NCBI GenBank assembly: GCA_034440575.1
Contig: JAOTOL010001660.1
Coordinates: 434,001 to 498,000 of the forward strand
Length of the DNA: 64,000 nt
Direction of reading: 5' to 3'
DNA from: Imbricaverruca yamaguchii
Lineage: Eukaryota; Arthropoda; Thecostraca; Neoverrucidae
Shown here: positions 1 to 64,000 of the stretch, one piece after another
How positions within the stretch are numbered: the first letter of the stretch is position 1
Layout of the letters: each line of letters begins with the position of its first letter
The notes under the pieces: generated by a model
What the model was told of the DNA's origin: nothing
Database searches by the model: none
The model's input: the letters and a program-made list of their open reading frames with translations, nothing else
Made by a program: the position numbers and the translations under genes

Positions 1-160
1 CTGCGGGAGACAACTGCGCTAGACAGCTGTACCGGACAGCTGCGGCAGACAGCTGCGGCAGCTGCGGCCGACAGCTGTACCGGACAGCTGCGACAGACAG
101 CTGCGGCAGCTGCGGCCGACAGCTGCGCCAGACGGCTGCGCTAGACAGCGGCACACGGTA
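1..160. repeat. CAGCTG-rich minisatellite, enters from outside
   Basis: Irregular units such as GACAGCTGCGGCAGCTGCGG repeat about seven times. Open frames here are repeat artefacts. Confidence 0.8.
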
Positions 161-1127
161 GACCGGGTGTGCACGTGCATGTGATTCGCACCAGACAGTG
201 CAGTGCAAAGCTGAATCATCCCATATTGGAATGCTTAATGAGCATTAAACATCACGCTGAATCACGTGACCTGCCGTGGCAATTTTCGCTGTGCCTGTCG
301 GAAACAAACATTCCTTATCCTGGGATTAGCGAACAGTTCAATTAATATAATATCGTGTCGTATCGTGTCAGCGATCTAATTGGCTTGCCAATTGCAGTTT
401 GCTTTTGTTTTCGCACGATGACAAGCGCCGACTGCTGTCTTCCCAGGTGGCCCCAATAATGCCAAACTTCATGGCAGAACTGACATCAAACAAATCACAA
501 TCTGCACCGTAACAAATAATTTCCGGCGTCAACCACATGCTCACTATCCTCAATATACTTTGTGGTGCAATAACAATGCATAGAAATTGCATGAACGATA
601 TAGATATGAAGGGAACCAGATGGAAGATTGGTTGTGCGAATGCTCCAAACAATTTACTCATATTCATGAGTTAGATATGAGAAGTTGGTATAAAAATTAT
701 TATTCTGTTACACAAAAATACAATAGGTACAGCTGATAGTCCACAGACCTCATAGGTTGTTCCACCTGAAAGCAAGAAAACTACCCGTAACTCAGCTCAT
801 GATACTTTGGCATGCGTTTAATAGCAAACATTCGGAAAGTGTCCAGTACGAACAACGGAACATAGCAGGATCATCCGGTGACGTTGTTAATATTTGCGAA
901 TGAATAGTCTCCACTGCGGTTGAAGATGATGGAGGGAGAACAATGACAGAACGTAAACAACGGAGCATCGCAGAGAGCAGTAACCAACCCCCAAGTAACA
1001 GTGAGACATCACAAGGTGGAACCGAGCTGGAGGAGCCGCCCTAAATCGTGCAGCCGACCGGGTACAGCAGCACCACCGTGGCCGCTACCAGAAGCGCAGT
1101 TTCTGTGAAGGCCGACAGATGGCAGTG
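161..1127. other. Downstream flank of GH20-like gene
   Basis: Single-copy-looking sequence that probably includes the 3' untranslated region. No second gene is seen. Confidence 0.4.
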
Positions 1128-1269
1128 CTACTGGACACCGTTGGTGTGCGCAGTTTCGGGGATGAGCTTCTGCAGCAGGCCGGTGAGAACCAGTAGAGAG
1201 CTCTGCAGTCCAGTCGGCTGGTGCCCCTCCAGCCAGAGCGAGCGGTACTGCTCTACCAGACTCAGCAGT
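1128..1269 (-). CDS. GH20-like gene, terminal exon M
   Basis: Encodes residues 589-635 and a TAG stop at 1128-1130. The acceptor is GTCGGCTACAG|A and the first base completes a Lys codon from exon L. LVEQYRSLWLEGHQPTGL followed by a Leu-rich helix is the expected C-terminus. An ATTAAA on the minus strand at 817-822 is a possible but unproven polyadenylation signal. Confidence 0.88.
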
Positions 1270-4200
1270 CTGTAGCCGACACAGAGGTCGGGTCAGGTCA
1301 GGTCAGGTCAACTTGCTGATGCGCATCCAGCCACAGCGAGCTGTATCACTCCACCAGAGTCACTACGTCAGCAATCGTCGAATTTGTCACCCCATGCGAA
1401 ATGTAGTCATTTGTTCTGACTCTGTTCTGATTCCGTTTCTCTCTCTCTGTTCTGTTCTACTCCATTCTACCATGTCCTGCTCTTCTATTTCCGTTCTGTA
1501 ATCTCCTTCATCTCTTACATTTTCGCATCATTGTAAAATTTATATTTATGAAGCACTAGGAACATTTCATCCGATCGGCGTGAAGGACCTTTCCATGCGG
1601 GTGCCCAGTCATTACGGCACGCCGGGAAACGAAGAAGCGGTCCATTTAGCAAAAGCCTCATTACAACTCCGCAATATCACAGAAATTCCTCAACATTTTT
1701 AAGTCTTCCAATTAGCGATGCGACATAGGCAACATGCGACGTATGACATTTTTCGAACCGACACTAGACACAAAACACAAACCATATACAAATACGGAAC
1801 ATGAAACCAGTCACCAAAACTGAATGCCATCATTTCAAATCAACCGACACGAGGAAAAAGTCCAATCGCGGCTCCGCATGAGACATACGTATCTCACATG
1901 CTGATTTATTTACTCTGCTTCGCTTCGCCCTGTATGCTCATCATGCAGCACCCACCTAACAGTCACACACGTATTCTACTACACTGTCAGCAATGCCATA
2001 ACCCATGAAATAACACAGACAAGTTACTACTACATGCACACATAATGACCTCTTCTTTCTTCTCACCTTTTAACGTTTTTGTTCTTACCTATTCTATTTC
2101 TTACCCTTTTATATTATTCTATATATTCTTATTTATTACCTTTTCTTTCTTCTCACTCTTGGGGATGACGACCCACTTCTCATCAAACTACTTTTCACTT
2201 TTCTCTGATAAACCAACCTGTTCCAGGACATACAATCTAACTTCTACAATATAATACCTTACCTTTATTTGGCACAAAATGGCCTGATGAGCCCGAAGTG
2301 CTGGTGTTAACAAGGCCTAAACTCACACTGCACCAACATCGATAGTTCGTCACCGACACATAGTTCATGCCGGGTCAGTCAGCAGTCTGTCACCGACACA
2401 TAGCTCATGTCAGGTCAGGTCAGCAGTCTGTCACTGTCACTAGTTCACGCCAGGTCAGGTCGACAGTCCGTCGCCGATACATTGGTCACTCCAGGCCAAG
2501 TCTGTTCAAGCAAACCGATACAGCAGCAACAACAAAAGTGAGAGAAAAAGCCCGCATCAGCAAACAACACCAACATAGGTGCTACAATTGGCACCGATTA
2601 CACGTCCACGATACTTACGAAGCGACACCAGCAACTTAAGCAGCGACGGTAACCAGCCTGGGGACAGGACGGCACCGGGCCGGCCGGCTGTGTCTCGTGG
2701 CACTGCTACCCGCCCCTCATCTGTTGGCCGTGTCCGTACAGAAGGTGGGTGCCAGCTATATCCAGGCGCTGCTACCCGCCCCTCATCTGTTGGCCGTGTC
2801 CGTACAGAAGGTGGGCGCCAGCTATATCCAGGCGCTGCTACCCGCCCACTCACCTGTTGGCCGTGTCCGTACAGAAGGTGGGTGCCAGCTATATCCAGGC
2901 GCTGCTACCCGCCCCTCATCTGTTGGCCGTGTCCGTACAGAAGGTGGGCGCCAGCTATCTCCAGTAGCTGCTACCCGCCCACTCACTGGTTGGCCGTGTC
3001 CGTACAGAAGGTGGGCGCCAGCTATATCCAGTAGCTGCTACCCGCCCACTCACTGGTTGGCCGTGTCCGTACAGAAGGTGGGTGCCAGCTATATCCAGGC
3101 GCTGCTACCCGCCCCCTCACTTGTTGGCCGTGTCCGTACAGAAGGTGGGTGCCAGCTATATCGGGCTGCTACGGCCACTCACTTTTGGCCGACAGAAGGT
3201 GGGCGCCAGCTATATCCAGGCGCTGCTACCCGCCCACTCACTTGTTGGCCGTGTCCGTACAGAAGGTGGGTGCCAGCTATATCCGGGCGCTGCTACCCCC
3301 CCTCATCTTTTTGGCCGTGTCCGTACAGGTGGGCGCCAGCTATATCCAGGCGCTGCTACCCGCCCCTCACCTGTTGGCCGTGTCCGTACAGAAGGTGGGT
3401 GCCAGCTATATCCAGGCGCTGCTACCCGCCCACTCACTCACTGGTTGGCCGTGTCCGTACAGAAGGTGGGCGCCAGCTATATCCAGGCGCTGCTACCCGG
3501 CCACTCACTTGTTGGCCGTGTCCGTACAGAAGGTGGGTGCCAGCTATATCCAGGCGCTGCTACCCGCCCACTCACTTGTTGGCCGTGTCCGTACAGAAGG
3601 TGGGCGCCAGCTATATCCAGGCGCTGCTACCCGCCCACTCACTTGTTGGCCGTGTCCGTACAGAAGGTGGGCGCCAGGTTGGCTACGCCCACGTTGATGA
3701 CCTGGTAGCCGATATTGCTGTGCGGATTGGTGCCGACTGACACCAGCGCCCGGCAGATCCTAGCAGTGGACGCATTAGCGCATTAGCACAACGCAGCTCG
3801 CATTACCTATACAATAGCATAACGGACGAATAAACAGCTACCGACAGTCACTTTACCGCCCAACACCACATTAAAATCTCAACATGGCAACATTCTGGCA
3901 ATCAAAATGCTTCGGACGTCAGCAAATTTTCTTGCAGGCGTTCCACCACTGTGGTACCAACGCAGAAGACGACAGTGTAATTGGCATCAAAGCTCCAGTT
4001 GTTCTTGGAACCACTTTGCTCAATTATATCGTAACATCGCTAAGTCATAAACAACGCCACGCGAGACAACATACACCCAGGTGCCGAGAACATCAGCACC
4101 AGTACAAGGACGGGTAGTCTGCTCTCCAACCTCTCTAAGTCCGCCGGTTTCCTGAGGGCAGGAATAGGTAGGCACAGCTCCTTCTAACTTCACTTTGAAG

Positions 4201-7200
4201 CAGCAGTACAAGGACGACCCTATACACCTGTCCAACAGTCCTAATGAAGCGTACATGCAAGGATGGATGGGTGGATATCCTTTTTTGCTGGTTTTACGAC
4301 ACGTCAACTGTTCAGTCATGTAGCGTCATCGTCAATCTCTCTCTCCGATTGGTCGCGGGATAAGAGTAGCGACAGGTGAGACTCGAAGTTGTGTTGATCT
4401 CAAGGATCTCCACAATAGTCACTACAAATAACGTAAACATAGGAGAGCATTCGGTAATAGTGATCACAACATTATACGCATTCCCTGATGTGTTGGAAGT
4501 GTAGGAGTCAATAGAGCATTGGTTCCAAATTTTACTAAGGGAAATTAAAATGAGTTCAGGAACTACCTGAATGAAAATCAGTGGGAAGAGTAATTGATGG
4601 GCTTAGAAGTCAATGAAATATGGAGAATGGTGAAAGACATTAGAGCCGACCTTCGTGTATGTGATATCGATGAGATTGTCTGCGGTAGTACAATGGGGCA
4701 TCATTGAAGGAGTTTGGAATTGTTGAGGAGTATGATATGCAATACCAGGTGAATGATGCTAGATAGACTGGGATACATAGTTCCCTTGCAACGTGGGATA
4801 ATGAATTGATTGGGGTGGGAGCATGTACTTGTTTTGCTTCCTTCCTTGATAGGTTTGACCCAGATGGGTTCCTGTGGCCCTTATTAAGCCTAAACGCTTC
4901 ACGACATTACGACTTAAAGGATGGGCCAACACAGATCTCCTCAATAGTCAATTCAAGGATGGGCCGGTGCACATGACCACGCCTGGGCACCTGACCTGAC
5001 CACCTGTGGACGACACCCACCTGCAGGCGGTGACCATCAGCTCAGCCGCCAGGTGCACCTCACCACGTCTCGAGACACCTCACCACCTGTGTACGACACC
5101 CACCTGCAGGCGGTTACCATCAGCTCCGCCGCCAGGTGCACCTGACCACGTCTCGACACCTGACCACCTGTGTACGACACCCACCTGCAGGCGATGACCA
5201 TCAGCTCAGCCGCCAGGTGCACCTGACCACGTCTTAACACCTGACCACCTGTGTACGACACCCACCTGCAGGCGGTGACCATCAGCTCCGCCGCCAGGTG
5301 CACCCGACCCCGTCTTAACACCTGACCACCTGTGTACGACACCCACCTGCAGGCGGTGACCATCAGCTCAGCCGCCAGGTGCACCTGACCCCGTCTTAAC
5401 ACCTGACCACCTGTGGACGACACCCACCTGCAGGCGGTGACCATCAGCTCAGCCGCCAGGTGCACCTGACCACGTCTCGAGACACCACCTGTAGACGACA
5501 CCCACCTGCAGGCGGTGACCATCAGCTCAGCCGCCAGGTGCACCTGACCACGTCTCGAGACACCTGACCACCTGTGTACGACACCCACCTGCAGGCGGTG
5601 ACCATCAGCTCCGCCGCCAGGTGCACCTGACCCCGTCTTAACACCTGACCACCTGTGGACGACACCCACCTGCAGGCGGTGACCATCAGCTCAGCCGCCA
5701 GGTGCACCTCACCACGTCTCGAGACACCTGACCACCTGTGGACGACACCCACCTGCAGGCGGTGACCATCAGCTCAGCCGCCAGGTGCACCTGACCACGT
5801 CTCGAGACACCACCTGTAGACGACACCCACCTGCAGGCGGTGACCATCAGCTCAGCCGCCAGGTGCACCTGATCACATCTCGAGACACCTGACCACCTGT
5901 GTACGACACCCACCTGCAGGCGGTACCATCAGCTCAGCCGCCAGGTGCACCTGACCACGTCTCGAGACTCACCACCTGTGGACGACACCCACCTGCAGGC
6001 GGTGACCATCAGCTCAGCCGCCAGGTGCACCTCACCACGTCTCGAGACACCTCACCACCTGTGTACGACACCCACCTGCAGGTGGTGACCATCAGCTCCG
6101 CCGCCAGGTGCACCTGACCCCGTCTTAACACCTGACCACCTGTGGACGACACCCACCTGCAGGCGGTGACCATCAGCTCAGCCGCCAGGTGCACCTCCCG
6201 CACCAGCCGGTCACCATCAGGGTGTGCCGGACGCGCCGAACTCAGCGAGGCGAGACAGCGACGCACGAGCTTCAACGTCTTCTATCGACAGCAACATGAG
6301 CAAAAGAGGTTATTCCGAGGCGATAGCCAACTGCTGACTCAATGGCGGTGACTGTGCGCAAGCAAACGACACCACTGTTGTTTCTTTCCTGACACCGAGG
6401 GGCATTCGAGACTTCGCTTGAGAAACGTAGCTGCAGATTTATGTGATGATTGATTATTATTTGGGTTTAAGGGTGCGTCAACCACATTGGGTCATATTGC
6501 ACCCATAACAACGTTGCCTAAGCTCGCGTTAGAACGTCACATGCGAATATAAAACTTTGGTGGTAACTATTAAAGTACTTGATATAAGGTCTATGGTAGC
6601 AATTTATCAGTTAGGTAGGTGCATATACTACGCCAAATCACATCTCCGCAAGGAAGCTCCACATGGATAAAAACTCGGCTAGATTAAATAATGACTGCTA
6701 AAGACTAACAACACTGGAAAGAACGACGAACGTGTCTCTTGACGACATGAAACTGAATTAACTATTTCAACAGACCCAATGTACTGTTCGAAGCAAGTGC
6801 TTGGGTGCCTATATCGAATCTTTTTCTCAATCAAATTACGACTTAATCGCAAATGACCTCCAACTGTTCACTTCACACAGAATCCCATCAATGAGCAGCT
6901 CATTCAAATTGAATAACTTGCCTCGATTTGGCTAGTGGCTAACGTCCGGTGGCTGGTGGTCAGACCACAGCTATTATCACGTGATATTGATAGCAACTGC
7001 ACAACACAGAACCAGCCGCGACATCTCGATAACGCGCACGCCGCAGCCAGAGACTGACGTTGACCGTCTCCATGGTGGCGAACTGGAGCGGCACTGCGTC
7101 CGGGTTGGCCAGCAGCCGCTGCAGGATGGTGCCGTCCGGCGGGGGAAGGCTGGCCGGCCGGCCACACTCCCGGTCACCGGCTGCCCGCAGACTGGCAACG

Positions 7201-10200
7201 GGAACGGGCGCATCAGCTGTGGCACCTCAACAGAGCCGTGCCACCCGTCTCCATCACAACACAGGCGCCGCACCGACCGTGTCTCCCGTACACAGCACAG
7301 CCGTACCGACCGTGTCTCCCGCGACCGCCGTGTTCCCACAGCCGTCACAACACAGCACAGCCGTACCGACCGTGTCTCCCGTCACAACACAGCACAGCCG
7401 TACCGACCGTGTCTCCCGTCACAACACAGCCGTACCGACCGTGTCTCCCATCACAACACAGCCGTACCGACCGTGTCTCCGTCACAAACAGGGCCGTACC
7501 GACGCAAGTGTCTCCCGTCACAACACAGCCGTACCGACCGTGTCTCCCATCACAACACAGCCGTACCGACCGTGTCTCCGTCACACACACAGCCGTACCG
7601 ACCATGTCTCCCGTCACAACACAGCCGTACCGACCGTGTCTCCCATCACAGCACAGCCGTACCGACCGTGTCTCCCATCACAACACAGCCGTACCGACCA
7701 TGTCTCCCGTCACAACACAGCCGACCGTACGACCGTGTCTCCGTCACAACACAGCCGTACCGACCGTGTCTCCCATCACAGCACAGCCGTACCGACTGTC
7801 TCCATCACAACACAGCCGTACCGACCGTGTCTCCCGTCACAGCACAGTCACACACAGCCGTACCGACCGTGTCTCCCATCACAACACAGCCGTACCGACC
7901 GTGTCTCCCGTCACAACACAGCCGTACCGACCGTGTCTCCCGTCACAACACAGCACAGCCGTACCGACCGTGTCTCCCATCACAACACAGGCGCCGCACC
8001 GACCATGTCTCCCGTCACAACACAGCCGTACCGACCGTGTCTCCCGTCACAACACAGCCGTACCGACCGTGTCTCCCATCACAGCACAGCCGTACCGACC
8101 GTGTCTCCCGTCACAACACAACACAGCCGTACCGACCGTGTCTCCCGTCACAACACAGCCGTACCGACCGTGTCTCCCGTCACAACACAGCCACAGCCGT
8201 ACCGATGTCTCCTACCGTCACAGCACAGCCGTACCGACCGTGTCTCCCATCACAGCACAGCCGTACCGACCATGTCTCCCATCACAGCACAGCCGTACCG
8301 ACCATGTCTCCCGTCACAACACAGCACAGCCGTACCGACCGTGTCTCCCATCACAGCACAGCCGTACCGACCGTGTCTCCCATCACAACACAGCCGTACC
8401 GACCATGTCTCCCATCACAGCACAGCCGTACCGACCGTGTCTCCCATCACAGCACAGCCGTACCGACCATGTCTCCCATCACAGCACAGCCGTACCGACC
8501 ATGTCTCCCATCACAGCACAGCCGTACCGACCGTGTCTCCCGTCACACACAGCACAGCCGTACCGACCGTGTCTCCCATCACAGCACAGCCGTACCGACC
8601 GTGTCTCCCATCACAGCACAGCCGTACCGACCATGTCTCCCATCACAGCACAGCCGTACCGACCATGTCTCCCATCACAGCACAGCCGTACCGACCGTGT
8701 CTCCCATCACAGCACAGCCGTACCGACCATGTCTCCCATCACAGCACAGCCGTACCGACCGTGTCTCCCATCACAACACAGCCGTACCGATCGTGTCTCC
8801 CGTCACAACACAGCCGCACCGACCGTGTCTCCCATCACAGCACAGCCGTACCGACCGTGTCTCCCATCACAGCACAGCCGTACCGACCGTGTCTCCCATC
8901 ACAGCACAGCCGTACCGACCATGTCTCCCATCACAGCACAGCCGTACCGACCGTGTCTCCCATCACAGCACAGCCGTACCGACCATGTCTCCCATCACAG
9001 CACAGCCGTACGCTTTCGTCACACAGCCGACACCGTGTCTCCCATCACAGCACAGCCGTAGCCATGTCTCCCATCACAGCACAGCCGTACCGACCGTGTC
9101 TCCATCACAGACAACCGACCATGTCTCCCATCACAGCACAGCCGTACCGACCGTGTCTCCCATCACAGCACAGCCGTACCGACCATGTCTCCCATCACAG
9201 CACAGCCGTACCGACCATGTCTCCATGTCCCATCACAGCAGTCACCGTGTCTCCCATCACAGCACAGCGCCGTACCGACCGTGTCTCCCATCACAGCACA
9301 GCCGTACCGACCGTGTCTCCCATCACAGCACAGCTGTACCGACCGTGTCTCCCATCACAGCACAGCCGTACCGACCATGTCTCCCATCACAGCACAGCTG
9401 TACCGACCATGTCTCCCATCACAACACAGCCGTACCGACCATGTCTTCCAACACAGCACAGCTGTACCGACCATGTCTCCCATCACAACACAGCCGTACC
9501 GACCATGTCTCCCATCACACACAGCTGTACCGACCATGTCTCCTATCACAGCACAGCTGTACCGACCGTGTCTCCCATCACAACACAGCCGTACCGACCG
9601 TGTCTCCCATCACAGCACAGCCGTACCGATCGTGTCTCCCATCACAACACAGCCGTACCGACCGTGTCTCCCATCACAGCACAGCTGTACCGAGCATGTC
9701 TCCCATTACAACACAGCTGTGCTGACTATGTCTCCCATCACAGCACAGCTGTACCGACCATGTCTCCCATCACAGCACAGCCGTACCGACCGTGTCTCCC
9801 ATCACAGCACAGCTGTACCGACCATGTCTCCCATCACAACACAGCCGTACCGACCGTGTCTCCCATCACAGCACAGCCGTACCGACCGTGTCTCCCGTCA
9901 CAGCACAGGCGCTGTACCGACCGTGTCTCCCATCACAGCACAGCCGTACAGACCATGTCTCCCATCACAGCACAGCTGTACCGACCATGTCTCCCATCAC
10001 AGCACAGCTGTACCGACCGTGTCTCCCATCACAACACAGGCGCCGTATCGACCGTGTCTCCCGTCACAACACAGCCGTATCGACCGTCTCCCATCACAGC
10101 ACAGGCGCCGTACCTCCCGCGTGCGTGTTCATGCGCGTGCGCGCCTGCGTGTGCGTGTGCGTGTGCAGGCATGTGTGTGTTGAGAAACTGTTGACTTCGT

Positions 10201-13200
10201 GCGGATACATCGGATGGTAATGGTCATATGAGTGTTGCTGTTCCCATCACGGATAATTTGAAGGTCGGGCAACCCCAGTCACTGGCAAAAGGGGCTTATC
10301 GAAGCTGAAAACACTCAGGCTGCAAGACACTACTTTATCTGGTCGCCGTCGTAGCTCGTGCGGTGTGTACTGCCCCTCGCTATACCGTGTGTACCATGTG
10401 AGCTGACTGATTTATTGCAATTTGTATGGACAGAATGACATCTTTTCTGAGTATGCAGACCCTATTTTAATTATAGATAATTTAAACTGTAATATTTTAC
10501 GTGTAGCTCCCAACGACAATACCTCTGCGTTGTTAGATTGGTTGCACATCATGTCTTTTTTAACTAATGTGTCCATCAACCCACTTATCTTCAAATCGAA
10601 TCTACTCTTCATGCATTGTTGGAATGGCCAGTCACTTGTGCCGTCTGTTTCGGTTTTAGTTGTGCATGAATGCTGACAAAAGGGGCAACAAACACCAACG
10701 GACCATATGTCCAAACCGTGGGCGCTACGTGGATAAAAACAGACAAACCGGTACAGCGCAAGTCCCATACAGAATGTTAAAAAAATGCAACATAAATAAC
10801 TGATCCCTGGCTATACATACAACATTCTTCCTCTTCGGAGAGCTGCGCCGATGTGTTTTCATCAGCATTTCAGCTCTCGTGACTATGATTCCGTACCAGC
10901 TTGCTATACGCCTCGCAACCACACCGAGGCTACCTCTCACCACATGGCTCTTAAGTATACATCGTCTCAAAAACCACTCATCACCAGCGGAATGCTACTG
11001 GACTCCCCCTACCCGAGGGTTCTCCCATGACCGGATGATTGTTATGCAAACCCTCGTCACTAGTCAGCTGCTGTGTAAACATGCATTGCCAGAGGCTCTT
11101 CTGCAAACTTAACAGCGAAAGTATGTTATGCAAACTCCAGCATGCTGCCGTCAGGTGCTTTCACCATGTGTTGGCACAGCCGGTTAGTTAGTTATTACGG
11201 CTTTAGGGTGGCACATCCGGTGGAAACCACTCACTATGTGGCGATGTTCATAGTGGGCACCACTCACCATGTGATGTTCATAGTGGGAACCACTTACTAT
11301 GCAGTGATATGCATAGTGGGAACCACTCACCGTGTGATGTGCATAGTGGGAACCACCAACCATGTGATGTGCATAGTGGGAACTACCCACCATGCGGTGA
11401 TGTGAAGAGTGGGAATCACTCCTCATGCAGTGCTGTGACGGGCGGTAATCACTCCACCTGTATGCATGCATCCATACTCACTCATACTCGTCATACTCAT
11501 CCACAATCACTCCACACATGCATCGGGTGGGAATCACTCACCATGTAGTGACCTGTGACGGGCGGGAACCACTCATATGGTGGTGTAACGGGTGGTAGCC
11601 ACACCATGTAGCGGTGTATCGGGTGTGAGCCAATGCCCATGTGGTGGTGCATCTGGTGCGAACCACTCACCATATTGTGGTGCCGCGCGTAGAGCAACTC
11701 ACCATGCGGCAGTATGTCGGGTGGAGACCGCACACCGTGCAGTGGTGGTGTGGCGGTTACTAGCTTTACGACACATCGGCCGTTGAACCATGCAGCGCCG
11801 CCAATCTCTCACGCCGACTGGTCGCGGGCGACGAGCAGCGGCAGGTGAGACCCGAACCCACAACCTTCCGATTGTGGGACGGGCAACTAACCTCTGCCCA
11901 CCATGCAGTGGTGTGACAGGTGGGAGCCACTCACCAGTTCGTCTCCACCCGACCCAGCTCGACGACGGCCCGGCCCAGCGCGCCGTCAGAGTCTCTCAGT
12001 ATGTGACAGTTGAGCAGATCCGCCAGGGAGGAGTGTACAAACTCCTGCAGACACGGACACCATGGTCTCAGTATGTGACAGTTGAGCAAGTCCGCCAGGG
12101 AGGAGTGTACAAACTCCTGAAGACAAACACCATGCTCTTAGTGATAGTTGAGCATCTTACTGTTAGATCCTACCGCAAGAGAGGAGTGCACAAACTCCTG
12201 CAAACACGAACACCATGCAGATGGATGGGCTCACGCAAAGGTAAGCTACAAAGCGTATCAAATCTCGGGGAGGGATACATTCTTTGGATATAAACTCAAT
12301 TCGCGTAAAATAGCCTTACGCTCATGTTACAACAAACGTATCAAAATTTGCGCTGCATATATTTCGGCGACGGGCCTTCTTCAACTGTTGGGGAATGCCC
12401 GTGGCAAAAATATACACAGCGCGAATCTGGATCTACTATTTTGTTGCAACATGAGCATAAGGTTATTTTACCCGTTCTTCTTATTCATAATCATGCTCAA
12501 AACAGCACTGCACCTTATTAAACTCACTTCTGCATTATTCGATTAAACAAAATATTCTTGCAATAAATGCCATCAATCGACTACCAAACTACCCAAGTTG
12601 AAACCGCTGACGAAAATTTCTTACTCGAATGATTTGTGGTAGGATTGGGCAGGGGATTGATTCATATGGACGGCCAGAGAGCACACTGGTCGAGCTCGCT
12701 AGAAGACCCGGTCGATGCCACGGAGCGGTTATGTTAGCTCCTGCAGTACAGCAGGGTGACACCTAGAGGAGGTCCAACTGGCACATGTCTCCGAGAGATA
12801 TGTGGCCAGTTACGTCGGCCGCAATGACGTGGCAACACGACGCTGTGGTGTCGAGTGGAGTGCCAACCCCCCACAGGTCCATCGGCCCCGCCCGGTGTTT
12901 GTCCTATAAAGCCAGTTCAGGACAGGCAAGTCATTCGGCCCAAGCTCACCCCATCATGCACTGGTAGGCGCAGTTTGAATATGGCAGGCGTTAAACTCGG
13001 AAATATGAGTAAGAGTTCAACGAAAGATCCCTCCTATGGCTACGCCACGACGACTTCGTCAGCCACGGCAGGCGAAACACTTTTCGGATAGGCATGGTTG
13101 ACGAGTCACGAGCGTCGCTATGGATGCTGAATATGGGGGGAAAGAGGGCGTTTAGGTAGTTTTTCCATGAAATGTCGTAGGCGCAAACTAAAATGCTACG

Positions 13201-16200
13201 AAGTTTGAAGGCGGGGGTAGGGAGGACGCGTCTCCCGTCGTCTACGGCGGAGACGCTCGTGAGTGGTGTGTGGGATACATGCCACAGGCCCCACAATCAA
13301 TCGACGTCCATGAGTGGTGCACGGGACACATGTTAAAGGCCTCATACTCCATCGACTCACATGAGTGGTGCACGAGACACATGTTAAAGGCCTCATATTC
13401 CATCGACTCACATGAGTGGTGCACGAGACACATGTTAAAGGCCTCATATTCCATCGACTCACATGAGTGGTGCACGAGACACATGTTAAAGGTCTCATAT
13501 TCCATTGACGCACATGAGTGGTGCATGTGACACATGTTAAAGGCCTCATATTCCATAGACGCATATGGATGGTGTGTGGGATACATGTTACAGGCCCCAC
13601 AATCAATCGACGCACGTGAGTGATGCATGGGACACACGTTGCAGGTCTCATATTCCATCGACGCACATGAGTGGTGCATGGGACGCATGTTAAAGGCCTC
13701 AAGTTCCATTGCCGCACATGAGTTGTGTGTGGGATACATGCTACAGGCCTCATAATCAGTCGATGGCAGAAAGTGTCCTCATTTAACAACACTACTGAGG
13801 GAATGGGCGTAGCAGTCAAAAGGGCACGTAGAGCCACTTCCCCACCAGCTTCATATGCTGACCTTAGCTCCGCGATCGGGCATACAAACAAATCACCCGC
13901 TTCAGCCGAACCAATGTCAAAACTGTTTCAAATTAGTGCTAACTGTGCTGAGCAAAAACTGCCAGGAATAGGCTGGAAGTTAGTGCACACTCTTGCTTGC
14001 CGGAGTACTGCTAGCATGAGACACACTTCCACGTGGCGTGGCCCAACCTACTGGCATAGGATTTGTTCCTGACCCTGCTCCAAAAATAGTAGTGCATCTT
14101 GGAGCAATTTGGAGCAGTTCGGAGCAGGCTCGGTAAAAGCGAGCGCTGGAACGTCTGGAGTAACTTGGAGTAAAAATCAGCCGTTTGTGCTTGTATTATG
14201 GTTACATATATGACGCAGATGTCCAAAACGTGTTGACGCAGATGCCCAAAGCGCTTCGCAAATGTATCGTCAGCGTCACATTTGTGCTACTCCAACCTTG
14301 CTCCGAGCTGCCCCTGCGCTCGGCCGTAGCAAGATGGAGTAAGTTGGAGTATATTGGAGGTATTCCGTTCTGCTCCGAAAACGCACGGGGATACGGAGCA
14401 GCTACTCCAAGTTGCTCGTAGCAGCATGGAGCAGGGTCGGGAACAGACACATAGTGAACTTGGTGGAAGTCCACCGTACGCAGGGGAGACTGGAGGGATC
14501 TAGTGGTACATCTGTTGGCACATTTCGGCAACACCATACGCAGGGGAGGGTGAATGACATCTAGTGGTACATCTGTTGGGATATTGGGAGTCCACCGTAC
14601 GTAGGGGAAAGTGGTGGGAATCCAGTGGTACATCTGCTGGCACATATCGGCAGAAGCAGGCAGAAGTATCACCGCGAAACATCTACACAAGAGGACAAAT
14701 TCCACTCGTGTAGATGGATTCTCCTCGACACATTCTTGAAGCCGAGTCAAAATTATGACAAATTGTTTCTTATGTTGATGTTCGTGCTACCAGCTGAGAC
14801 ATTATAAAATTATTGCCCTCAGATCCTCTCATATTTCACAAATACTTCATATCACTGTGTGGCACAGCCAGGATTTATGAGGGGGCTCTACCGTCCAAAA
14901 ACATGATTTCACTGAGCGCTATCGGAAAATGTATTAATTGCTCGGTCGAAAACTTCACAAAATTTATCGTTCAGCGTGTTGCAAATTCACAAGTTCTAGC
15001 TAATCAAGTGCATTTTGTTTAAGGGGTAGGTCACGACCCACTGGCTGCGCCTCTGCTACTATTTCACCATACAAACCAAATAACACTGCTCATGTACTGA
15101 GGCTTAATGTGTCAAGACTTATCATCCTGGGTCGAAATCGTGCGATAACTGAGTTTGCCATACAAATGTGCCCGTCACATTCCTTGGTTGTGCAGGGACG
15201 TCAGATCGTCTCCCTTCGCAATCTATTCAATAGCTAGTGGAAGTCACTTCAGCTTCCCACACAGGTAGCGGTAACTCTAACCAGAACACGCCATCAGCCT
15301 GAAGTGCTCGGATCGTCTCGAGTTCGCCAGTATTACGACGTGACGCAATACACGAGTCGCCCTCGGCAGTGGCACTCGGGAAGAGAAGTCTGCAGCGCGG
15401 CAGCGCGCCAGAGCCGTTGGGACTCCTCCGACACCTGCTGCACGGGAAGTCCCACCTCGCCAACTGAAGCGCTGCTGGAAATGCCATTACAGGGTGGGTA
15501 ATCCCATGGGCGGCGCCTGGAACCGATCAATATTCAGTCTCCGAAGCGCCGTCTCGACGAAAGGTCGGCAATCGTCCAAGCCCGAGAGGGATCTCGTTTA
15601 ATGCCTCGCACGCGCATTATAAATAGAAAATTACCCTCTCAATGCCGGAGTTGGACGAATTGCATAACACCGACTGTCGGTAGACTGCCAAATTTGATAA
15701 ATTTGGACGCGGCGACAAAACAAAAACTGCACCTTGCTGAGAGCTGTGGCGGCTACGGGGCAGCTCGGCTGGTGTCCGTCAGCACCGGGTCGAGCGCGAG
15801 ACGACAGCGGGAGCGGAAGCATGTCAGGTTGGCTTCGTGCGTCTAGCCATATGGGAAAGCTGGCGGTATAACATCGAGATGGGCGCCGTGAACTGGATAG
15901 GAGAAATAACTGGAAGTCAATACTACTTTTCGAGTTGTATTTACCCACGGTACATACGTATATTATGCGCACATAATTACATACCTATGTTAGAATAGAA
16001 TAGACCACATTATATACAGTATCCATAACGCCGTGCTAAAACAAATTACATTTATAATAAGTAATACCAGTAAGATGCTCTTGTTTTTGGAAAATACGAC
16101 ACCAATCAGATTGTGAAGATTAGGCTCTTTTCGTTTTCATCAGGACAATTGATGGACAAGAAATAAAAGTGGCGGGTTTAAAAAAATAATACAATGCTGC

Positions 16201-19200
16201 AGATTTGATTACAGACATTCAACCGGGGAAATCACCGAGACCAATAAAATATGTGTTCAGGAAAAAGCACAAGAGGTCCCGAGAGAAAATTCCCGTCGGG
16301 CCCCGAAATCGCACACATGGTTCCGGACAGTAGCGCCGGGGCCTCAACAAAGTCGTGATAAGGCCAACAAATCCCTTCCAATATGTGCACTTTCGTTTAT
16401 TACTAGAAGAATGGACACATCCACACCACAATTCTGGAGGGATAACTCATACTACTCGCATAGATAGCAGACCCTCAAGAATCTCAACTCAATTATTTAT
16501 AATCAAATGAATGATGGTCGAAGAAATCACTGGTTATCTGTTGTTTGGAGTAGACAAAAAGCCACTTCTAATTCTATACCATCTCAACTGCCTATTTGAA
16601 TAACCTGGATAAACTGAAATTATATTTCTTAAATAGTGATAAAAGCCAACCTGTGACTGTCACTGTCCCATCAAATCAAAGCTCTTCTTGTGGCAAGCAG
16701 TTACGACAGCGACAGCTGACGACATGGGAACAGCGCCGTCCAGTGTGTGCCACAGGGTGGCAATCCACACTGCCGTGTGGCTGACCAGATGACAATAGTT
16801 CCGGCGGATGTCATGCCCCACAAACAGCTTGACGTCACGTGTCCGACACGTGCCGGACGGTGAGGCCGCGAGATTTCGCCCGGAGGTGGGATGAGATCAC
16901 GACGGCGGGAGCTCGCCGGAGGCGCGGTGACGTCACGACGGCGTTCGCTGATTGGCCGCCGGCCGCAATATCAGCGGCCGGCCCAGCCGAGGCGGCGCAG
17001 TGTACGGCGGTACGGCGCCAGTCGGACAGGTGCGCAGCGTCGAGGTGGCGTCACGCGTCCGAGCGCACACACACACATACAGACACGCACACACGCGGGA
17101 GCCGCCTGGATCGCGCCGGGAATCGTCGCGCCGACGTTCTTTCTGCAGGCGCAGTTGACGCAGACCGCTCGCCGCGGGTCGCCGGAGAGGAGTCATCGTC
17201 GGCGGATCGCCATGCCGCTGGAGAAGGCGCTGGTGGTGGCGGCGCTGGTCGTGATTTGCAGCGGTCTGCCGGCCAGAGTCGGCAGCGGTATATACTTCCC
17301 CGGGCGCAGGGTGGCGGGCGCTGCTCGGACAGAACTACCGAGCCGCAGTCGAGTGCGGCCGGCGGGCGTCGGAGCCTCGTCCTCGGCGGTCGCCGCGGCC
17401 GGAGTGCGGTCCGGAGCATGGGCTGCCGGCGGCGCCGCACACTCCCGGCGAACACTGGCGGCGGCCACACACCGTGGCGAGGCTCGAGTCGTGACGGGCG
17501 ACGCGCCCCCAACACAGGCCGACCACGCTGTCGGCGGCGTCGAGCGCCATGCAGGCCACACACGCATCCGCCCTCGTCTTCGATGCGACCGCGGGTCGAG
17601 CGCCGCACCGCCGGACACCGGTGCGCCGCCGAAACCCCAACGTCGACACCGCCAGCGCGCAGGCGTCGGCGCGAGCTTCCCACGGCGTCGTCACCGTCGA
17701 TGTTGCCCAACAGCGACGACCGCAAGGTGGGCCGTCGCCGGCGGCCGCCGCCGAGTCCGTCGTCGACGACACGCCGCCTCGGTCGGGCATCATCCACTTC
17801 GATGAGCGTCCGACGCGGCGGCGGCGGTTCCCGCTGCCGCGGTGCGGCGGCCGGCCGTTCCAGGCCTACCACAACGCCAGCGGCGACTGCCAGAAGCTGT
17901 GGACGGCCGACGTCTGCCAGGCCGGCTACTGGTTCGTCGTCGACTACAACAGCGGAGAGGCCGGCTGCCGGCCTCGGCCGTGCCGCCGGGACCGGCACGT
18001 GCTGGTGGACGCCCGCTGTCGACCGGTCAACGCCAGCGGGCTCTGCGCCGACGGCATGCGCGTCGCCATCGACGAGTACGGCCACGGCGTGTGCGACTGC
18101 GAGGCCGGCTTCGTGTTCTGGCCGCGCCACGGCCGCTGCTACCCGGCGTACAGGCGCGGCCCGTGCGCCGCCGGCCAGCACCTGGTCGTCGCCGACAGCC
18201 AGCCGACCGTCCAGTGCCAGCCGTCCAGCTGTCCAGACGGACAGGCGCTCTGGCCTGACCCCACCGCCGACGACGGCCCGCCGGCGACGACGACCGCCGG
18301 GCGGGCGACGACAGAGCCGGCCGGCGTCTCGTGCTACCCTCTGAACACGACCGCCGGCAGTCCTTGTCCGGGCGGCAAGCTGGAGGTGGACCCTTATACT
18401 CTGCAGCTCGAGTGTCAGGTGCTGGTGCTTTTTGGGATTTTCAATCCGCCGATGGTGCCCTGCTCCGCCGGCAGCATGCGCGACTTCAACGGCAACTGCC
18501 GCCTAGAGCTGTTCCAGAAGTTTCGCACCACTCTCTTTCGGTCCGGCCGGCCAGCAGACACGAGCGTGTGGTCCGACGAATGCGTCTTGACCATCAGCGG
18601 CTCGTGTGTCGGCACCGTGCAGACGGCCACTGCCGGAACCGGCCTAGCTGCTGTCGGAGCAGGCCCAGCCACCTCCGCCACCTCCGCCACCTCCGGCACC
18701 TCCGGCCGCCCGGCTGTCGCCACCTCCGCCACCTCCGCCACCTCCGGCACCTCCAGCACGGCTCCTGCCACCATCTCCAAGCCACCGCTGCTGTTCAGCT
18801 CAGCTGCGGCCCGGTCAGGCCGAAGCCTCGGACGCTGACCGAGGGCGTCCTTGTCGCGACGGCGCAGGAGCTCCGAGCGGGAGTGGTCAGACTGCCTCGC
18901 ACTCGTAACCACTCAATTTCCGACGAGGAAGCACTCCGGCCAGCAGCAAGAGGTCGTCAGTACAAAACCTCTGTCTTGACAATGCTGCTTCCCCGCCGGA
19001 TGGGCAGCTACAGTTCGACTTATGAAGCTGACCCCAAGAGTGGCGGTAGATGTGAGGTGTTGGTGAAAAAAACATTTAGGTGCACGTCACCTAGTACTCG
19101 CTTTGTGTGATATCAAGCTTTGTCTGTGATATGGTTTGGTGTGAACAATACAAACAAAATCGTGTATGAAATGTACACGAGGCTAATGCTTTTTGTGATG

Positions 19201-22200
19201 TCATATTGTCGTTACGCCAGAAACACGGACCAATTACGTGCGAGCGAACTCTCTCTTGGTGAAGAAAACTTGCAAATGTATTTTTGATGACACCATGCAT
19301 ATGAGCCAAACAAGGCTGTCGAAAAGCTACGCAATCTGATAGGCAAGCCAGAAGTTAGGCACAAGTTTCTTGGACTAGTAAAAGGTTTTTTTTCATGCAC
19401 ATACATTGAAAATGTACACCTACATCTGCGCCTGGGACGCCATCTGGTCGGAAATCTAGAACTCGGACCTAGCGAGTCTGACTTCGAAAGTAAGCTCGAT
19501 GATAACAGCTGTATGTCAAATTCAGCAGTCTTCAAACACCAAGTTTTCCGAGCAGTTGACCGCTCTGGTCAATATCGCCAGCCAGCTTCAATTACGATAA
19601 GTAATTGGCCCTTTATGATAGCTATGACAAATTCTAATCTGCGTTTAAAAAATAACGTAATCATTTGTGCTCTGATTCCCTGAGCTACGGCTGAAATATG
19701 TCAGGAAAGCCAAGAAGCAAGCTTGTCTCCGATGAGCATACTCTGGACGCGTCGCAGTCTTCGGAGTGCTGTAAATAATTGATTCTTTGTTCTTTCTTGC
19801 GAGTATGATATTAAAAGACAAGGGCACATCGGCACCTGCCTCCAGTATGGGTGCAGGAACGCACGGACCGCTAGGGTGCAACGCCGTCCATAAATACAGA
19901 TATTTTACAATACTTTACATCCGCATCACGGCGCCAAGACAGGAAGCAACTGAAAAGAGTCTCGCTTCCCACCCCCCATCTGAAACTCACACGTCCGCCG
20001 CTACCGAATTCCACTCCTTGGATCTTACTCAGTTGGAGTACAGCGACATTTACAAATATATGGAGCTGCAGCCGCGTACGGTGCTGCACAGTAGACGCCA
20101 TTAGAACTGTAAACAATCCGTTTCTAAAATAGAGATAATTTAAGATCTTCGTCAGCGTTAAGATGGAATCGCACCATCTGGAAATGACGCATTTTCATAT
20201 TTATTCATAATACGTGTACTTCACACCCATAACATAAAAGGTACAAGGGAAAACATTCATCCACAGGATACATACTAGCACTTCCTCCCCAAAATTCTAT
20301 ATTTGCTGGTAATACAATGGTAAATTTGTTGTATCGGAAAACTCTTCACGCCCGCGACATTGTGCCAGATGTGGCCAGATGAGCTAGCTGTTTCTGTGAA
20401 GCGAGTACTTTTAACGTGTGTTTTCAAATAGTGGCGCTATTTGAATATGTTGGTTCAGTTTTATATTGAATGTATTACGTCATAGTTACAACTTTCGGAA
20501 CATTTACATTTACATCTACAGATAAACTATAGATATTAATAATCGGCATTGCATGCAAATGCTTATTAACTACGAAGCGGGCTGTTGTCTACATCGACAG
20601 AAACGAGGCTCTCCGTCCGACCAAAAGGCCATACGAACATCGGAAACCGAAGAGTGTGACCAGATCACCTCCAGATATAGATAAATTTCTGACTCTGCCA
20701 AACGTGTACGAAAAACTCACAGCAAAAATAAACTCCGTCATAAGATGTATAAAGTTAAGCGAGCGTGTCGCCCGGGCGAACACCACAGCCGTAGCTTACT
20801 CGTTAGGTCCGACATCTCCCAGCCTCAATGCTCAGCGGGAACCCGGCGGTGCCTCAGCGTGTTTAGCCGGAGTGGCTGGAAAATGTCACCTATCTGGGCT
20901 AGTGCACCGGATTAGTAGTAATATTTATACCGACAGCGACCAACAGGTCAACTACATTGGCGAGACAGCTCGCCCCGATTGGGTACGTTTTAATGAGCAT
21001 CGACGCGATCCAAAGAAAACAGGACGTTTGACACAACGAGGTGAGGCCATTTTAGAGAAGCCTACAGCAGTAGCAGCATGACTTCTGTCACCGTACCTTT
21101 CGCCTCGGATATCATTAAAACATGCAAAGGCCACACTGGGCGCAAAATCATTGACTAAATGTACATTCACGGAATTCAGACCCAAGTCAAATTAACTATT
21201 TGTCCTGGCGCTTGGTGACCTGGACGAGTGGAGTGTAATCTCATAGTAAATTATATGTATGTTAACTTTTGGCATTCATGGCAGAACTCTTATGTAATCT
21301 TTACGTTTACGGTCACGTACGGCCATTTTTCAATGCATCGCATAATGTCACTTGTTTCAATGTATGCACACATGGGTTGTACCCGAAGTATAATAAGCTT
21401 GATCAAGCTTACGAATCATCAGAAGAAAAGTCTTCCTAAAAGTGCGTACTGCGGATTGGAGATATTGTTCAAAGCATTGTTCAAGTGGTCTCTGCATTGC
21501 TACTAATCCGCCCGGTCAATGCCAGGCGGGTAACGGCTATCGGGGTTGTGAACCAGTCAGGCGCGCACCCAGGATTTTTCCATGGGGGTGGGGGGGGGGG
21601 GGCGGACCGACAATGGCACTTGGCCGGCTCCAAAAAGGCACTTTGCGGTCCGGGGCACACTGGAAGGCTTGTTGACCGGGGGAGGCGTTAAAAAAAATTG
21701 GGGGCCAAAAGGGCAGTTTTGGCACAGGCGGGGCACACGAGACAGGTCATTTCTGGGCTAAATTTGGGACATTCCGGCCAAGAGGGCACTTTCGTCTCAT
21801 TGGGGGCCGGGCCCCCTGGGCCCCCTCCGGTGCGCCTATGGAACCAGTTGTCGCGAAGCGAGACAAACCCTAAACTATGACTGCCAAGCGAAACTTCTCT
21901 ACATTATGGAGTCTGCCTTATGGAGTGATCTTTTGTAGTAGCTTCCAGAAAAATCTTACGAAGTGGCATAGAAGGTGTTGGAGCTAGATGCGCTCAAATG
22001 TGGTTCTGGTACCACTCATCTCAAAATAACTTCTACTCGTCGGAATGCTTACATTTGTCGATTAAGAAATATTGGGGCAAGGTGACACGTGACACCACCT
22101 CTTCGACACGATATGTCTTCCAACTCAAATTGCCGGGCCATCGCTGGCAAGAAAGGCCAAGAGTGTCCTTGCAGGCAGGACACCCTGTCAGCAGGTTACA

Positions 22201-25200
22201 GGTCTACAGCCGATGAGTGGTGGCACACTGCCTTGTAGTCCTGCAGGAGTCACCCCACCAGCAGGTTACAGCTCTACAGCTGATAGTGGTGGCACCCTGT
22301 CCTGTGCTTTACAGCTGATGAGTGGTGGCACACTGCCCTGTGCTCTACAGCTGATGAGTGGTGGCACATTGCCCTGTAGTCCTACAGGGAGTCACCCCAC
22401 CAGCAGGTTACAGCTCTACAGCTGGCGGTTGGTGGTCATCCACTGCTCTCGAGTCCTACAGACCTGCAGATCCGTAGTGGCGCAGCCACCGTCGAGCGGT
22501 AGCTGAGCGCTCAACAGCCAAAGCAGCGACTGCCGGCCTACGAACAACATAAATATAACTGGACAGTGTTTATGCAGATCGTTTGGACCACACACCGCGC
22601 AATGGCGCGTCTCACCACCGTCTGGGTGGCACATCACGTAATGGCGCGTCTCACCACCGTCTGGGCGACACCACCACGTAATGGCGCGTCTCACCACCGT
22701 CTGGGTGGCACATCACGTAATGGCGCGTCTCACCACCGTCTGGGTGGCACATCACGTAATGGCGCGTCTCACCACCGTCTGGGTGGCACATCACGTAATG
22801 GCGCGTCTCACCACCGTCTGGGTGGCACATCACGTAATGGCGCGTCTCACCACCGTCTGGGTGGCACATCACGTAATGGCGCGTCTCACCACCGTCTGGG
22901 TGGCACATACGCAATGGCGCGTTTCACCACCGTCTGGGTGGCACATACGTAATGGCGCGTCTCACCACCGTCTGGGTGGCACATAACGTAATGGCGCGTC
23001 TCACCACCTTGGGCATCACGTAATGGCGCGTCTCACCACCGTCTGGGTGGCACATAACGTAATGGCGCGTCTCACCACCGTCTGGGTGGCACATCACGTA
23101 ATGGCGCGTTTCCCACCGTCTGGGCGACACCACCACTAATGGCGCGTCTAACCACCGTCTGGGTGGCACATCACGTAATGGCGCGTCTCACCACCGTCTG
23201 GGTGGCACATAACGTAATGGCGCGTCTCACCACCGTCTGGGTGGCGCATCACGTAATGGCGCGTCTCACCACCGTCTTGGTGGCACATCACGTATGGGTG
23301 TTGTGGGGGTGATACGTAATGGCGCGTCTCACCACCGTCTGGGTGGCGCATCACGTAATGGCGCGTCTCACCACCGTCTGGGCGACACCACCACGTAATG
23401 ACGGTCTCACCACCGTCTGGGTGGCACATCACGTAATGGCGCGTCTCACCACCGTCTGGGTGGCACATCACGTAATGGCGCGTCTCACCACCGTCTGGGT
23501 GGCATACGTAATGACGCATCTCACCACCGTCTGGGTGGCACATAACGTAATGGCGCGTCTCACCACCGTCTGAGTGGCGCATCACGTAATGGCGCGTCTC
23601 ACCACCGTCTGGGTGGCACATCACGTAATGGCGCGTCTCACCACCGTCTGGGTGGCACATAACGTAATGGCGCGTCTCACCACTGTCTGGGTGGCACATC
23701 ACGTAATGGCGCGTCTCACCACCGTCTGGGCGACACCACCACGTAATGGCGCGTCTCACCACCGTCTGGGTGGCGCATCACGTAATGGCGCGTCTCACCA
23801 CCGTCTCAGTGACACATCACGTAATGGCGCGTCTCACCACCGTCTGGGTGGCGCATCACGTAATGGCGCGTCTCACCACCGTCTTGGTGCACATCACGAA
23901 TGGCGTCTCACCACCGTCTGGGTGGCACATCACTAGTGGCGCGTCTCACCACCGTCTCAGTGGACATCACGTAATGGCGCGTCTCACCACCGTCTGGGTG
24001 GCGCATCACGTAATGGCGCGTCTCACCACCGTCTGGGCGACACCACCACGTAATGGCGCGTCTCACCACCGTCTGGGTGGCGCATCACGTAATGGCGCGT
24101 CTCACCACCGTCTCAGTGACACATCACGTAATGGCGCGTCTCACCACCGTCTGGGTGGCCATGTTCCTACATACGTAATGGCGCGTCTCACCACCGTCTG
24201 AGTGGCGCATCACGTAATGGCGCGTCTCACCACCGTCTGAGTGGCACATCACGTAATGGCGCGTCTCACCACCGTCTGGGTGGCACATCACGTAATGGCG
24301 CGTCTCACCACCGTCTGGGTGGCACATCACGTAATGGCGCATCTCACCACCGTCTGGGCGACACCACCACGTAATGGCGCGTCTCACCACCGTCTGAGTG
24401 GCACATAACGTAATGGCGCGTCTCACCACTGTCTGGGTGGCACATAACGTAATGGCGCGTCTCACCACCGTCTGGGTGGCGCATCACGTAACGGTGCGTC
24501 TCACCACCGTCTGGGTGGCACATCACCTAGTGGCGCGTCTCACCACCGTCTCAGTGGCACATCACGTAATGGCGCGTCTCACCACCGTTGGCCCCCACGT
24601 AATGGCGCGTCTCACCACCGTCTGGGTGGCGTACACGAATGGCGCGTCTCACCACCGTCTGGGTGGCGCATCACGTAATGGCGCGTCTCACCACCGTCTC
24701 AGTGGCACATCACCTAGTGGCGCGTCTCACCACCGTCTCAGTGGACATCACGTAATGGCGCGTCTCACCACCGTCTGAGTGACACATCACGTAATGGCGC
24801 GTCTCACTACCGTCTGAGTGGCGCATCACGTAATGGCGCGTCTCACCACCGTCTGGGTGGCGCATCACGTAACGGTGCGTCTCACCACCGTCGCACAGGA
24901 AGCTGCCACTGGCACTGTGAACAGCCTCTCCGGTCCCGAGCCGCCATTTCCTCGCTGGATCTGAGTCGGGAAGTTCTGACGTTCCCAGTCCAGCGATCCG
25001 GGCGGAGCCTGTCTGTCGCCAGTATCATGCTATCACACCTGCAGCCAGACACACACAGGTCTAGCGTATCCGACATCCAGGTGTGAAGTTAAATATGGGG
25101 TAAAAAAGAATCGATGTAAGGCATAACGAATCGCATCAGGAGAGTCGGTGCCTCACCAAGCCAGGTGAACTCTTGGTAAGAGCATGCAGTCTCGCCTGCA

Positions 25201-28200
25201 CAAATTCTTCTGCCAATTCACACGCGGAACGCGGGTTCGTGACACAGGGCCGAATCGCCCTCCCTGGTATAATGCCGACCTAACACAATGCCGAGCTGTG
25301 CAAGAGTATCGTGTGTCAATAGTCAACTGAGTCAACTGAGTACTATCGGCATCATCCGGCGTAAAGCCTGCCGCCCACCGCGCTGTTTGATTGATTATTT
25401 TGGCTTAAGGGCCCGCCCACCGCGCTATTGCACCGTGCGATTATCCAGCCGATCCGGGCGGCCGCTCTAGTGGATTCAGCCAGCTGCTCCAGCGGATCCA
25501 GGCAGCTGCTCCGGCGGATCCAGGCAGCTGCTCCAGTCGATTCAGACAGATGTTTCAGTCACTCCAGCCAGATGTTCCAGTCGATCCAGCCAGACGTTCA
25601 AATCAATCCAGGCAGATGTCCCAGCCGATCGATGCAGCTGTTCCAGTCGATCCAGGCAGAAATTTTGCAACTCGTAAACAACTGACAAAAACGTACGTGC
25701 ACCACGACCAGATTGGACGGATGCTATTCATGGTCGGCGACCACTGAGAGACAAAGGTACACCGAGTGTGAACAGCGAGTGATACGGAAAGATCGATTCG
25801 CTTTTCAGGTTATAAGTAGCCATGACGAGGGGGCTAAGCGGCGGTTGCCCAACTACGCATCACTTTGCACTCGTCCCCCGTGTGCCTCCATCCGATGCTG
25901 CTGACGTGACAATGCCAATCATCGCTGGAAGTAATAGTGTGTTTACGCTCAACACACTGTGAGCTACCATAGGGGTGGCGAAGCCTGTAACTGGTCCCAG
26001 TGGCATTGCGTGACATTTCAGCCGTGTAGAGGCGGACTGAAAACAACAGACGCAAGCAAACAGTTCGGGCTAAATGGAAGCCAACACTGCAATGCCTTAA
26101 GGTGAATGGACACACGCCAACTTCTTGATTATTAAACAGGGTCAGGCTTAACAGTATATGAGAAATATGGTGTTGATTGTGATTAGAAGCAAAAGTTCAT
26201 GAGGGGAGCGGAGAGAAAAAAGCATGAGTGAATGAGGTATGGTATTTTGGAGAAAAAAGCATGCATTATCGGTGTTCCAATTTTCGGTTCGGCTATAGGT
26301 AGAGCTTTAGTACTCAAATTTTCTTGGACCATTCATTAAGTGACGAGTAATTAAACCGTTTCACAATGGAAATCAAGTATATGAAATATACCAGATGTTA
26401 GAAACATGCTGGTACGCAGCGGCAGCCACGTAGAAACGAATTCAGTTCAATAGAACCAAACTAGCTTAACCGTCTGTGGTTCAAACGTATAATGTGTGCT
26501 CGTAATACAATCCTACAAAGGAGCAAAACGCAGCCATCATCAGCATGGCATGTCGCTGCTCCAGAGGCTCGTCCCCGGCACACTGTTGGAGTAAATGAAA
26601 GGCTAGCATGTCAAGAGTGCCTCTAGGATGGAGCCGATGTCCCTCTGATATGAAACCAGTGATAAATTATTCGTGCAATGAGGTGGGATATACCACCTAT
26701 TGGACAGTGACGAGACATCCTTCCCAAAGAAGTGTCGACATCGTGCCTCTTGATGTGTGTTTATGAAGTCCCCATGCCTTGTTTCTGATGGTGGTTTATG
26801 TAAGTATCATTTCCATGCTAACCATTACATATTGTGATACGTAAACATCTTGTATCTAACGCGAATTCAAGTAAAGATATTACGCATCATATGGTCTACT
26901 GTGTAATATAATTTGCTGATAGTATGCATTCTTATCATTCTCATCAACATAAGTATCCCTATATTAGGTATGTCCCAAGATAAACGAAAAATTGCACATA
27001 GGTATTGTAGGCTATAGGTTCAAAATTTTGTTTGAAGGACTTGAATGCTAAAAGGCGTAAAAAACCTTATGCTCATAATAAAACAAAAATAGATCCAAAT
27101 TCGCACTGTATATATTTCGTCCACGGGCCTTCCTGAACCTTAGTTGAGGAAGGCCGATGGCCGAAATATACCCAGTGCGAATTTTAATATATTTCTTTGC
27201 TTTATTATGAGCATCAGGTTCGGTTACGCACTTTTCTAGCTCACAATCATGCTCAATGCTGCACTGCACCTAGTCAGACTTGAACCATATTTGACCAGTC
27301 TGTCCATTGGAGGTCCGGAGAGGCTCAAGCGTGTCGCGGGTACATTAGAACAAACAAGCGCATTGCATGCACTTGATACAGAGCTATATAGATGTAATGA
27401 TTAGTGCAACGGTAAATAACCAATCACACAGTTCGTGGGCATCGTTTACTATCGACATGCCCAATGTTAGCTCTCATCAATACTGTTATTCCGTCTACCA
27501 GCGCTTGAGCTTCGGTGTAGTTCAGTTCCCGGAGACTAGTTCTGGTCCACACTGCCTGCATCACTGCATGGTGTTAGTTCAACCTTAGGCTCATCAGAAG
27601 TCAGGTCACCACCACCAAATACTGCTCGGATTTTAGACACTTCCACCTCAACCACCTTTTTGGGCGCTGCATGACCAACGCAGTCGATGCGCCCTTAAAT
27701 TCCAATAACCAACCAACCTCCACCACCTTACCACCTCCACCAGCATTTGAGCTTCTGGTCAGGCCACCAGCGAACGCTCACCGTTCCCCAACCGGATTAC
27801 AAGTCAAGACTTAGCCAGTCATTTGTGGTTAAATGTAGACCGACTGTTGCGCTCAGACCGGGCCCAGTTAGTTAGTTATTAGGGCTTAAGGGCGCATCGA
27901 CTACATTGGTCATGTAGCGCCCTCAGACCGGGCCCACGGCCCACCAGTCGGATCAGACCACAAGGTATCACCTCCTGGTGGAAATGAGTTCAGGTGGAAT
28001 CGCAGGTCAGCGTTTGGCAGCGGTACTTACGGTGGGCGTGTCCGGGTTCCAGGTCAGGCCAGCAGCTGCCACCAGCCCGGGCAGGGAGAACACACCGTGA
28101 CTGAGGTCGCCGTCTGACCGCCAGTCAGCCACCACCATTCCAACTCCCATCTGCCACATAAACACACACCGTTACTGGGGTCTCCGTCTGACCGCCAGTC

Positions 28201-31200
28201 AGCCACCACCATTCCAGCTCCCATCTGCCACATAAACACACACACCGTTACTGAGGTCTACGTCTGACCGCCAGTCAGCCACCACCGTACCAGCTCCCAT
28301 CTGCCACATAAACACACGCTGGCTGCCACACAACCATATAACGGCTCCCATCTGTCACACAACCACCTTACGGCTCCCATTTGCCACACGACCCACTGCA
28401 CGACGCCTTGAGGGGTGCGTGAGGGCCCTTCAAAACGGTTGCCTGGAGGACCCCTCAGACCTTTAAGGGGGGGGGGGGTTGCGGCTGCCCGATCGCCTTT
28501 GGCTACGCCACTGTTTACACGGTGGTATTCTTTCGCAACGTGGTGTGTGACCACTACAAACGCAGGGTAGGTAGCTAGCCGAAAGTCATCAAGCGAGCAC
28601 AGAGCAATAGCTAGTTCCGGTGCGTGAGAGGCGCGTGATCGGCATGGCCTAGCAGCGCGCTACTGTCCTTGGTCAGGCTGACGCGGTTAAACAGTGGAGC
28701 TAAACGGATGACACTAAAGCCGAACGTCGGCTGGGTGCTGAACTGTCAGTGCTCACAAGACTTCAGGGCACCAACCGATAACCCGTCCCGTCTTTCCTGT
28801 CAGATCTTCACCCTGTCTCTGTGGTGACAGAGCCCCCCCCCCCCCTATTCTCCAAACTAAGCGCAGCACGAAGACGAGAGGTGTCATCGGAAAACGCTCG
28901 AAGAGTGGGGACAGAAGCCATCCGCAAAATTGCATTCCACAAAATTGACGTCACTATGGGGGCCTGTGTTTTCACGACTGACATGCTTTTTGCTGTTGCA
29001 AGATCATTTGGGGGTAGATTTGACGAGCATTTGGAATCCTTATTTGGATCATTATTTGAATCATCACACGTTATTTGGAATCACTTCATGGGCCGAACTT
29101 TGTTTATTTTGGCTGCACCAGGCGATTTTTGTGGATACTGACGCAAATTACTGGGGTCCCAGTGCCAATTTGTGGCGTTCCAGTGCGATTTTCAGGCAAA
29201 GGTGCGACTTTTCTGGGCCCAAACGCGAGTTATCAGGGCCCGAACGCTAGTTTTCTAGACACCTCAGTCTTAGGCCGATTGAGGGGTCCGCCCAATGGCT
29301 CCGCCTCGGTCCAAGGGGAGCTTCTGTCTGAAAAATTCCCGATGAAAGGTGGCGCAAAGCAGGGAGGTACACTCGAGCCTTCCCTGCGGTGCGCCACCTT
29401 TCATCGGGGAGGACCCACACATGCCCCATCTGCATCCGTCCCCGCTAGGTACATCAGGCCCAACGGAAAAGACATGCGGTAAGGAAATCCAGATGCCTTT
29501 TCTACAGAAACATACCTAGAGCAATAACAAATAATATTGGCACACTATAAGCACGACCGAATATAACACGTGCGGGCAATGAAGATCAACATGTATGTCC
29601 AGCGCCAATTACGCTCACACGCAAGGATGACGTCATAGCAGATACGAAAATCTCCTGGCCCTACGAAAACATCCTACGCTCCTAAGCTTCTACGAAAACC
29701 TCCTTGTCATTACTAGCAGTTTATCACATAAAAATTGTTTCTTACCTATACTTAAATGCGAATAAAAGTTATCAAATATTCACCAAAGAAGGGGAATTCT
29801 CCTCACGAAAGGTGGCGACACCCACACCGCTAACAAACAAACAAAAATCGCGCCCAGACCAGAAACATCGCCCCGGAATCCAACAATAATGAAGACGGGG
29901 ACCCGAAAATTATATAGTGGTCCTTGAAACCAACCCAAGGCCAGAACATCTCTCCAGAGCCAACAAAGTCTGCATCGGCGCCCAGACACCTAGCATCGGG
30001 CCTAAAAAAACTCGTGCCTAGGCCCGAAAGATCGGAATACAACATTTAGATTGCAAATACGAATAAAGATGAGCTTAACAATTTTCAGCACTTCTGCATA
30101 CCATAGTTACTATTGAAATGAGTGCTTAATGATTGTTGCGGGGGAATTACAAAAAATAAATGACGATGACAGTCGTGATGTGAGGCAATGCCATCTAACC
30201 TGAACAGCTTATGCATTGGTGACGTGGTGAAGTGTTCGCTAAGGGTGGGCTAAAGTGGTGGCCGTGGTTCAAGTACGATAACTCCAACACGTATACTTGT
30301 TAGATATGCTTCACACTAAGCCGATATTCCGGCTCCGCAAATATGTCACACCAGTCTTTTTTTTAAACGATATCTTTATCAATAGTTGTAAATCTCTTCA
30401 TGGTACTACTGCATACCATAGCTACTATTCAAATGAGTGCTTAATGATTGTTGCTGGGGAATTACCAAAAGTAAATGACGATGACAGTCACGATGTCAGG
30501 CAATGCCAACTAATCTGAACGGTACGTGCGCTGATAACGTGGTGAAGTATTCGTTAAGGTGGGCTAAAGCGGTGGCCGTGGTTCATGTACGATAACTTCA
30601 ACACGTACATTGTGGATATGGGAATCGAGCCGCCTTCGTGTTTTGCAACACTTTTGATACAAAGTAGATTCCCTTGAAAACAAAGCACATCGTATCGGCA
30701 GTCATTGACAGTTTCGGAGATCTGCCGGAATCCTTTTGTGAGATATTCTTCATACCTAGCCGATATGCCACACAAGATATGTTTGGAAAACGATATCTCT
30801 ATCAATAGTTGCAAATCTCTTTACAGCAGGGTTAAAATGTTGGTTTTTCATTAGGTGTGAGATGTCAAAATGAGCACAGTAGGATGTTGAAATTTGCCAT
30901 GGAATTAGCATAATTTAAAATGCTTTTGACGTCTTTCAGACACAAGTTTAAGGAAATGTTATATGTGATGTCCTTATGGCTACCTTCATCATTTGTTTTA
31001 AGATCCATAATTTAGGAAGAGCTATGTTCAAGATAGGGAGAATAATATCTATGTTGTAAACTGGTATTTTATGCCATATCACATTTTAGGTAATACCTTT
31101 ACATGAAACTGTATTGTGATATGTCCATGCACTACCACTTATTGGTAGCATGGGCATTATACATATGAATAAGATACTGTTAAAAAGGAGAAACAAAGAC

Positions 31201-34200
31201 TTCTTGGACACACATCAAGGGAAAGATGTCAATACCTGGTATAGAGGGATGTCAATTGAGTGTTCAGAAAGTGGTATATTCCACCCTATTTCACGAAGAA
31301 TTTATCACTGCTTTACAGGCAATAGTAAGTCACCAAGAGACCACATCGAAAAAGCGCTGGAGGTGCCGGGGTTTGAACCCGGGGCCTCTCACATGCGAAG
31401 CGAGCGCTCTACCACTGAGCTACACCCCCACGGCGTCCAGAGGGCGCTGAATGGCCAAACGACAGAAGTATTGACATCAGGCTATCCAATTTTCCTGGCA
31501 ATTATCCAGAATTGATACAATTTCCTCTGGATTTGATATTCCATGAAGTTTAGAACATCTTTCCTTGGTGCACTTTCAACGAATTCCAACCGTTCGTTCA
31601 CCCGTTGTTCGTCTGTCTTTGTTCCAATGGTCGTTCGCTCATTTGTTCGCTGAATTGGCCGTTCGTTCACTCATAAACACATCATTAATTTATCTTTAGT
31701 TGTTTTTTTTTTGTTGTCGCCATTAATTAACTGCACTCGTTGCATCCCAAGGTAGGTCGGACAGCCATAGCAATCTGGGAAAAAAATGCATGGCTTCTCC
31801 ATTAAGCATATTTCCGCATGTTTTCTTAACCATCGGGTTGTTTCCAAGTTTTAAATATACACAACTTTCACAGAACATACCTACACCGCCACACACAAGG
31901 TCGGGTCGGCGAAAATTAAACCCGACCTCCGCTTCGCTCTTCGGTCGCAGTCAGTTCAGTCACCTATCAGCCTTCGCTCCAACCGATTTCCAACTGCGCT
32001 TTGCGTCCAACTCAGCTCAATTGAAGTGATGTTAATACAGGAAATGTAATTTCGCTGTTCCTTTCCAATAATCGTCTATCCGAAACGACGGGGAGCACAT
32101 ACCTTGTTTTCGTCTGCGCAATGACCAATATTTAATCTCCCTTCCCGCTTTTCTGTACGCCAGGCACTACCCCATTGCTAGTGGCTAGACAAAATTGCCA
32201 GTATAACGTAAACATTGCACTTGTACCTGGATTAGGCAAGCCCCCTGCACCTCGGTGGGTCCCTTGGCACGGTGCCGATATATCTTCCTGTCTATCTCCT
32301 ACATCTGGGTTGGGATACAGATATTCATCGGCATTGCACAGGAGTATCCCCGAGGTCTAGAGGTCTTGAATGATCCGGACGTTTGAGGGAAATTCCCATT
32401 GGCCGAATAATTAGTCAAAGAATACAAATTAACGATTGTTATAAACCACTGGCGAATAAGGGTGGATCCAGCAATTCATTAACGTATTACATTAAACATT
32501 TACATCTTTCCTGTTTGAAAGCTGGGAATACTGAAAATAACCAAAACTGGCTGCTACATTCATTTCACCCGACGCAAAAGTGGCGAATGGCAGTGATGGA
32601 CAGACAAATCGGTCAGAAAACAAAACAATAGTTTGGAAGGGGTGGCGACGGATTTGTGCTTCAGAGCGCGTCGACTGCGTTGGTCATTTTGCGTCCATAT
32701 TAAAATTGCACAAACATTCCGTGAATTTCCGAAAATATCTTGAATTCTGATCCAGGAAGTCATTGTGGCCGTCTAAGTCCGCATCTGATTTCATTTTAAA
32801 TCCCACATTATGAGAAAGTTGGGTTATGCAGTTGCAAATGACGGCCGGAGAGAGGAGCGAGGACGTGCAGCTCCCGTGACTGCGTGGTGATCCACAAGAG
32901 CGCAAATCCACAGCTACATTTAAACTAGGAAACAATATAAATGGTGCCTTCCCGTCCTACCGGAACAATCGTCTGCGATAAGGAAACGCCGGGGTTGGGG
33001 CGATGGCGCAGATGCCCGGCGTACCTATAGGCAATGTAGCCGTAGCTTGCAGCGACAGTGCCATTTCTTGCATATAATTGTGGTGTTGGTGCACCGTCCT
33101 TGCCTGTTCTACGGACAGGGTCGCACATCACGGTGCTCTGGCTAGAGTTAAATACCACCGCCCGGTGGCCCAACTAGCTTTTTGGCGGGATACCAGCGCT
33201 GGTAGGTGACTAGTGAAGGCATCCCATTGGCGGTCCTTCATTTTGAGGAACGCGACGTCGGTAAGGATACTGAGTTGGACTGACGTCAACTTAGCCTGTT
33301 AAGGGCGCACAAGTTTATCTGAGGGCACTTCGGCTTTCGAGAGACGCACTGTAAGCCAGCAAGGCGCATTTTGAGCAGAAGCAGTGGCGGTGGTGTTTAT
33401 TGGCTTTACGTCACGTCGACCCTTGAGTCATGCACCGTCGCCAATCTCTCACGCCGATTGGCCACGCGTGAAGAGTAGCGACAAGTGAACCTCGAACCAA
33501 CAATCTCTCGATTGTGCGACGGGCAACTGACCACCAGACCACTCGTCACTTGAGAGGAAGCAGCGAAATTCCACTTTGCTTCATGACACTTTGAGCTTTA
33601 AAGGGTATCCCTAGTGTCCCTAATCTCAGTCTTGGTTACCCAATACGTAACCTGAGCTGGAAAATGGGAACAGCAAACCGTTGAGAGGGCATTCGAATGC
33701 TTTAGAAGGGTACTTTGACCTGGATTAGGGGAAACCAAATCTTCTAAGGGCCGAGTCAGGTATCTGGGAGTACTTCGACTTACAAGAGTCATTGCAAAGC
33801 CAGCGAGGGGCACTTTGACGGGCGGCAGGAACATTTCACTTTGTTTGTGGATACTTTGAACTATGAAGGCCATACTTGATATTATCAAGCCTCACTCTAG
33901 CCACACAATGGGAAACTCGAGCTGCCAAAAGGGCACGGCAAGCCGTCCAAGGAGCATATGAAGGCTTCGGAAAGCCACCTTGTGCTGGATTGTGGAGCAA
34001 ATTTGCCCATGTATCTAAGTTTATCCGTGAGCAATTTGACTTCTGAGAAAGGCACTGCAACATCAACAAGGAACACTTTGAACAATAGCAGAGGCATTCC
34101 ACCTTGTTGAGAGGAAATCTGAGCCATGAAACGCATCTCTGATATTTCCAAGCCCCCATCTAGCCGATCAATGGGCAACCAGTGAGCCGTCAAAGAGACA

Positions 34201-37200
34201 TTCAACGGTTTCGGAATGGTACCACGATTTCTCAATTTAAAGCAGCATAACCTGTCCGATGGGCAGAGTGGCATGCAATGGGTGCATCTAATGCTGCGTG
34301 AGGGAGGAGGGATATACTTGCTATTGCTCTTCGTCAGGAATAACTTAATTTACTAGAGGGGCACCCTGTCCTAAGAAAATTATGAATTTTCCTCAGTGCC
34401 CCCCCCCCAAGTGAAGAAAAATCTTAATGGTCTGAGGGGCACTTAGGAGGGATTTGGGACACTTATCTCTGCAGCTGTCCCATCATAATGCCCTGGTACT
34501 CGCCGGCTGTGGTACGAAATTTCTTGTTAGTGCACCGGAAAATCGCTACAAATTCCTTTCCTTGAATACATATTTGAAAGTATTTCAGTGAAAATGTTGT
34601 GACGAACGCTGGCTGTTGTCATAATGAAAAAGGTCACCCATTTGTGAGAGGAAGCATAAGGAATTGAAATGCTGCACTACAGCAGAGAACGCTGATGAAA
34701 GTTGGCCGCCAGCAGAAGTGCTGCTGCATGCATCTTTATTCAGCAAATATTAAGCATGCTTCATGCAGAAGATATGGATAAACTGATTAAAATCAATTAA
34801 AATATATCCATTCTGAGGGGGGTAGGGGGTGGAGAATGACGTGTAATGCTGCACAAAAAAAAGTTATTACAGTCATAAAAGCACAGTGGTCGGGTCAGGT
34901 CGGTGTGGCCAGCTGGGCTGCTTAGGTGAACCCTACCATATCAACGGGAGCCTACTTTACTACGAAAAGCTACATATGTGGCTGAGTACACAAATGGGCA
35001 TATATCCCATTAGACAAAATTGTGCCTCAACATAGCTCGATCACCTGGGACTGGCCCGGTGCGGGGATGGCCTAGTGGTTAAGCTGTTGGGCTATGGGTA
35101 CCAAAGGTCCCGGGTTCGACACCAGCGCCGCTCGGCACATTTCCCAATCCCACGGCCCACCGGCGAAACAGCGTGGGCGGCGCCATTAGCCGTGAATGTG
35201 CATAAAGTGTGTCGTGAACAACCCGATAGACAAAAAACAACAAACAAACTGGGGCTGGTCCCTCCCGCTGCGCCGGTCGTCTCCGAGGCGGGAGACTCCG
35301 CCTGAGACTCCAAGGCGGGAGACTCCGCCTGAGTCACATAAAGACATAAAGACATAAAATATTAGTGCAACTATGAGCCACAAGGGCCCTTCTTGGTTGA
35401 TCTCTGTACACTGAACCAATTGCCCACCAAATCTGTCAATCAGCCCTCCCTGTAATACTGAAAAGCAAGCCCTCTATTCTTATAATAATTGTCTATGCTG
35501 TTTTTAAAGATGTTTAATGTGCTGCTACTGACAATGTTTTCTGGCAGCTGGTTCCAGTGTTCTACTACCCTGTTGGTGAAGAAAGTCTGCCTTAACCTTG
35601 TTCTGCTTTGGTTAACTTTAATTTTGAATTTATGACCTCTAATTGCATCATTTCTGTTCCATTCAAACATTTCCCCAAGATATCTCCTCTCCAGACCATG
35701 GACAAATTTAAAGACATCGATGAGATCTCCTCTCAGCCTTCTATATCTAAGTGAAAACATATTCAATTTCTTCAATTTTTGCTCTATGCCAGGTTGCTTA
35801 TCCCATTAACAATTTTTGTATTTGCCTCTTTTGCACTCTCTCTCCTTCTCTCTAAAAGCCAACAATCTTGTCTGACTCAGTCACCGAGGCGGGCGGCTGA
35901 GTCAGCACGGACCGCCAGCTGCAGCCCCAGGCTGGACCCACGGCGGACGTACCAGCTCGGCGGCGGCGCGGCTGGCGTTCGCCGCGTTCAGCACGGCCGC
36001 CTCCGGACAGCCGGCCAGCGAGCTCCAGCAGGCCGTGCCCGATGACGTCATCACCGCCAGGCCGGCCTCGGCCGCCGCCTGGCACGGCTCCGAGAAGTCG
36101 TAGTCCGCCTGTGCGCCGCCAGGGAAGACAGCGGTTCATTGTCGAGAAAGTGGCGGAACGTCGGGCCGGTCATAGGACATACGTCCTGTCACATATAACT
36201 GACTTTGTGCACCGTTAGTCAGTATGGCACGGTCAGCGGCGCTGTGTCCGGCCGGCCATGGGACATACGTCCTGTCACATGTAACTGACGGCGAGCACAG
36301 CCAGTCTCTGTGGCACGGTCGGTGGTGGTGTGTCGGGCCGGTCATAGGACATACGTCCTGTCACATATAACTGACTTTGTGCACCGTTAGTCAGTATGGC
36401 ACGGTCAGCGGCGCTGTGTCCGGCCGGCCGTAGGACCTACGCCCTGTCACATATAACTGACGGCGTGTACAGCCAGTCTCTGTGGCACGGTCGGTGGTGG
36501 TGTGTCGGGCCGGTCATAGGACTGTCACATATAACTGACTCTGTGTACCGTTAGTCAATATGGCACGGTCAGCGGCGCTGTGTCCGGCCGGCCATGGGAC
36601 ATACGTCCTGTCACATGTAACTGACGGCGTGCACAGCCAGTCTCTGTGGCACGGTCGGTGGTGGTGTGTCGGCCGGCCGTAGGACCTACGCCCTGTACTT
36701 AACTGACGGCGGTACGCCAGTTCTGTGGCACGGTCGGTGGTGGTGTCGGGCCGGTCATAGGACTGTCACATATAACTGACTCTGTGCACCGTTAGTCAAT
36801 ATGGCACGGTCAGCGGCGCTGTGTCCGGCCGGCCATGGGACATACGTCCTGTCACATGTAACTGACGGCGTGCACAGCCAGTCTCTGTTAGTTAGTTATT
36901 TGGGTTTTGGGGCGCTTCGACCATAAAATGCGATCATTTAGCGCCCATAACGGTACAGCCAGTCTCTGTGGCACGGTCGGTGGCGCTGTGTCGGGCCGGT
37001 CATAGGACATACGTCCTGTCACATGTCACTGACAGCGTGTGCCGCCTGCCTCTGTGGAACGGTCGGTGGCGAAATGTCGGGCCGGCCGTAGGACATAGTC
37101 CTGCCACATATAATTGTACGTAGAGGCACATGGCAACACTACACCACACAAAACCATGCCACGCTGTATGTCACACATCGCATTGGTGAATAACAACAAC

Positions 37201-40200
37201 CAAACATGAGGAAAGATGCTTTTGCACTGGGGGCTTAGAAAAGACAGCAAATGTACGCGCCAAGCGCGGACATTTGCTGTTCGGTGTACCCGTAGTTCCG
37301 GCAGGTGGCATATTTTCGGAATAGCCATACCTGAAGATGTGAAGAGGAATTTTCAGGAATTATGTCACATTTTGAAGGTACCATCTTTTAGGATACTACA
37401 TTCGCATAGGTACATAGGTATTCGCATAGGTTCTATTTAAACATATGGCCGTGGCACCTAATTTTCCTACAAGACAGTAAACTAGTGAAACACCACTTTG
37501 TGCAGCATGCACATTGCACATGTTCACGTGACATGCCAGATATAGCTGGAAATAAGGCATGGTGCAACCTGACCGTGACAACATACCATACACATATTAA
37601 CCACGAATCTATCAATGCAGAACTTAGTTCCTTTTCATTCATCTTTGTTCCGTCACTTGTGACATAGTCACTGAAAACTTCGAAGAAAATCGTGAAACTG
37701 CTTTTTAAGAGATGTCATTGCATATTAAAGGGTGTGTTTTACACCCATCCGCTTCCAATTTGAAAGCTGGACTTCTAAGCTCGATTTTTGGATCAAACAT
37801 GCCTTCCCAGGAGCAGCATTCATGCAGGGCTATGCGAATGCAGGGCTATTCGAAGGCGTGGTTTTCTCCTATCTGAAAATCGATGATTGGCCACCCATAT
37901 ATATTTATCGCTGGTACGTGCTGCATATTTAATCGGTGGCATATTTTGGTGGAGTATGGCAGGAACTAAGTTTCGTCATAGTCAGTGGGTGTGGGGATGG
38001 GAAAACTAATAGTACGTGCAATGGCGAGATGGGGTAAAACAATTGTCGTCCTCTCGAGCCATTTTCATAATAGCTATGGCCGAAACATGCCAGGAGCCTG
38101 CCAATTCGGATAGTAGAAATCAATATCAGGGGTGTAAATTTATAATATGATTGAGGAGGGGGCTCAAGGAGAATAATCTCGACTTGATCGGCTGTGTGTC
38201 AACAGGCCAAAGGGTTAAATGTGTAAATGATTCGGATGCGCCCGAGGTAACTCGAAATATACAGAGAAAGTCCCACCCTCGATTTCACCAAGACCAAAGA
38301 ACATCGGCTCAGGCACGGAAACTATGTGACGGATATTGGCAGTTGTAGGTGCATTCTTCCCATGCAAAGCCCATGGGCGTTATGCTGAACTTGACAATTA
38401 TTGTGGATCTGTATGCCTCAACACTGATGGTGGCGAAAGTCATGCCAGACACGTTGCTTAACTCTTCAAATGTGAAAACACGCCGGTAACTTTGACGATA
38501 GCGGTGCATCAAAGCGCGCGGGCCGGTTTCGCATCTTGCCGTGAAGTTCGTGGGGGGGGGGCTGGAGGCCGACGTGCAAAATGTCGGATAAGTGGCAAAA
38601 TAGAGTTGCACAAAACATTGCAAAGCAACAATATTTTGAATACATCAATGTTAGTGACAATGAAATGGTCATCTGAAGGCAAACTAACTTTAATAAATGA
38701 ACTTCGCACATTTATATACATAAAATAGCATGATAAGCAACCATATTCTTCGCGGATACACTGAGCATCAGGGCATGCTTGATACAGACGCGTATTTCGA
38801 AGTTATAGAATGCTATCAAGAACCCAGGAGTTTTCCAGTGTATCAAGAACACAGAAAGGTGGGATGAGGTGAGGTGAGATGAGATGGGATGGGGAGGAGG
38901 TGGAGCAGCTACCAGCTATTCGGGAGGGTGGGTTGGTTGGTTGTTGGTTTTACGACATATCGACCGTTGGGTCATGTAGCGTCGCCAATCTCTCACGCCG
39001 ATTGGTCGCTGGCGAAGAATAGCGACAGGTGAGACTCGAACCCACAACCTTTCGACTGCGAGACGAGCAACTTACCCCTAGACTACTAGTCCCCTCAGGA
39101 GGGTGGGGTGAGGTGGGGAGAGGAGGGAGCAGTTACCAACTCTCCTGGAGTAGGAATATGAACAGCATGCGCTTTTTTTTGTTGCTGCGCAAGTTTAATA
39201 AGTCATTAATTCGCTCACTTGGATGATTATGCTCATATTAGGTACTACAAAATTGAACCTCGCGTCACCATCTATAAGCCGTCCTCGAAGCTTCTGTGAA
39301 GGCTTCGAGGACGGCTAGTTTGGCTGCTAAAACCTCAGAACTTCGCAAACTGAATATGAAAAACAATACGTTTTCATCAGTCAGGTGCAGCAGAAATGAA
39401 GGGAGAGATTGTGAATCCCGACTCAACAGGCGAACAGTCGACGCCATGTGCATACCATGTACTGTCCAGGACTGCCGGCGAACAGCGCAGTTCCGTGTGG
39501 CCGATGTGTGGGCGATGTGTGGGCGAAGTATGTACGAGAGTAATCGCGACCACAGGGAAGTCTCCACCCTGCAGTCCTCAGACCCTCGGTAACTGTCAGC
39601 CGGCGGGGTCGACAACCGCGTCACATCTCAGCGGGGCTGCTCCAACCCGCGGCTGGTATCTGGCCGACATGCGACAGTCCAACGATCGACAACCGCGTCA
39701 CATCTCAGCGGGGCTGCTCCAACCCGCGGCTGGTATCTGGCCGACATGCGACAGTCCAACGGCACACTGCACCAAACGATAGAGTGCACGACAACGAGGC
39801 AAGCGGTCGTCACTATCGTCTTGTCCTACAGTAACCTCCTCCCTATACCCGCACTCCCAAATGTCCAGTACTTATCCCCATCATTACTACCCTGTAATCC
39901 GACCACCGGATGTATCAGAGCTCTCCAAGAATCACTTGCTCTGCAGCCCTCATCCACCAGCTGGACCGTCATCCTCCCACATCCACTAGCCTCCGGTGGT
40001 CTCGGCCCGTGCTGCATCCCACCCCTCCCACCCGACGCCGTGCGGTGCCACCCGTACCTCCAGTGGTCTCGGCCCGTGCTGCATCCCACCCCTCCCACCC
40101 GGCGCCATGCGGTGCCACCATACCTCCGGTGACGCCGACCACTCTGACCTGGAAGCCGTACTCCACGAGGACGACGTCGGGAGGCAGGAGGTGCTCCCGG

Positions 40201-43200
40201 CCGCGCACCGAGTTGGCGCAGAGCAGCGGCACCGCTGCGACGGGCAGCGGCAGCAGCGGCCGCAGCGGCACACCCGCGCCGGTGGGAGCGGCACCGGCCA
40301 GCAGCGACGTCACGTGCGGACCCAGATGCACGTACCTGGCGCACACACGCGGGTCGGTGGTGGCGGGGATGGCCGAGTGGTTAAGGTGTCGGGCTTGGGT
40401 ACCAAAGGTCCCGGGTTCGACTCTAGCGTCACTCAGGACATTTCCCAATACCGCGGCCCACCGGCGAAACAGTGTGGGCGGCGCCATTAGCCGTGAATGT
40501 GCATAAAGTGTGTCGTGAACCAACCAATAAACAAACAACAAACACACGGGTCGGTGGCGAGGTGAGGCATGCACCCACGCGTGCGCACCCGGCGGAGAGT
40601 GCCACGAGTAAGGTGAGGCGTAGACCCAGGTGTATGCGCCTGACAATGCACAGAGGCCAGTGGCGAGGCATGGTGTGAATCCTTGATTGATCATTTGGGC
40701 TTAAGGGCGCGCCGACTACAAGGTCATTTAGCGTCCATAACAGTATGGTGTGAATCCACGTGATGTGAGACAAGCACCCGGATGAACAGGTGTGAATATG
40801 ATACATGAGCCTGAGACGTTAAACGCCGTGTGAAGCCGTACACACAATGGTTCGACTTGAACGAATGGTACAACTTCGGAACGCGACTACCAAACGAGTA
40901 TCAACTGACCTAACATCTGAGAAGCAGGCGAGAAAGGCGTCCATGTCAGGTCGCGCCGACTGCAGCGCCTCTAACGGCGAGCTCGCAGGCACCTCCAGGG
41001 CAGGCACCACCGAGACGCCTCGGTCTGTGCAGTACCGGTCCAGGGAGACCAGCTCACTGCATAGGTACACACCCGGACACGTGTCAAGCAGATCCAAACC
41101 AGTGTTACATAGCATCGACACAATATCAGCAGCAGTGTGGCTTCTGGGTTCGATGAACCTGCGCACTGGAGGAGGGGCCAGGGGCGACCACAGTCTCGTC
41201 AGCTTTCGGAACTGGTTGACATGCGAAACGGTGCGACGCACTGAAACTTGGTGTACCTTCCCCTTGATAAATTTGCTGTCTTCTATGAAAAGTTGACACC
41301 AGGTCATGGCAGGCAACTGACCCAGATCTGATGAAGCATGACCAGCTCTAAAATGGTTTGCTATTTGAAGTTTTTTCTTTTTCAAACGGGAAACATGTGG
41401 AGAAATGAATAGGATTAATGGTATTTAATCATGGTAAACGTTGCCTGGGATGACCCTTTCTGAAACAATTCGTGATGCATCATCTAATGACAAAACTGCT
41501 CTGAGCTCCGAAACCCCATGATTTGCTCCAGAAAGGGTCATTCCAGATAGCATACATCATTCGTATATACCCCTTAATATGACAAAATGACGCGACGCGC
41601 TGCTAGGGACTTCGGGCGGTGGGCACCTGCGTCGAGGGCTTACGGCATGGTGAAGGGCAGCTGAGTGCCGGCGGCGCCGAACCGCTGGAACAGGTGCAGC
41701 TGGTTCATCTTCAGGCCGGCCATGCTGTCCACCAGGAAACAGAGCGACTCCTGGCGGCGGCGCGGGCGGGCGGCATCAGGCGCCGACACAAATCAGGCGC
41801 CGAATGTGCATCGGGCGGTCATGTTCCGCACGTCCATAGTCTGCGCAGTCCTGCGCTGATTACTTACTAAGACTGGACCGGGTTGGAGCGTCTGTAGGCT
41901 GGCCAGGACCGGGCTCGTCGGCCGCCAAAACTGGGCGCGTTTGTATTCTACGCAGCATTGAACCGACCAATCAAGACCGGACTAGACCAGATGGAAGGTC
42001 TCGGACAGACCTTTTTATGGTGCAATACCTTGATTGGCGGTGTTGACCAGGGACATCCGTTTACATATGCTTTTGAGGATGCACCGAGTACTGATGTGTC
42101 TTTGAAGAGAGATAGCGCTAGCCAGTTTTTGCAGGGGGACAAAACTGACCAGTCTGCCGTATGTGTGGGGTTGGGGTGAGGGTGGAGGTGTGGATGGGGT
42201 TGTACTTACCAGTCTGGGTGCATGAGGGAGAGGGCAGCACTGGCCAGTCTGGGTGTATCTGTGTGAGAGGAAGGATAATATCGAGCAGCCCGGATGGGAG
42301 GGCAACACTGACCAGTCTGGGTGTTTGTGAGGGGATGGTAGTACTGAGCAGCTGAGGTGGGAGGGTAGTACTGAGCAGCTGAGGTGGGAGGGTAGTACTG
42401 AGCAGCTGAGGTGGGAGGGTAGTACTGAGCAGCTGAGGTGGGAGGGTGTACTGGCAGCTGGGTGGGGGGTGTACTGAGCAGTTAAGGTGGGGGGTAGTAC
42501 TGAGCAGCTGAGGTGTGAGGGTAGTACTGAGCAGCTGAGGTGGGAGGGTAGTACTGAGCAGCTGAGGTGAGAGGGTAGTACTGAGCAGCTGAGGTGGGAG
42601 GGTAGTACTGAGCAGCTGAGGTGGGAGGGTAGTACTGAGCAGCTGAGGTGGGAGGGTAGTACTGAGCAGCTGAGGTGGGAGGGTAGTACTGAGCAGCTGA
42701 GGTGGGAGGGTAGTACTGAGCAGCTGAGGTGGGAGGGTAGTACTGAGCAGCTGAGGTGGGAGGGTAGTACTAAGCAGCCCGGATGGGATGGCAACACTGA
42801 CCAGTCTGAGTGTTTGTGAGGGGAGGGTAGTACTGAGCAGCTGAGGTGGCAGAGTAGTACTGACCAGTCTGGGTGTGTGTGAGGGGTAGGGTAGTATTGA
42901 CCAGTTTGGGTGCATGTGAGGGGAGGGTAGCACTGACCAGCCTGGGTGTATCTGTGTGAGGGGGAGGGTAGTACTGACCAGTCTGGGTGTGTGTGAGGGG
43001 GGCAACACTGACCAGTCTGGGTGTGTGTGTGAGGGGGAGGGTAGTACTTACCAGTCTGGGTGCATGCGAGGGGAGGGTAGTACTGACCAGCCTGGGTGTA
43101 TGTGTGAGGGTGAGGGTAGTACCGAGGAGCCCGGATGTGAGGGCAGCACTGACCAGCAGCATCAGAATGGCATTGGGCATAGTTTGCAGGGCAGTCTCAC

Positions 43201-46200
43201 AGGTTCGTGCAGGGAAACAGTACTAATCAGTCCGAACAAGAGCACAGCCCTGAGCAGCTCGGCCATGCTGCCACTACTGACCAGCTTTGGCAGCCGGCCG
43301 TGTGGACTGAGGTCGATGAGAAGGCCGCGCTGCTGCAGGCGGGGCCGGTCGGTCAGCAGCAGCTGCGGGCAGCCGTCGGCTGCGAACAGCCGCAGCAGCT
43401 GCAGCAGACTGGTGATGCCGTACCGCAGGCCTGAGAGGTCCCCGCAGCTCACACGAACCTGCCCGCAGCCAAACACCCAGGTGGTGGTACATAGCAGACC
43501 TGAGAGGACCCCGCAGCTCAGACGAACCTGCCCGCAGCCAAACACCCAGGTGGTGGCACATAGCGGACCTGGGAGGACCCACAGCTCACAACCTGCACAG
43601 CCAAACACCCAGGTGGTGGCACATAGCAGACCTGAGAGGACCCCACAGCTCACACGAACCTGCCCACAGCCAAACACCCAGGTGGTGGTACATAGCAGGC
43701 CTGAGAGGACCCCGCAGCTCACACGAACCTGCCCACAGCCAAACACCCAGGTGGTGGTACATAGCAGACCTGAGAGGACCCCGCAGCTCACACGAACCTG
43801 CCCACAGCCAAACACCCAGGTGGTGGCACATAGCAGGCCTGAGAGGACCCCGCAGCTCACACGAACCTGCCCACAGCCAAACACCCAGGTGGTGGTACAT
43901 AGCAGACCTGAGAGGACCCCGCAGCTCAGACGAACCTGCCCGCAGCCAAACACCCAGGTGGTGGTACATAGCGGAGCTGAGAGGACCCCGCAGCTCACAC
44001 GAACCTGCCCGCAGCCAAACACCCAGGTGGTGGTGCATAGCAGGCCTGAGAGGACCCCGCAGCTCACACGAACCTGCCCACAGCCAAACACCCAGGTGGT
44101 GGTACATAGCAGACCTGAGAGGACCCCGCAGCTCACACGAACCTGCCCGCAGCCAAACACCCAGGTGGTGGTACATAGCAGACCTGAGAGGACCCCGCAG
44201 CTCACACGAATCTGCCCGCAGCCAAACACCCAGGTGGTGGTACATAGCGGAGCTGAGAGGACCCCGCAGCTCAGACGAATCTGCCCGCAGCCAAACACCC
44301 AGGTGGTGGCACATAGCAGACCTGAGAGGACCCCGCAGCTCACACGAACCTGCCCGCAGCCAAACACCCAGGTGGTGGTACATAGCGGACCTGAGAGGAC
44401 CCCGCAGCTCAGACGAACCTGCCCACAGCCAAACACCCAGGTGGTGGCACATAGCAGGACCTGAGAGGACCCCGCAGCTCACACGAACCTGCCCGCAGCC
44501 AAACACCCAGGTGGTGGTACATAGCAGGCCTGAGAGGACCCCGCAGCTCACACGAACCTGTCCACAGCCAAACACCCAGGTGGTGGCACATAGCAGACCT
44601 GAGAGGACCCCGCAGCTCACACGAACCTGCCCGCAGCCAAACACCCAGGTGGTGGTACATAGCAGGCCTGAGAGGACCCCGCAGCTCACACGAACCTGTC
44701 CACAGCCAAACACCCAGGTGGTGGTGAGAGGACCCCGCAGCTCACACGAACCTGCCCGCAGCCAAACACCCAGGTGGTGGTGCATAGCGGACCTGAGAGG
44801 ACCCCGCAGCTCACACGAACCTGCCCGCAGCCAAACACCCAGGTGGTGGCACATAGCAGACCTGAGAGGACCCCGCAGCTCACACGAATCTGCCCACAGC
44901 CCAACACCGAGACGGTGGTGTACAGTAGAACCTGGGAAGTCATCGTAGCTCGTACGGACACGACCACAACTAAACACCCAGATGACGGGGTATCGCGGGT
45001 CCGATCAGCCTCAATAGGCAACTCCGACATGATTCGCAAAATAGCATACAGGACCAAGGTGAGCAGGAAGTATCACGTTAGGCATGGGTGGTATCGATGC
45101 GCTTTGCAAACCTGGACGAAAGCGGCGAACCCAACTCGGACCTGGTGGACGCCACTATAAAAGAACACAGTAGACTAGCACACGATAAGGACACCCCACA
45201 TAATGCTCTGGACGCGCCCATACGTAGTTGCGACGCTAGGAACAAACAGCGACTCATGGACGTTCCAAAAACATAGTGCACTGACACTCATTTTTACAGG
45301 TGTCTCTCAGCGCATGCTTAGTGTGTACACGTGCAGCCTAGCCATCCAAGCACATAAATACAACACAACCACCCCAAGTTACTGTTCGATTGCATTGGGT
45401 ACTTGTTGTGAGTCAACCAGAAACCATAAGGCACTGCAATAACGTGCTAAAACACAACACAAAAGGTGGCCTCACTTGCTTGGCTAGCACAGTCAGACTG
45501 TACGACTCCGGGGTGGACATCACCCTGTCAGAGACTGTACAGACAACATTGGCCGGTAGATGGTAGGACGAGCGGCCCTGCACGCCCGCCATCTTGATGG
45601 TGTAGCCGAGCGCGGCGAAGTCGGCGCGGTACACGTCCCACGTATCCAGGATCCTGTCGGCAGCCAAGGTGTACACCTCACCGATGGCTCCCGCTCTGGC
45701 AGACAACAGGCAGACGGCACTGACTTTAAATGGAATGCATGCAACTATGTGAGCTAAGTTGGCTCAAAGAGAATACCGGAGTTGCGAGGCCGGGCCAGCG
45801 CCACAGCTGACGTCAGGCCCTGTCAGCGTCACAACTGATGTCAGGCTGGGTCAGCGCCACAGCTGACGTCAGGCCGGGTCAGCGACACAGCCGTTGTCAG
45901 GCTGGGTCAGCGCCACAACTGACGTCAGGCCGGGTCAGCGCCACAGCTGACGTCAGACCGGGTCAGCGCCACAGCCGTTGTCAGGCCGGGTCAGCGCCAC
46001 AGCTGACGTCAGGCCGGGTCAGCGTCACAGCTGACGTCAGGCCGGGTCAGCGCCACAGCTGACATCAGACCGGGTCAGCGCCACAGCTGACGTAGGCGAC
46101 ACAGCCGTTGCCAGGCCGGGTCAGCGCCACAGCCGTTGCCAGGCCAGGCCGGGTCAGCGCCACACCTGACGTCAGGCCGGGTCAGCGCCACAACTGACGT

Positions 46201-46518
46201 CAGGCCTGGTCAGCCCTACAGCTGACGTCAGGCCGGGTCAGCACCACAGCTGACGTCAGGCCGGGTCAGCGCCACAGCTGACGTAGGCGCCACAGCCGTC
46301 GCCAGGCCGGGTCAGCGCCAGCCGGTGCCGACAGACGAGCCGGGCGCCCACCTGTGCAGGCCGACGGTGGTGCCGCGGCACACGGCCACGGTCAGCGTGT
46401 CGGTGGGCACGAACGCGGCGCCGTCCAGCTGCTGCAGCCGACTGGGCTGCGGCCACAGCAGGTGCAGACGACCGTCGGTCACCAGCGACCGCACCGGCCG
46501 CACCAGCCCGCCGTACAG
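1128..46518 (-). CDS. GH20-family (GcnA/HexD-like) hexosaminidase-like gene, 13 exons
   Basis: Thirteen minus-strand exons (46352-46518, 45476-45695, 43282-43458, 41644-41750, 40910-41056, 40149-40335, 35953-36108, 28031-28150, 11935-12044, 7059-7191, 6157-6281, 3643-3759, 1128-1269) are bounded by AG and GT, join in phase at every junction and give 635 residues before a TAG stop. Residues 20-190 look like the GH20b N-terminal domain (LLWPQPSRLQQLDG, then PESYSLTV and GLRYGITSLLQLL). Residues 165-430 look like the GH20 barrel (GLLIDLSPHGRLPKLESL, LKMNQLHLF, LDRYCTDRGVSVVP, VLVEYGFQADYDF, ADWRSDGDLSHGVFSLPG). The rest matches the helical C-terminus (GRAVVELGRVET, GTNPHSNIGYQVINVG). Known enzymes of this group remove terminal N-acetylhexosamine; HexD acts in nucleus and cytosol. 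Oddities: the GH20 catalytic Asp-Glu is absent where expected (VHLGPHVTSLL), so activity is doubtful. No signal peptide is seen, but the N-terminus is missing. Exon calls are mine; expression is untested. Confidence 0.85.
1270..2346. other. Intron L-M, unique part
   Basis: GGTCAGGTCA microrepeat at 1291-1310 and T/C-rich AT-rich DNA; nothing coding. Confidence 0.5.
2347..2505. repeat. About 45-bp tandem repeat, four copies
   Basis: Units carry GTCACCGACACATAGTTCA and a GGTCAGGTCA tail. They lie in the last intron of the GH20-like gene. Confidence 0.7.
2697..3642. repeat. 67-bp minisatellite carrying a splice donor
   Basis: About 15 units. On the minus strand each contains the final 35 bases of the exon at 3643-3759 (GGACACGGCCAACAG) followed by GTGAGTGGGCGGG, then intronic sequence ending TATAG before the next exon-like slice. 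All overlapping long open frames here are by-products. Confidence 0.92.
3643..3759 (-). CDS. GH20-like gene, exon L
   Basis: Encodes residues 550-589. The acceptor is CACTGCTAG|G and the donor AACAA|GTGAGT. GTNPHSNIGYQVINVG and LAPTFCTDTAN are highly typical of the C-terminus of HexD/GcnA-like proteins. The last 35 bases plus the GTGAGT donor recur about 15 times in the downstream array; in most copies the donor context is the slightly better CAG|GTGAGT. Confidence 0.9.
3760..4989. other. Intron K-L, unique part
   Basis: Apart from the SINE fragment at 4285-4396 nothing recognisable. Confidence 0.5.
4285..4396 (-). mobile_element. SINE family 2, partial copy
   Basis: It shares the motif block TTTTACGACACGTCAACTG ... 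CAGTCATGTAGCGTC ... GACAGGTGAGACTCGAA with the fuller copies at 11752 and 38933. The tRNA-like head is mostly lost. Confidence 0.6.
4990..6156. repeat. 81-83-bp minisatellite carrying a splice donor
   Basis: About 14 units. On the minus strand each contains GCTGATGGTCACCGCCTGCAG-type sequence, the last 38 bases of the exon at 6157-6281, then GTGGGTGTCGTCC, and ends GTGGTCAG before the next slice. Confidence 0.92.
6157..6281 (-). CDS. GH20-like gene, exon K
   Basis: Encodes residues 509-550. The acceptor is TGTCGATAG|AAG and the donor CTGCAG|GTGGGT, phase 2. LVREVHLAAELMVTAC matches the amphipathic helix of the family that ends in Ala-Cys before the Asn-Pro segment of exon L. Its last 38 bases and its donor are repeated about 14 times downstream (4990-6156). 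Confidence 0.85.
6447..6509 (-). mobile_element. Short element copy, no clear duplication
   Basis: It matches the 3' tail family (TTGATTATTATTTGGG ... GCACCCATAAC). Target duplication is not recognisable, so it is probably older. Confidence 0.55.
7059..7191 (-). CDS. GH20-like gene, exon J
   Basis: Encodes residues 464-508. The acceptor is GTTGCCAG|T and the donor GTCAAC|GTCAGT, with the first base completing a Cys codon. DGTILQRLLANPDAV corresponds to the family pattern Gly-x-x-Leu-x-Arg-Leu-Leu-x-x-Pro-Asp. A second AG eleven bases downstream would create a stop, which favours the chosen acceptor. Confidence 0.8.
7240..10110. repeat. 32-bp minisatellite, about 90 copies
   Basis: The unit is GTGTCTCCCATCACAGCACA followed by GCCGTACCGACC. 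Because 32 is not a multiple of 3 and no phase contains a stop, all three plus frames stay open for 600-1040 codons; these are not genes. It fills most of the intron between exons I and J. A GT/GC-rich run (10110-10185) closes it. Confidence 0.95.
10186..11172. other. Intron I-J, unique part
   Basis: No coding pattern or recognised repeat. Confidence 0.45.
11184..11209 (-). mobile_element. 26-bp tail-only retro-insertion
   Basis: TTAGTTAGTTATTACGGC and a few more bases lie between GGCACAGCCGG (11173-11183) and GGCACATCCGG (11210-11220), an 11-base duplication with one mismatch. The insert equals only the 3' end of the element seen more fully at 27867 and 40683. Confidence 0.6.
11222..11751. 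repeat. Degenerate 35-50-bp repeat with donor-like motif
   Basis: Units read GTGGGAACCACTCACCATG on the plus strand; on the minus strand most contain GGTGAGTGGTTCCCAC, matching the donor of the exon at 11935-12044 (TGGTGAGTGGCTCCCAC). One further unit remains at 11901-11934 beyond the inserted SINE. Confidence 0.75.
11752..11900 (-). mobile_element. SINE family 2, tRNA-derived
   Basis: On the minus strand a tRNA-like head with a B box (GGTTCGGGTCTCACC) is followed by the family body and a GTCGTAAAG tail. The copy is inserted inside the donor-carrying array downstream of the exon at 11935-12044, splitting one unit from the rest. Confidence 0.7.
11935..12044 (-). CDS. GH20-like gene, exon I
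   Basis: Encodes residues 428-464. The acceptor is GTCTGCAG|GAG and the donor AACTG|GTGAGT, phase 2. SSLADLLNCHIL and GALGRAVVELGRVET match the start of the C-terminal helical part of GcnA-like proteins. Partial copies of this exon with intact acceptors lie upstream and donor copies lie downstream. Confidence 0.85.
12045..12215. repeat. Two partial exon copies with intact acceptors
   Basis: Imperfect copies of the first 51 bases of the exon at 11935-12044 plus its acceptor: CTTCAG|GAGTTTG and TTGCAG|GAGTTTG on the minus strand. Neither copy retains the exon's 3' half or donor. Confidence 0.8.
12304..12522. mobile_element. Inverted-repeat element, copy 1
   Basis: The arms (ACGCTCATGTTACAACAAA on the left, TTTGTTGCAACATGAGC on the right) face each other around a centre with TATTTCGGCGACGGGCC. 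The right end continues CATGCTCAAAACAGCACTG, as in copy 2. It may be a terminal part of a Penelope-like element. Confidence 0.55.
12523..13261. other. Intron H-I, unclassified
   Basis: Nothing supported. Confidence 0.4.
13262..13765. repeat. 51-bp minisatellite, about nine copies
   Basis: The unit contains GAGTGGTGCACGAGACACAT and TTAAAGGCCTCATATTCCAT. It lies within the 16-kb GH20-like intron. Open frames on both strands result from the 51-base (multiple of 3) period. Confidence 0.9.
14064..14445. mobile_element. MITE with 19-bp terminal inverted repeats
   Basis: The left end TGTTCCTGACCCTGCTCCA and the right end TGGAGCAGGGTCGGGAACA are inverse with one mismatch. The interior repeats TTGGAGTA/GGAGCA motifs and has no coding capacity. 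No target duplication was evident. Confidence 0.6.
14458..14645. repeat. About 62-bp repeat, three copies
   Basis: Units share CCACCGTACGCAGGGGA and AGTGGTACATCTGTTGG. Confidence 0.75.
14858..15055. mobile_element. Possible small DNA transposon relic
   Basis: The left end GTGGCACAGCCAGGATTT and the right end CCACTGGCTGCGCCTC are roughly inverse. About 190 bases, non-coding. Low confidence. Confidence 0.35.
15056..17211. other. Intron H-I, upstream of nested gene
   Basis: AT-rich unique sequence changing at about 16850 to very CpG-rich DNA, which probably holds the promoter and 5' leader of the DUF4789-type gene. No clear TATA element. Confidence 0.4.
17066..17098. repeat. CA-rich microsatellite
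   Basis: A CACACACACATACAGACACG-type run lies about 115 bases upstream of the DUF4789-type start codon, in very CpG-rich sequence that could be its promoter region. Confidence 0.6.
17212..18838 (+). CDS. Secreted cysteine-rich DUF4789-type protein
   Basis: An ATG at 17212 opens a signal peptide (MPLEKALVVAALVVICSGLP). The cysteine-rich body is read in another frame, open from about 17494 to a TGA at 18836-18838, so an intron (or a frameshift) must lie between about 17285 and 17830; I could not fix its borders. From about 17842 cysteine modules of the DUF4789 type follow: CGGRPFQAYHNASGDCQKLW, then CQAGYWFVVDYNSGEAGC, then a third with CDCEAGFVFWPRHGRCY. A Thr/Ser/Ala-rich tail (about 18640-18780) may be O-glycosylated. 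DUF4789 proteins are arthropod extracellular proteins of unknown function. The gene is very GC-rich and lies antisense inside the 16-kb intron of the GH20-like gene. The N-terminal exon structure is uncertain. Confidence 0.7.
18839..20639. other. Intron H-I, downstream of nested gene
   Basis: Probable 3' leader of the DUF4789-type gene then AT-rich unique DNA; no features recognised. Confidence 0.4.
20640..21081 (+). pseudogene. Penelope-like element remnant (GIY-YIG region)
   Basis: The frame at 20656-21081 contains HRISSNIYTDSDQQVNYIGE followed by Thr-Ala-Arg and a downstream FNEHRRD, resembling the GIY-YIG endonuclease of Penelope-like retroelements (YIGETGR...EHRR), preceded by LPNVYEKLTAKINSVIRC, similar to the linker before it. 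No reverse transcriptase is visible nearby, so this is a short decayed fragment. Recognition is by motif only. Confidence 0.5.
21558..21840. mobile_element. hAT-like non-autonomous DNA transposon
   Basis: The element starts CAGGCGCGCACCC and ends GGTGCGCCTATG, short inverted ends, and is flanked by a perfect 8-base duplication GAACCAGT (21550-21557 and 21841-21848), the size typical of hAT elements. The interior has a 12-G run and G/C-skewed sequence and no coding frame. Confidence 0.7.
22167..22440. repeat. About 36-bp compound repeat
   Basis: GATGAGTGGTGGCACACTGC and CAGCAGGTTACAGCTCTACA blocks alternate, about six units. Confidence 0.75.
22600..24885. repeat. 39-bp minisatellite, about 58 copies
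   Basis: The unit is GTAATGGCGCGTCTCACCAC followed by CGTCTGGGTGGCACATCAC. The period of 39 keeps reading frames open on both strands. On the minus strand each unit contains GACGGTGGTGAGACG, the donor-like end of the possible exon at 24886-25008. Confidence 0.95.
24886..25008 (-). CDS. Possible exon beside 39-bp array
   Basis: A 123-base open stretch on the minus strand lies between GACAGACAG|GC and GACGGTG|GTGAGA. No family is recognised. Its phases do not fit between exons H and I of the GH20-like gene, so it would be a separate or alternative exon. The donor-like GGTGGTGAGACG recurs in each unit of the neighbouring array. Low confidence. Confidence 0.22.
25039..27044. other. Intron H-I, unclassified
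   Basis: Contains the 29-bp insertion (25385) and, at 25490-25660, five to six short units of CAGCTGCTCCAGTCGATCCA type. Otherwise nothing seen. Confidence 0.4.
25385..25413 (-). mobile_element. 29-bp tail-only retro-insertion
   Basis: The insert (TTGATTGATTATTTTGGC plus flanks) sits between two perfect copies of CGCCCACCGCGCT (25372-25384 and 25414-25426). It matches the 3' end of the short element family. Confidence 0.7.
27045..27277. mobile_element. Inverted-repeat element, copy 2
   Basis: Two head-to-head arms of about 90 bases each read AGGAAGGCC, GTGG, CGAAATATA, AGTGCGAATTT and TTATTATGAGCAT outwards. The core TTGAGGAAGGCCGATGGCCG followed by AAA resembles the conserved core of a small hammerhead ribozyme, with one core base changed. 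No coding sequence. Confidence 0.55.
27658..27718 (+). mobile_element. Short element copy in opposite orientation
   Basis: The family sequence is read forwards here: GGGCGCTGCATGACC ... GTCGATGCGCCC, then an AACCAACCAACC tail. The flanks share only an imperfect Pro-type CCACC-rich stretch. Confidence 0.5.
27867..27921 (-). mobile_element. 55-bp retro-insertion with 15-bp duplication
   Basis: The insert runs from GTTAGTTAGTTATTAGGGC to CATGTAGCGCC and is flanked by perfect 15-base copies of CTCAGACCGGGCCCA (27852-27866 and 27922-27936). The inner GGGCGC...GCGCC arms could pair. Confidence 0.8.
28031..28150 (-). CDS. GH20-like gene, exon H
   Basis: Encodes residues 388-427, 40 codons, phase 0 at both ends. 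The acceptor is TATGTGGCAG|ATG and the donor CCCACC|GTAAGT. VVADWRSDGDLSHGVFSLPG and GLTWN match the strand of HexD-like proteins with Asp-Trp followed by a His-containing loop. The acceptor and about the first 60 exonic bases recur in damaged form just upstream. Confidence 0.88.
28151..28385. repeat. Partial duplications of exon H start
   Basis: Two diverged copies of the first 60 or so bases of the exon at 28031-28150 with the TGTGGCAG acceptor, followed by three shorter 28-base units (GGCTCCCATCTGCCACACAA) that keep only the acceptor region. Confidence 0.8.
28436..28513. repeat. G-run repeat, transposon end fragment
   Basis: A 12-G tract and the terminal GGCTACGCCACTG resemble the ends of non-autonomous DNA transposons common in invertebrates (AGTGGCGTAGCC on the other strand). 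The other end is not identified. Confidence 0.3.
28514..30094. other. Intron G-H, repeat-like flank
   Basis: 29100-29260 and 29800-30040 contain related, inverse short motifs (GGGCCCAAACGCGAG type; GGGCCTAAAAAAACTCGTGCC), suggesting one more decayed inverted-repeat element around the hairpin at 29336. Confidence 0.35.
29336..29413. repeat. Long perfect-stem hairpin
   Basis: GATGAAAGGTGGCGCA at 29341 pairs with TGCGCCACCTTTCATC near 29395-29410, extended on both sides (TCCC/GGGA) to about 29 pairs with a loop of about 15 bases containing CTCGAG. Confidence 0.7.
30095..30822. repeat. Diverged tandem duplication, about 330 bp
   Basis: 30095-30400 and 30424-30822 share GAGTGCTTAATGATTGTTGC, AAATGACGATGACAGTC, GGTGGCCGTGGTTCA and ATATCT...ATCAATAGTTG. 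The second copy has an extra insert of about 95 bases. No coding pattern. Confidence 0.75.
31358..31429 (-). tRNA. tRNA-Ala (CGC)
   Basis: The minus strand folds into a complete 72-base cloverleaf. The acceptor stem is GGGGGTG/CACCTCC with the G3:U70 wobble pair that specifies alanine, the D-arm is GCTC...GAGC, the anticodon stem is CTCGC/GTGAG with loop TTCGCAT (anticodon CGC), and the T-arm is CCGGG-TTCAAAC-CCCGG with discriminator A. There is no encoded CCA and no intron. It lies inside a GH20-like intron, on the same strand as that gene. Confidence 0.95.
31430..33289. other. Intron G-H, unclassified
   Basis: Short TTCGTTCACTCG-type repeats at 31585-31680 and a degenerate short-element fragment at 32657-32700; nothing coding. 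Confidence 0.4.
33290..34270. repeat. Old tandem triplication, about 260-bp unit
   Basis: Blocks such as ATTCCACTTTGCTTCATGAC (33568), ACATTTCACTTTGTTTGTGG (33830) and ATTCCACCTTGTTGAGAGG (34087) recur at about 260-base spacing. A family 2 SINE interrupts the first unit. Confidence 0.6.
33393..33548 (-). mobile_element. SINE family 2, tRNA-derived
   Basis: On the minus strand the head runs through TGGTCTGGTGGTCAG (A box) and GGTTCGAGGTTCAC (B box), then CGACGGTGCATGACTC and the tail. It interrupts the first unit of the diverged repeat at 33290-34270. Confidence 0.7.
34271..35044. other. Intron G-H, unclassified
   Basis: Unique AT-rich sequence; no features. Confidence 0.4.
35061..35248 (+). 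mobile_element. tRNA-derived SINE, family 1, copy 1 (older)
   Basis: The head GGGGATGGCCTAGTGGTTAA is an A box and GGTTCGACACC a B box, as in Ser/Leu-type tRNAs. The body ends in CATAAAGTGTGTCGTGAAC and an A/C-rich tail. An imperfect 13-base target duplication (CTGGGACTGGCCC / CTGGGGCTGGTCC) flanks it at 35045-35057 and 35249-35261. Confidence 0.85.
35337..35790 (-). mobile_element. 5'-truncated non-LTR retrotransposon, 3' end
   Basis: A 111-codon minus-strand frame (35440-35775) matches the C-terminal tail of CR1/L2/Jockey-type reverse transcriptases: LRYRRLRGDLIDVFKFVHG, then a TRLRQTFFTNRVVEHWNQLP block. A stop sits just upstream in frame and the catalytic domain is missing. After the stop codon the element ends in short TTTATGTC repeats (35337-35361), as expected for a LINE 3' tail. 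It sits in a GH20-like intron in the sense direction. Confidence 0.72.
35953..36108 (-). CDS. GH20-like gene, exon G
   Basis: Encodes residues 336-387, phase 0 at both ends (52 codons). The acceptor is GGCGCACAG|GCG and the donor GAGCTG|GTACGT. ADYDFSEPCQAAAEAGL followed by a Trp-Ser-Ser-Leu-Ala-Gly stretch matches the HexD/GcnA pattern that continues 'EYGFQ'. Confidence 0.88.
36140..37110. repeat. About 90-bp minisatellite with alternating A/B units
   Basis: GGCCGGTCATAGGACATACG starts each unit. A units carry TGTGCACCGTTAGTCA and GGTCAGCGGCGCTG; B units carry ACAGCCAGTCTCTGTGGC and GGTCGGTGGTGGTG. They alternate, a dimeric higher-order repeat of about ten units, upstream of the exon at 35953-36108. 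Confidence 0.85.
36888..36954 (-). mobile_element. 67-bp retro-insertion inside a minisatellite
   Basis: Flanking ACAGCCAGTCTCTG copies (36874-36887 and 36955-36968) bracket the insert. Because the host is itself a repeat, the duplication is less decisive here, but the insert ends match the family exactly. Confidence 0.7.
37111..38922. other. Intron F-G, unclassified
   Basis: Unique sequence with a G-run at 38552-38561; no features supported. Confidence 0.4.
38933..39097 (-). mobile_element. SINE family 2, best full-length copy
   Basis: The minus-strand head TAGTCTAGGGGTAAG (A box) and GGTTCGAGTCTCACC (B box) are tRNA-like, and the 3' end is AAAACCAACAACCAACC. A 10-base duplication GGAGGGTGGG flanks it (38923-38932 and 39098-39107). 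Confidence 0.8.
39611..39764. repeat. 77-bp perfect tandem duplication
   Basis: GACAACCGCGTCACATCTCA starts each of two near-identical copies (39611 and 39688), implying a recent event. Confidence 0.85.
39987..40140. repeat. About 69-bp repeat beside an exon donor
   Basis: TCTCGGCCCGTGCTGCATCC units occur two to three times immediately downstream (minus sense) of the donor of the exon at 40149-40335; GGTGGTCTCGG-type sequence echoes the donor flank. Confidence 0.7.
40149..40335 (-). CDS. GH20-like gene, exon F
   Basis: Encodes residues 273-335. The acceptor is GTGTGCGCCAG|G and the donor TTCCAG|GTCAGA. YVHLGPHVTSLL occupies the place where catalytic GH20 enzymes carry His-x-Gly-x-Asp-Glu; here neither Asp nor Glu follows. 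VLVEYGFQ leads into exon G. A SINE sits only about 25 bases upstream of this acceptor. Confidence 0.85.
40361..40543 (+). mobile_element. tRNA-derived SINE, family 1, copy 2
   Basis: The head carries TGGCCGAGTGG and GGTTCGACTC promoter boxes. The tail is AACCAACCAATAAACAAAC. CGGGTCGGTGG repeats on both sides (40350-40360 and 40547-40557) as a target duplication. It is inserted antisense in a GH20-like intron only about 25 bases upstream of the acceptor of the exon at 40149-40335. Confidence 0.9.
40683..40744 (-). mobile_element. 62-bp retro-insertion with 13-bp duplication
   Basis: The insert begins TTGATTGATCATTTGGGC and ends GCGTCCATAACAGT, between perfect copies of ATGGTGTGAATCC (40670-40682 and 40745-40757). 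Confidence 0.8.
40910..41056 (-). CDS. GH20-like gene, exon E
   Basis: Encodes residues 225-273. The acceptor is CCTATGCAG|T and the donor GTTAG|GTCAGT. One base completes a Pro codon from exon D and two bases pass on to exon F. ELVSLDRYCTDRGVSVVP is the GH20 strand-3 motif in which a Tyr-Cys pair precedes a loop and hydrophobic strand. Confidence 0.85.
41644..41750 (-). CDS. GH20-like gene, exon D
   Basis: Encodes residues 189-224. The acceptor is CCGCCGCCAG|GAG (GC-rich, weak pyrimidine tract) and the donor ATGCC|GTAAGC, phase 2. SMAGLKMNQLHLFQRF is the second barrel strand typical of GH20 (LK.NQLHL). It continues exon C without a gap in the family pattern. Confidence 0.87.
42295..43145. 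repeat. 27-30-bp minisatellite downstream of exon C
   Basis: About 28 units of GAGCAGCTGAGGTGGGAGGG with TAGTACT, changing at both ends to CTGACCAGTCTGGGTGT. On the minus strand the latter reads CTGGTCAGTACTACC, close to the exon C donor CTGGTCAGTAGTGGC. Confidence 0.85.
43282..43458 (-). CDS. GH20-like gene, exon C
   Basis: Encodes residues 130-188, phase 0 at both ends (59 codons). The acceptor is CTGCGGGCAG|GTTCG and the donor AAGCTG|GTCAGT. It carries GLRYGITSLLQLLRLF (end of GH20b) and GLLIDLSPHGRLPKL (first barrel strand). The acceptor and the first 30 or so exonic bases are repeated about 21 times in the array immediately upstream (43459-44930). Confidence 0.88.
43459..44930. repeat. 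69-bp minisatellite carrying a splice acceptor
   Basis: About 21 units. On the minus strand each contains GGCTGCGGGCAG|GTTCGTG, then GAGCTGCGGGGTCCTCTCAG, i.e. the acceptor and about 34 of the first 37 bases of the exon at 43282-43458. The 69-base period gives long false frames on both strands. Confidence 0.95.
45476..45695 (-). CDS. GH20-like gene, exon B
   Basis: Encodes residues 57-129. The acceptor is TTGTCTGCCAG|A and the donor AAGCAA|GTGAGG. The first base completes the AG left by exon A, giving Arg. PESYSLTV near the end corresponds to the GH20b motif that precedes the short strand encoded at the start of exon C. No other GT-AG solution examined kept the frame open. Confidence 0.8.
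45785..46330. repeat. 28-bp minisatellite with TGACGTCA cores
   Basis: About 19 units of GGGTCAGCGCCACAGCTGAC followed by GTCAGGCC. It begins about 20 bases past the donor of the exon at 46352-46518 but does not include it. Most units contain TGACGTCA, the CRE half-site palindrome. Confidence 0.9.
46352..46518 (-). CDS. GH20-like gene, exon A (first recognised)
   Basis: Encodes residues 1-56 of the recovered protein. It starts after a pyrimidine-rich acceptor ending CCCCCAG and ends at AG|GTGGGC, phase 2. LLWPQPSRLQQLDG is typical of the first strand of a GH20b domain, so only a short N-terminus should lie upstream. The entering phase is 0, so this is not the initiator exon. Confidence 0.7.
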
Positions 46519-46534
46519 CTGGGGGCAGGGGGCC

Positions 46535-46725
46535 AGTGTCACCAGGGGGACACAGTCAGTGTCACCAGGGGCATGCAGTCCGTGTCACGAGGGGTACACT
46601 GTCGGTGTCATAAGGGGTACACAGTCAGATTGGATTGGAGTTTAGGGGCGCGTCAACAGCAAGGGTCATTTTGCTGGTACACAGTCAGTGTCGCCAGGGA
46701 TACATAGCCGGTGTCACCAGGGAGA
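46535..46725. repeat. 24-26-bp repeat upstream of exon A
   Basis: Units GTCAGTGTCACCAGGGG / GGTACACAGTCAG recur about seven times. The exon A acceptor flank (GGTGACACTGGCCC on the minus strand) matches the unit. Confidence 0.75.
46629..46675 (-). mobile_element. 47-bp retro-insertion, variant tail
   Basis: The insert starts ATTGGATTGGAGTTTAGGGG and lies between GGTACACAGTCAG copies (46616-46628 and 46676-46688). It is a variant subfamily shared with 58928-58978. Confidence 0.65.
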
Positions 46726-46871
46726 CAAAGTTGTTCAAAGTTGTCCAAAAAGTTGTCCTCCAGACGAATGCACATGTTCCAACAGTTGTGCATGACACTG
46801 ACGAGAAAGTTTCAATACCAACATCGAGCATGCAGTCCAGCAATGTGGATCAAGTATGCACATAATCGCAG

Positions 46872-47165
46872 CGGCGACAGCGCATCAGAGTCCTGCCACC
46901 GAGCTGGCTGCTAGCCGACAGGAGCAGGAGCTCGAATGATTCACATGACGTCATGTCGGCGACAGCGCATCAGAGTCCTGCCACCGAGCTGGCTGCTAGC
47001 CGACAGGAGCAGGAGCTCGAATGATTCACATGACGTCATGTCGGCGACAGCGCGTCAGAGTCCTGCCACCGAGCTGGCTGCTAGCCGACAGGAGCAGGAG
47101 CTCGAATGATTCACATGACGTCATGTCGGCGACAGCGCGTCAGAGTCCTGGCGCTGAACCGGCTG
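46872..47165. repeat. 85-bp tandem repeat with CRE palindrome
   Basis: Three and a half near-identical units from GGCGACAGCGCATCAGAG to TTCACATGACGTCATGTC; each has the 14-base palindrome ACATGACGTCATGT. The end is disrupted by SINE insertion. Confidence 0.9.
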
Positions 47166-47179
47166 ACAGCCGGTAGGCG

Positions 47180-47354
47180 GGGCGGGGATGGCCGAGTGGT
47201 TAAGGTGTCGGGCTATGGGTACCAAAGGTCCCGGGTTCGACTCAAGCGCCACTCGGGACATTTCTCAATCCCGCGGCCCACCGGCGAAACAGTGTGGGCG
47301 GCGCCATTAGCCGTGAATGTGCATAAAGTGTGTCGTGAACCAACCAATAAACAA
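47180..47354 (+). mobile_element. tRNA-derived SINE, family 1, copy 3
   Basis: A full-length copy has perfect A and B boxes and is flanked by a perfect 14-base duplication ACAGCCGGTAGGCG (47166-47179 and 47355-47368). It landed in the degenerate end of the 85-bp array at 46872-47165. High similarity to copies 2 and 4 implies recent activity. Confidence 0.93.
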
Positions 47355-47707
47355 ACAGCCGGTAGGCGCATCCTGCATGGCAGCACCCTCGCGTGCCTTA
47401 AACATAATCACTATACAAAATGATGCAGCAGGCTTACATGCGACAGCAAGTGGAAAGCAGATTATACCGGGCAGTGTGCGCTCAGCAACGTGGCGCATTT
47501 GCGCTGAACTATATCAACTCGATCCGTATGAACTTTGGCCGCCCCAGACCAAATGATGCTGCAGTACTCCAGCACCGACCGGACGTGAGCTTAGTACGAC
47601 GCCCGTGCAGACGGCTGGTTGAAAGATCTTTCGGTTTGTGCTGTTCTGCTTGAAAATACCGAATTGAAAAACGGTGTCCTGTTGGCATTTTTAACGATGT
47701 TGTTGTG

Positions 47708-47895
47708 TTTATTGTTTGTTTGTTTATTGGTTGGTTCACGACACACTTTATGCACATTCACGGCTAATGGGGCCGCCCACACTGTTTCGCCGGTGGGCCG
47801 CGGGATTGGGAAATGTCCTGAGTGGCGCTAGAGTGGAACCCGGGACCTTTGGTACCCATAGCCCGACACCTTAACCACTCGGCCATCCCCGTCCC
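47708..47895 (-). mobile_element. tRNA-derived SINE, family 1, copy 4
   Basis: A minus-strand copy is flanked by a perfect 14-base target duplication ACGATGTTGTTGTG (47694-47707 and 47896-47909). It lies in opposite orientation about 350 bases from copy 3, so the two could form a hairpin in a shared transcript. Confidence 0.93.
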
Positions 47896-48227
47896 ACGAT
47901 GTTGTTGTGAGGACCAAACGTTAATTTATAAATGAACATAGCATACACGCACCGAAAGATATTCATATGTTCAATGGCAGTGTTTCCAAGAAAATAGGTA
48001 GTTTCAATTTACATTTTTCAGGGTCATTTGAAATTATTTGCACTTATGCGGCTTCAAATTTGATTCCAACTTTGAGACCATCTGCACGGCCTGTGCAAAT
48101 CATCACGCAAGAACACGAAGAAGGCAGAAGGTAAAATGCTAGAAAGTCTGAAGAAGGTAAAACACGAGGTAAAATGCTACACCACTCCCCACGCCGCGGC
48201 CCGCAGAGTCGGTCTGGCGCGGACGCC

Positions 48228-48360
48228 ACACATCCCAGCCCGGAGCGGACGCCACACGTCCCAGCCCGGAGCGGACGCCACACGTCCCAGCCCGGAGCGG
48301 ACGCCACACGTCCCAGCCCGGAGCGGACGCCACACGTCCCAGCCCGGAGCGGCGCACCAG
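48228..48360. repeat. 26-bp GC-rich repeat
   Basis: CCAGCCCGGAGCGGACGCCA CACGTC units occur five times. The next 230 bases (to about 48590) are GC-rich and open on the minus strand and might hold an exon, but no family or convincing donor was found. Confidence 0.8.
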
Positions 48361-48599
48361 CACAACGCGTACTTCGCGGCCGGCCGTCACGCCCACACGG
48401 CACGCATTCGGCCGGGCCAAAGGTCGGCGCGGCGGCACCCAACGCTGCTGCAGGCAGCGCCTGCCGCCGCCGCAACGCCCGAGGGGTGGCGCGGGTCCTG
48501 GGGAAGGACCAGGATTCCCCGGGTCGGAACCATCGACGAAATCACCTCGCCTGCTCCACCCGGGGCCCCGGATGATATGGCGCAACACCCTGCCTATCT

Positions 48600-50082
48600 G
48601 CGGTCGTGACGTACGGCCGCAAGTTGCTGGTACTGGCGGCGCCCGGTGACGTGATTAGCCGTCTAGGTGATTCAGCGGTAAATTGTGACAACATCGGCAG
48701 ACGTCAGATGGGGGAGGGGTGGATTTGATCAGGAATACCCCAAGTAGTAGAGGAGATTACAACCTGCCTTCTTGAGTACCGAAACAAACTGGTCCAGCCT
48801 GAACACTTCCCGTTCACAATTACTCGCTGCTGTCTACCACGTAGTTAGGACGAGAACCACGTCAGTGCTGACTCAGACATGAGAAATTATTTTTGGAGCT
48901 TGTGTAGCAAGAGCGTGAGTTGCGCTTGGCGATGCCGTGGAATAGTCGGTGTAGATATAATCTGTTTGCGTGCCTGCATAAATAGAGTTCCATGCTGTGC
49001 TTAGAAGTGTTGCCGGATCTGTCGCATCAGATCGCCGCGAGACGAAACCGCTCTGTGCGCATGGTCTGACAGGGGCCACGTGACCCAACAAGCTCCCGTG
49101 TACTACCTTTCGAATGACCTTTCCGAGTAATGGAATGAGGGACACTGCTCTGCAATTTGCCGGATTTTAACGCCATGTTTTTTTTGTGAATGCGCAACGT
49201 GCATACGACCTTTGCTGCGATAATATCTCACACAGCTAATGCCAAATAGTAATCCCGAACAAACCATGCGGAGTCGTTTGTGTTAATCGTGCTTGTGAAA
49301 CCCATTCTAGTCATTCAACTTGCCTATTCATACTGGACGCCGCCATCCCAACTGCTGCCGCTGCTCTTACGATTCCCAAGAGCAGCGGCAGCACAAGGTG
49401 ACGTCACACCATGTCTGTGCCACCCCAAATGCACCGCTCCCGAATCGATGCTGATTCGTGTGCAAGCGTTGCAGCAGACCGCAACCACATCGCGAGCAGG
49501 GCTAGGACGGCAGCCGTCTGTTGCTGACCGCAGCTGAGCCGCCTAACCACGCATGACGCGTCCTCGCCGCACGGCACAAGCGCGAGCGCGCGACTCATCA
49601 GGCCGGTTGGCCTTTCGACACCGGCTGACAGCCGGCACCGCCTGCCCACCGGTCTGAATCACGATACTCGGACGGGCTGTGCTGTGCACGGCAGTTCACG
49701 GTACAGCCGTCAGCCGGATCGGCAATCGGACCGGGCAGACAGCACTTCTAGACTGATGCATCACAGTCGAACGTCACATGAGCATGATGACGACACACCA
49801 CAACCCCAGGATGCTCCCGCCACCACGCGATTCATGGCACGAACATACAAGATATGCATGGATCTCTATGACCGAAGAGCTATACATGACAATCATAGCA
49901 CCATTTTTGTTGTTGCTATGCGTGTGTTCGCTGGCAGTAAGAGGTAAAGCAACAACGTCCACCAGTGTACACTGACACAGGTTTTTGAAGATAAACATTC
50001 ACGCTCCATTTCAAATCCTTGTCCAGGAACGGTTCCGCTCCGACACCCGAAGCTCAATTCGATAATCCAGCACAATCCTACC
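48600..50082. other. Unclassified stretch upstream of recognised GH20 exons
   Basis: No family motif or repeat recognised; the missing first exon of the GH20-like gene could lie here or further upstream. Confidence 0.35.
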
Positions 50083-51412
50083 TGACCTGTAGCGGCGTCG
50101 GGGTGACCCAACCATCTTCCAGTGACCTCACCTCGCCCTGCCTGACCAGCGGCAGTGACGGGGTGATCCGGCCATCTGCCAGTGACCTCACCTCGCCCTG
50201 CCTGACCTGTAGCGGTGACCCGGTTATCTGCTGGTGACCTTACCTCGTCTTGCCTGACCAGTAGCGGTGACGGGGTGACCCGGTCATCTGCCAGTGACCT
50301 CACCTCGCCCTGCCTGACCAGCGGCAGTGACGGGGTGATCCGGTCATCTGCCGGTGACCTCACCTCGCCCTGCCTGACCTGTAGCGGTGACCCGGTTATC
50401 TGCCGGTGACCTCACCTCGCCCTGCCTGACCAGCGGCAGTAACGGGGTGACCCGGTCATCCGCCGGTGACCTCACCTCGCCCTACTTGACCTGTAGCGGT
50501 GACCAGGTTATCTTCTGGTGACCTCACCTCGCCCTGCCTGACCAGCGGCAGTAACTGGGTGAGCCGGTCATCCGCCGGTGACCTCACCTCGCCCTACTTG
50601 ACCTGTAGCGGTGACCCGGGCATCTTCCGGTGACCTCCCCCGCCCTGCCTGATCAGCGGTAGTAACTGGGTGAAACGGTTATCTGCCGGTAACGTTACCT
50701 AGTCTTGCCTGACCTGTAGTGATGACGGGGTGACCCGGTCATCTACCAGTGACCTCACCTCACCCTGCCTGACCAGTAGCGGTGACCCGACCATCTTCCG
50801 GTGACCTCCCTCGCCCTGCCTGACCAGCGGCAGTGACGGGGTGACCCGGTCATCTGCCGGTGACCTCACCTCGTCCTGCCTGACCTGTAGCGGTGACCCG
50901 GCCATCTTCCGGTGACCTCACCTAGTCCTGCCTGACCTGTAGCGGTGACCCGGCCATCTTCCGGTGACCTCACCTCGTCCTGCCTGACCTGTAGCGGTGA
51001 CCCGGCCATCTTCCGGTGACCTCACCTCGTCCTGCCTGACCTGTAGCGGTGACCCGGCCATCTTCCGGTGACCTCACCTCGTCCTGCCTGACCTGTAGCG
51101 GTGACCCGGCCATCTTCCGGTGACCTCACCTCGTCCTGCCTGACCAGTAGCGGTGACCCGACCATCTTCCGGTGACCTCCCTCGCCCTGCCTGACCAGCG
51201 GCAGTAACGGGGTGACCTGGTCATCCGCCGGTGACCTCACCTTGCCCTGCCTGACCAGTAGCGGTGATCCGGCCAACTGCCGGTGACCTCACCTCGTCCT
51301 GCCTGACCTGTAGCGGTGACAGGTTGACCCGGTCACCCGCCGGTGACCTCACCTCGCCCTGCCTGACCAGCGGCAGTAACGGAGTGACCCGGTCACCTGC
51401 CGGTGACCTCAC
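50083..51412. repeat. 52-60-bp minisatellite carrying a splice donor
   Basis: About 23 units. On the minus strand each contains GGTCAGGCAGGGCGAG|GTGAG or a close variant, matching the end and donor of the candidate exon at 51413-51633. Confidence 0.92.
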
Positions 51413-51633
51413 CTCGCCCTGCCTGACCAGCGGCGGCGGCGGAGGCGACTCGGCCGTCGGCGACGTCGGCTCCGTGGTGACGTCACTCAGCAGTGACGTC
51501 AGCGAGCCGACGCTGTCCAGCCGGGAGACGAGTTTGCGCTGCTCGCCGCCAGAGTGCGTCGTCACGGGCGTCATCGGGGCCGACGAGTGGCGCTCAGACT
51601 GTGACACCTGGCGGAGCACGGCCAACACGTCAC
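51413..51633 (-). CDS. Candidate exon, Ser/Thr/Pro-rich
   Basis: The minus strand shows an acceptor (GTGCTGCTCAG|GT), 73 open codons and a donor (GGCGAG|GTGAGG), phase 0 out. The peptide includes QRKLVSRLDSVGSLTSLL and a run of five prolines; I recognise no family. The last 20 or so bases and the donor recur in each unit of the array downstream (50083-51412). Its exit phase matches exon A of the GH20-like gene, so it could belong to the same transcript, but this is unproven. Confidence 0.4.
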
Positions 51634-51899
51634 CTGAGCAGCACAACACAACACACACGTCCAACACAGCCTGACAATGCTGAGGACACATCCTGAAGCC
51701 AAATCCTCCACAGAGCAGCACATAGCTGGACGCATTCCAACACTGTCCACCACCGCAACACAACACGCCGCCGGACACACTGACACTGCCTACCACCGCA
51801 ACACAACACGCGCCGGACACACTGACAATGCCGACCATAGACACCTAGAAACATCGGCAGTCGACGACACTGCCGGGTTACGGCAGCTGTGCCACACAG

Positions 51900-52865
51900 A
51901 CAGCTGATGGCACCGCCGGGTTACGGCGGCTGTACCGCACAGACAGCTGATGGCACCGCCGGTTACGGCGGCTGTACCGCACAGACAGCTGATGGCACCG
52001 CCGGGTTACGGCGGCTGTGCCACACAGACAGCTGATGGCACCGCCGGGTTACGGCGGCTGTGCCGCACAGACAGCTGATGGCACCGCCGGGTTACGGCAG
52101 CTGTGCCACACAGACAGCTGATGGCACCGCCGGGTTACGGCGGCTGTGCCGCACAGACAGCTGATGGCACCGCCGGGTTACGGCAGCTGTGCCACACAGA
52201 CAGCTGATGGCACCGCCGGTTACGGCGGCTGTACCGCACAGACAGCTGATGGCACCGCCGGGTTACGGCGGCTGTACCGCACAGACAGCTGATGGCACCG
52301 CCGGGTTACGGCGGCTGTGCCACACAGACAGCTGATGGCACCGCCGGGTTACGGCAGCTGTGCCACACAGACAGCTGATGGCACCGCCGGGTTACGGCGG
52401 CTGTGCCGCACAGACAGCTGATGGCACCGCCGGGTTACGGCAGCTGTACCGCACAGACAGCTGATGGCACCGCCGGGTTACGGCGGCTGTGCCACACAGA
52501 CAGCTGATGGCACCGCCGGGTTACGGCAGCTGTGCCACACAGACAGCTGATGGCACCGCCGGGCTACGGCGGCTGTGCCGCACAGACAGCTGATGGCACC
52601 GCCGGGTTACGGCGGCTGTGCCACACAGACAGCTGATGGCACCGCCGGGTTACGGCAGCTGTGCCACACAGACAGCTGATGGCACCGCCGGGTTACGGCG
52701 GCTGTACCGCACAGACAGCTGATGGCACCGCCGGGTTACGGCAGCTGTGCCACACAGACAGCTGATGGCACCGCCGGGTTACGGCAGCTGTGCCACACAG
52801 ACAGCTGATGGCACCGCCGGGTTACGGCGGCTGTGCCACACAGACAGCTGATGGCACCGCCGGGC
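51900..52865. repeat. 43-bp minisatellite, about 22 copies
   Basis: The unit is GACAGCTGATGGCACCGCCG then GGTTACGGCGGCTGTGCCACACA. On the minus strand each holds GCC|GTAACC after an open stretch at 52830-52900, so a donor may be included, but the exon is not convincing. Confidence 0.93.
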
Positions 52866-52919
52866 GCGGTGGCCAGCCGTAAGCACGATCGGCGCAGACC
52901 ACGTGGTCCCGGTCTCAAT

Positions 52920-53488
52920 CACGGGCCAGCCAGTCACCGCATTGGTGGTAGCATGTAGTCGACAATTCTGACACCAGATTGGAACATCAGCATCGTCAGA
53001 CTATGTTGGAAAACACTAACGGGCGCGTTGGACACGCATATGCATATATGCAGTGTGCAGTCTGTTCAAAACGTATGCCAACTAGATTCATTGAACACTT
53101 GAGATTGCGTATGTTTTGGGCCTCCGATTTGCGATAACGTATTCATGGCGGAGCCAGTCTTCCCCTATTATTCGAGTATTACGGCTAGTATTGCTGATAA
53201 AGAAGGCCTGGCATATATCATGTGCTTCAAGTCGCATTGAAATTGGGAGCGAGTTTCCAAGTCCTATTATAAGTTTGGATCAGATTAAATCTTCAAAATT
53301 CCTCGATTGGACGAGATAGCATTGAAGTTGAATTTGTGTTGCCTTTGAGCAAACATACTTCGAAAAAGTACTTTTGTCAATTGCAATGAATTCTTGCAGG
53401 CAACATCGGGCCGGCTGGGATTGGTACCTCCGAGATCTGCATAGCTGCCACTGATATTTCCGGATGGCTGTTCCTGGTATCTACCGAC
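52920..53488. other. Unclassified AT-richer stretch
   Basis: Nothing supported. Confidence 0.4.
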
Positions 53489-56265
53489 ACATCTCCAGAC
53501 CGCTCCCACTGCAGTGGTGTCTCCTGACGCATCTCCAGACCGCTCCCACTGCAGTGGCGTCTCCTGACGCATCTCCAGACCGTTCCCACTGCAGCGGTGT
53601 CCCCAGACGCATCTCCAGACCGCTCCCACTGCAGTGGCGTCTCCAGACGCATCTCCAGACCGCTCCCACTGCAGTGGCGTCTCCTAACGCATCTCCAGAC
53701 CGCTCCCACTGCAGTGGCGTCTCCTGACGCATCTCCAGACCGCTCCCAATGCAGTGGTGTGTCTCCTGACGCATCTCCAGACCGCTCCCACTGCAGTGGT
53801 GTGTCTCCTGACGCATCTCCAGACCGCTCCCACTGCAATGGTGTCTCCAGACGCATCTCCAGACCGCTCCCACTGCAATGGTGTCTCCAGACGCATCTCC
53901 AGACCGCTCCCACTGCAGTGGTGTGTCTCCTGACGCATCTCCAGACCGCTCCCACTGCAGTGGCGTCTCCTGACACATCTCCAGACCGCTCCCACTGCAG
54001 TGGCGTCTCCTGACACATCTCCAGACCGCTCCCACTGCAGTGGTGTCTCCTGACGCATCTCCAGACCGCTCCCACTGCAGTGGCGTCTCCTAACGCATCT
54101 CCAGACCGCTCTCATTGCAGTGGTGTCTCCTGACGCATCTCCAGACCGCTCCCACTGCAGTGGCGTCTCCTAACGCATCTCCAGACCGCTCTCATTGCAG
54201 TGGTGTCTCCTGACGCATCTCCAGACCGCTCCCACTGCAGTGGCGTCTCCTGACGCATCTCCAGACCGCTCCCACTGCAGTGGCGTCTCCTAACGCATCT
54301 CCAGACCGCTCTCATTGCAGTGGTGTCTCCTGACGCATCTCCAGACCGCTCCCACTGCAGCGGTGTCCCCTGACGCATCTCCAGACCGCTCCCACTGCAG
54401 TGGCGTCTCCTGCCGCATCTCCTGACCGCTCCCACTGCAGTGGTGTCTCCTGACGCATCTCCAGACCGCTCCCACTGCAGTGGTGTCTCCTGCCCAGCGC
54501 ATCTCCAGACCGCTCCCACTGCAGTGGTGTCTCCTGACGCATCTCCAGACCGCTCCCACTGCAGTGGTGTCTCCTGACGCATCTCCAGACCGCTCCCACT
54601 GCAGTGGTGTCTCCTGACGCATCTCCAGACCGCTCCCACTGCAGTGGTGTCTCCTGACGCATCTCCAGACCGCTCCCACTGCAGTGGTGTCTCCTGACGC
54701 ATCTCCAGACCGCTCCCACTGCAGTGGTGTCTCCTGACGCATCTCCAGACCGCTCCCACTGCAGTGGTGTCTCCAGACGCATCTCCAGACCGCTCCCACT
54801 GCAGTGGTGTGTCTCCTGACGCATCTCCAGACCGCTCCCACTGCAGTGGTGTCTCCTGACGCATCTCCAGACCGCTCCCACTGCAGTGGTGTCTCCTGAT
54901 GCATCTCCAGACCGCTCCCACTGCAGTGGTCTTGCAGTGGTGTCTCCTGACGCATCTCCAGACCGCTCCACTGCAGTGGTGTCTCCTGACGATCAGACCC
55001 CCACTGCAGTGGCGTCTCCCAGACCGCTCACTGCAGTGGGTTCCAGACCGCTCCCACTGCAGTGGTGTCTCCTGACCATCTCCAGACCGCTCCCACTGCG
55101 TGGTTCTGACGCATCTCCAGACCGCTCCCACTGCAGTGGTGTCTCCTGACGCATCTCCAGACCGCTCCCACTGCAGTGGTGTCTCCTGACGCATCTCCAG
55201 ACCGCTCCCACTGCAGTGGTGTCTCCTGACGCATCTCCAGACCGCTCCCACACTCATGCAGTGGTGTCTCCTGACGCATCTCCAGACCGCTCCCACTGCA
55301 GTGGTGTCTCCTGACGCATCTCCAGACCGCTCCCACTGCAGTGGTGTCTCCTGACGCATCTCCAGACCGCTCTCATTGCAGTGGTGTCTCCTGACGCATC
55401 TCCAGACCGGTCTCCTGACGCATCTCCTGACCGCTCCCACTGCAGTGGTGTCTCCTGACGCATCTCCAGACCGCTCCCACTGCAGTGGTGTCTCCTGACG
55501 CATCTCCAGACCGCTCCCACTGCAGTGGTGTCTCCTGACGCATCTCCAGACCGCTCCCACTGCAGTGGTGTCTCCTGACGCATCTCCAGACCGCTCCCAC
55601 TGCAGTGGTGTCTCCTGACGCATCTCCAGACCGCTCACACTGCAGTGGTGTATGCTGACGCATCTCCAGACCGCTCCTACTGCAGTGGTGTCTCCTGACG
55701 CATCTCCAGACCGCTCCCACTGCAGTGGCGTCTCCTAACGCATCTCCAGACCGCTCCCACTGCAGTGGCGTCTCCTGACACATCTCCAGACCGCTCCCAC
55801 TGCAGTGGTGTCTCCTGACGCATCTCCAGACCGCTTCCATTGCAGTGGTGTCTCCTGAAGCATCTCCAGACCGCTCCCACTGCAGTGGTGTCTCCTGATG
55901 CATCTCCAGACCGCACCCACTGCAGTGGTGTCTCCTGACGCATCTCCAGACCGCTCCCACTGCAGTGGTGTGTCTCCTGACGCATCTCCAGACCGCTCCT
56001 ACTGCAGTGGTGTCTCCTGACGCATCTCCAGACCGCTCACACTGCAGTGGTGTATGCTGATGCATCTCCAGACCGCTCCCACTGCAGTGGTGTCTCCAGA
56101 GGCATCTCCAGACCGCTCCCACTGCAGTGGCGTCTCCTAACGCATCTCCAGACCGCTCCCACTGCAGCGGTGTCCCCAGACGCATCTCCAGACCGCTCCC
56201 ACTGCAGTGGCGTCTCCTGACGCATCTCCAGACCGCTCCCACTGCAGCGGTGTCTCCTGACGCAT
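53489..56265. repeat. 40-bp minisatellite, about 69 copies
   Basis: The unit is TCTCCTGACGCATCTCCAGA followed by CCGCTCCCACTGCAGTGGTG. Each unit contains the palindrome CCACTGCAGTGG. Long minus-strand frames (to 508 codons) are artefacts. Confidence 0.95.
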
Positions 56266-56499
56266 CTTCGGACGCCTTCCACCAAACTGGTGTCTTCCGA
56301 TTCATCACCGGACAGCTGCTACCGGTGCCTCCGGCCAGTTCGGGCCGGTATCTCGCACCATGGCCATATTAGCTCGCGCGGGAGCCGCTGCATGCCGACT
56401 TGGACATGTCCCCGGTGCAGGGCGAGAACAGCGCGCCAGCCGCTGGCCGCCACCACGGTCGCCACATTCCAATGCCCGGAGCATGTTCGCCGGCGCGAC

Positions 56500-56880
56500 G
56501 TCGTACAACACGTGCGCCACACGTGGCCAATGTATGGCCTATCACGGAGCACCAGGCGCTGGCGATGGAGTTCATCCGTTGTACAGACCCCCCTCCCCCC
56601 TCAGTGCGGCGCAGCGCGGCACGTGCGCCACACTTGGCCAATGTATGGCCTATCACGGAGCACCAGGCGCTGGCGATGGAGTTCTTCCGCTGTGCAGACC
56701 CCCTCCCCCCTCAGTGCGGCGCAGCGCGGCACGTGCGCCACACTTGGCCAATGTATGGCCTATCACGGAGCACCAGGCGCTGGCGATGGAGTTCTTCCGC
56801 TGTGCAGACCCCCTCCCCCCTCAGTGCGGCGCAGCGCGGCACGTGCGCCACTCTTGGCCAATGTATGGCCGATCACGCAA
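56500..56880. repeat. 112-bp tandem repeat, three and a half copies
   Basis: Units run from CACACTTGGCCAATGTATGG to CCTCAGTGCGGCGCAGCGCG. The minus strand has GGGTCTGCACAG|CGG in each unit, an acceptor-like site next to open sequence at 56370-56500, but no exon could be fixed. Confidence 0.88.
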
Positions 56881-58927
56881 TGTCGGCGGCTGAAGATGGA
56901 AATCGTCTGTTGCACAGTTCCCCCTCCCCCCGCCTGGTCGCTTTCTCCGCCTCGGAATCACTCGCCGCCCATACTGATTGCGAGCGACGCATTGCTGGGC
57001 GGTGGGAACTTCCGCAAACTTGCTGAATGAATAACATTAGCAAAGGCACCACAGCGTCAGGGGCGGCGGAACGTACGGGTCGCTAGAGCTCTGTGCCCCC
57101 CACCCTGCTTGCGCAAGGGGGTACCACACGTTCCTGGTGAGTTCACTGCTTACTCTCCCTAGGTTCAATGCGTTTGAAAGAGAAAAATATAAGCTAAGCG
57201 CTGGATCGTGACAGTTAATTATGCAAGTGTGGCTAAAACACATGTTCATAATCGTCCTGGCCATATCTCCAGTATGTTGATTCAAATAAAATTGTTATCG
57301 GGTGCACGGCACGCTTCGCCGATATCACTGCCAAAAGTCACTGGAAGTGACCTTGTTTGCGGTATTTGAAGTTGTAGTTGCGGCCACTTTGGTACAGTGC
57401 TGGATTCGGCCTATGTGGGCGTGCTGATTGGAAACGAGCATTTCTGCCACTATCGAAAAATTGAACAATCACAGGGTTAAAGTGATAAATCCAGGCCAAA
57501 TTGTTCGATTTCGGCACATTGTATTACCATTGTCTGCTGCGGCAAATTTTTGTTTAAGCATGCCCTGGGTTCCACGGGGGATCACGAAAGGTACGTCTCC
57601 AGGAGAGGTGTTCTCTCAAGAAAGGTCATGTGCGGGATCTGCTATTTCTCTTTCTTTCAACTATAATCCTCTCGCTGAAAAACCTAAGTTCATTATTTAA
57701 GTCTGAGGTCACCCAATTGAGTTTTCATCTGGTGGTGCGCCCCCGCCCCCGGGGATGTGGCCACCGGACGATATTGGATATGCTATGCCAACTATTACAC
57801 TACGTTGCGAAGCATGCCTACATTTTCACGAGGAGCGCTGTCATGAGCTAGTGACCGCATACATCCTGGAGAGCTAGCGCCCAGAAGGGGGCTCAAATTT
57901 GCACTAAGTGCGTTAGCTATCTGAAACAGCGCATTTAATTTCAACAGAGGCATTACCTGGCTCCAGGAAGCACTTATTATTTCCTCAAATCCTCTTATTG
58001 CCTCAAATCCTCAATAAAGCATGTGGTAGGGCGACACACAACTAAAATAACTCTCCCTAATTGGCCATAGGATAATGTTCCACAATGGCCTAAATTCACG
58101 TCGGATTACCTGTATTGAACTAGGAGAAATTATATGGTTCATGTGCACCCCAATACAGAATTGGGTGTCTAACTTTCTTCCTCGACATGACAAGATATTG
58201 TCTCCAGACACTTAATGGAATGCTTAAAATCATACGAACCCTTTTATGGTTATGCCCCTTTCACAGAAAGAGTTATCCCAGACAAAGCGTATCATCCCTA
58301 TAAACCATCTAATATGCATCTGAAAGATTTAAACAAAGTATTATCATCATGCAGCACAACACGAAAATAAGTCAATCGGCATATCAAGGAAGCAAGCGTC
58401 CATGTCTACCCCCACCCACAAGCACACACGTGACCAGGAAGCAGCAATGGTGCCACCATTGCTAGTCCACACCCGAGCTTAGAAGCGAACTAATCCAGAC
58501 GTAATGTCACCGTCCAATGACAAGCACATGCAACTCTTGTGGATGGGGCATCGCGGGGATGCGTGCACGCCTCTGCTGACAGCAAGCCGCTTGGCGGTAG
58601 GCCTGACTTCTGCACAGTACACACACACATATGTCTGCTATAAACGAGCTGGCACAAGGAGCCTGTCTCACATACCATAGCATGTGCCACATGCAGCACA
58701 CGTGCCATAGTACCAAACGAAAAATAGTCGGCCTTCTGGGCGAATCTGGTGTGAGCTCGCATCCGTCAAGTACTGCAGCCAGTCTGTGCAATGGAGCCAT
58801 GCATCAAACAAGAAGTTCGCCACACAAACATCGAACCATTCGTCACAGTGGCGCCACTGCCGTGTCCAGGACCGCCCGCACCTCCACCGTCCAGTCATGC
58901 CCACAGCCGGGTGCCGAAGTGGTGGTG
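56881..58927. other. Unclassified stretch
   Basis: No coding family, RNA or repeat recognised. Confidence 0.4.
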
Positions 58928-58978
58928 GATTGGAGTTTAGGGGCGCGTCGACATCTAGGGTCATTTTGTGCCCATAAC
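58928..58978 (-). mobile_element. Short element copy, variant tail
   Basis: GGATTGGAGTTTAGGGGCGC ... GTGCCCATAACT is nearly identical to the 46629 insertion. No duplication was found. Confidence 0.5.
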
Positions 58979-59100
58979 TGGAATGTAATCAATCTACGGT
59001 GCTGCTATCATAGCTCACTATCCATCTTCACGGATGGGGGTATATCACGTCAAGGCGAGCTTGTCAAATGAACATAAAAATATTCCCAGACGCAACGGCC

Positions 59101-59805
59101 TCAGAGTCGTTTCCTATAAGTATACGTAAAGAAGAGTCGGTGTTCAACCGTCCTAAGAATCTGGCGTCGTAGAGGATCTAGCAGTGTACAGCCAACTAAA
59201 ACATGGTACACGGTAAGCGGGTTAGAACAGCGCGGACATACGGGACGGTCATTACCGGTCAACATACAACTATGTGTTGCAAAGGTATGGCCTATTCTCA
59301 ACCGACAGAGTATTACTTCTTCCCGACGTTTGGTTCGGTTAGAGGATAGCCATTTTCCTAGTGTCGGTTTTAAAACCTTGACCTTACTACACTTCGAATT
59401 CCGGGATCGTCGCCATTATGACCGTATACTTGACAATATAGTAGGGTATATATCTCTCGGAGGGAGCCGTAGATGGACCACACGGCCATTGCTAATGGCG
59501 TGCTTGGCGGTTATGTCAACAGCTTCATTTCCGGCGAGTCCAACGTGGCTAAGAGTCCAGCAGAACACTAAAATTATTTCGATGTCATGCAGAGATGTTA
59601 CTACTTTGATAACCATCCGAACAAGTCGGTTATCCTGGTTAAAGATGTTCAGTGCCTGGAGACTGCTCAGAGAGTCTGTGAAAACCACATGCTTTGTGGA
59701 CCGGTCTTGGGTGCCGAAGTGACCCAACGTCATCAGCCAATCACAACCTCCTGCCGGTGGTGCAGTGACCCTGCAGCCGGAGTGGTCAGCAATAGTGCTG
59801 GCCAT
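59101..59805 (-). pseudogene. Non-LTR retrotransposon remnant: RNase H and zinc-knuckle tail
   Basis: The minus strand encodes an RNase H-like block (VVFTDSLSSLQALNIF ... FCWTLSHVGLAGNEAVD) followed, in the same frame, by one TAA stop and then RREEVILCRLRIGHTFATH and CPRCSNPLTVYHVLVGC, the classic post-RNase H tail of I/Jockey-type elements. The nonsense codon and loss of the reverse transcriptase make it a dead fragment. The Met at 59805 is probably not a real start. Confidence 0.75.
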
Positions 59806-59951
59806 ATCCTACGCGTTTACACTGACGAGCCCTCATCACCGTCGCACACGCCAGCCTCGCGTTCCCAGCTAACCCGGAGCGACCTCTCAACACCCACGCG
59901 CGCGTGACCTCGTTGCGACTAGGCCCGAGGTGTGACGGGTCGGCAGCTGAC

Positions 59952-60020
59952 CTTGGTTGGTTATTGGCTTTACGACGTATTGACTGTTGAGTCATGTAGC
60001 GTCGCCAATCTCTCACCTGG
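59952..60020 (-). mobile_element. SINE family 2, 3' fragment
   Basis: Only the 3' part of the family is present (TTATTGGCTTTACGACGTAT ... CATGTAGCGTCGCC); it stops abruptly before the tRNA-like region, as a 5'-truncated insertion would. Confidence 0.55.
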
Positions 60021-60192
60021 TTGGCTCCCCAAACTCCCGGGCACCACTCACCCAGGGATGAGTTCCGCGGTCGACCAAGGGGAGCCGGTATCTGCAGGTA
60101 GGCCAGTCCGCTCCCACCAACACCCAATTTTGTTTACGCTCTTTCCAAACCGCGGCAAACGTGGCGCGCGTAATCTCCGCCCGGCAGCTGAC

Positions 60193-60331
60193 CTTGCGTT
60201 CGACGGAGTTTCCCGGCGCGCCGTCGCCCTGGCCACGGGACGTCTCGGCGGCCGTCCTGTAGCGCGTCAGCAGAGCCAGCACGTCCGGTCTGTCGGCGGC
60301 CAGGTCCACCGGCGACCGCTGCGCGTACTTC
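60193..60331 (-). CDS. Candidate exon with ankyrin-like motif
   Basis: The minus strand shows an acceptor (GGCGGGCAG|G), 46 open codons and a donor (CGCAAG|GTCAGC). The peptide contains RSPVDLAADRPDVLALL, like the last helices of an ankyrin repeat, then a Gly/Ser-rich linker. The acceptor and about 52 exonic bases recur in every unit of the adjoining array (60332-61235), as happens at exons of the GH20-like gene. Parent gene unknown: it could be an upstream exon of the same transcription unit or a separate gene. Confidence 0.45.
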
Positions 60332-61235
60332 CTGCCCGCCAGACGTCGCGTCACGTCACGTCACGACACGTCACGCCGATACACGTCTAGTCTGTCGGCG
60401 GCCAGATCCATCGGCGACCGCTGTGTGTACTTCCTGCCCGCCAGACGACACACGTCAAGTCAAGTCACGTCACGTCACGTCACGACACGACACGACACGA
60501 CACGTCAGGCCGATACACGTCCGGTCTGTCGGCGGCCAGGTCCACCGGCGACCGCTGCGCGTACTTCCTGCCCGCCAGACGTCACGTCACGTCACGTCGA
60601 TACACGTCATGTCTGTCGGCGGCCAGGTCCACCGGCGACCGCTGCGCGTACTTCCTGCCCGGAAGACGTCACGTCACAACACGCCACGTCACGTCACGTC
60701 ACGACACGCCGATACACGTCCGGTCTGTCGGCGGCCAGGTCCACCGGCGACCGCTGCGCGTACTTCCTGCCCGGCAGACGTCACGTCACGTCACGTCACG
60801 TCACGACACGTCACGTCGATACACGTCATGTCTGTCGGCGGCCAGGTCCACCGGCGACCGCTGCGCGTACTTCCTGCCCGCCAGACGTCACGTCACGTCA
60901 CGTCACGTCACGACACGTCACGCCGATACACGTCATGTCTGTCGGCGACCAGGTCCACCGGCGACCGCTGCGCGTACTTCCTGCCCGGCAGACGTCACGT
61001 CACGTCACGTCACGTCGATACACGTCATGTCTCGTCACGTCCTGTCGGCGGCCAGGTACACCGGCGACCGCTGCGGGTACTTCCTGTCCGCCAGACGTCA
61101 CGTCACGTCACGTCACGTCACGTCACGCCGATACACGTCATGTCTCGTCACGTCCTGTCGGCGGCCAGGACCACCGGCGACCGCTGCGCGTACTTCCTGC
61201 CCGCCAAACGTCACGTCACGTCACGACACGCTATG
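60332..61235. repeat. About 120-bp minisatellite carrying an acceptor
   Basis: About eight units. On the minus strand each contains GGCGGGCAG|GAAGTACGCG and about 52 exonic bases matching the candidate exon at 60193-60331, separated by variable ACGTC/CACGT microrepeats. Confidence 0.9.
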
Positions 61236-61515
61236 GCCGGGAGCACATCAGACATTCCCACCAGGACTACGTCACGTCGCGGTAGGAGAGTGCATCGGAC
61301 ATTCCCACCGAGACCACGTCACGTCACGCCACGACAGGAGCGTAAGTAGGATATGCCAGATAATATTACGTCATGCCACGTCGGGACACTACGTGAAACA
61401 TTCCTCAGACCACGTCATGACACAGCATGAGAGGGCATCGGACATTCCCAGCCAGACCATGTCACGTCACAATACGACATGACAGGACATCAGACATTCC
61501 CCTTCAGACCACGTC
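61236..61515. repeat. Degenerate repeat, GACATTCCC/ACGTCACGTC units
   Basis: Four to five diverged units of 50-70 bases (TCGGACATTCCCACC ... CACGTCACGTCACG) continue the array at its far side. Confidence 0.65.
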
Positions 61516-62332
61516 ACGTCGTTCAGAATTACGTCAGTTCGTCGTATTGTTCAAATATCGGCACGGAAAGGCAACTGGTCGGGCCAGGTTCAGCTACAAC
61601 ACCGGCATCTTTACGGCGATAACCCCTAAGAACGAACGTAATCGTCCAGACAAACAGGCTGTGGACTACCATTCACGACACGTAACGACTATCTCCAGAA
61701 AAAACATTTCTGATCAGTACTTCAGCCACGTATCTAGGCGACAAGTATGAATGTTTATGTCCAGTAGTCTGTCTGTAATAGTTGCCTACTGCGCAGTAGG
61801 CCATGTCGTCGTTCGTCAGATTAAGATTTGGATCTCGGCGGGGTAATTTTTTTGTGCCTTGCTATGTAGTCATGTAAAATAAAAACAAGCATTCCCCAAA
61901 TTTTGAGTTTCAAATCTATAGAAACGAGGATCTTGTGATGTCTGCAAATTTTGTCTCCAACGCCCCAGGCGAGGGTTGGTTGGAGGTTTTTACACCGTCA
62001 CCGTTTTTCTCCTAATCAAGTTATAGCTGCCAAACAAAAACGAGCATATTGCCCGTCATCAAAGGAACACGACGGTACCCAGTTTTGAGGCTTGGGGTCA
62101 ACTGGTGACCTCCCAGGTCAGGTCAATGACCAGAATTAGGCCAAAACATGCATATGTTTTCGTTTGTGGGGGCCGCATGTTAAACATATTAGGGTTTCAG
62201 GCACCGGAAATAAATCTGATGGCCCTCTGATGCTTCTCAGATCTAATGGTGTGCCTGCTTTCAGATCTAATGACCGCCTACTTCGTCGTAAAGCTGCTGT
62301 GCTGTGAGTGATCACCGGCCAAGCCGCAAGAA
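61516..62332. other. Upstream region of the 62333 gene
   Basis: AT-rich; probably holds promoter and leader. No TATA or other element is clear. Confidence 0.35.
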
Positions 62333-63800
62333 ATGGCGACTCGCAAGAGAACTCGCTCTGAGTGCAGCACAAGGTTTACGGAGTACTTGGGGACGGGGAA
62401 GGAGATGTGTCTGACCGAGCTGCCCACCCTCCGGAACTGCCTTAGGTACGGCATCTACCTGAGGGAGATGAACCCCAAGTACCACTACGCCAGCCGCGAA
62501 TTCTTTCAGGAAATCGTCATCCAAATCAAGCAGAGGTGGGCCAGTGCTAACTTCAAGTTCCAGCCTCCCGTCATTGCGGCAGACAAGACGATCGTGGAGA
62601 GACTGCTCGAGCTGTGGGAGAAAGCCAGCAGAATAGCCAGGAAGCAAGTGACCTCAGAGAAGCAGATCAGTAAGATGGAGGAGCAGCTGGACAGACTTTT
62701 TGAAGTCACGAAGTGCCGCTGCCCAATCCTCCCCTATGAAGAGGCCAACTGCCCTGGCTGCCCCATCCCCAGCAACGTCGGGCTTCCGCCCTGCCACATC
62801 ACCTGCACTTGCCCCAGGGAGCAGGAAATCCCTGCGTTGGAAGTTTCTTTCATGATGGTCCAGAGGCAAAAGATTGGGGGGAAATCTTCATGCATGATAG
62901 GTCGTGTGGACAAGAAGGAGAGCAGCAAGCAGGTGTTGGCCTACCAGAGGAAAGAAAGGAAGGAGCAGTCAAAGCAGAGGATGGCGGAGAAGAGAAAAGA
63001 AGAAGAAAACCCGAAGAAAGCCACCATGGAAGTTAATCAATTCGTGGAAGAGCTGACGGAGGGGGAACAGATCGAGATGGAAGAGGACGAGGACTGCTAC
63101 AAGCGTGACCCCAACTTCTCTGCTAGTGCCGCTACCAGCTCCAGCACGCGCAACATGGCCAGCATCAGAAATGTCGCCATGGCCTCAATCCGGTACGGCA
63201 TGTCCTGCAACGCCACCGCAGCTATCGCCAACGCCGACATGCTCGACTACGGAGTCATTTCCAAAGACGACACCTCAAACGTCATCGACGCCAAGAAAGT
63301 CCAGCGCGCGAAGGAGGCGCTCTATAGGGAGCTGCAGGAGAAGGCGGCAATGACGTGCCAGAGGAAGGACATCGCCTGCTTGTACTTCGATGGACGGAAG
63401 GACTGGACGCTGAAGTATGAGCAGGTGGAGGGAAGTGACCAGCTCTACCCCTCGTTCCAGAAGGAAGATCACTACTCGGTGGTAGCTGAGCCCGGCGGGG
63501 ACTACCTCTTTAACTTATCACCTCCGAAGGCAGATGAGACTGCCACCGCCGCCGAGCAGATCGCCAAACGTCTGGTGCAGTGGATGCGGGAACACGGCGT
63601 CGACAAGACCATCATGCATATTGGAGGCGACTCAACCAACACCAACAGCGGCATCTGGGGCGGCGTCTTCCAATTCGTGGAGAAGATGCCGGGCAGGTCG
63701 CTGAATTGGCTGCTGTGCGGTCTCCACCTCAACGAACTTCCTCTCCGCCACCTGATCATCAACCTGGACGGGCCAACCAGCGGCGACACCGGCTTCACTT
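62333..63800 (+). CDS. Uncharacterised transposase-like protein, first exon (gene runs off window)
   Basis: An ATG in good context (AAGAAATGG) opens 489 codons ending at ACTT|GTGAGT, a strong splice donor; beyond it the frame soon hits a stop in AT-rich DNA. A cysteine cluster at residues 126-165 (C-x-C ... CPGC ... CHITCTC) could bind metal. Residues 200-250 are highly charged (Lys/Glu-rich). FDGRKDWT near residue 350, then HIGGDSTNTNSG near 428 and LLCGLHLNELPLRHL near 465, resemble the spacing of acidic residues in RNase H-fold transposases. I recognise this as a family recurring in aquatic invertebrate genomes, sometimes labelled cc8L18.2-like, with no established function. It may be a domesticated or active mobile gene. 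The family link is from memory; the motif reading is inference. Confidence 0.7.
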
Positions 63801-64000
63801 GTGAGTACTGTATCATTTACGTCAACATGTGTTGCAAGATTCGAATGTGTTCGAAATGCAAAATTTTGTCATCGACTGCACTGCTCTTTCATCTGTATCA
63901 CTGAAGGAGATATAGTCCTGTATCACTCATTGTGTATGTATCACTGATTGATATTAGTTTTGTTTTATCTTAAATGCTTTTTTTTGTCCAAGTTGAAGCA
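63801..64000 (+). other. First intron of the 62333 gene (partial)
   Basis: Begins GTGAGTACTG and is AT-rich to the window end. Confidence 0.7.

Follow-up and report, generated by a model that had tools for sequence, protein, structure and literature searches.

Minisatellite arrays spanning exon-intron junctions in a GH20-like gene of the barnacle Imbricaverruca yamaguchii and in a sample of its genome

In the window, that is, the 64,000-nucleotide stretch of Imbricaverruca yamaguchii DNA analysed here (contig JAOTOL010001660.1), a minus-strand GH20-like gene carries minisatellite arrays at several exon borders, and the repeat units take in the splice site itself together with adjoining exonic bases. 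Similar arrays were found at junctions of other genes sampled in the same genome. The arrays are probably mirages (rough probability 0.7), i.e., minisatellites arising from tandem duplication that crosses an exon-intron border, in which the multiplied splice sites would be neutral and the exon-proximal one would be the site used, the grounds for this use being the unbroken reading frame and the ortholog.

Exons were placed by tblastn of the window with the ankyrin/GH20-like protein LOC122381028 isoform X4 of Amphibalanus amphitrite. Joined at AG/GT borders, 15 exons on the minus strand form a single open frame of 732 amino acids plus a terminal stop, the product of which is 71% identical to the Amphibalanus protein, with 100% of the query covered. 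The remaining 54 protein matches of the product showed 27-44% identity, the named ones being mostly from arthropods. Against the whole genome (767 Mb, 1430 contigs), the product returned 15 matches at E <= 0.001, which are the 15 exons themselves on a single contig. The original prediction of a real gene with phase-consistent exons is borne out by this 732-codon frame and its Amphibalanus counterpart, and the limits of the predicted span, 1128-61235, agree with the position of the stop codon and with where the array at the first exon ends. The alignment of the first located exon begins at residue 53 of the Amphibalanus protein, and for the ankyrin part preceding that residue tblastn gave no convincing match within the window. 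Exons e3 (46352-46518), e4 (45476-45653), e6 (41644-41750), e7 (40910-41056), e8 (40149-40335), e9 (35953-36108) and e12 (7059-7191), all on the minus strand, were delimited by tblastn and the open frame; the exons bordered by arrays are given below. Rfam and tRNA scans of the window returned one tRNA-Ala.

Judged by sequence similarity, the label GH20-like holds as a statement of homology: in a Pfam scan the ortholog scored above the cut-off for PF02838, and a stitched partial protein of 458 amino acids weakly matched solved hexosaminidase structures (best E 0.0019). The catalytic Pfam model (PF00728), on the other hand, was reached by neither protein. The ortholog scored 20.5 bits, below the cut-off of 22.3, and over profile positions 2-37 only; the stitched partial protein matched 0 Pfam families, and the window was absent from the 11 genome matches in a profile search with PF00728.

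Probes of 40 exonic plus 30 intronic nucleotides at each of the 29 junctions were searched against the whole window. Copies that span the splice site were found clearly, within 450 bp, at 7 of the 29 junctions and weakly at an eighth, comprising three donors (e2, e13 and e14) and four to five acceptors (e1, e5, e10, e11 and, weakly, e15). The prediction that the units include the splice site of the exon they adjoin is supported for donors and acceptors alike. At 20 of the 29 junctions the probes found no spanning copy in the window; the e11 donor has three copies, none of them spanning. Two matches of the e3 acceptor probe, distant (18153 and 40281) and 69-71% identical, were dropped as noise.

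On the donor side (borders are marked by a slash; all features lie on the minus strand), exon e2 (51413-51607; donor CAGGGCGAG/GTGAGG) is followed in its 3' intron by an array of 52-60-bp units at 50102-51430, which carry the e2 donor with about 20-40 exonic nucleotides, in 23 spanning copies against a TRF copy number of 23.9. Exon e13 (6157-6281; donor CCTGCAG/GTGGGTG) is followed by an 81-bp array at 4994-6196, in which the units hold the e13 donor plus some 40 exonic nucleotides, in 14 spanning copies against 14.8, the best of the 14 being 100% identical across 70 bp. Exon e14 (3643-3759; donor GCCAACAA/GTGAGT) is followed by a 67-bp array at 2699-3677 with the e14 donor and 35 exonic nucleotides, in 14 copies against 14.9.

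On the acceptor side, exon e1 (60193-60331; acceptor GGCGGGCAG/GAAGTACG at 60331) is preceded by a 107-bp array at 60343-61230, the units of which hold the e1 acceptor with at least 40 exonic nucleotides (about 50 by eye), in 8 spanning copies (60435-61196) against a TRF copy number of 8.1. Exon e5 (43282-43458; acceptor GGCTGCGGGCAG/GTTCGTG) is preceded by a 69-bp array at 43425-44920 with the e5 acceptor and 34 exonic nucleotides, in 22 spanning copies, and exon e10 (28031-28150; acceptor TATGTGGCAG/ATGGGAG) adjoins about three units of 74-76 bp at 28090-28317, which take in the e10 acceptor with as many as 61 exonic nucleotides, in two spanning copies. Upstream of exon e11 (11935-12044; acceptor GTGTCTGCAG/GAGTTTG) are two spanning acceptor copies at 12045-12230, diverged (88-89%) and each with 25-40 exonic nucleotides, which were detected by the junction probes and are absent from the TRF output. 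The weak case is exon e15 (1128-1269, including the stop codon; acceptor GGCTACAG/ACTGCTGAG), for which one spanning copy, an acceptor-like segment with 8 exonic nucleotides (84%), lies in a 41-bp array at 2349-2482, about 1.1 kb from the exon; at 1304-1378, tblastn (E 0.37) and inspection by eye also show a diverged copy of the beginning of e15, likewise weak evidence.

The exons were supported by tblastn and the open frame, and the arrays, apart from e11, by TRF and the junction probes; TRF coordinates alone undercount the junction arrays, missing e1, e11 and e15. Unit periods in the junction arrays are about 52-107 bp, the copies extend away from the exon, and units often match the functional copy at 90-100% identity. 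The exonic reach by TRF coordinates, 18-61 nucleotides, is close to the predicted 18-60 exonic bases per unit; the exon letters of the original prediction are not mappable one to one onto the present exons. That the junction-bearing copies are about as many as the TRF copies in the e1, e2, e13 and e14 arrays suggests that the seed duplication already held the junction.

When 35 arrays, hand-merged from TRF rows, were placed uniformly on the collapsed gene, 0.93 junction-spanning arrays were predicted, and TRF coordinates give 5 (P value 0.0027). Counting the bases within arrays proved a misleading measure of enrichment, for repeats take up 38% (window) and 20% (genome sample) of the intron positions tested. 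Since repeats cover so much of the tested intron, each array was counted once, by its exon-proximal copy. Under this stricter control, with intron positions serving as pseudo-junctions and GC matched, 3.46 junction arrays were expected in the window and 7 of 29 observed (P value 0.05). The junction structures are thus real, yet their excess within the GH20-like gene is modest.

Other genes of the genome were surveyed at exons matching the GH20, myosin, kinesin and SNF2 domains, picked by place and profile range prior to viewing the sequence. The 98 loci covered 8 of 11, 30 of 72, 50 of 126 and 10 of 52 of the listed matches, respectively; 30 of the kinesin loci were extracted automatically and 20 hand-picked, as were the 10 SNF2 loci. 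Eight loci were dropped. Three of them (L022, L024 and L025) hold a second copy of a whole myosin exon, with positive exon-middle probes, and were judged to be mutually exclusive exons; two (L020, with one positive edge in the first count and none in the recount, and L030, with none in the first count) were dropped by judgement, both matching one part of the profile; and three (L001, L002 and L009) are single long matches. L039-L041 were outside the analysis.

Splice-site-spanning copies on the intron side were found at 21 of 171 junctions in this sample (14 donors and 7 acceptors), and exon-middle probes were positive in 0 of 90. By family, the positives were 0 of 8 (GH20), 5 of 47 (myosin), 13 of 96 (kinesin) and 3 of 20 (SNF2), from a sample that is small, consisting of three domain families plus 8 GH20 edges that gave none. 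Earlier counts were 22 of 162 edges before the loci were dropped, 18 of them outside the three loci with whole-exon duplicates, and 3 of 88 exon-middle probes while the duplicated exons were still included and the SNF2 loci not yet part of the set; among the first 122 edges, TRF placed 9 arrays at junctions, with 2.69 expected. The nearest copy lies 29-106 bp off in 18 of 20 sample cases, the outliers being at 354 and 525 bp. Among 18 edges read by eye, most positives had splice motifs within the units (one kinesin exon had them at either border), and one (L038) was unconvincing. The original prediction had described the arrays from one gene; that they are peculiar to it does not hold with these junctions positive elsewhere; the difference between the window (7 of 29) and the sample is not significant (P value 0.08).

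The collapsed intron control gave 222 of 5870 positions after 1161 non-proximal positions had been dropped, so that with each array counted once the rate was 12.3% at junctions versus 3.8% at intron positions. In the positional profile, arrays were found in 11.8% of cases at the junction, 11.5% at 20-70 bp into the intron and 3-5% from 80 to 1040 bp; the second value is probably made up largely of the arrays seen at the junction. Of 163 cases probed inside the exon, 2 were positive at 45 bp and none at 70 bp. Arrays favour GC-rich sequence, and exon edges are the more GC-rich (0.596 vs 0.496). In the GC-matched sample, 20 of 170 junctions carried arrays against 8.72 expected (P value 5e-4; odds ratio 2.39, locus bootstrap 1.27-4.19), and in a strict set, without L038 and the two junctions of the paralogous L047, 17 of 167 (P value 0.006). 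GC-rich, array-dense sequence therefore explains nearly half of the junction arrays (8.72 of 20 in the sample and 3.46 of 7 in the window). The predicted enrichment at junctions stands with regard to its presence, as a two- to threefold excess over GC-matched intron in the sample, and was overstated in its strength, this remainder being modest.

Turnover was seen at two kinesin loci on one contig (L046 and L047, alleles or paralogues), the exon matches of which are identical at 378 of 378 bases. Their array lengths differ (10.7 and 9.7 units; 8.3 and 10.0 units), showing turnover beside a fixed exon.

The mirage reading would work as follows. A seed tandem duplication would copy the 18-61 exonic bases next to the border together with the splice site and the adjoining intron. 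After duplication across a donor, the first donor would stay put with the duplicate behind it in the intron, and at an acceptor the arrangement would be the mirror image. A chance duplication across a junction would then be harmless and tolerated, because splicing presumably continues at the exon-proximal site, leaving the extra copies within the intron; duplications within exons would be selected against, as the absence of positives in exon middles suggests. From two copies on, slippage or unequal exchange could lengthen the array. With many GC-rich arrays arising in this genome, the GC-rich exon edges would account for nearly half of those at junctions, and the copied sites (decoys) would be neutral passengers, perhaps occasionally spliced.

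It is possible, if rather unlikely, that the duplications are seeded by a mutational process specific to junctions (transcription pausing, R-loops or breakage linked to splicing), with composition and tolerance secondary. The GC-matched excess, which persists in the strict set, and the sharpness of the array peak at the junction would fit such a process, and so would two features of the sense strand: the 7 window junction arrays are G-rich on it, and AGGT is over-represented on it in intron arrays (35 vs 22.0; antisense ACCT, 22 vs 22.7), the latter feature being a hint only. However, the units do not stop at the junction, their exonic share (8 to 61 nucleotides) being as under random placement; composition supplies nearly half of the signal; and GTGAG is under-represented in intron arrays (10 vs 17.8; 13 motifs tried). 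R-loops had been offered as a cause by the original prediction, and find no support in the sample, with no significant sense-strand GC skew of junction over intron arrays (0.073, n=18, and 0.003, n=140, respectively; P value 0.41), though the window arrays are G-rich.

It is unlikely that the arrays date from short ancestral introns, in which any nearby duplication of 50-100 bp would have been forced across a junction and which were lengthened later. Unit lengths are about those of small introns, and junctions would be seeded in this way without a special mechanism. Several junction arrays are nevertheless recent, with units often 90-100% identical, while about 39 kb of non-array or collapsed sequence lies in the introns of the gene; moreover, none of the 7 units, as read, covers a whole intron. 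A more far-reaching proposal, to which we likewise give little credence, is that junction-targeted duplication acts genome-wide, leaving about one in eight junctions with rows of splice sites, some of them spliced, and thereby yielding isoforms of variable length, often in frame, and sequence from which new introns could arise.

Selection for redundant splice sites, also raised by the original prediction, or for variable isoforms is quite improbable as the reason why the copies are kept. In its favour, 78 of the 86 decoys retain AG or GT, and the nearest decoy lies at a multiple of three in 5 of the 8 cases from the window and 8 of the 20 from the sample. Yet this retention is about that expected from unit identity (near 0.93 squared), the exonic and intronic halves of the copies are conserved about equally, the bias in spacing is not significant (13 of 28; P value 0.10), and a stop is present between the junction and the nearest decoy in 14 of 28 cases; neither extra conservation nor a significant frame bias was found among the 86 copies and 28 spacings. 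An assembly artefact, with reads collapsed or mis-expanded at repeats, is very improbable, for although L046 and L047 could be a false duplication, like anatomy recurs at the positive sample junctions over many contigs, with units diverged by 0-30%.

As mirages, the barnacle arrays have their closest counterpart in amphioxus. In passages of PMC3087553 and PMC3902484, mirages of Adh3, the globins BflGb6 and BflGb9, TnC and PGBD5 are described as tandem duplications, similar to minisatellites, that cross exon-intron boundaries at 5' as well as 3' borders, with units of 10-160 bp and many copies retaining AG/GT; there, Adh3 data and globin RT-PCR are reported to suggest that splicing is undisturbed, and intron gain is given a model. 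The barnacle arrays share the minisatellite-size units, the spanning of boundary and splice signal and the occurrence at both donors and acceptors. They differ in belonging to a crustacean, in lying several in one gene and in having been counted over a genome sample. Tandem duplication involving splice signals is likewise common to the model of Rogers, in which introns are gained through tandem duplication of AGGT-containing sequence (cited in PMC3087553), and to the Drosophila cases of intron gain by tandem duplication in PMC2891723, whereas the barnacle arrays multiply existing junctions inside existing introns. Polyubiquitin UBC, according to PMC10809524, has dual-specific splice sites in tandem repeats; it resembles the barnacle arrays as a tandem splice-site array in which stochastic choice is possible, and differs in that its repeat is coding and has reported splice use, the barnacle copies being intronic and their sites putative. 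Ordinary intronic minisatellites (VNTRs) are similar in unit size, GC richness and copy-number turnover, but the barnacle unit takes in exon bases and the functional splice site.

The barnacle genome papers PMC8917513 and PMC8270832 discuss repeats and intron lengths, and the word 'tandem' is absent from their main text. No arthropod mirages were recognised among the titles and abstract openings listed in searches of openly licensed literature, which is weak evidence of absence. As far as seen, the present arrays are a new taxonomic occurrence of a known structure, and its rate is estimated here over part of a single genome.

Mirages had been described from a few amphioxus genes, according to passages of PMC3087553 and PMC3902484. 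Found at about one in eight sampled junctions of a barnacle, they would become open to statistics, and with them the questions of how the spliceosome chooses among as many as 24 near-identical sites, whether new introns may be seeded by tandem duplication, and whether splice junctions may be mutational hot spots.

Among the intron arrays of the survey loci (exon matches to GH20, myosin, kinesin and SNF2 domains across the same genome), the sense-strand motif AGGT, one of 13 motifs tried, was commoner than expected in arrays classed as non-junction (35 observed versus 22.0 expected; at most 95 loci), and its complement was not in excess in the same arrays (22 versus 22.7; at most 95 loci). The non-junction arrays with this sense-strand excess may perhaps stem from unseen junctions. 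In several cases among the genome's myosin matches, exon matches of ~50–70 aa lay inside open frames of 1,051–1,080 aa (G000:C1376:1866589, C1138:564602 and C1082:452662), which suggests that the introns at such exons are stop-free, and perhaps repeat-rich.

Within the window, the long e10–e11 intron of the minus-strand GH20-like gene encloses a 447-aa open frame on the plus strand (17,495–18,838). It carries a DUF4789 domain (E 1.8e-20) and is probably a nested gene on the strand opposite to its host. For a second plus-strand open frame (530 aa; 62,312–63,901), no Pfam family exceeded the cut-off (AP3D1, 16.4 bits, below 28.2). The e9–e10 intron holds a minus-strand tRNA-Ala (31,356–31,430; Rfam 68.7 bits; ARAGORN anticodon cgc). 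Short recurrent tRNA-like segments (11,770–11,900 and near 35,100, 40,400, 47,200 and 47,850), in which ARAGORN called no tRNA, look by eye like SINEs.

GH20 enzymes carry an H-x-G-G-D-E motif. At its position, the closest protein found (P0001, Amphibalanus amphitrite LOC122381028 isoform X4), P0002 and e8 of the window gene (40,149–40,335) show HLGPH or HLGPR. Judged from this departure in sequence, the GH20-like family to which they belong may be catalytically dead.
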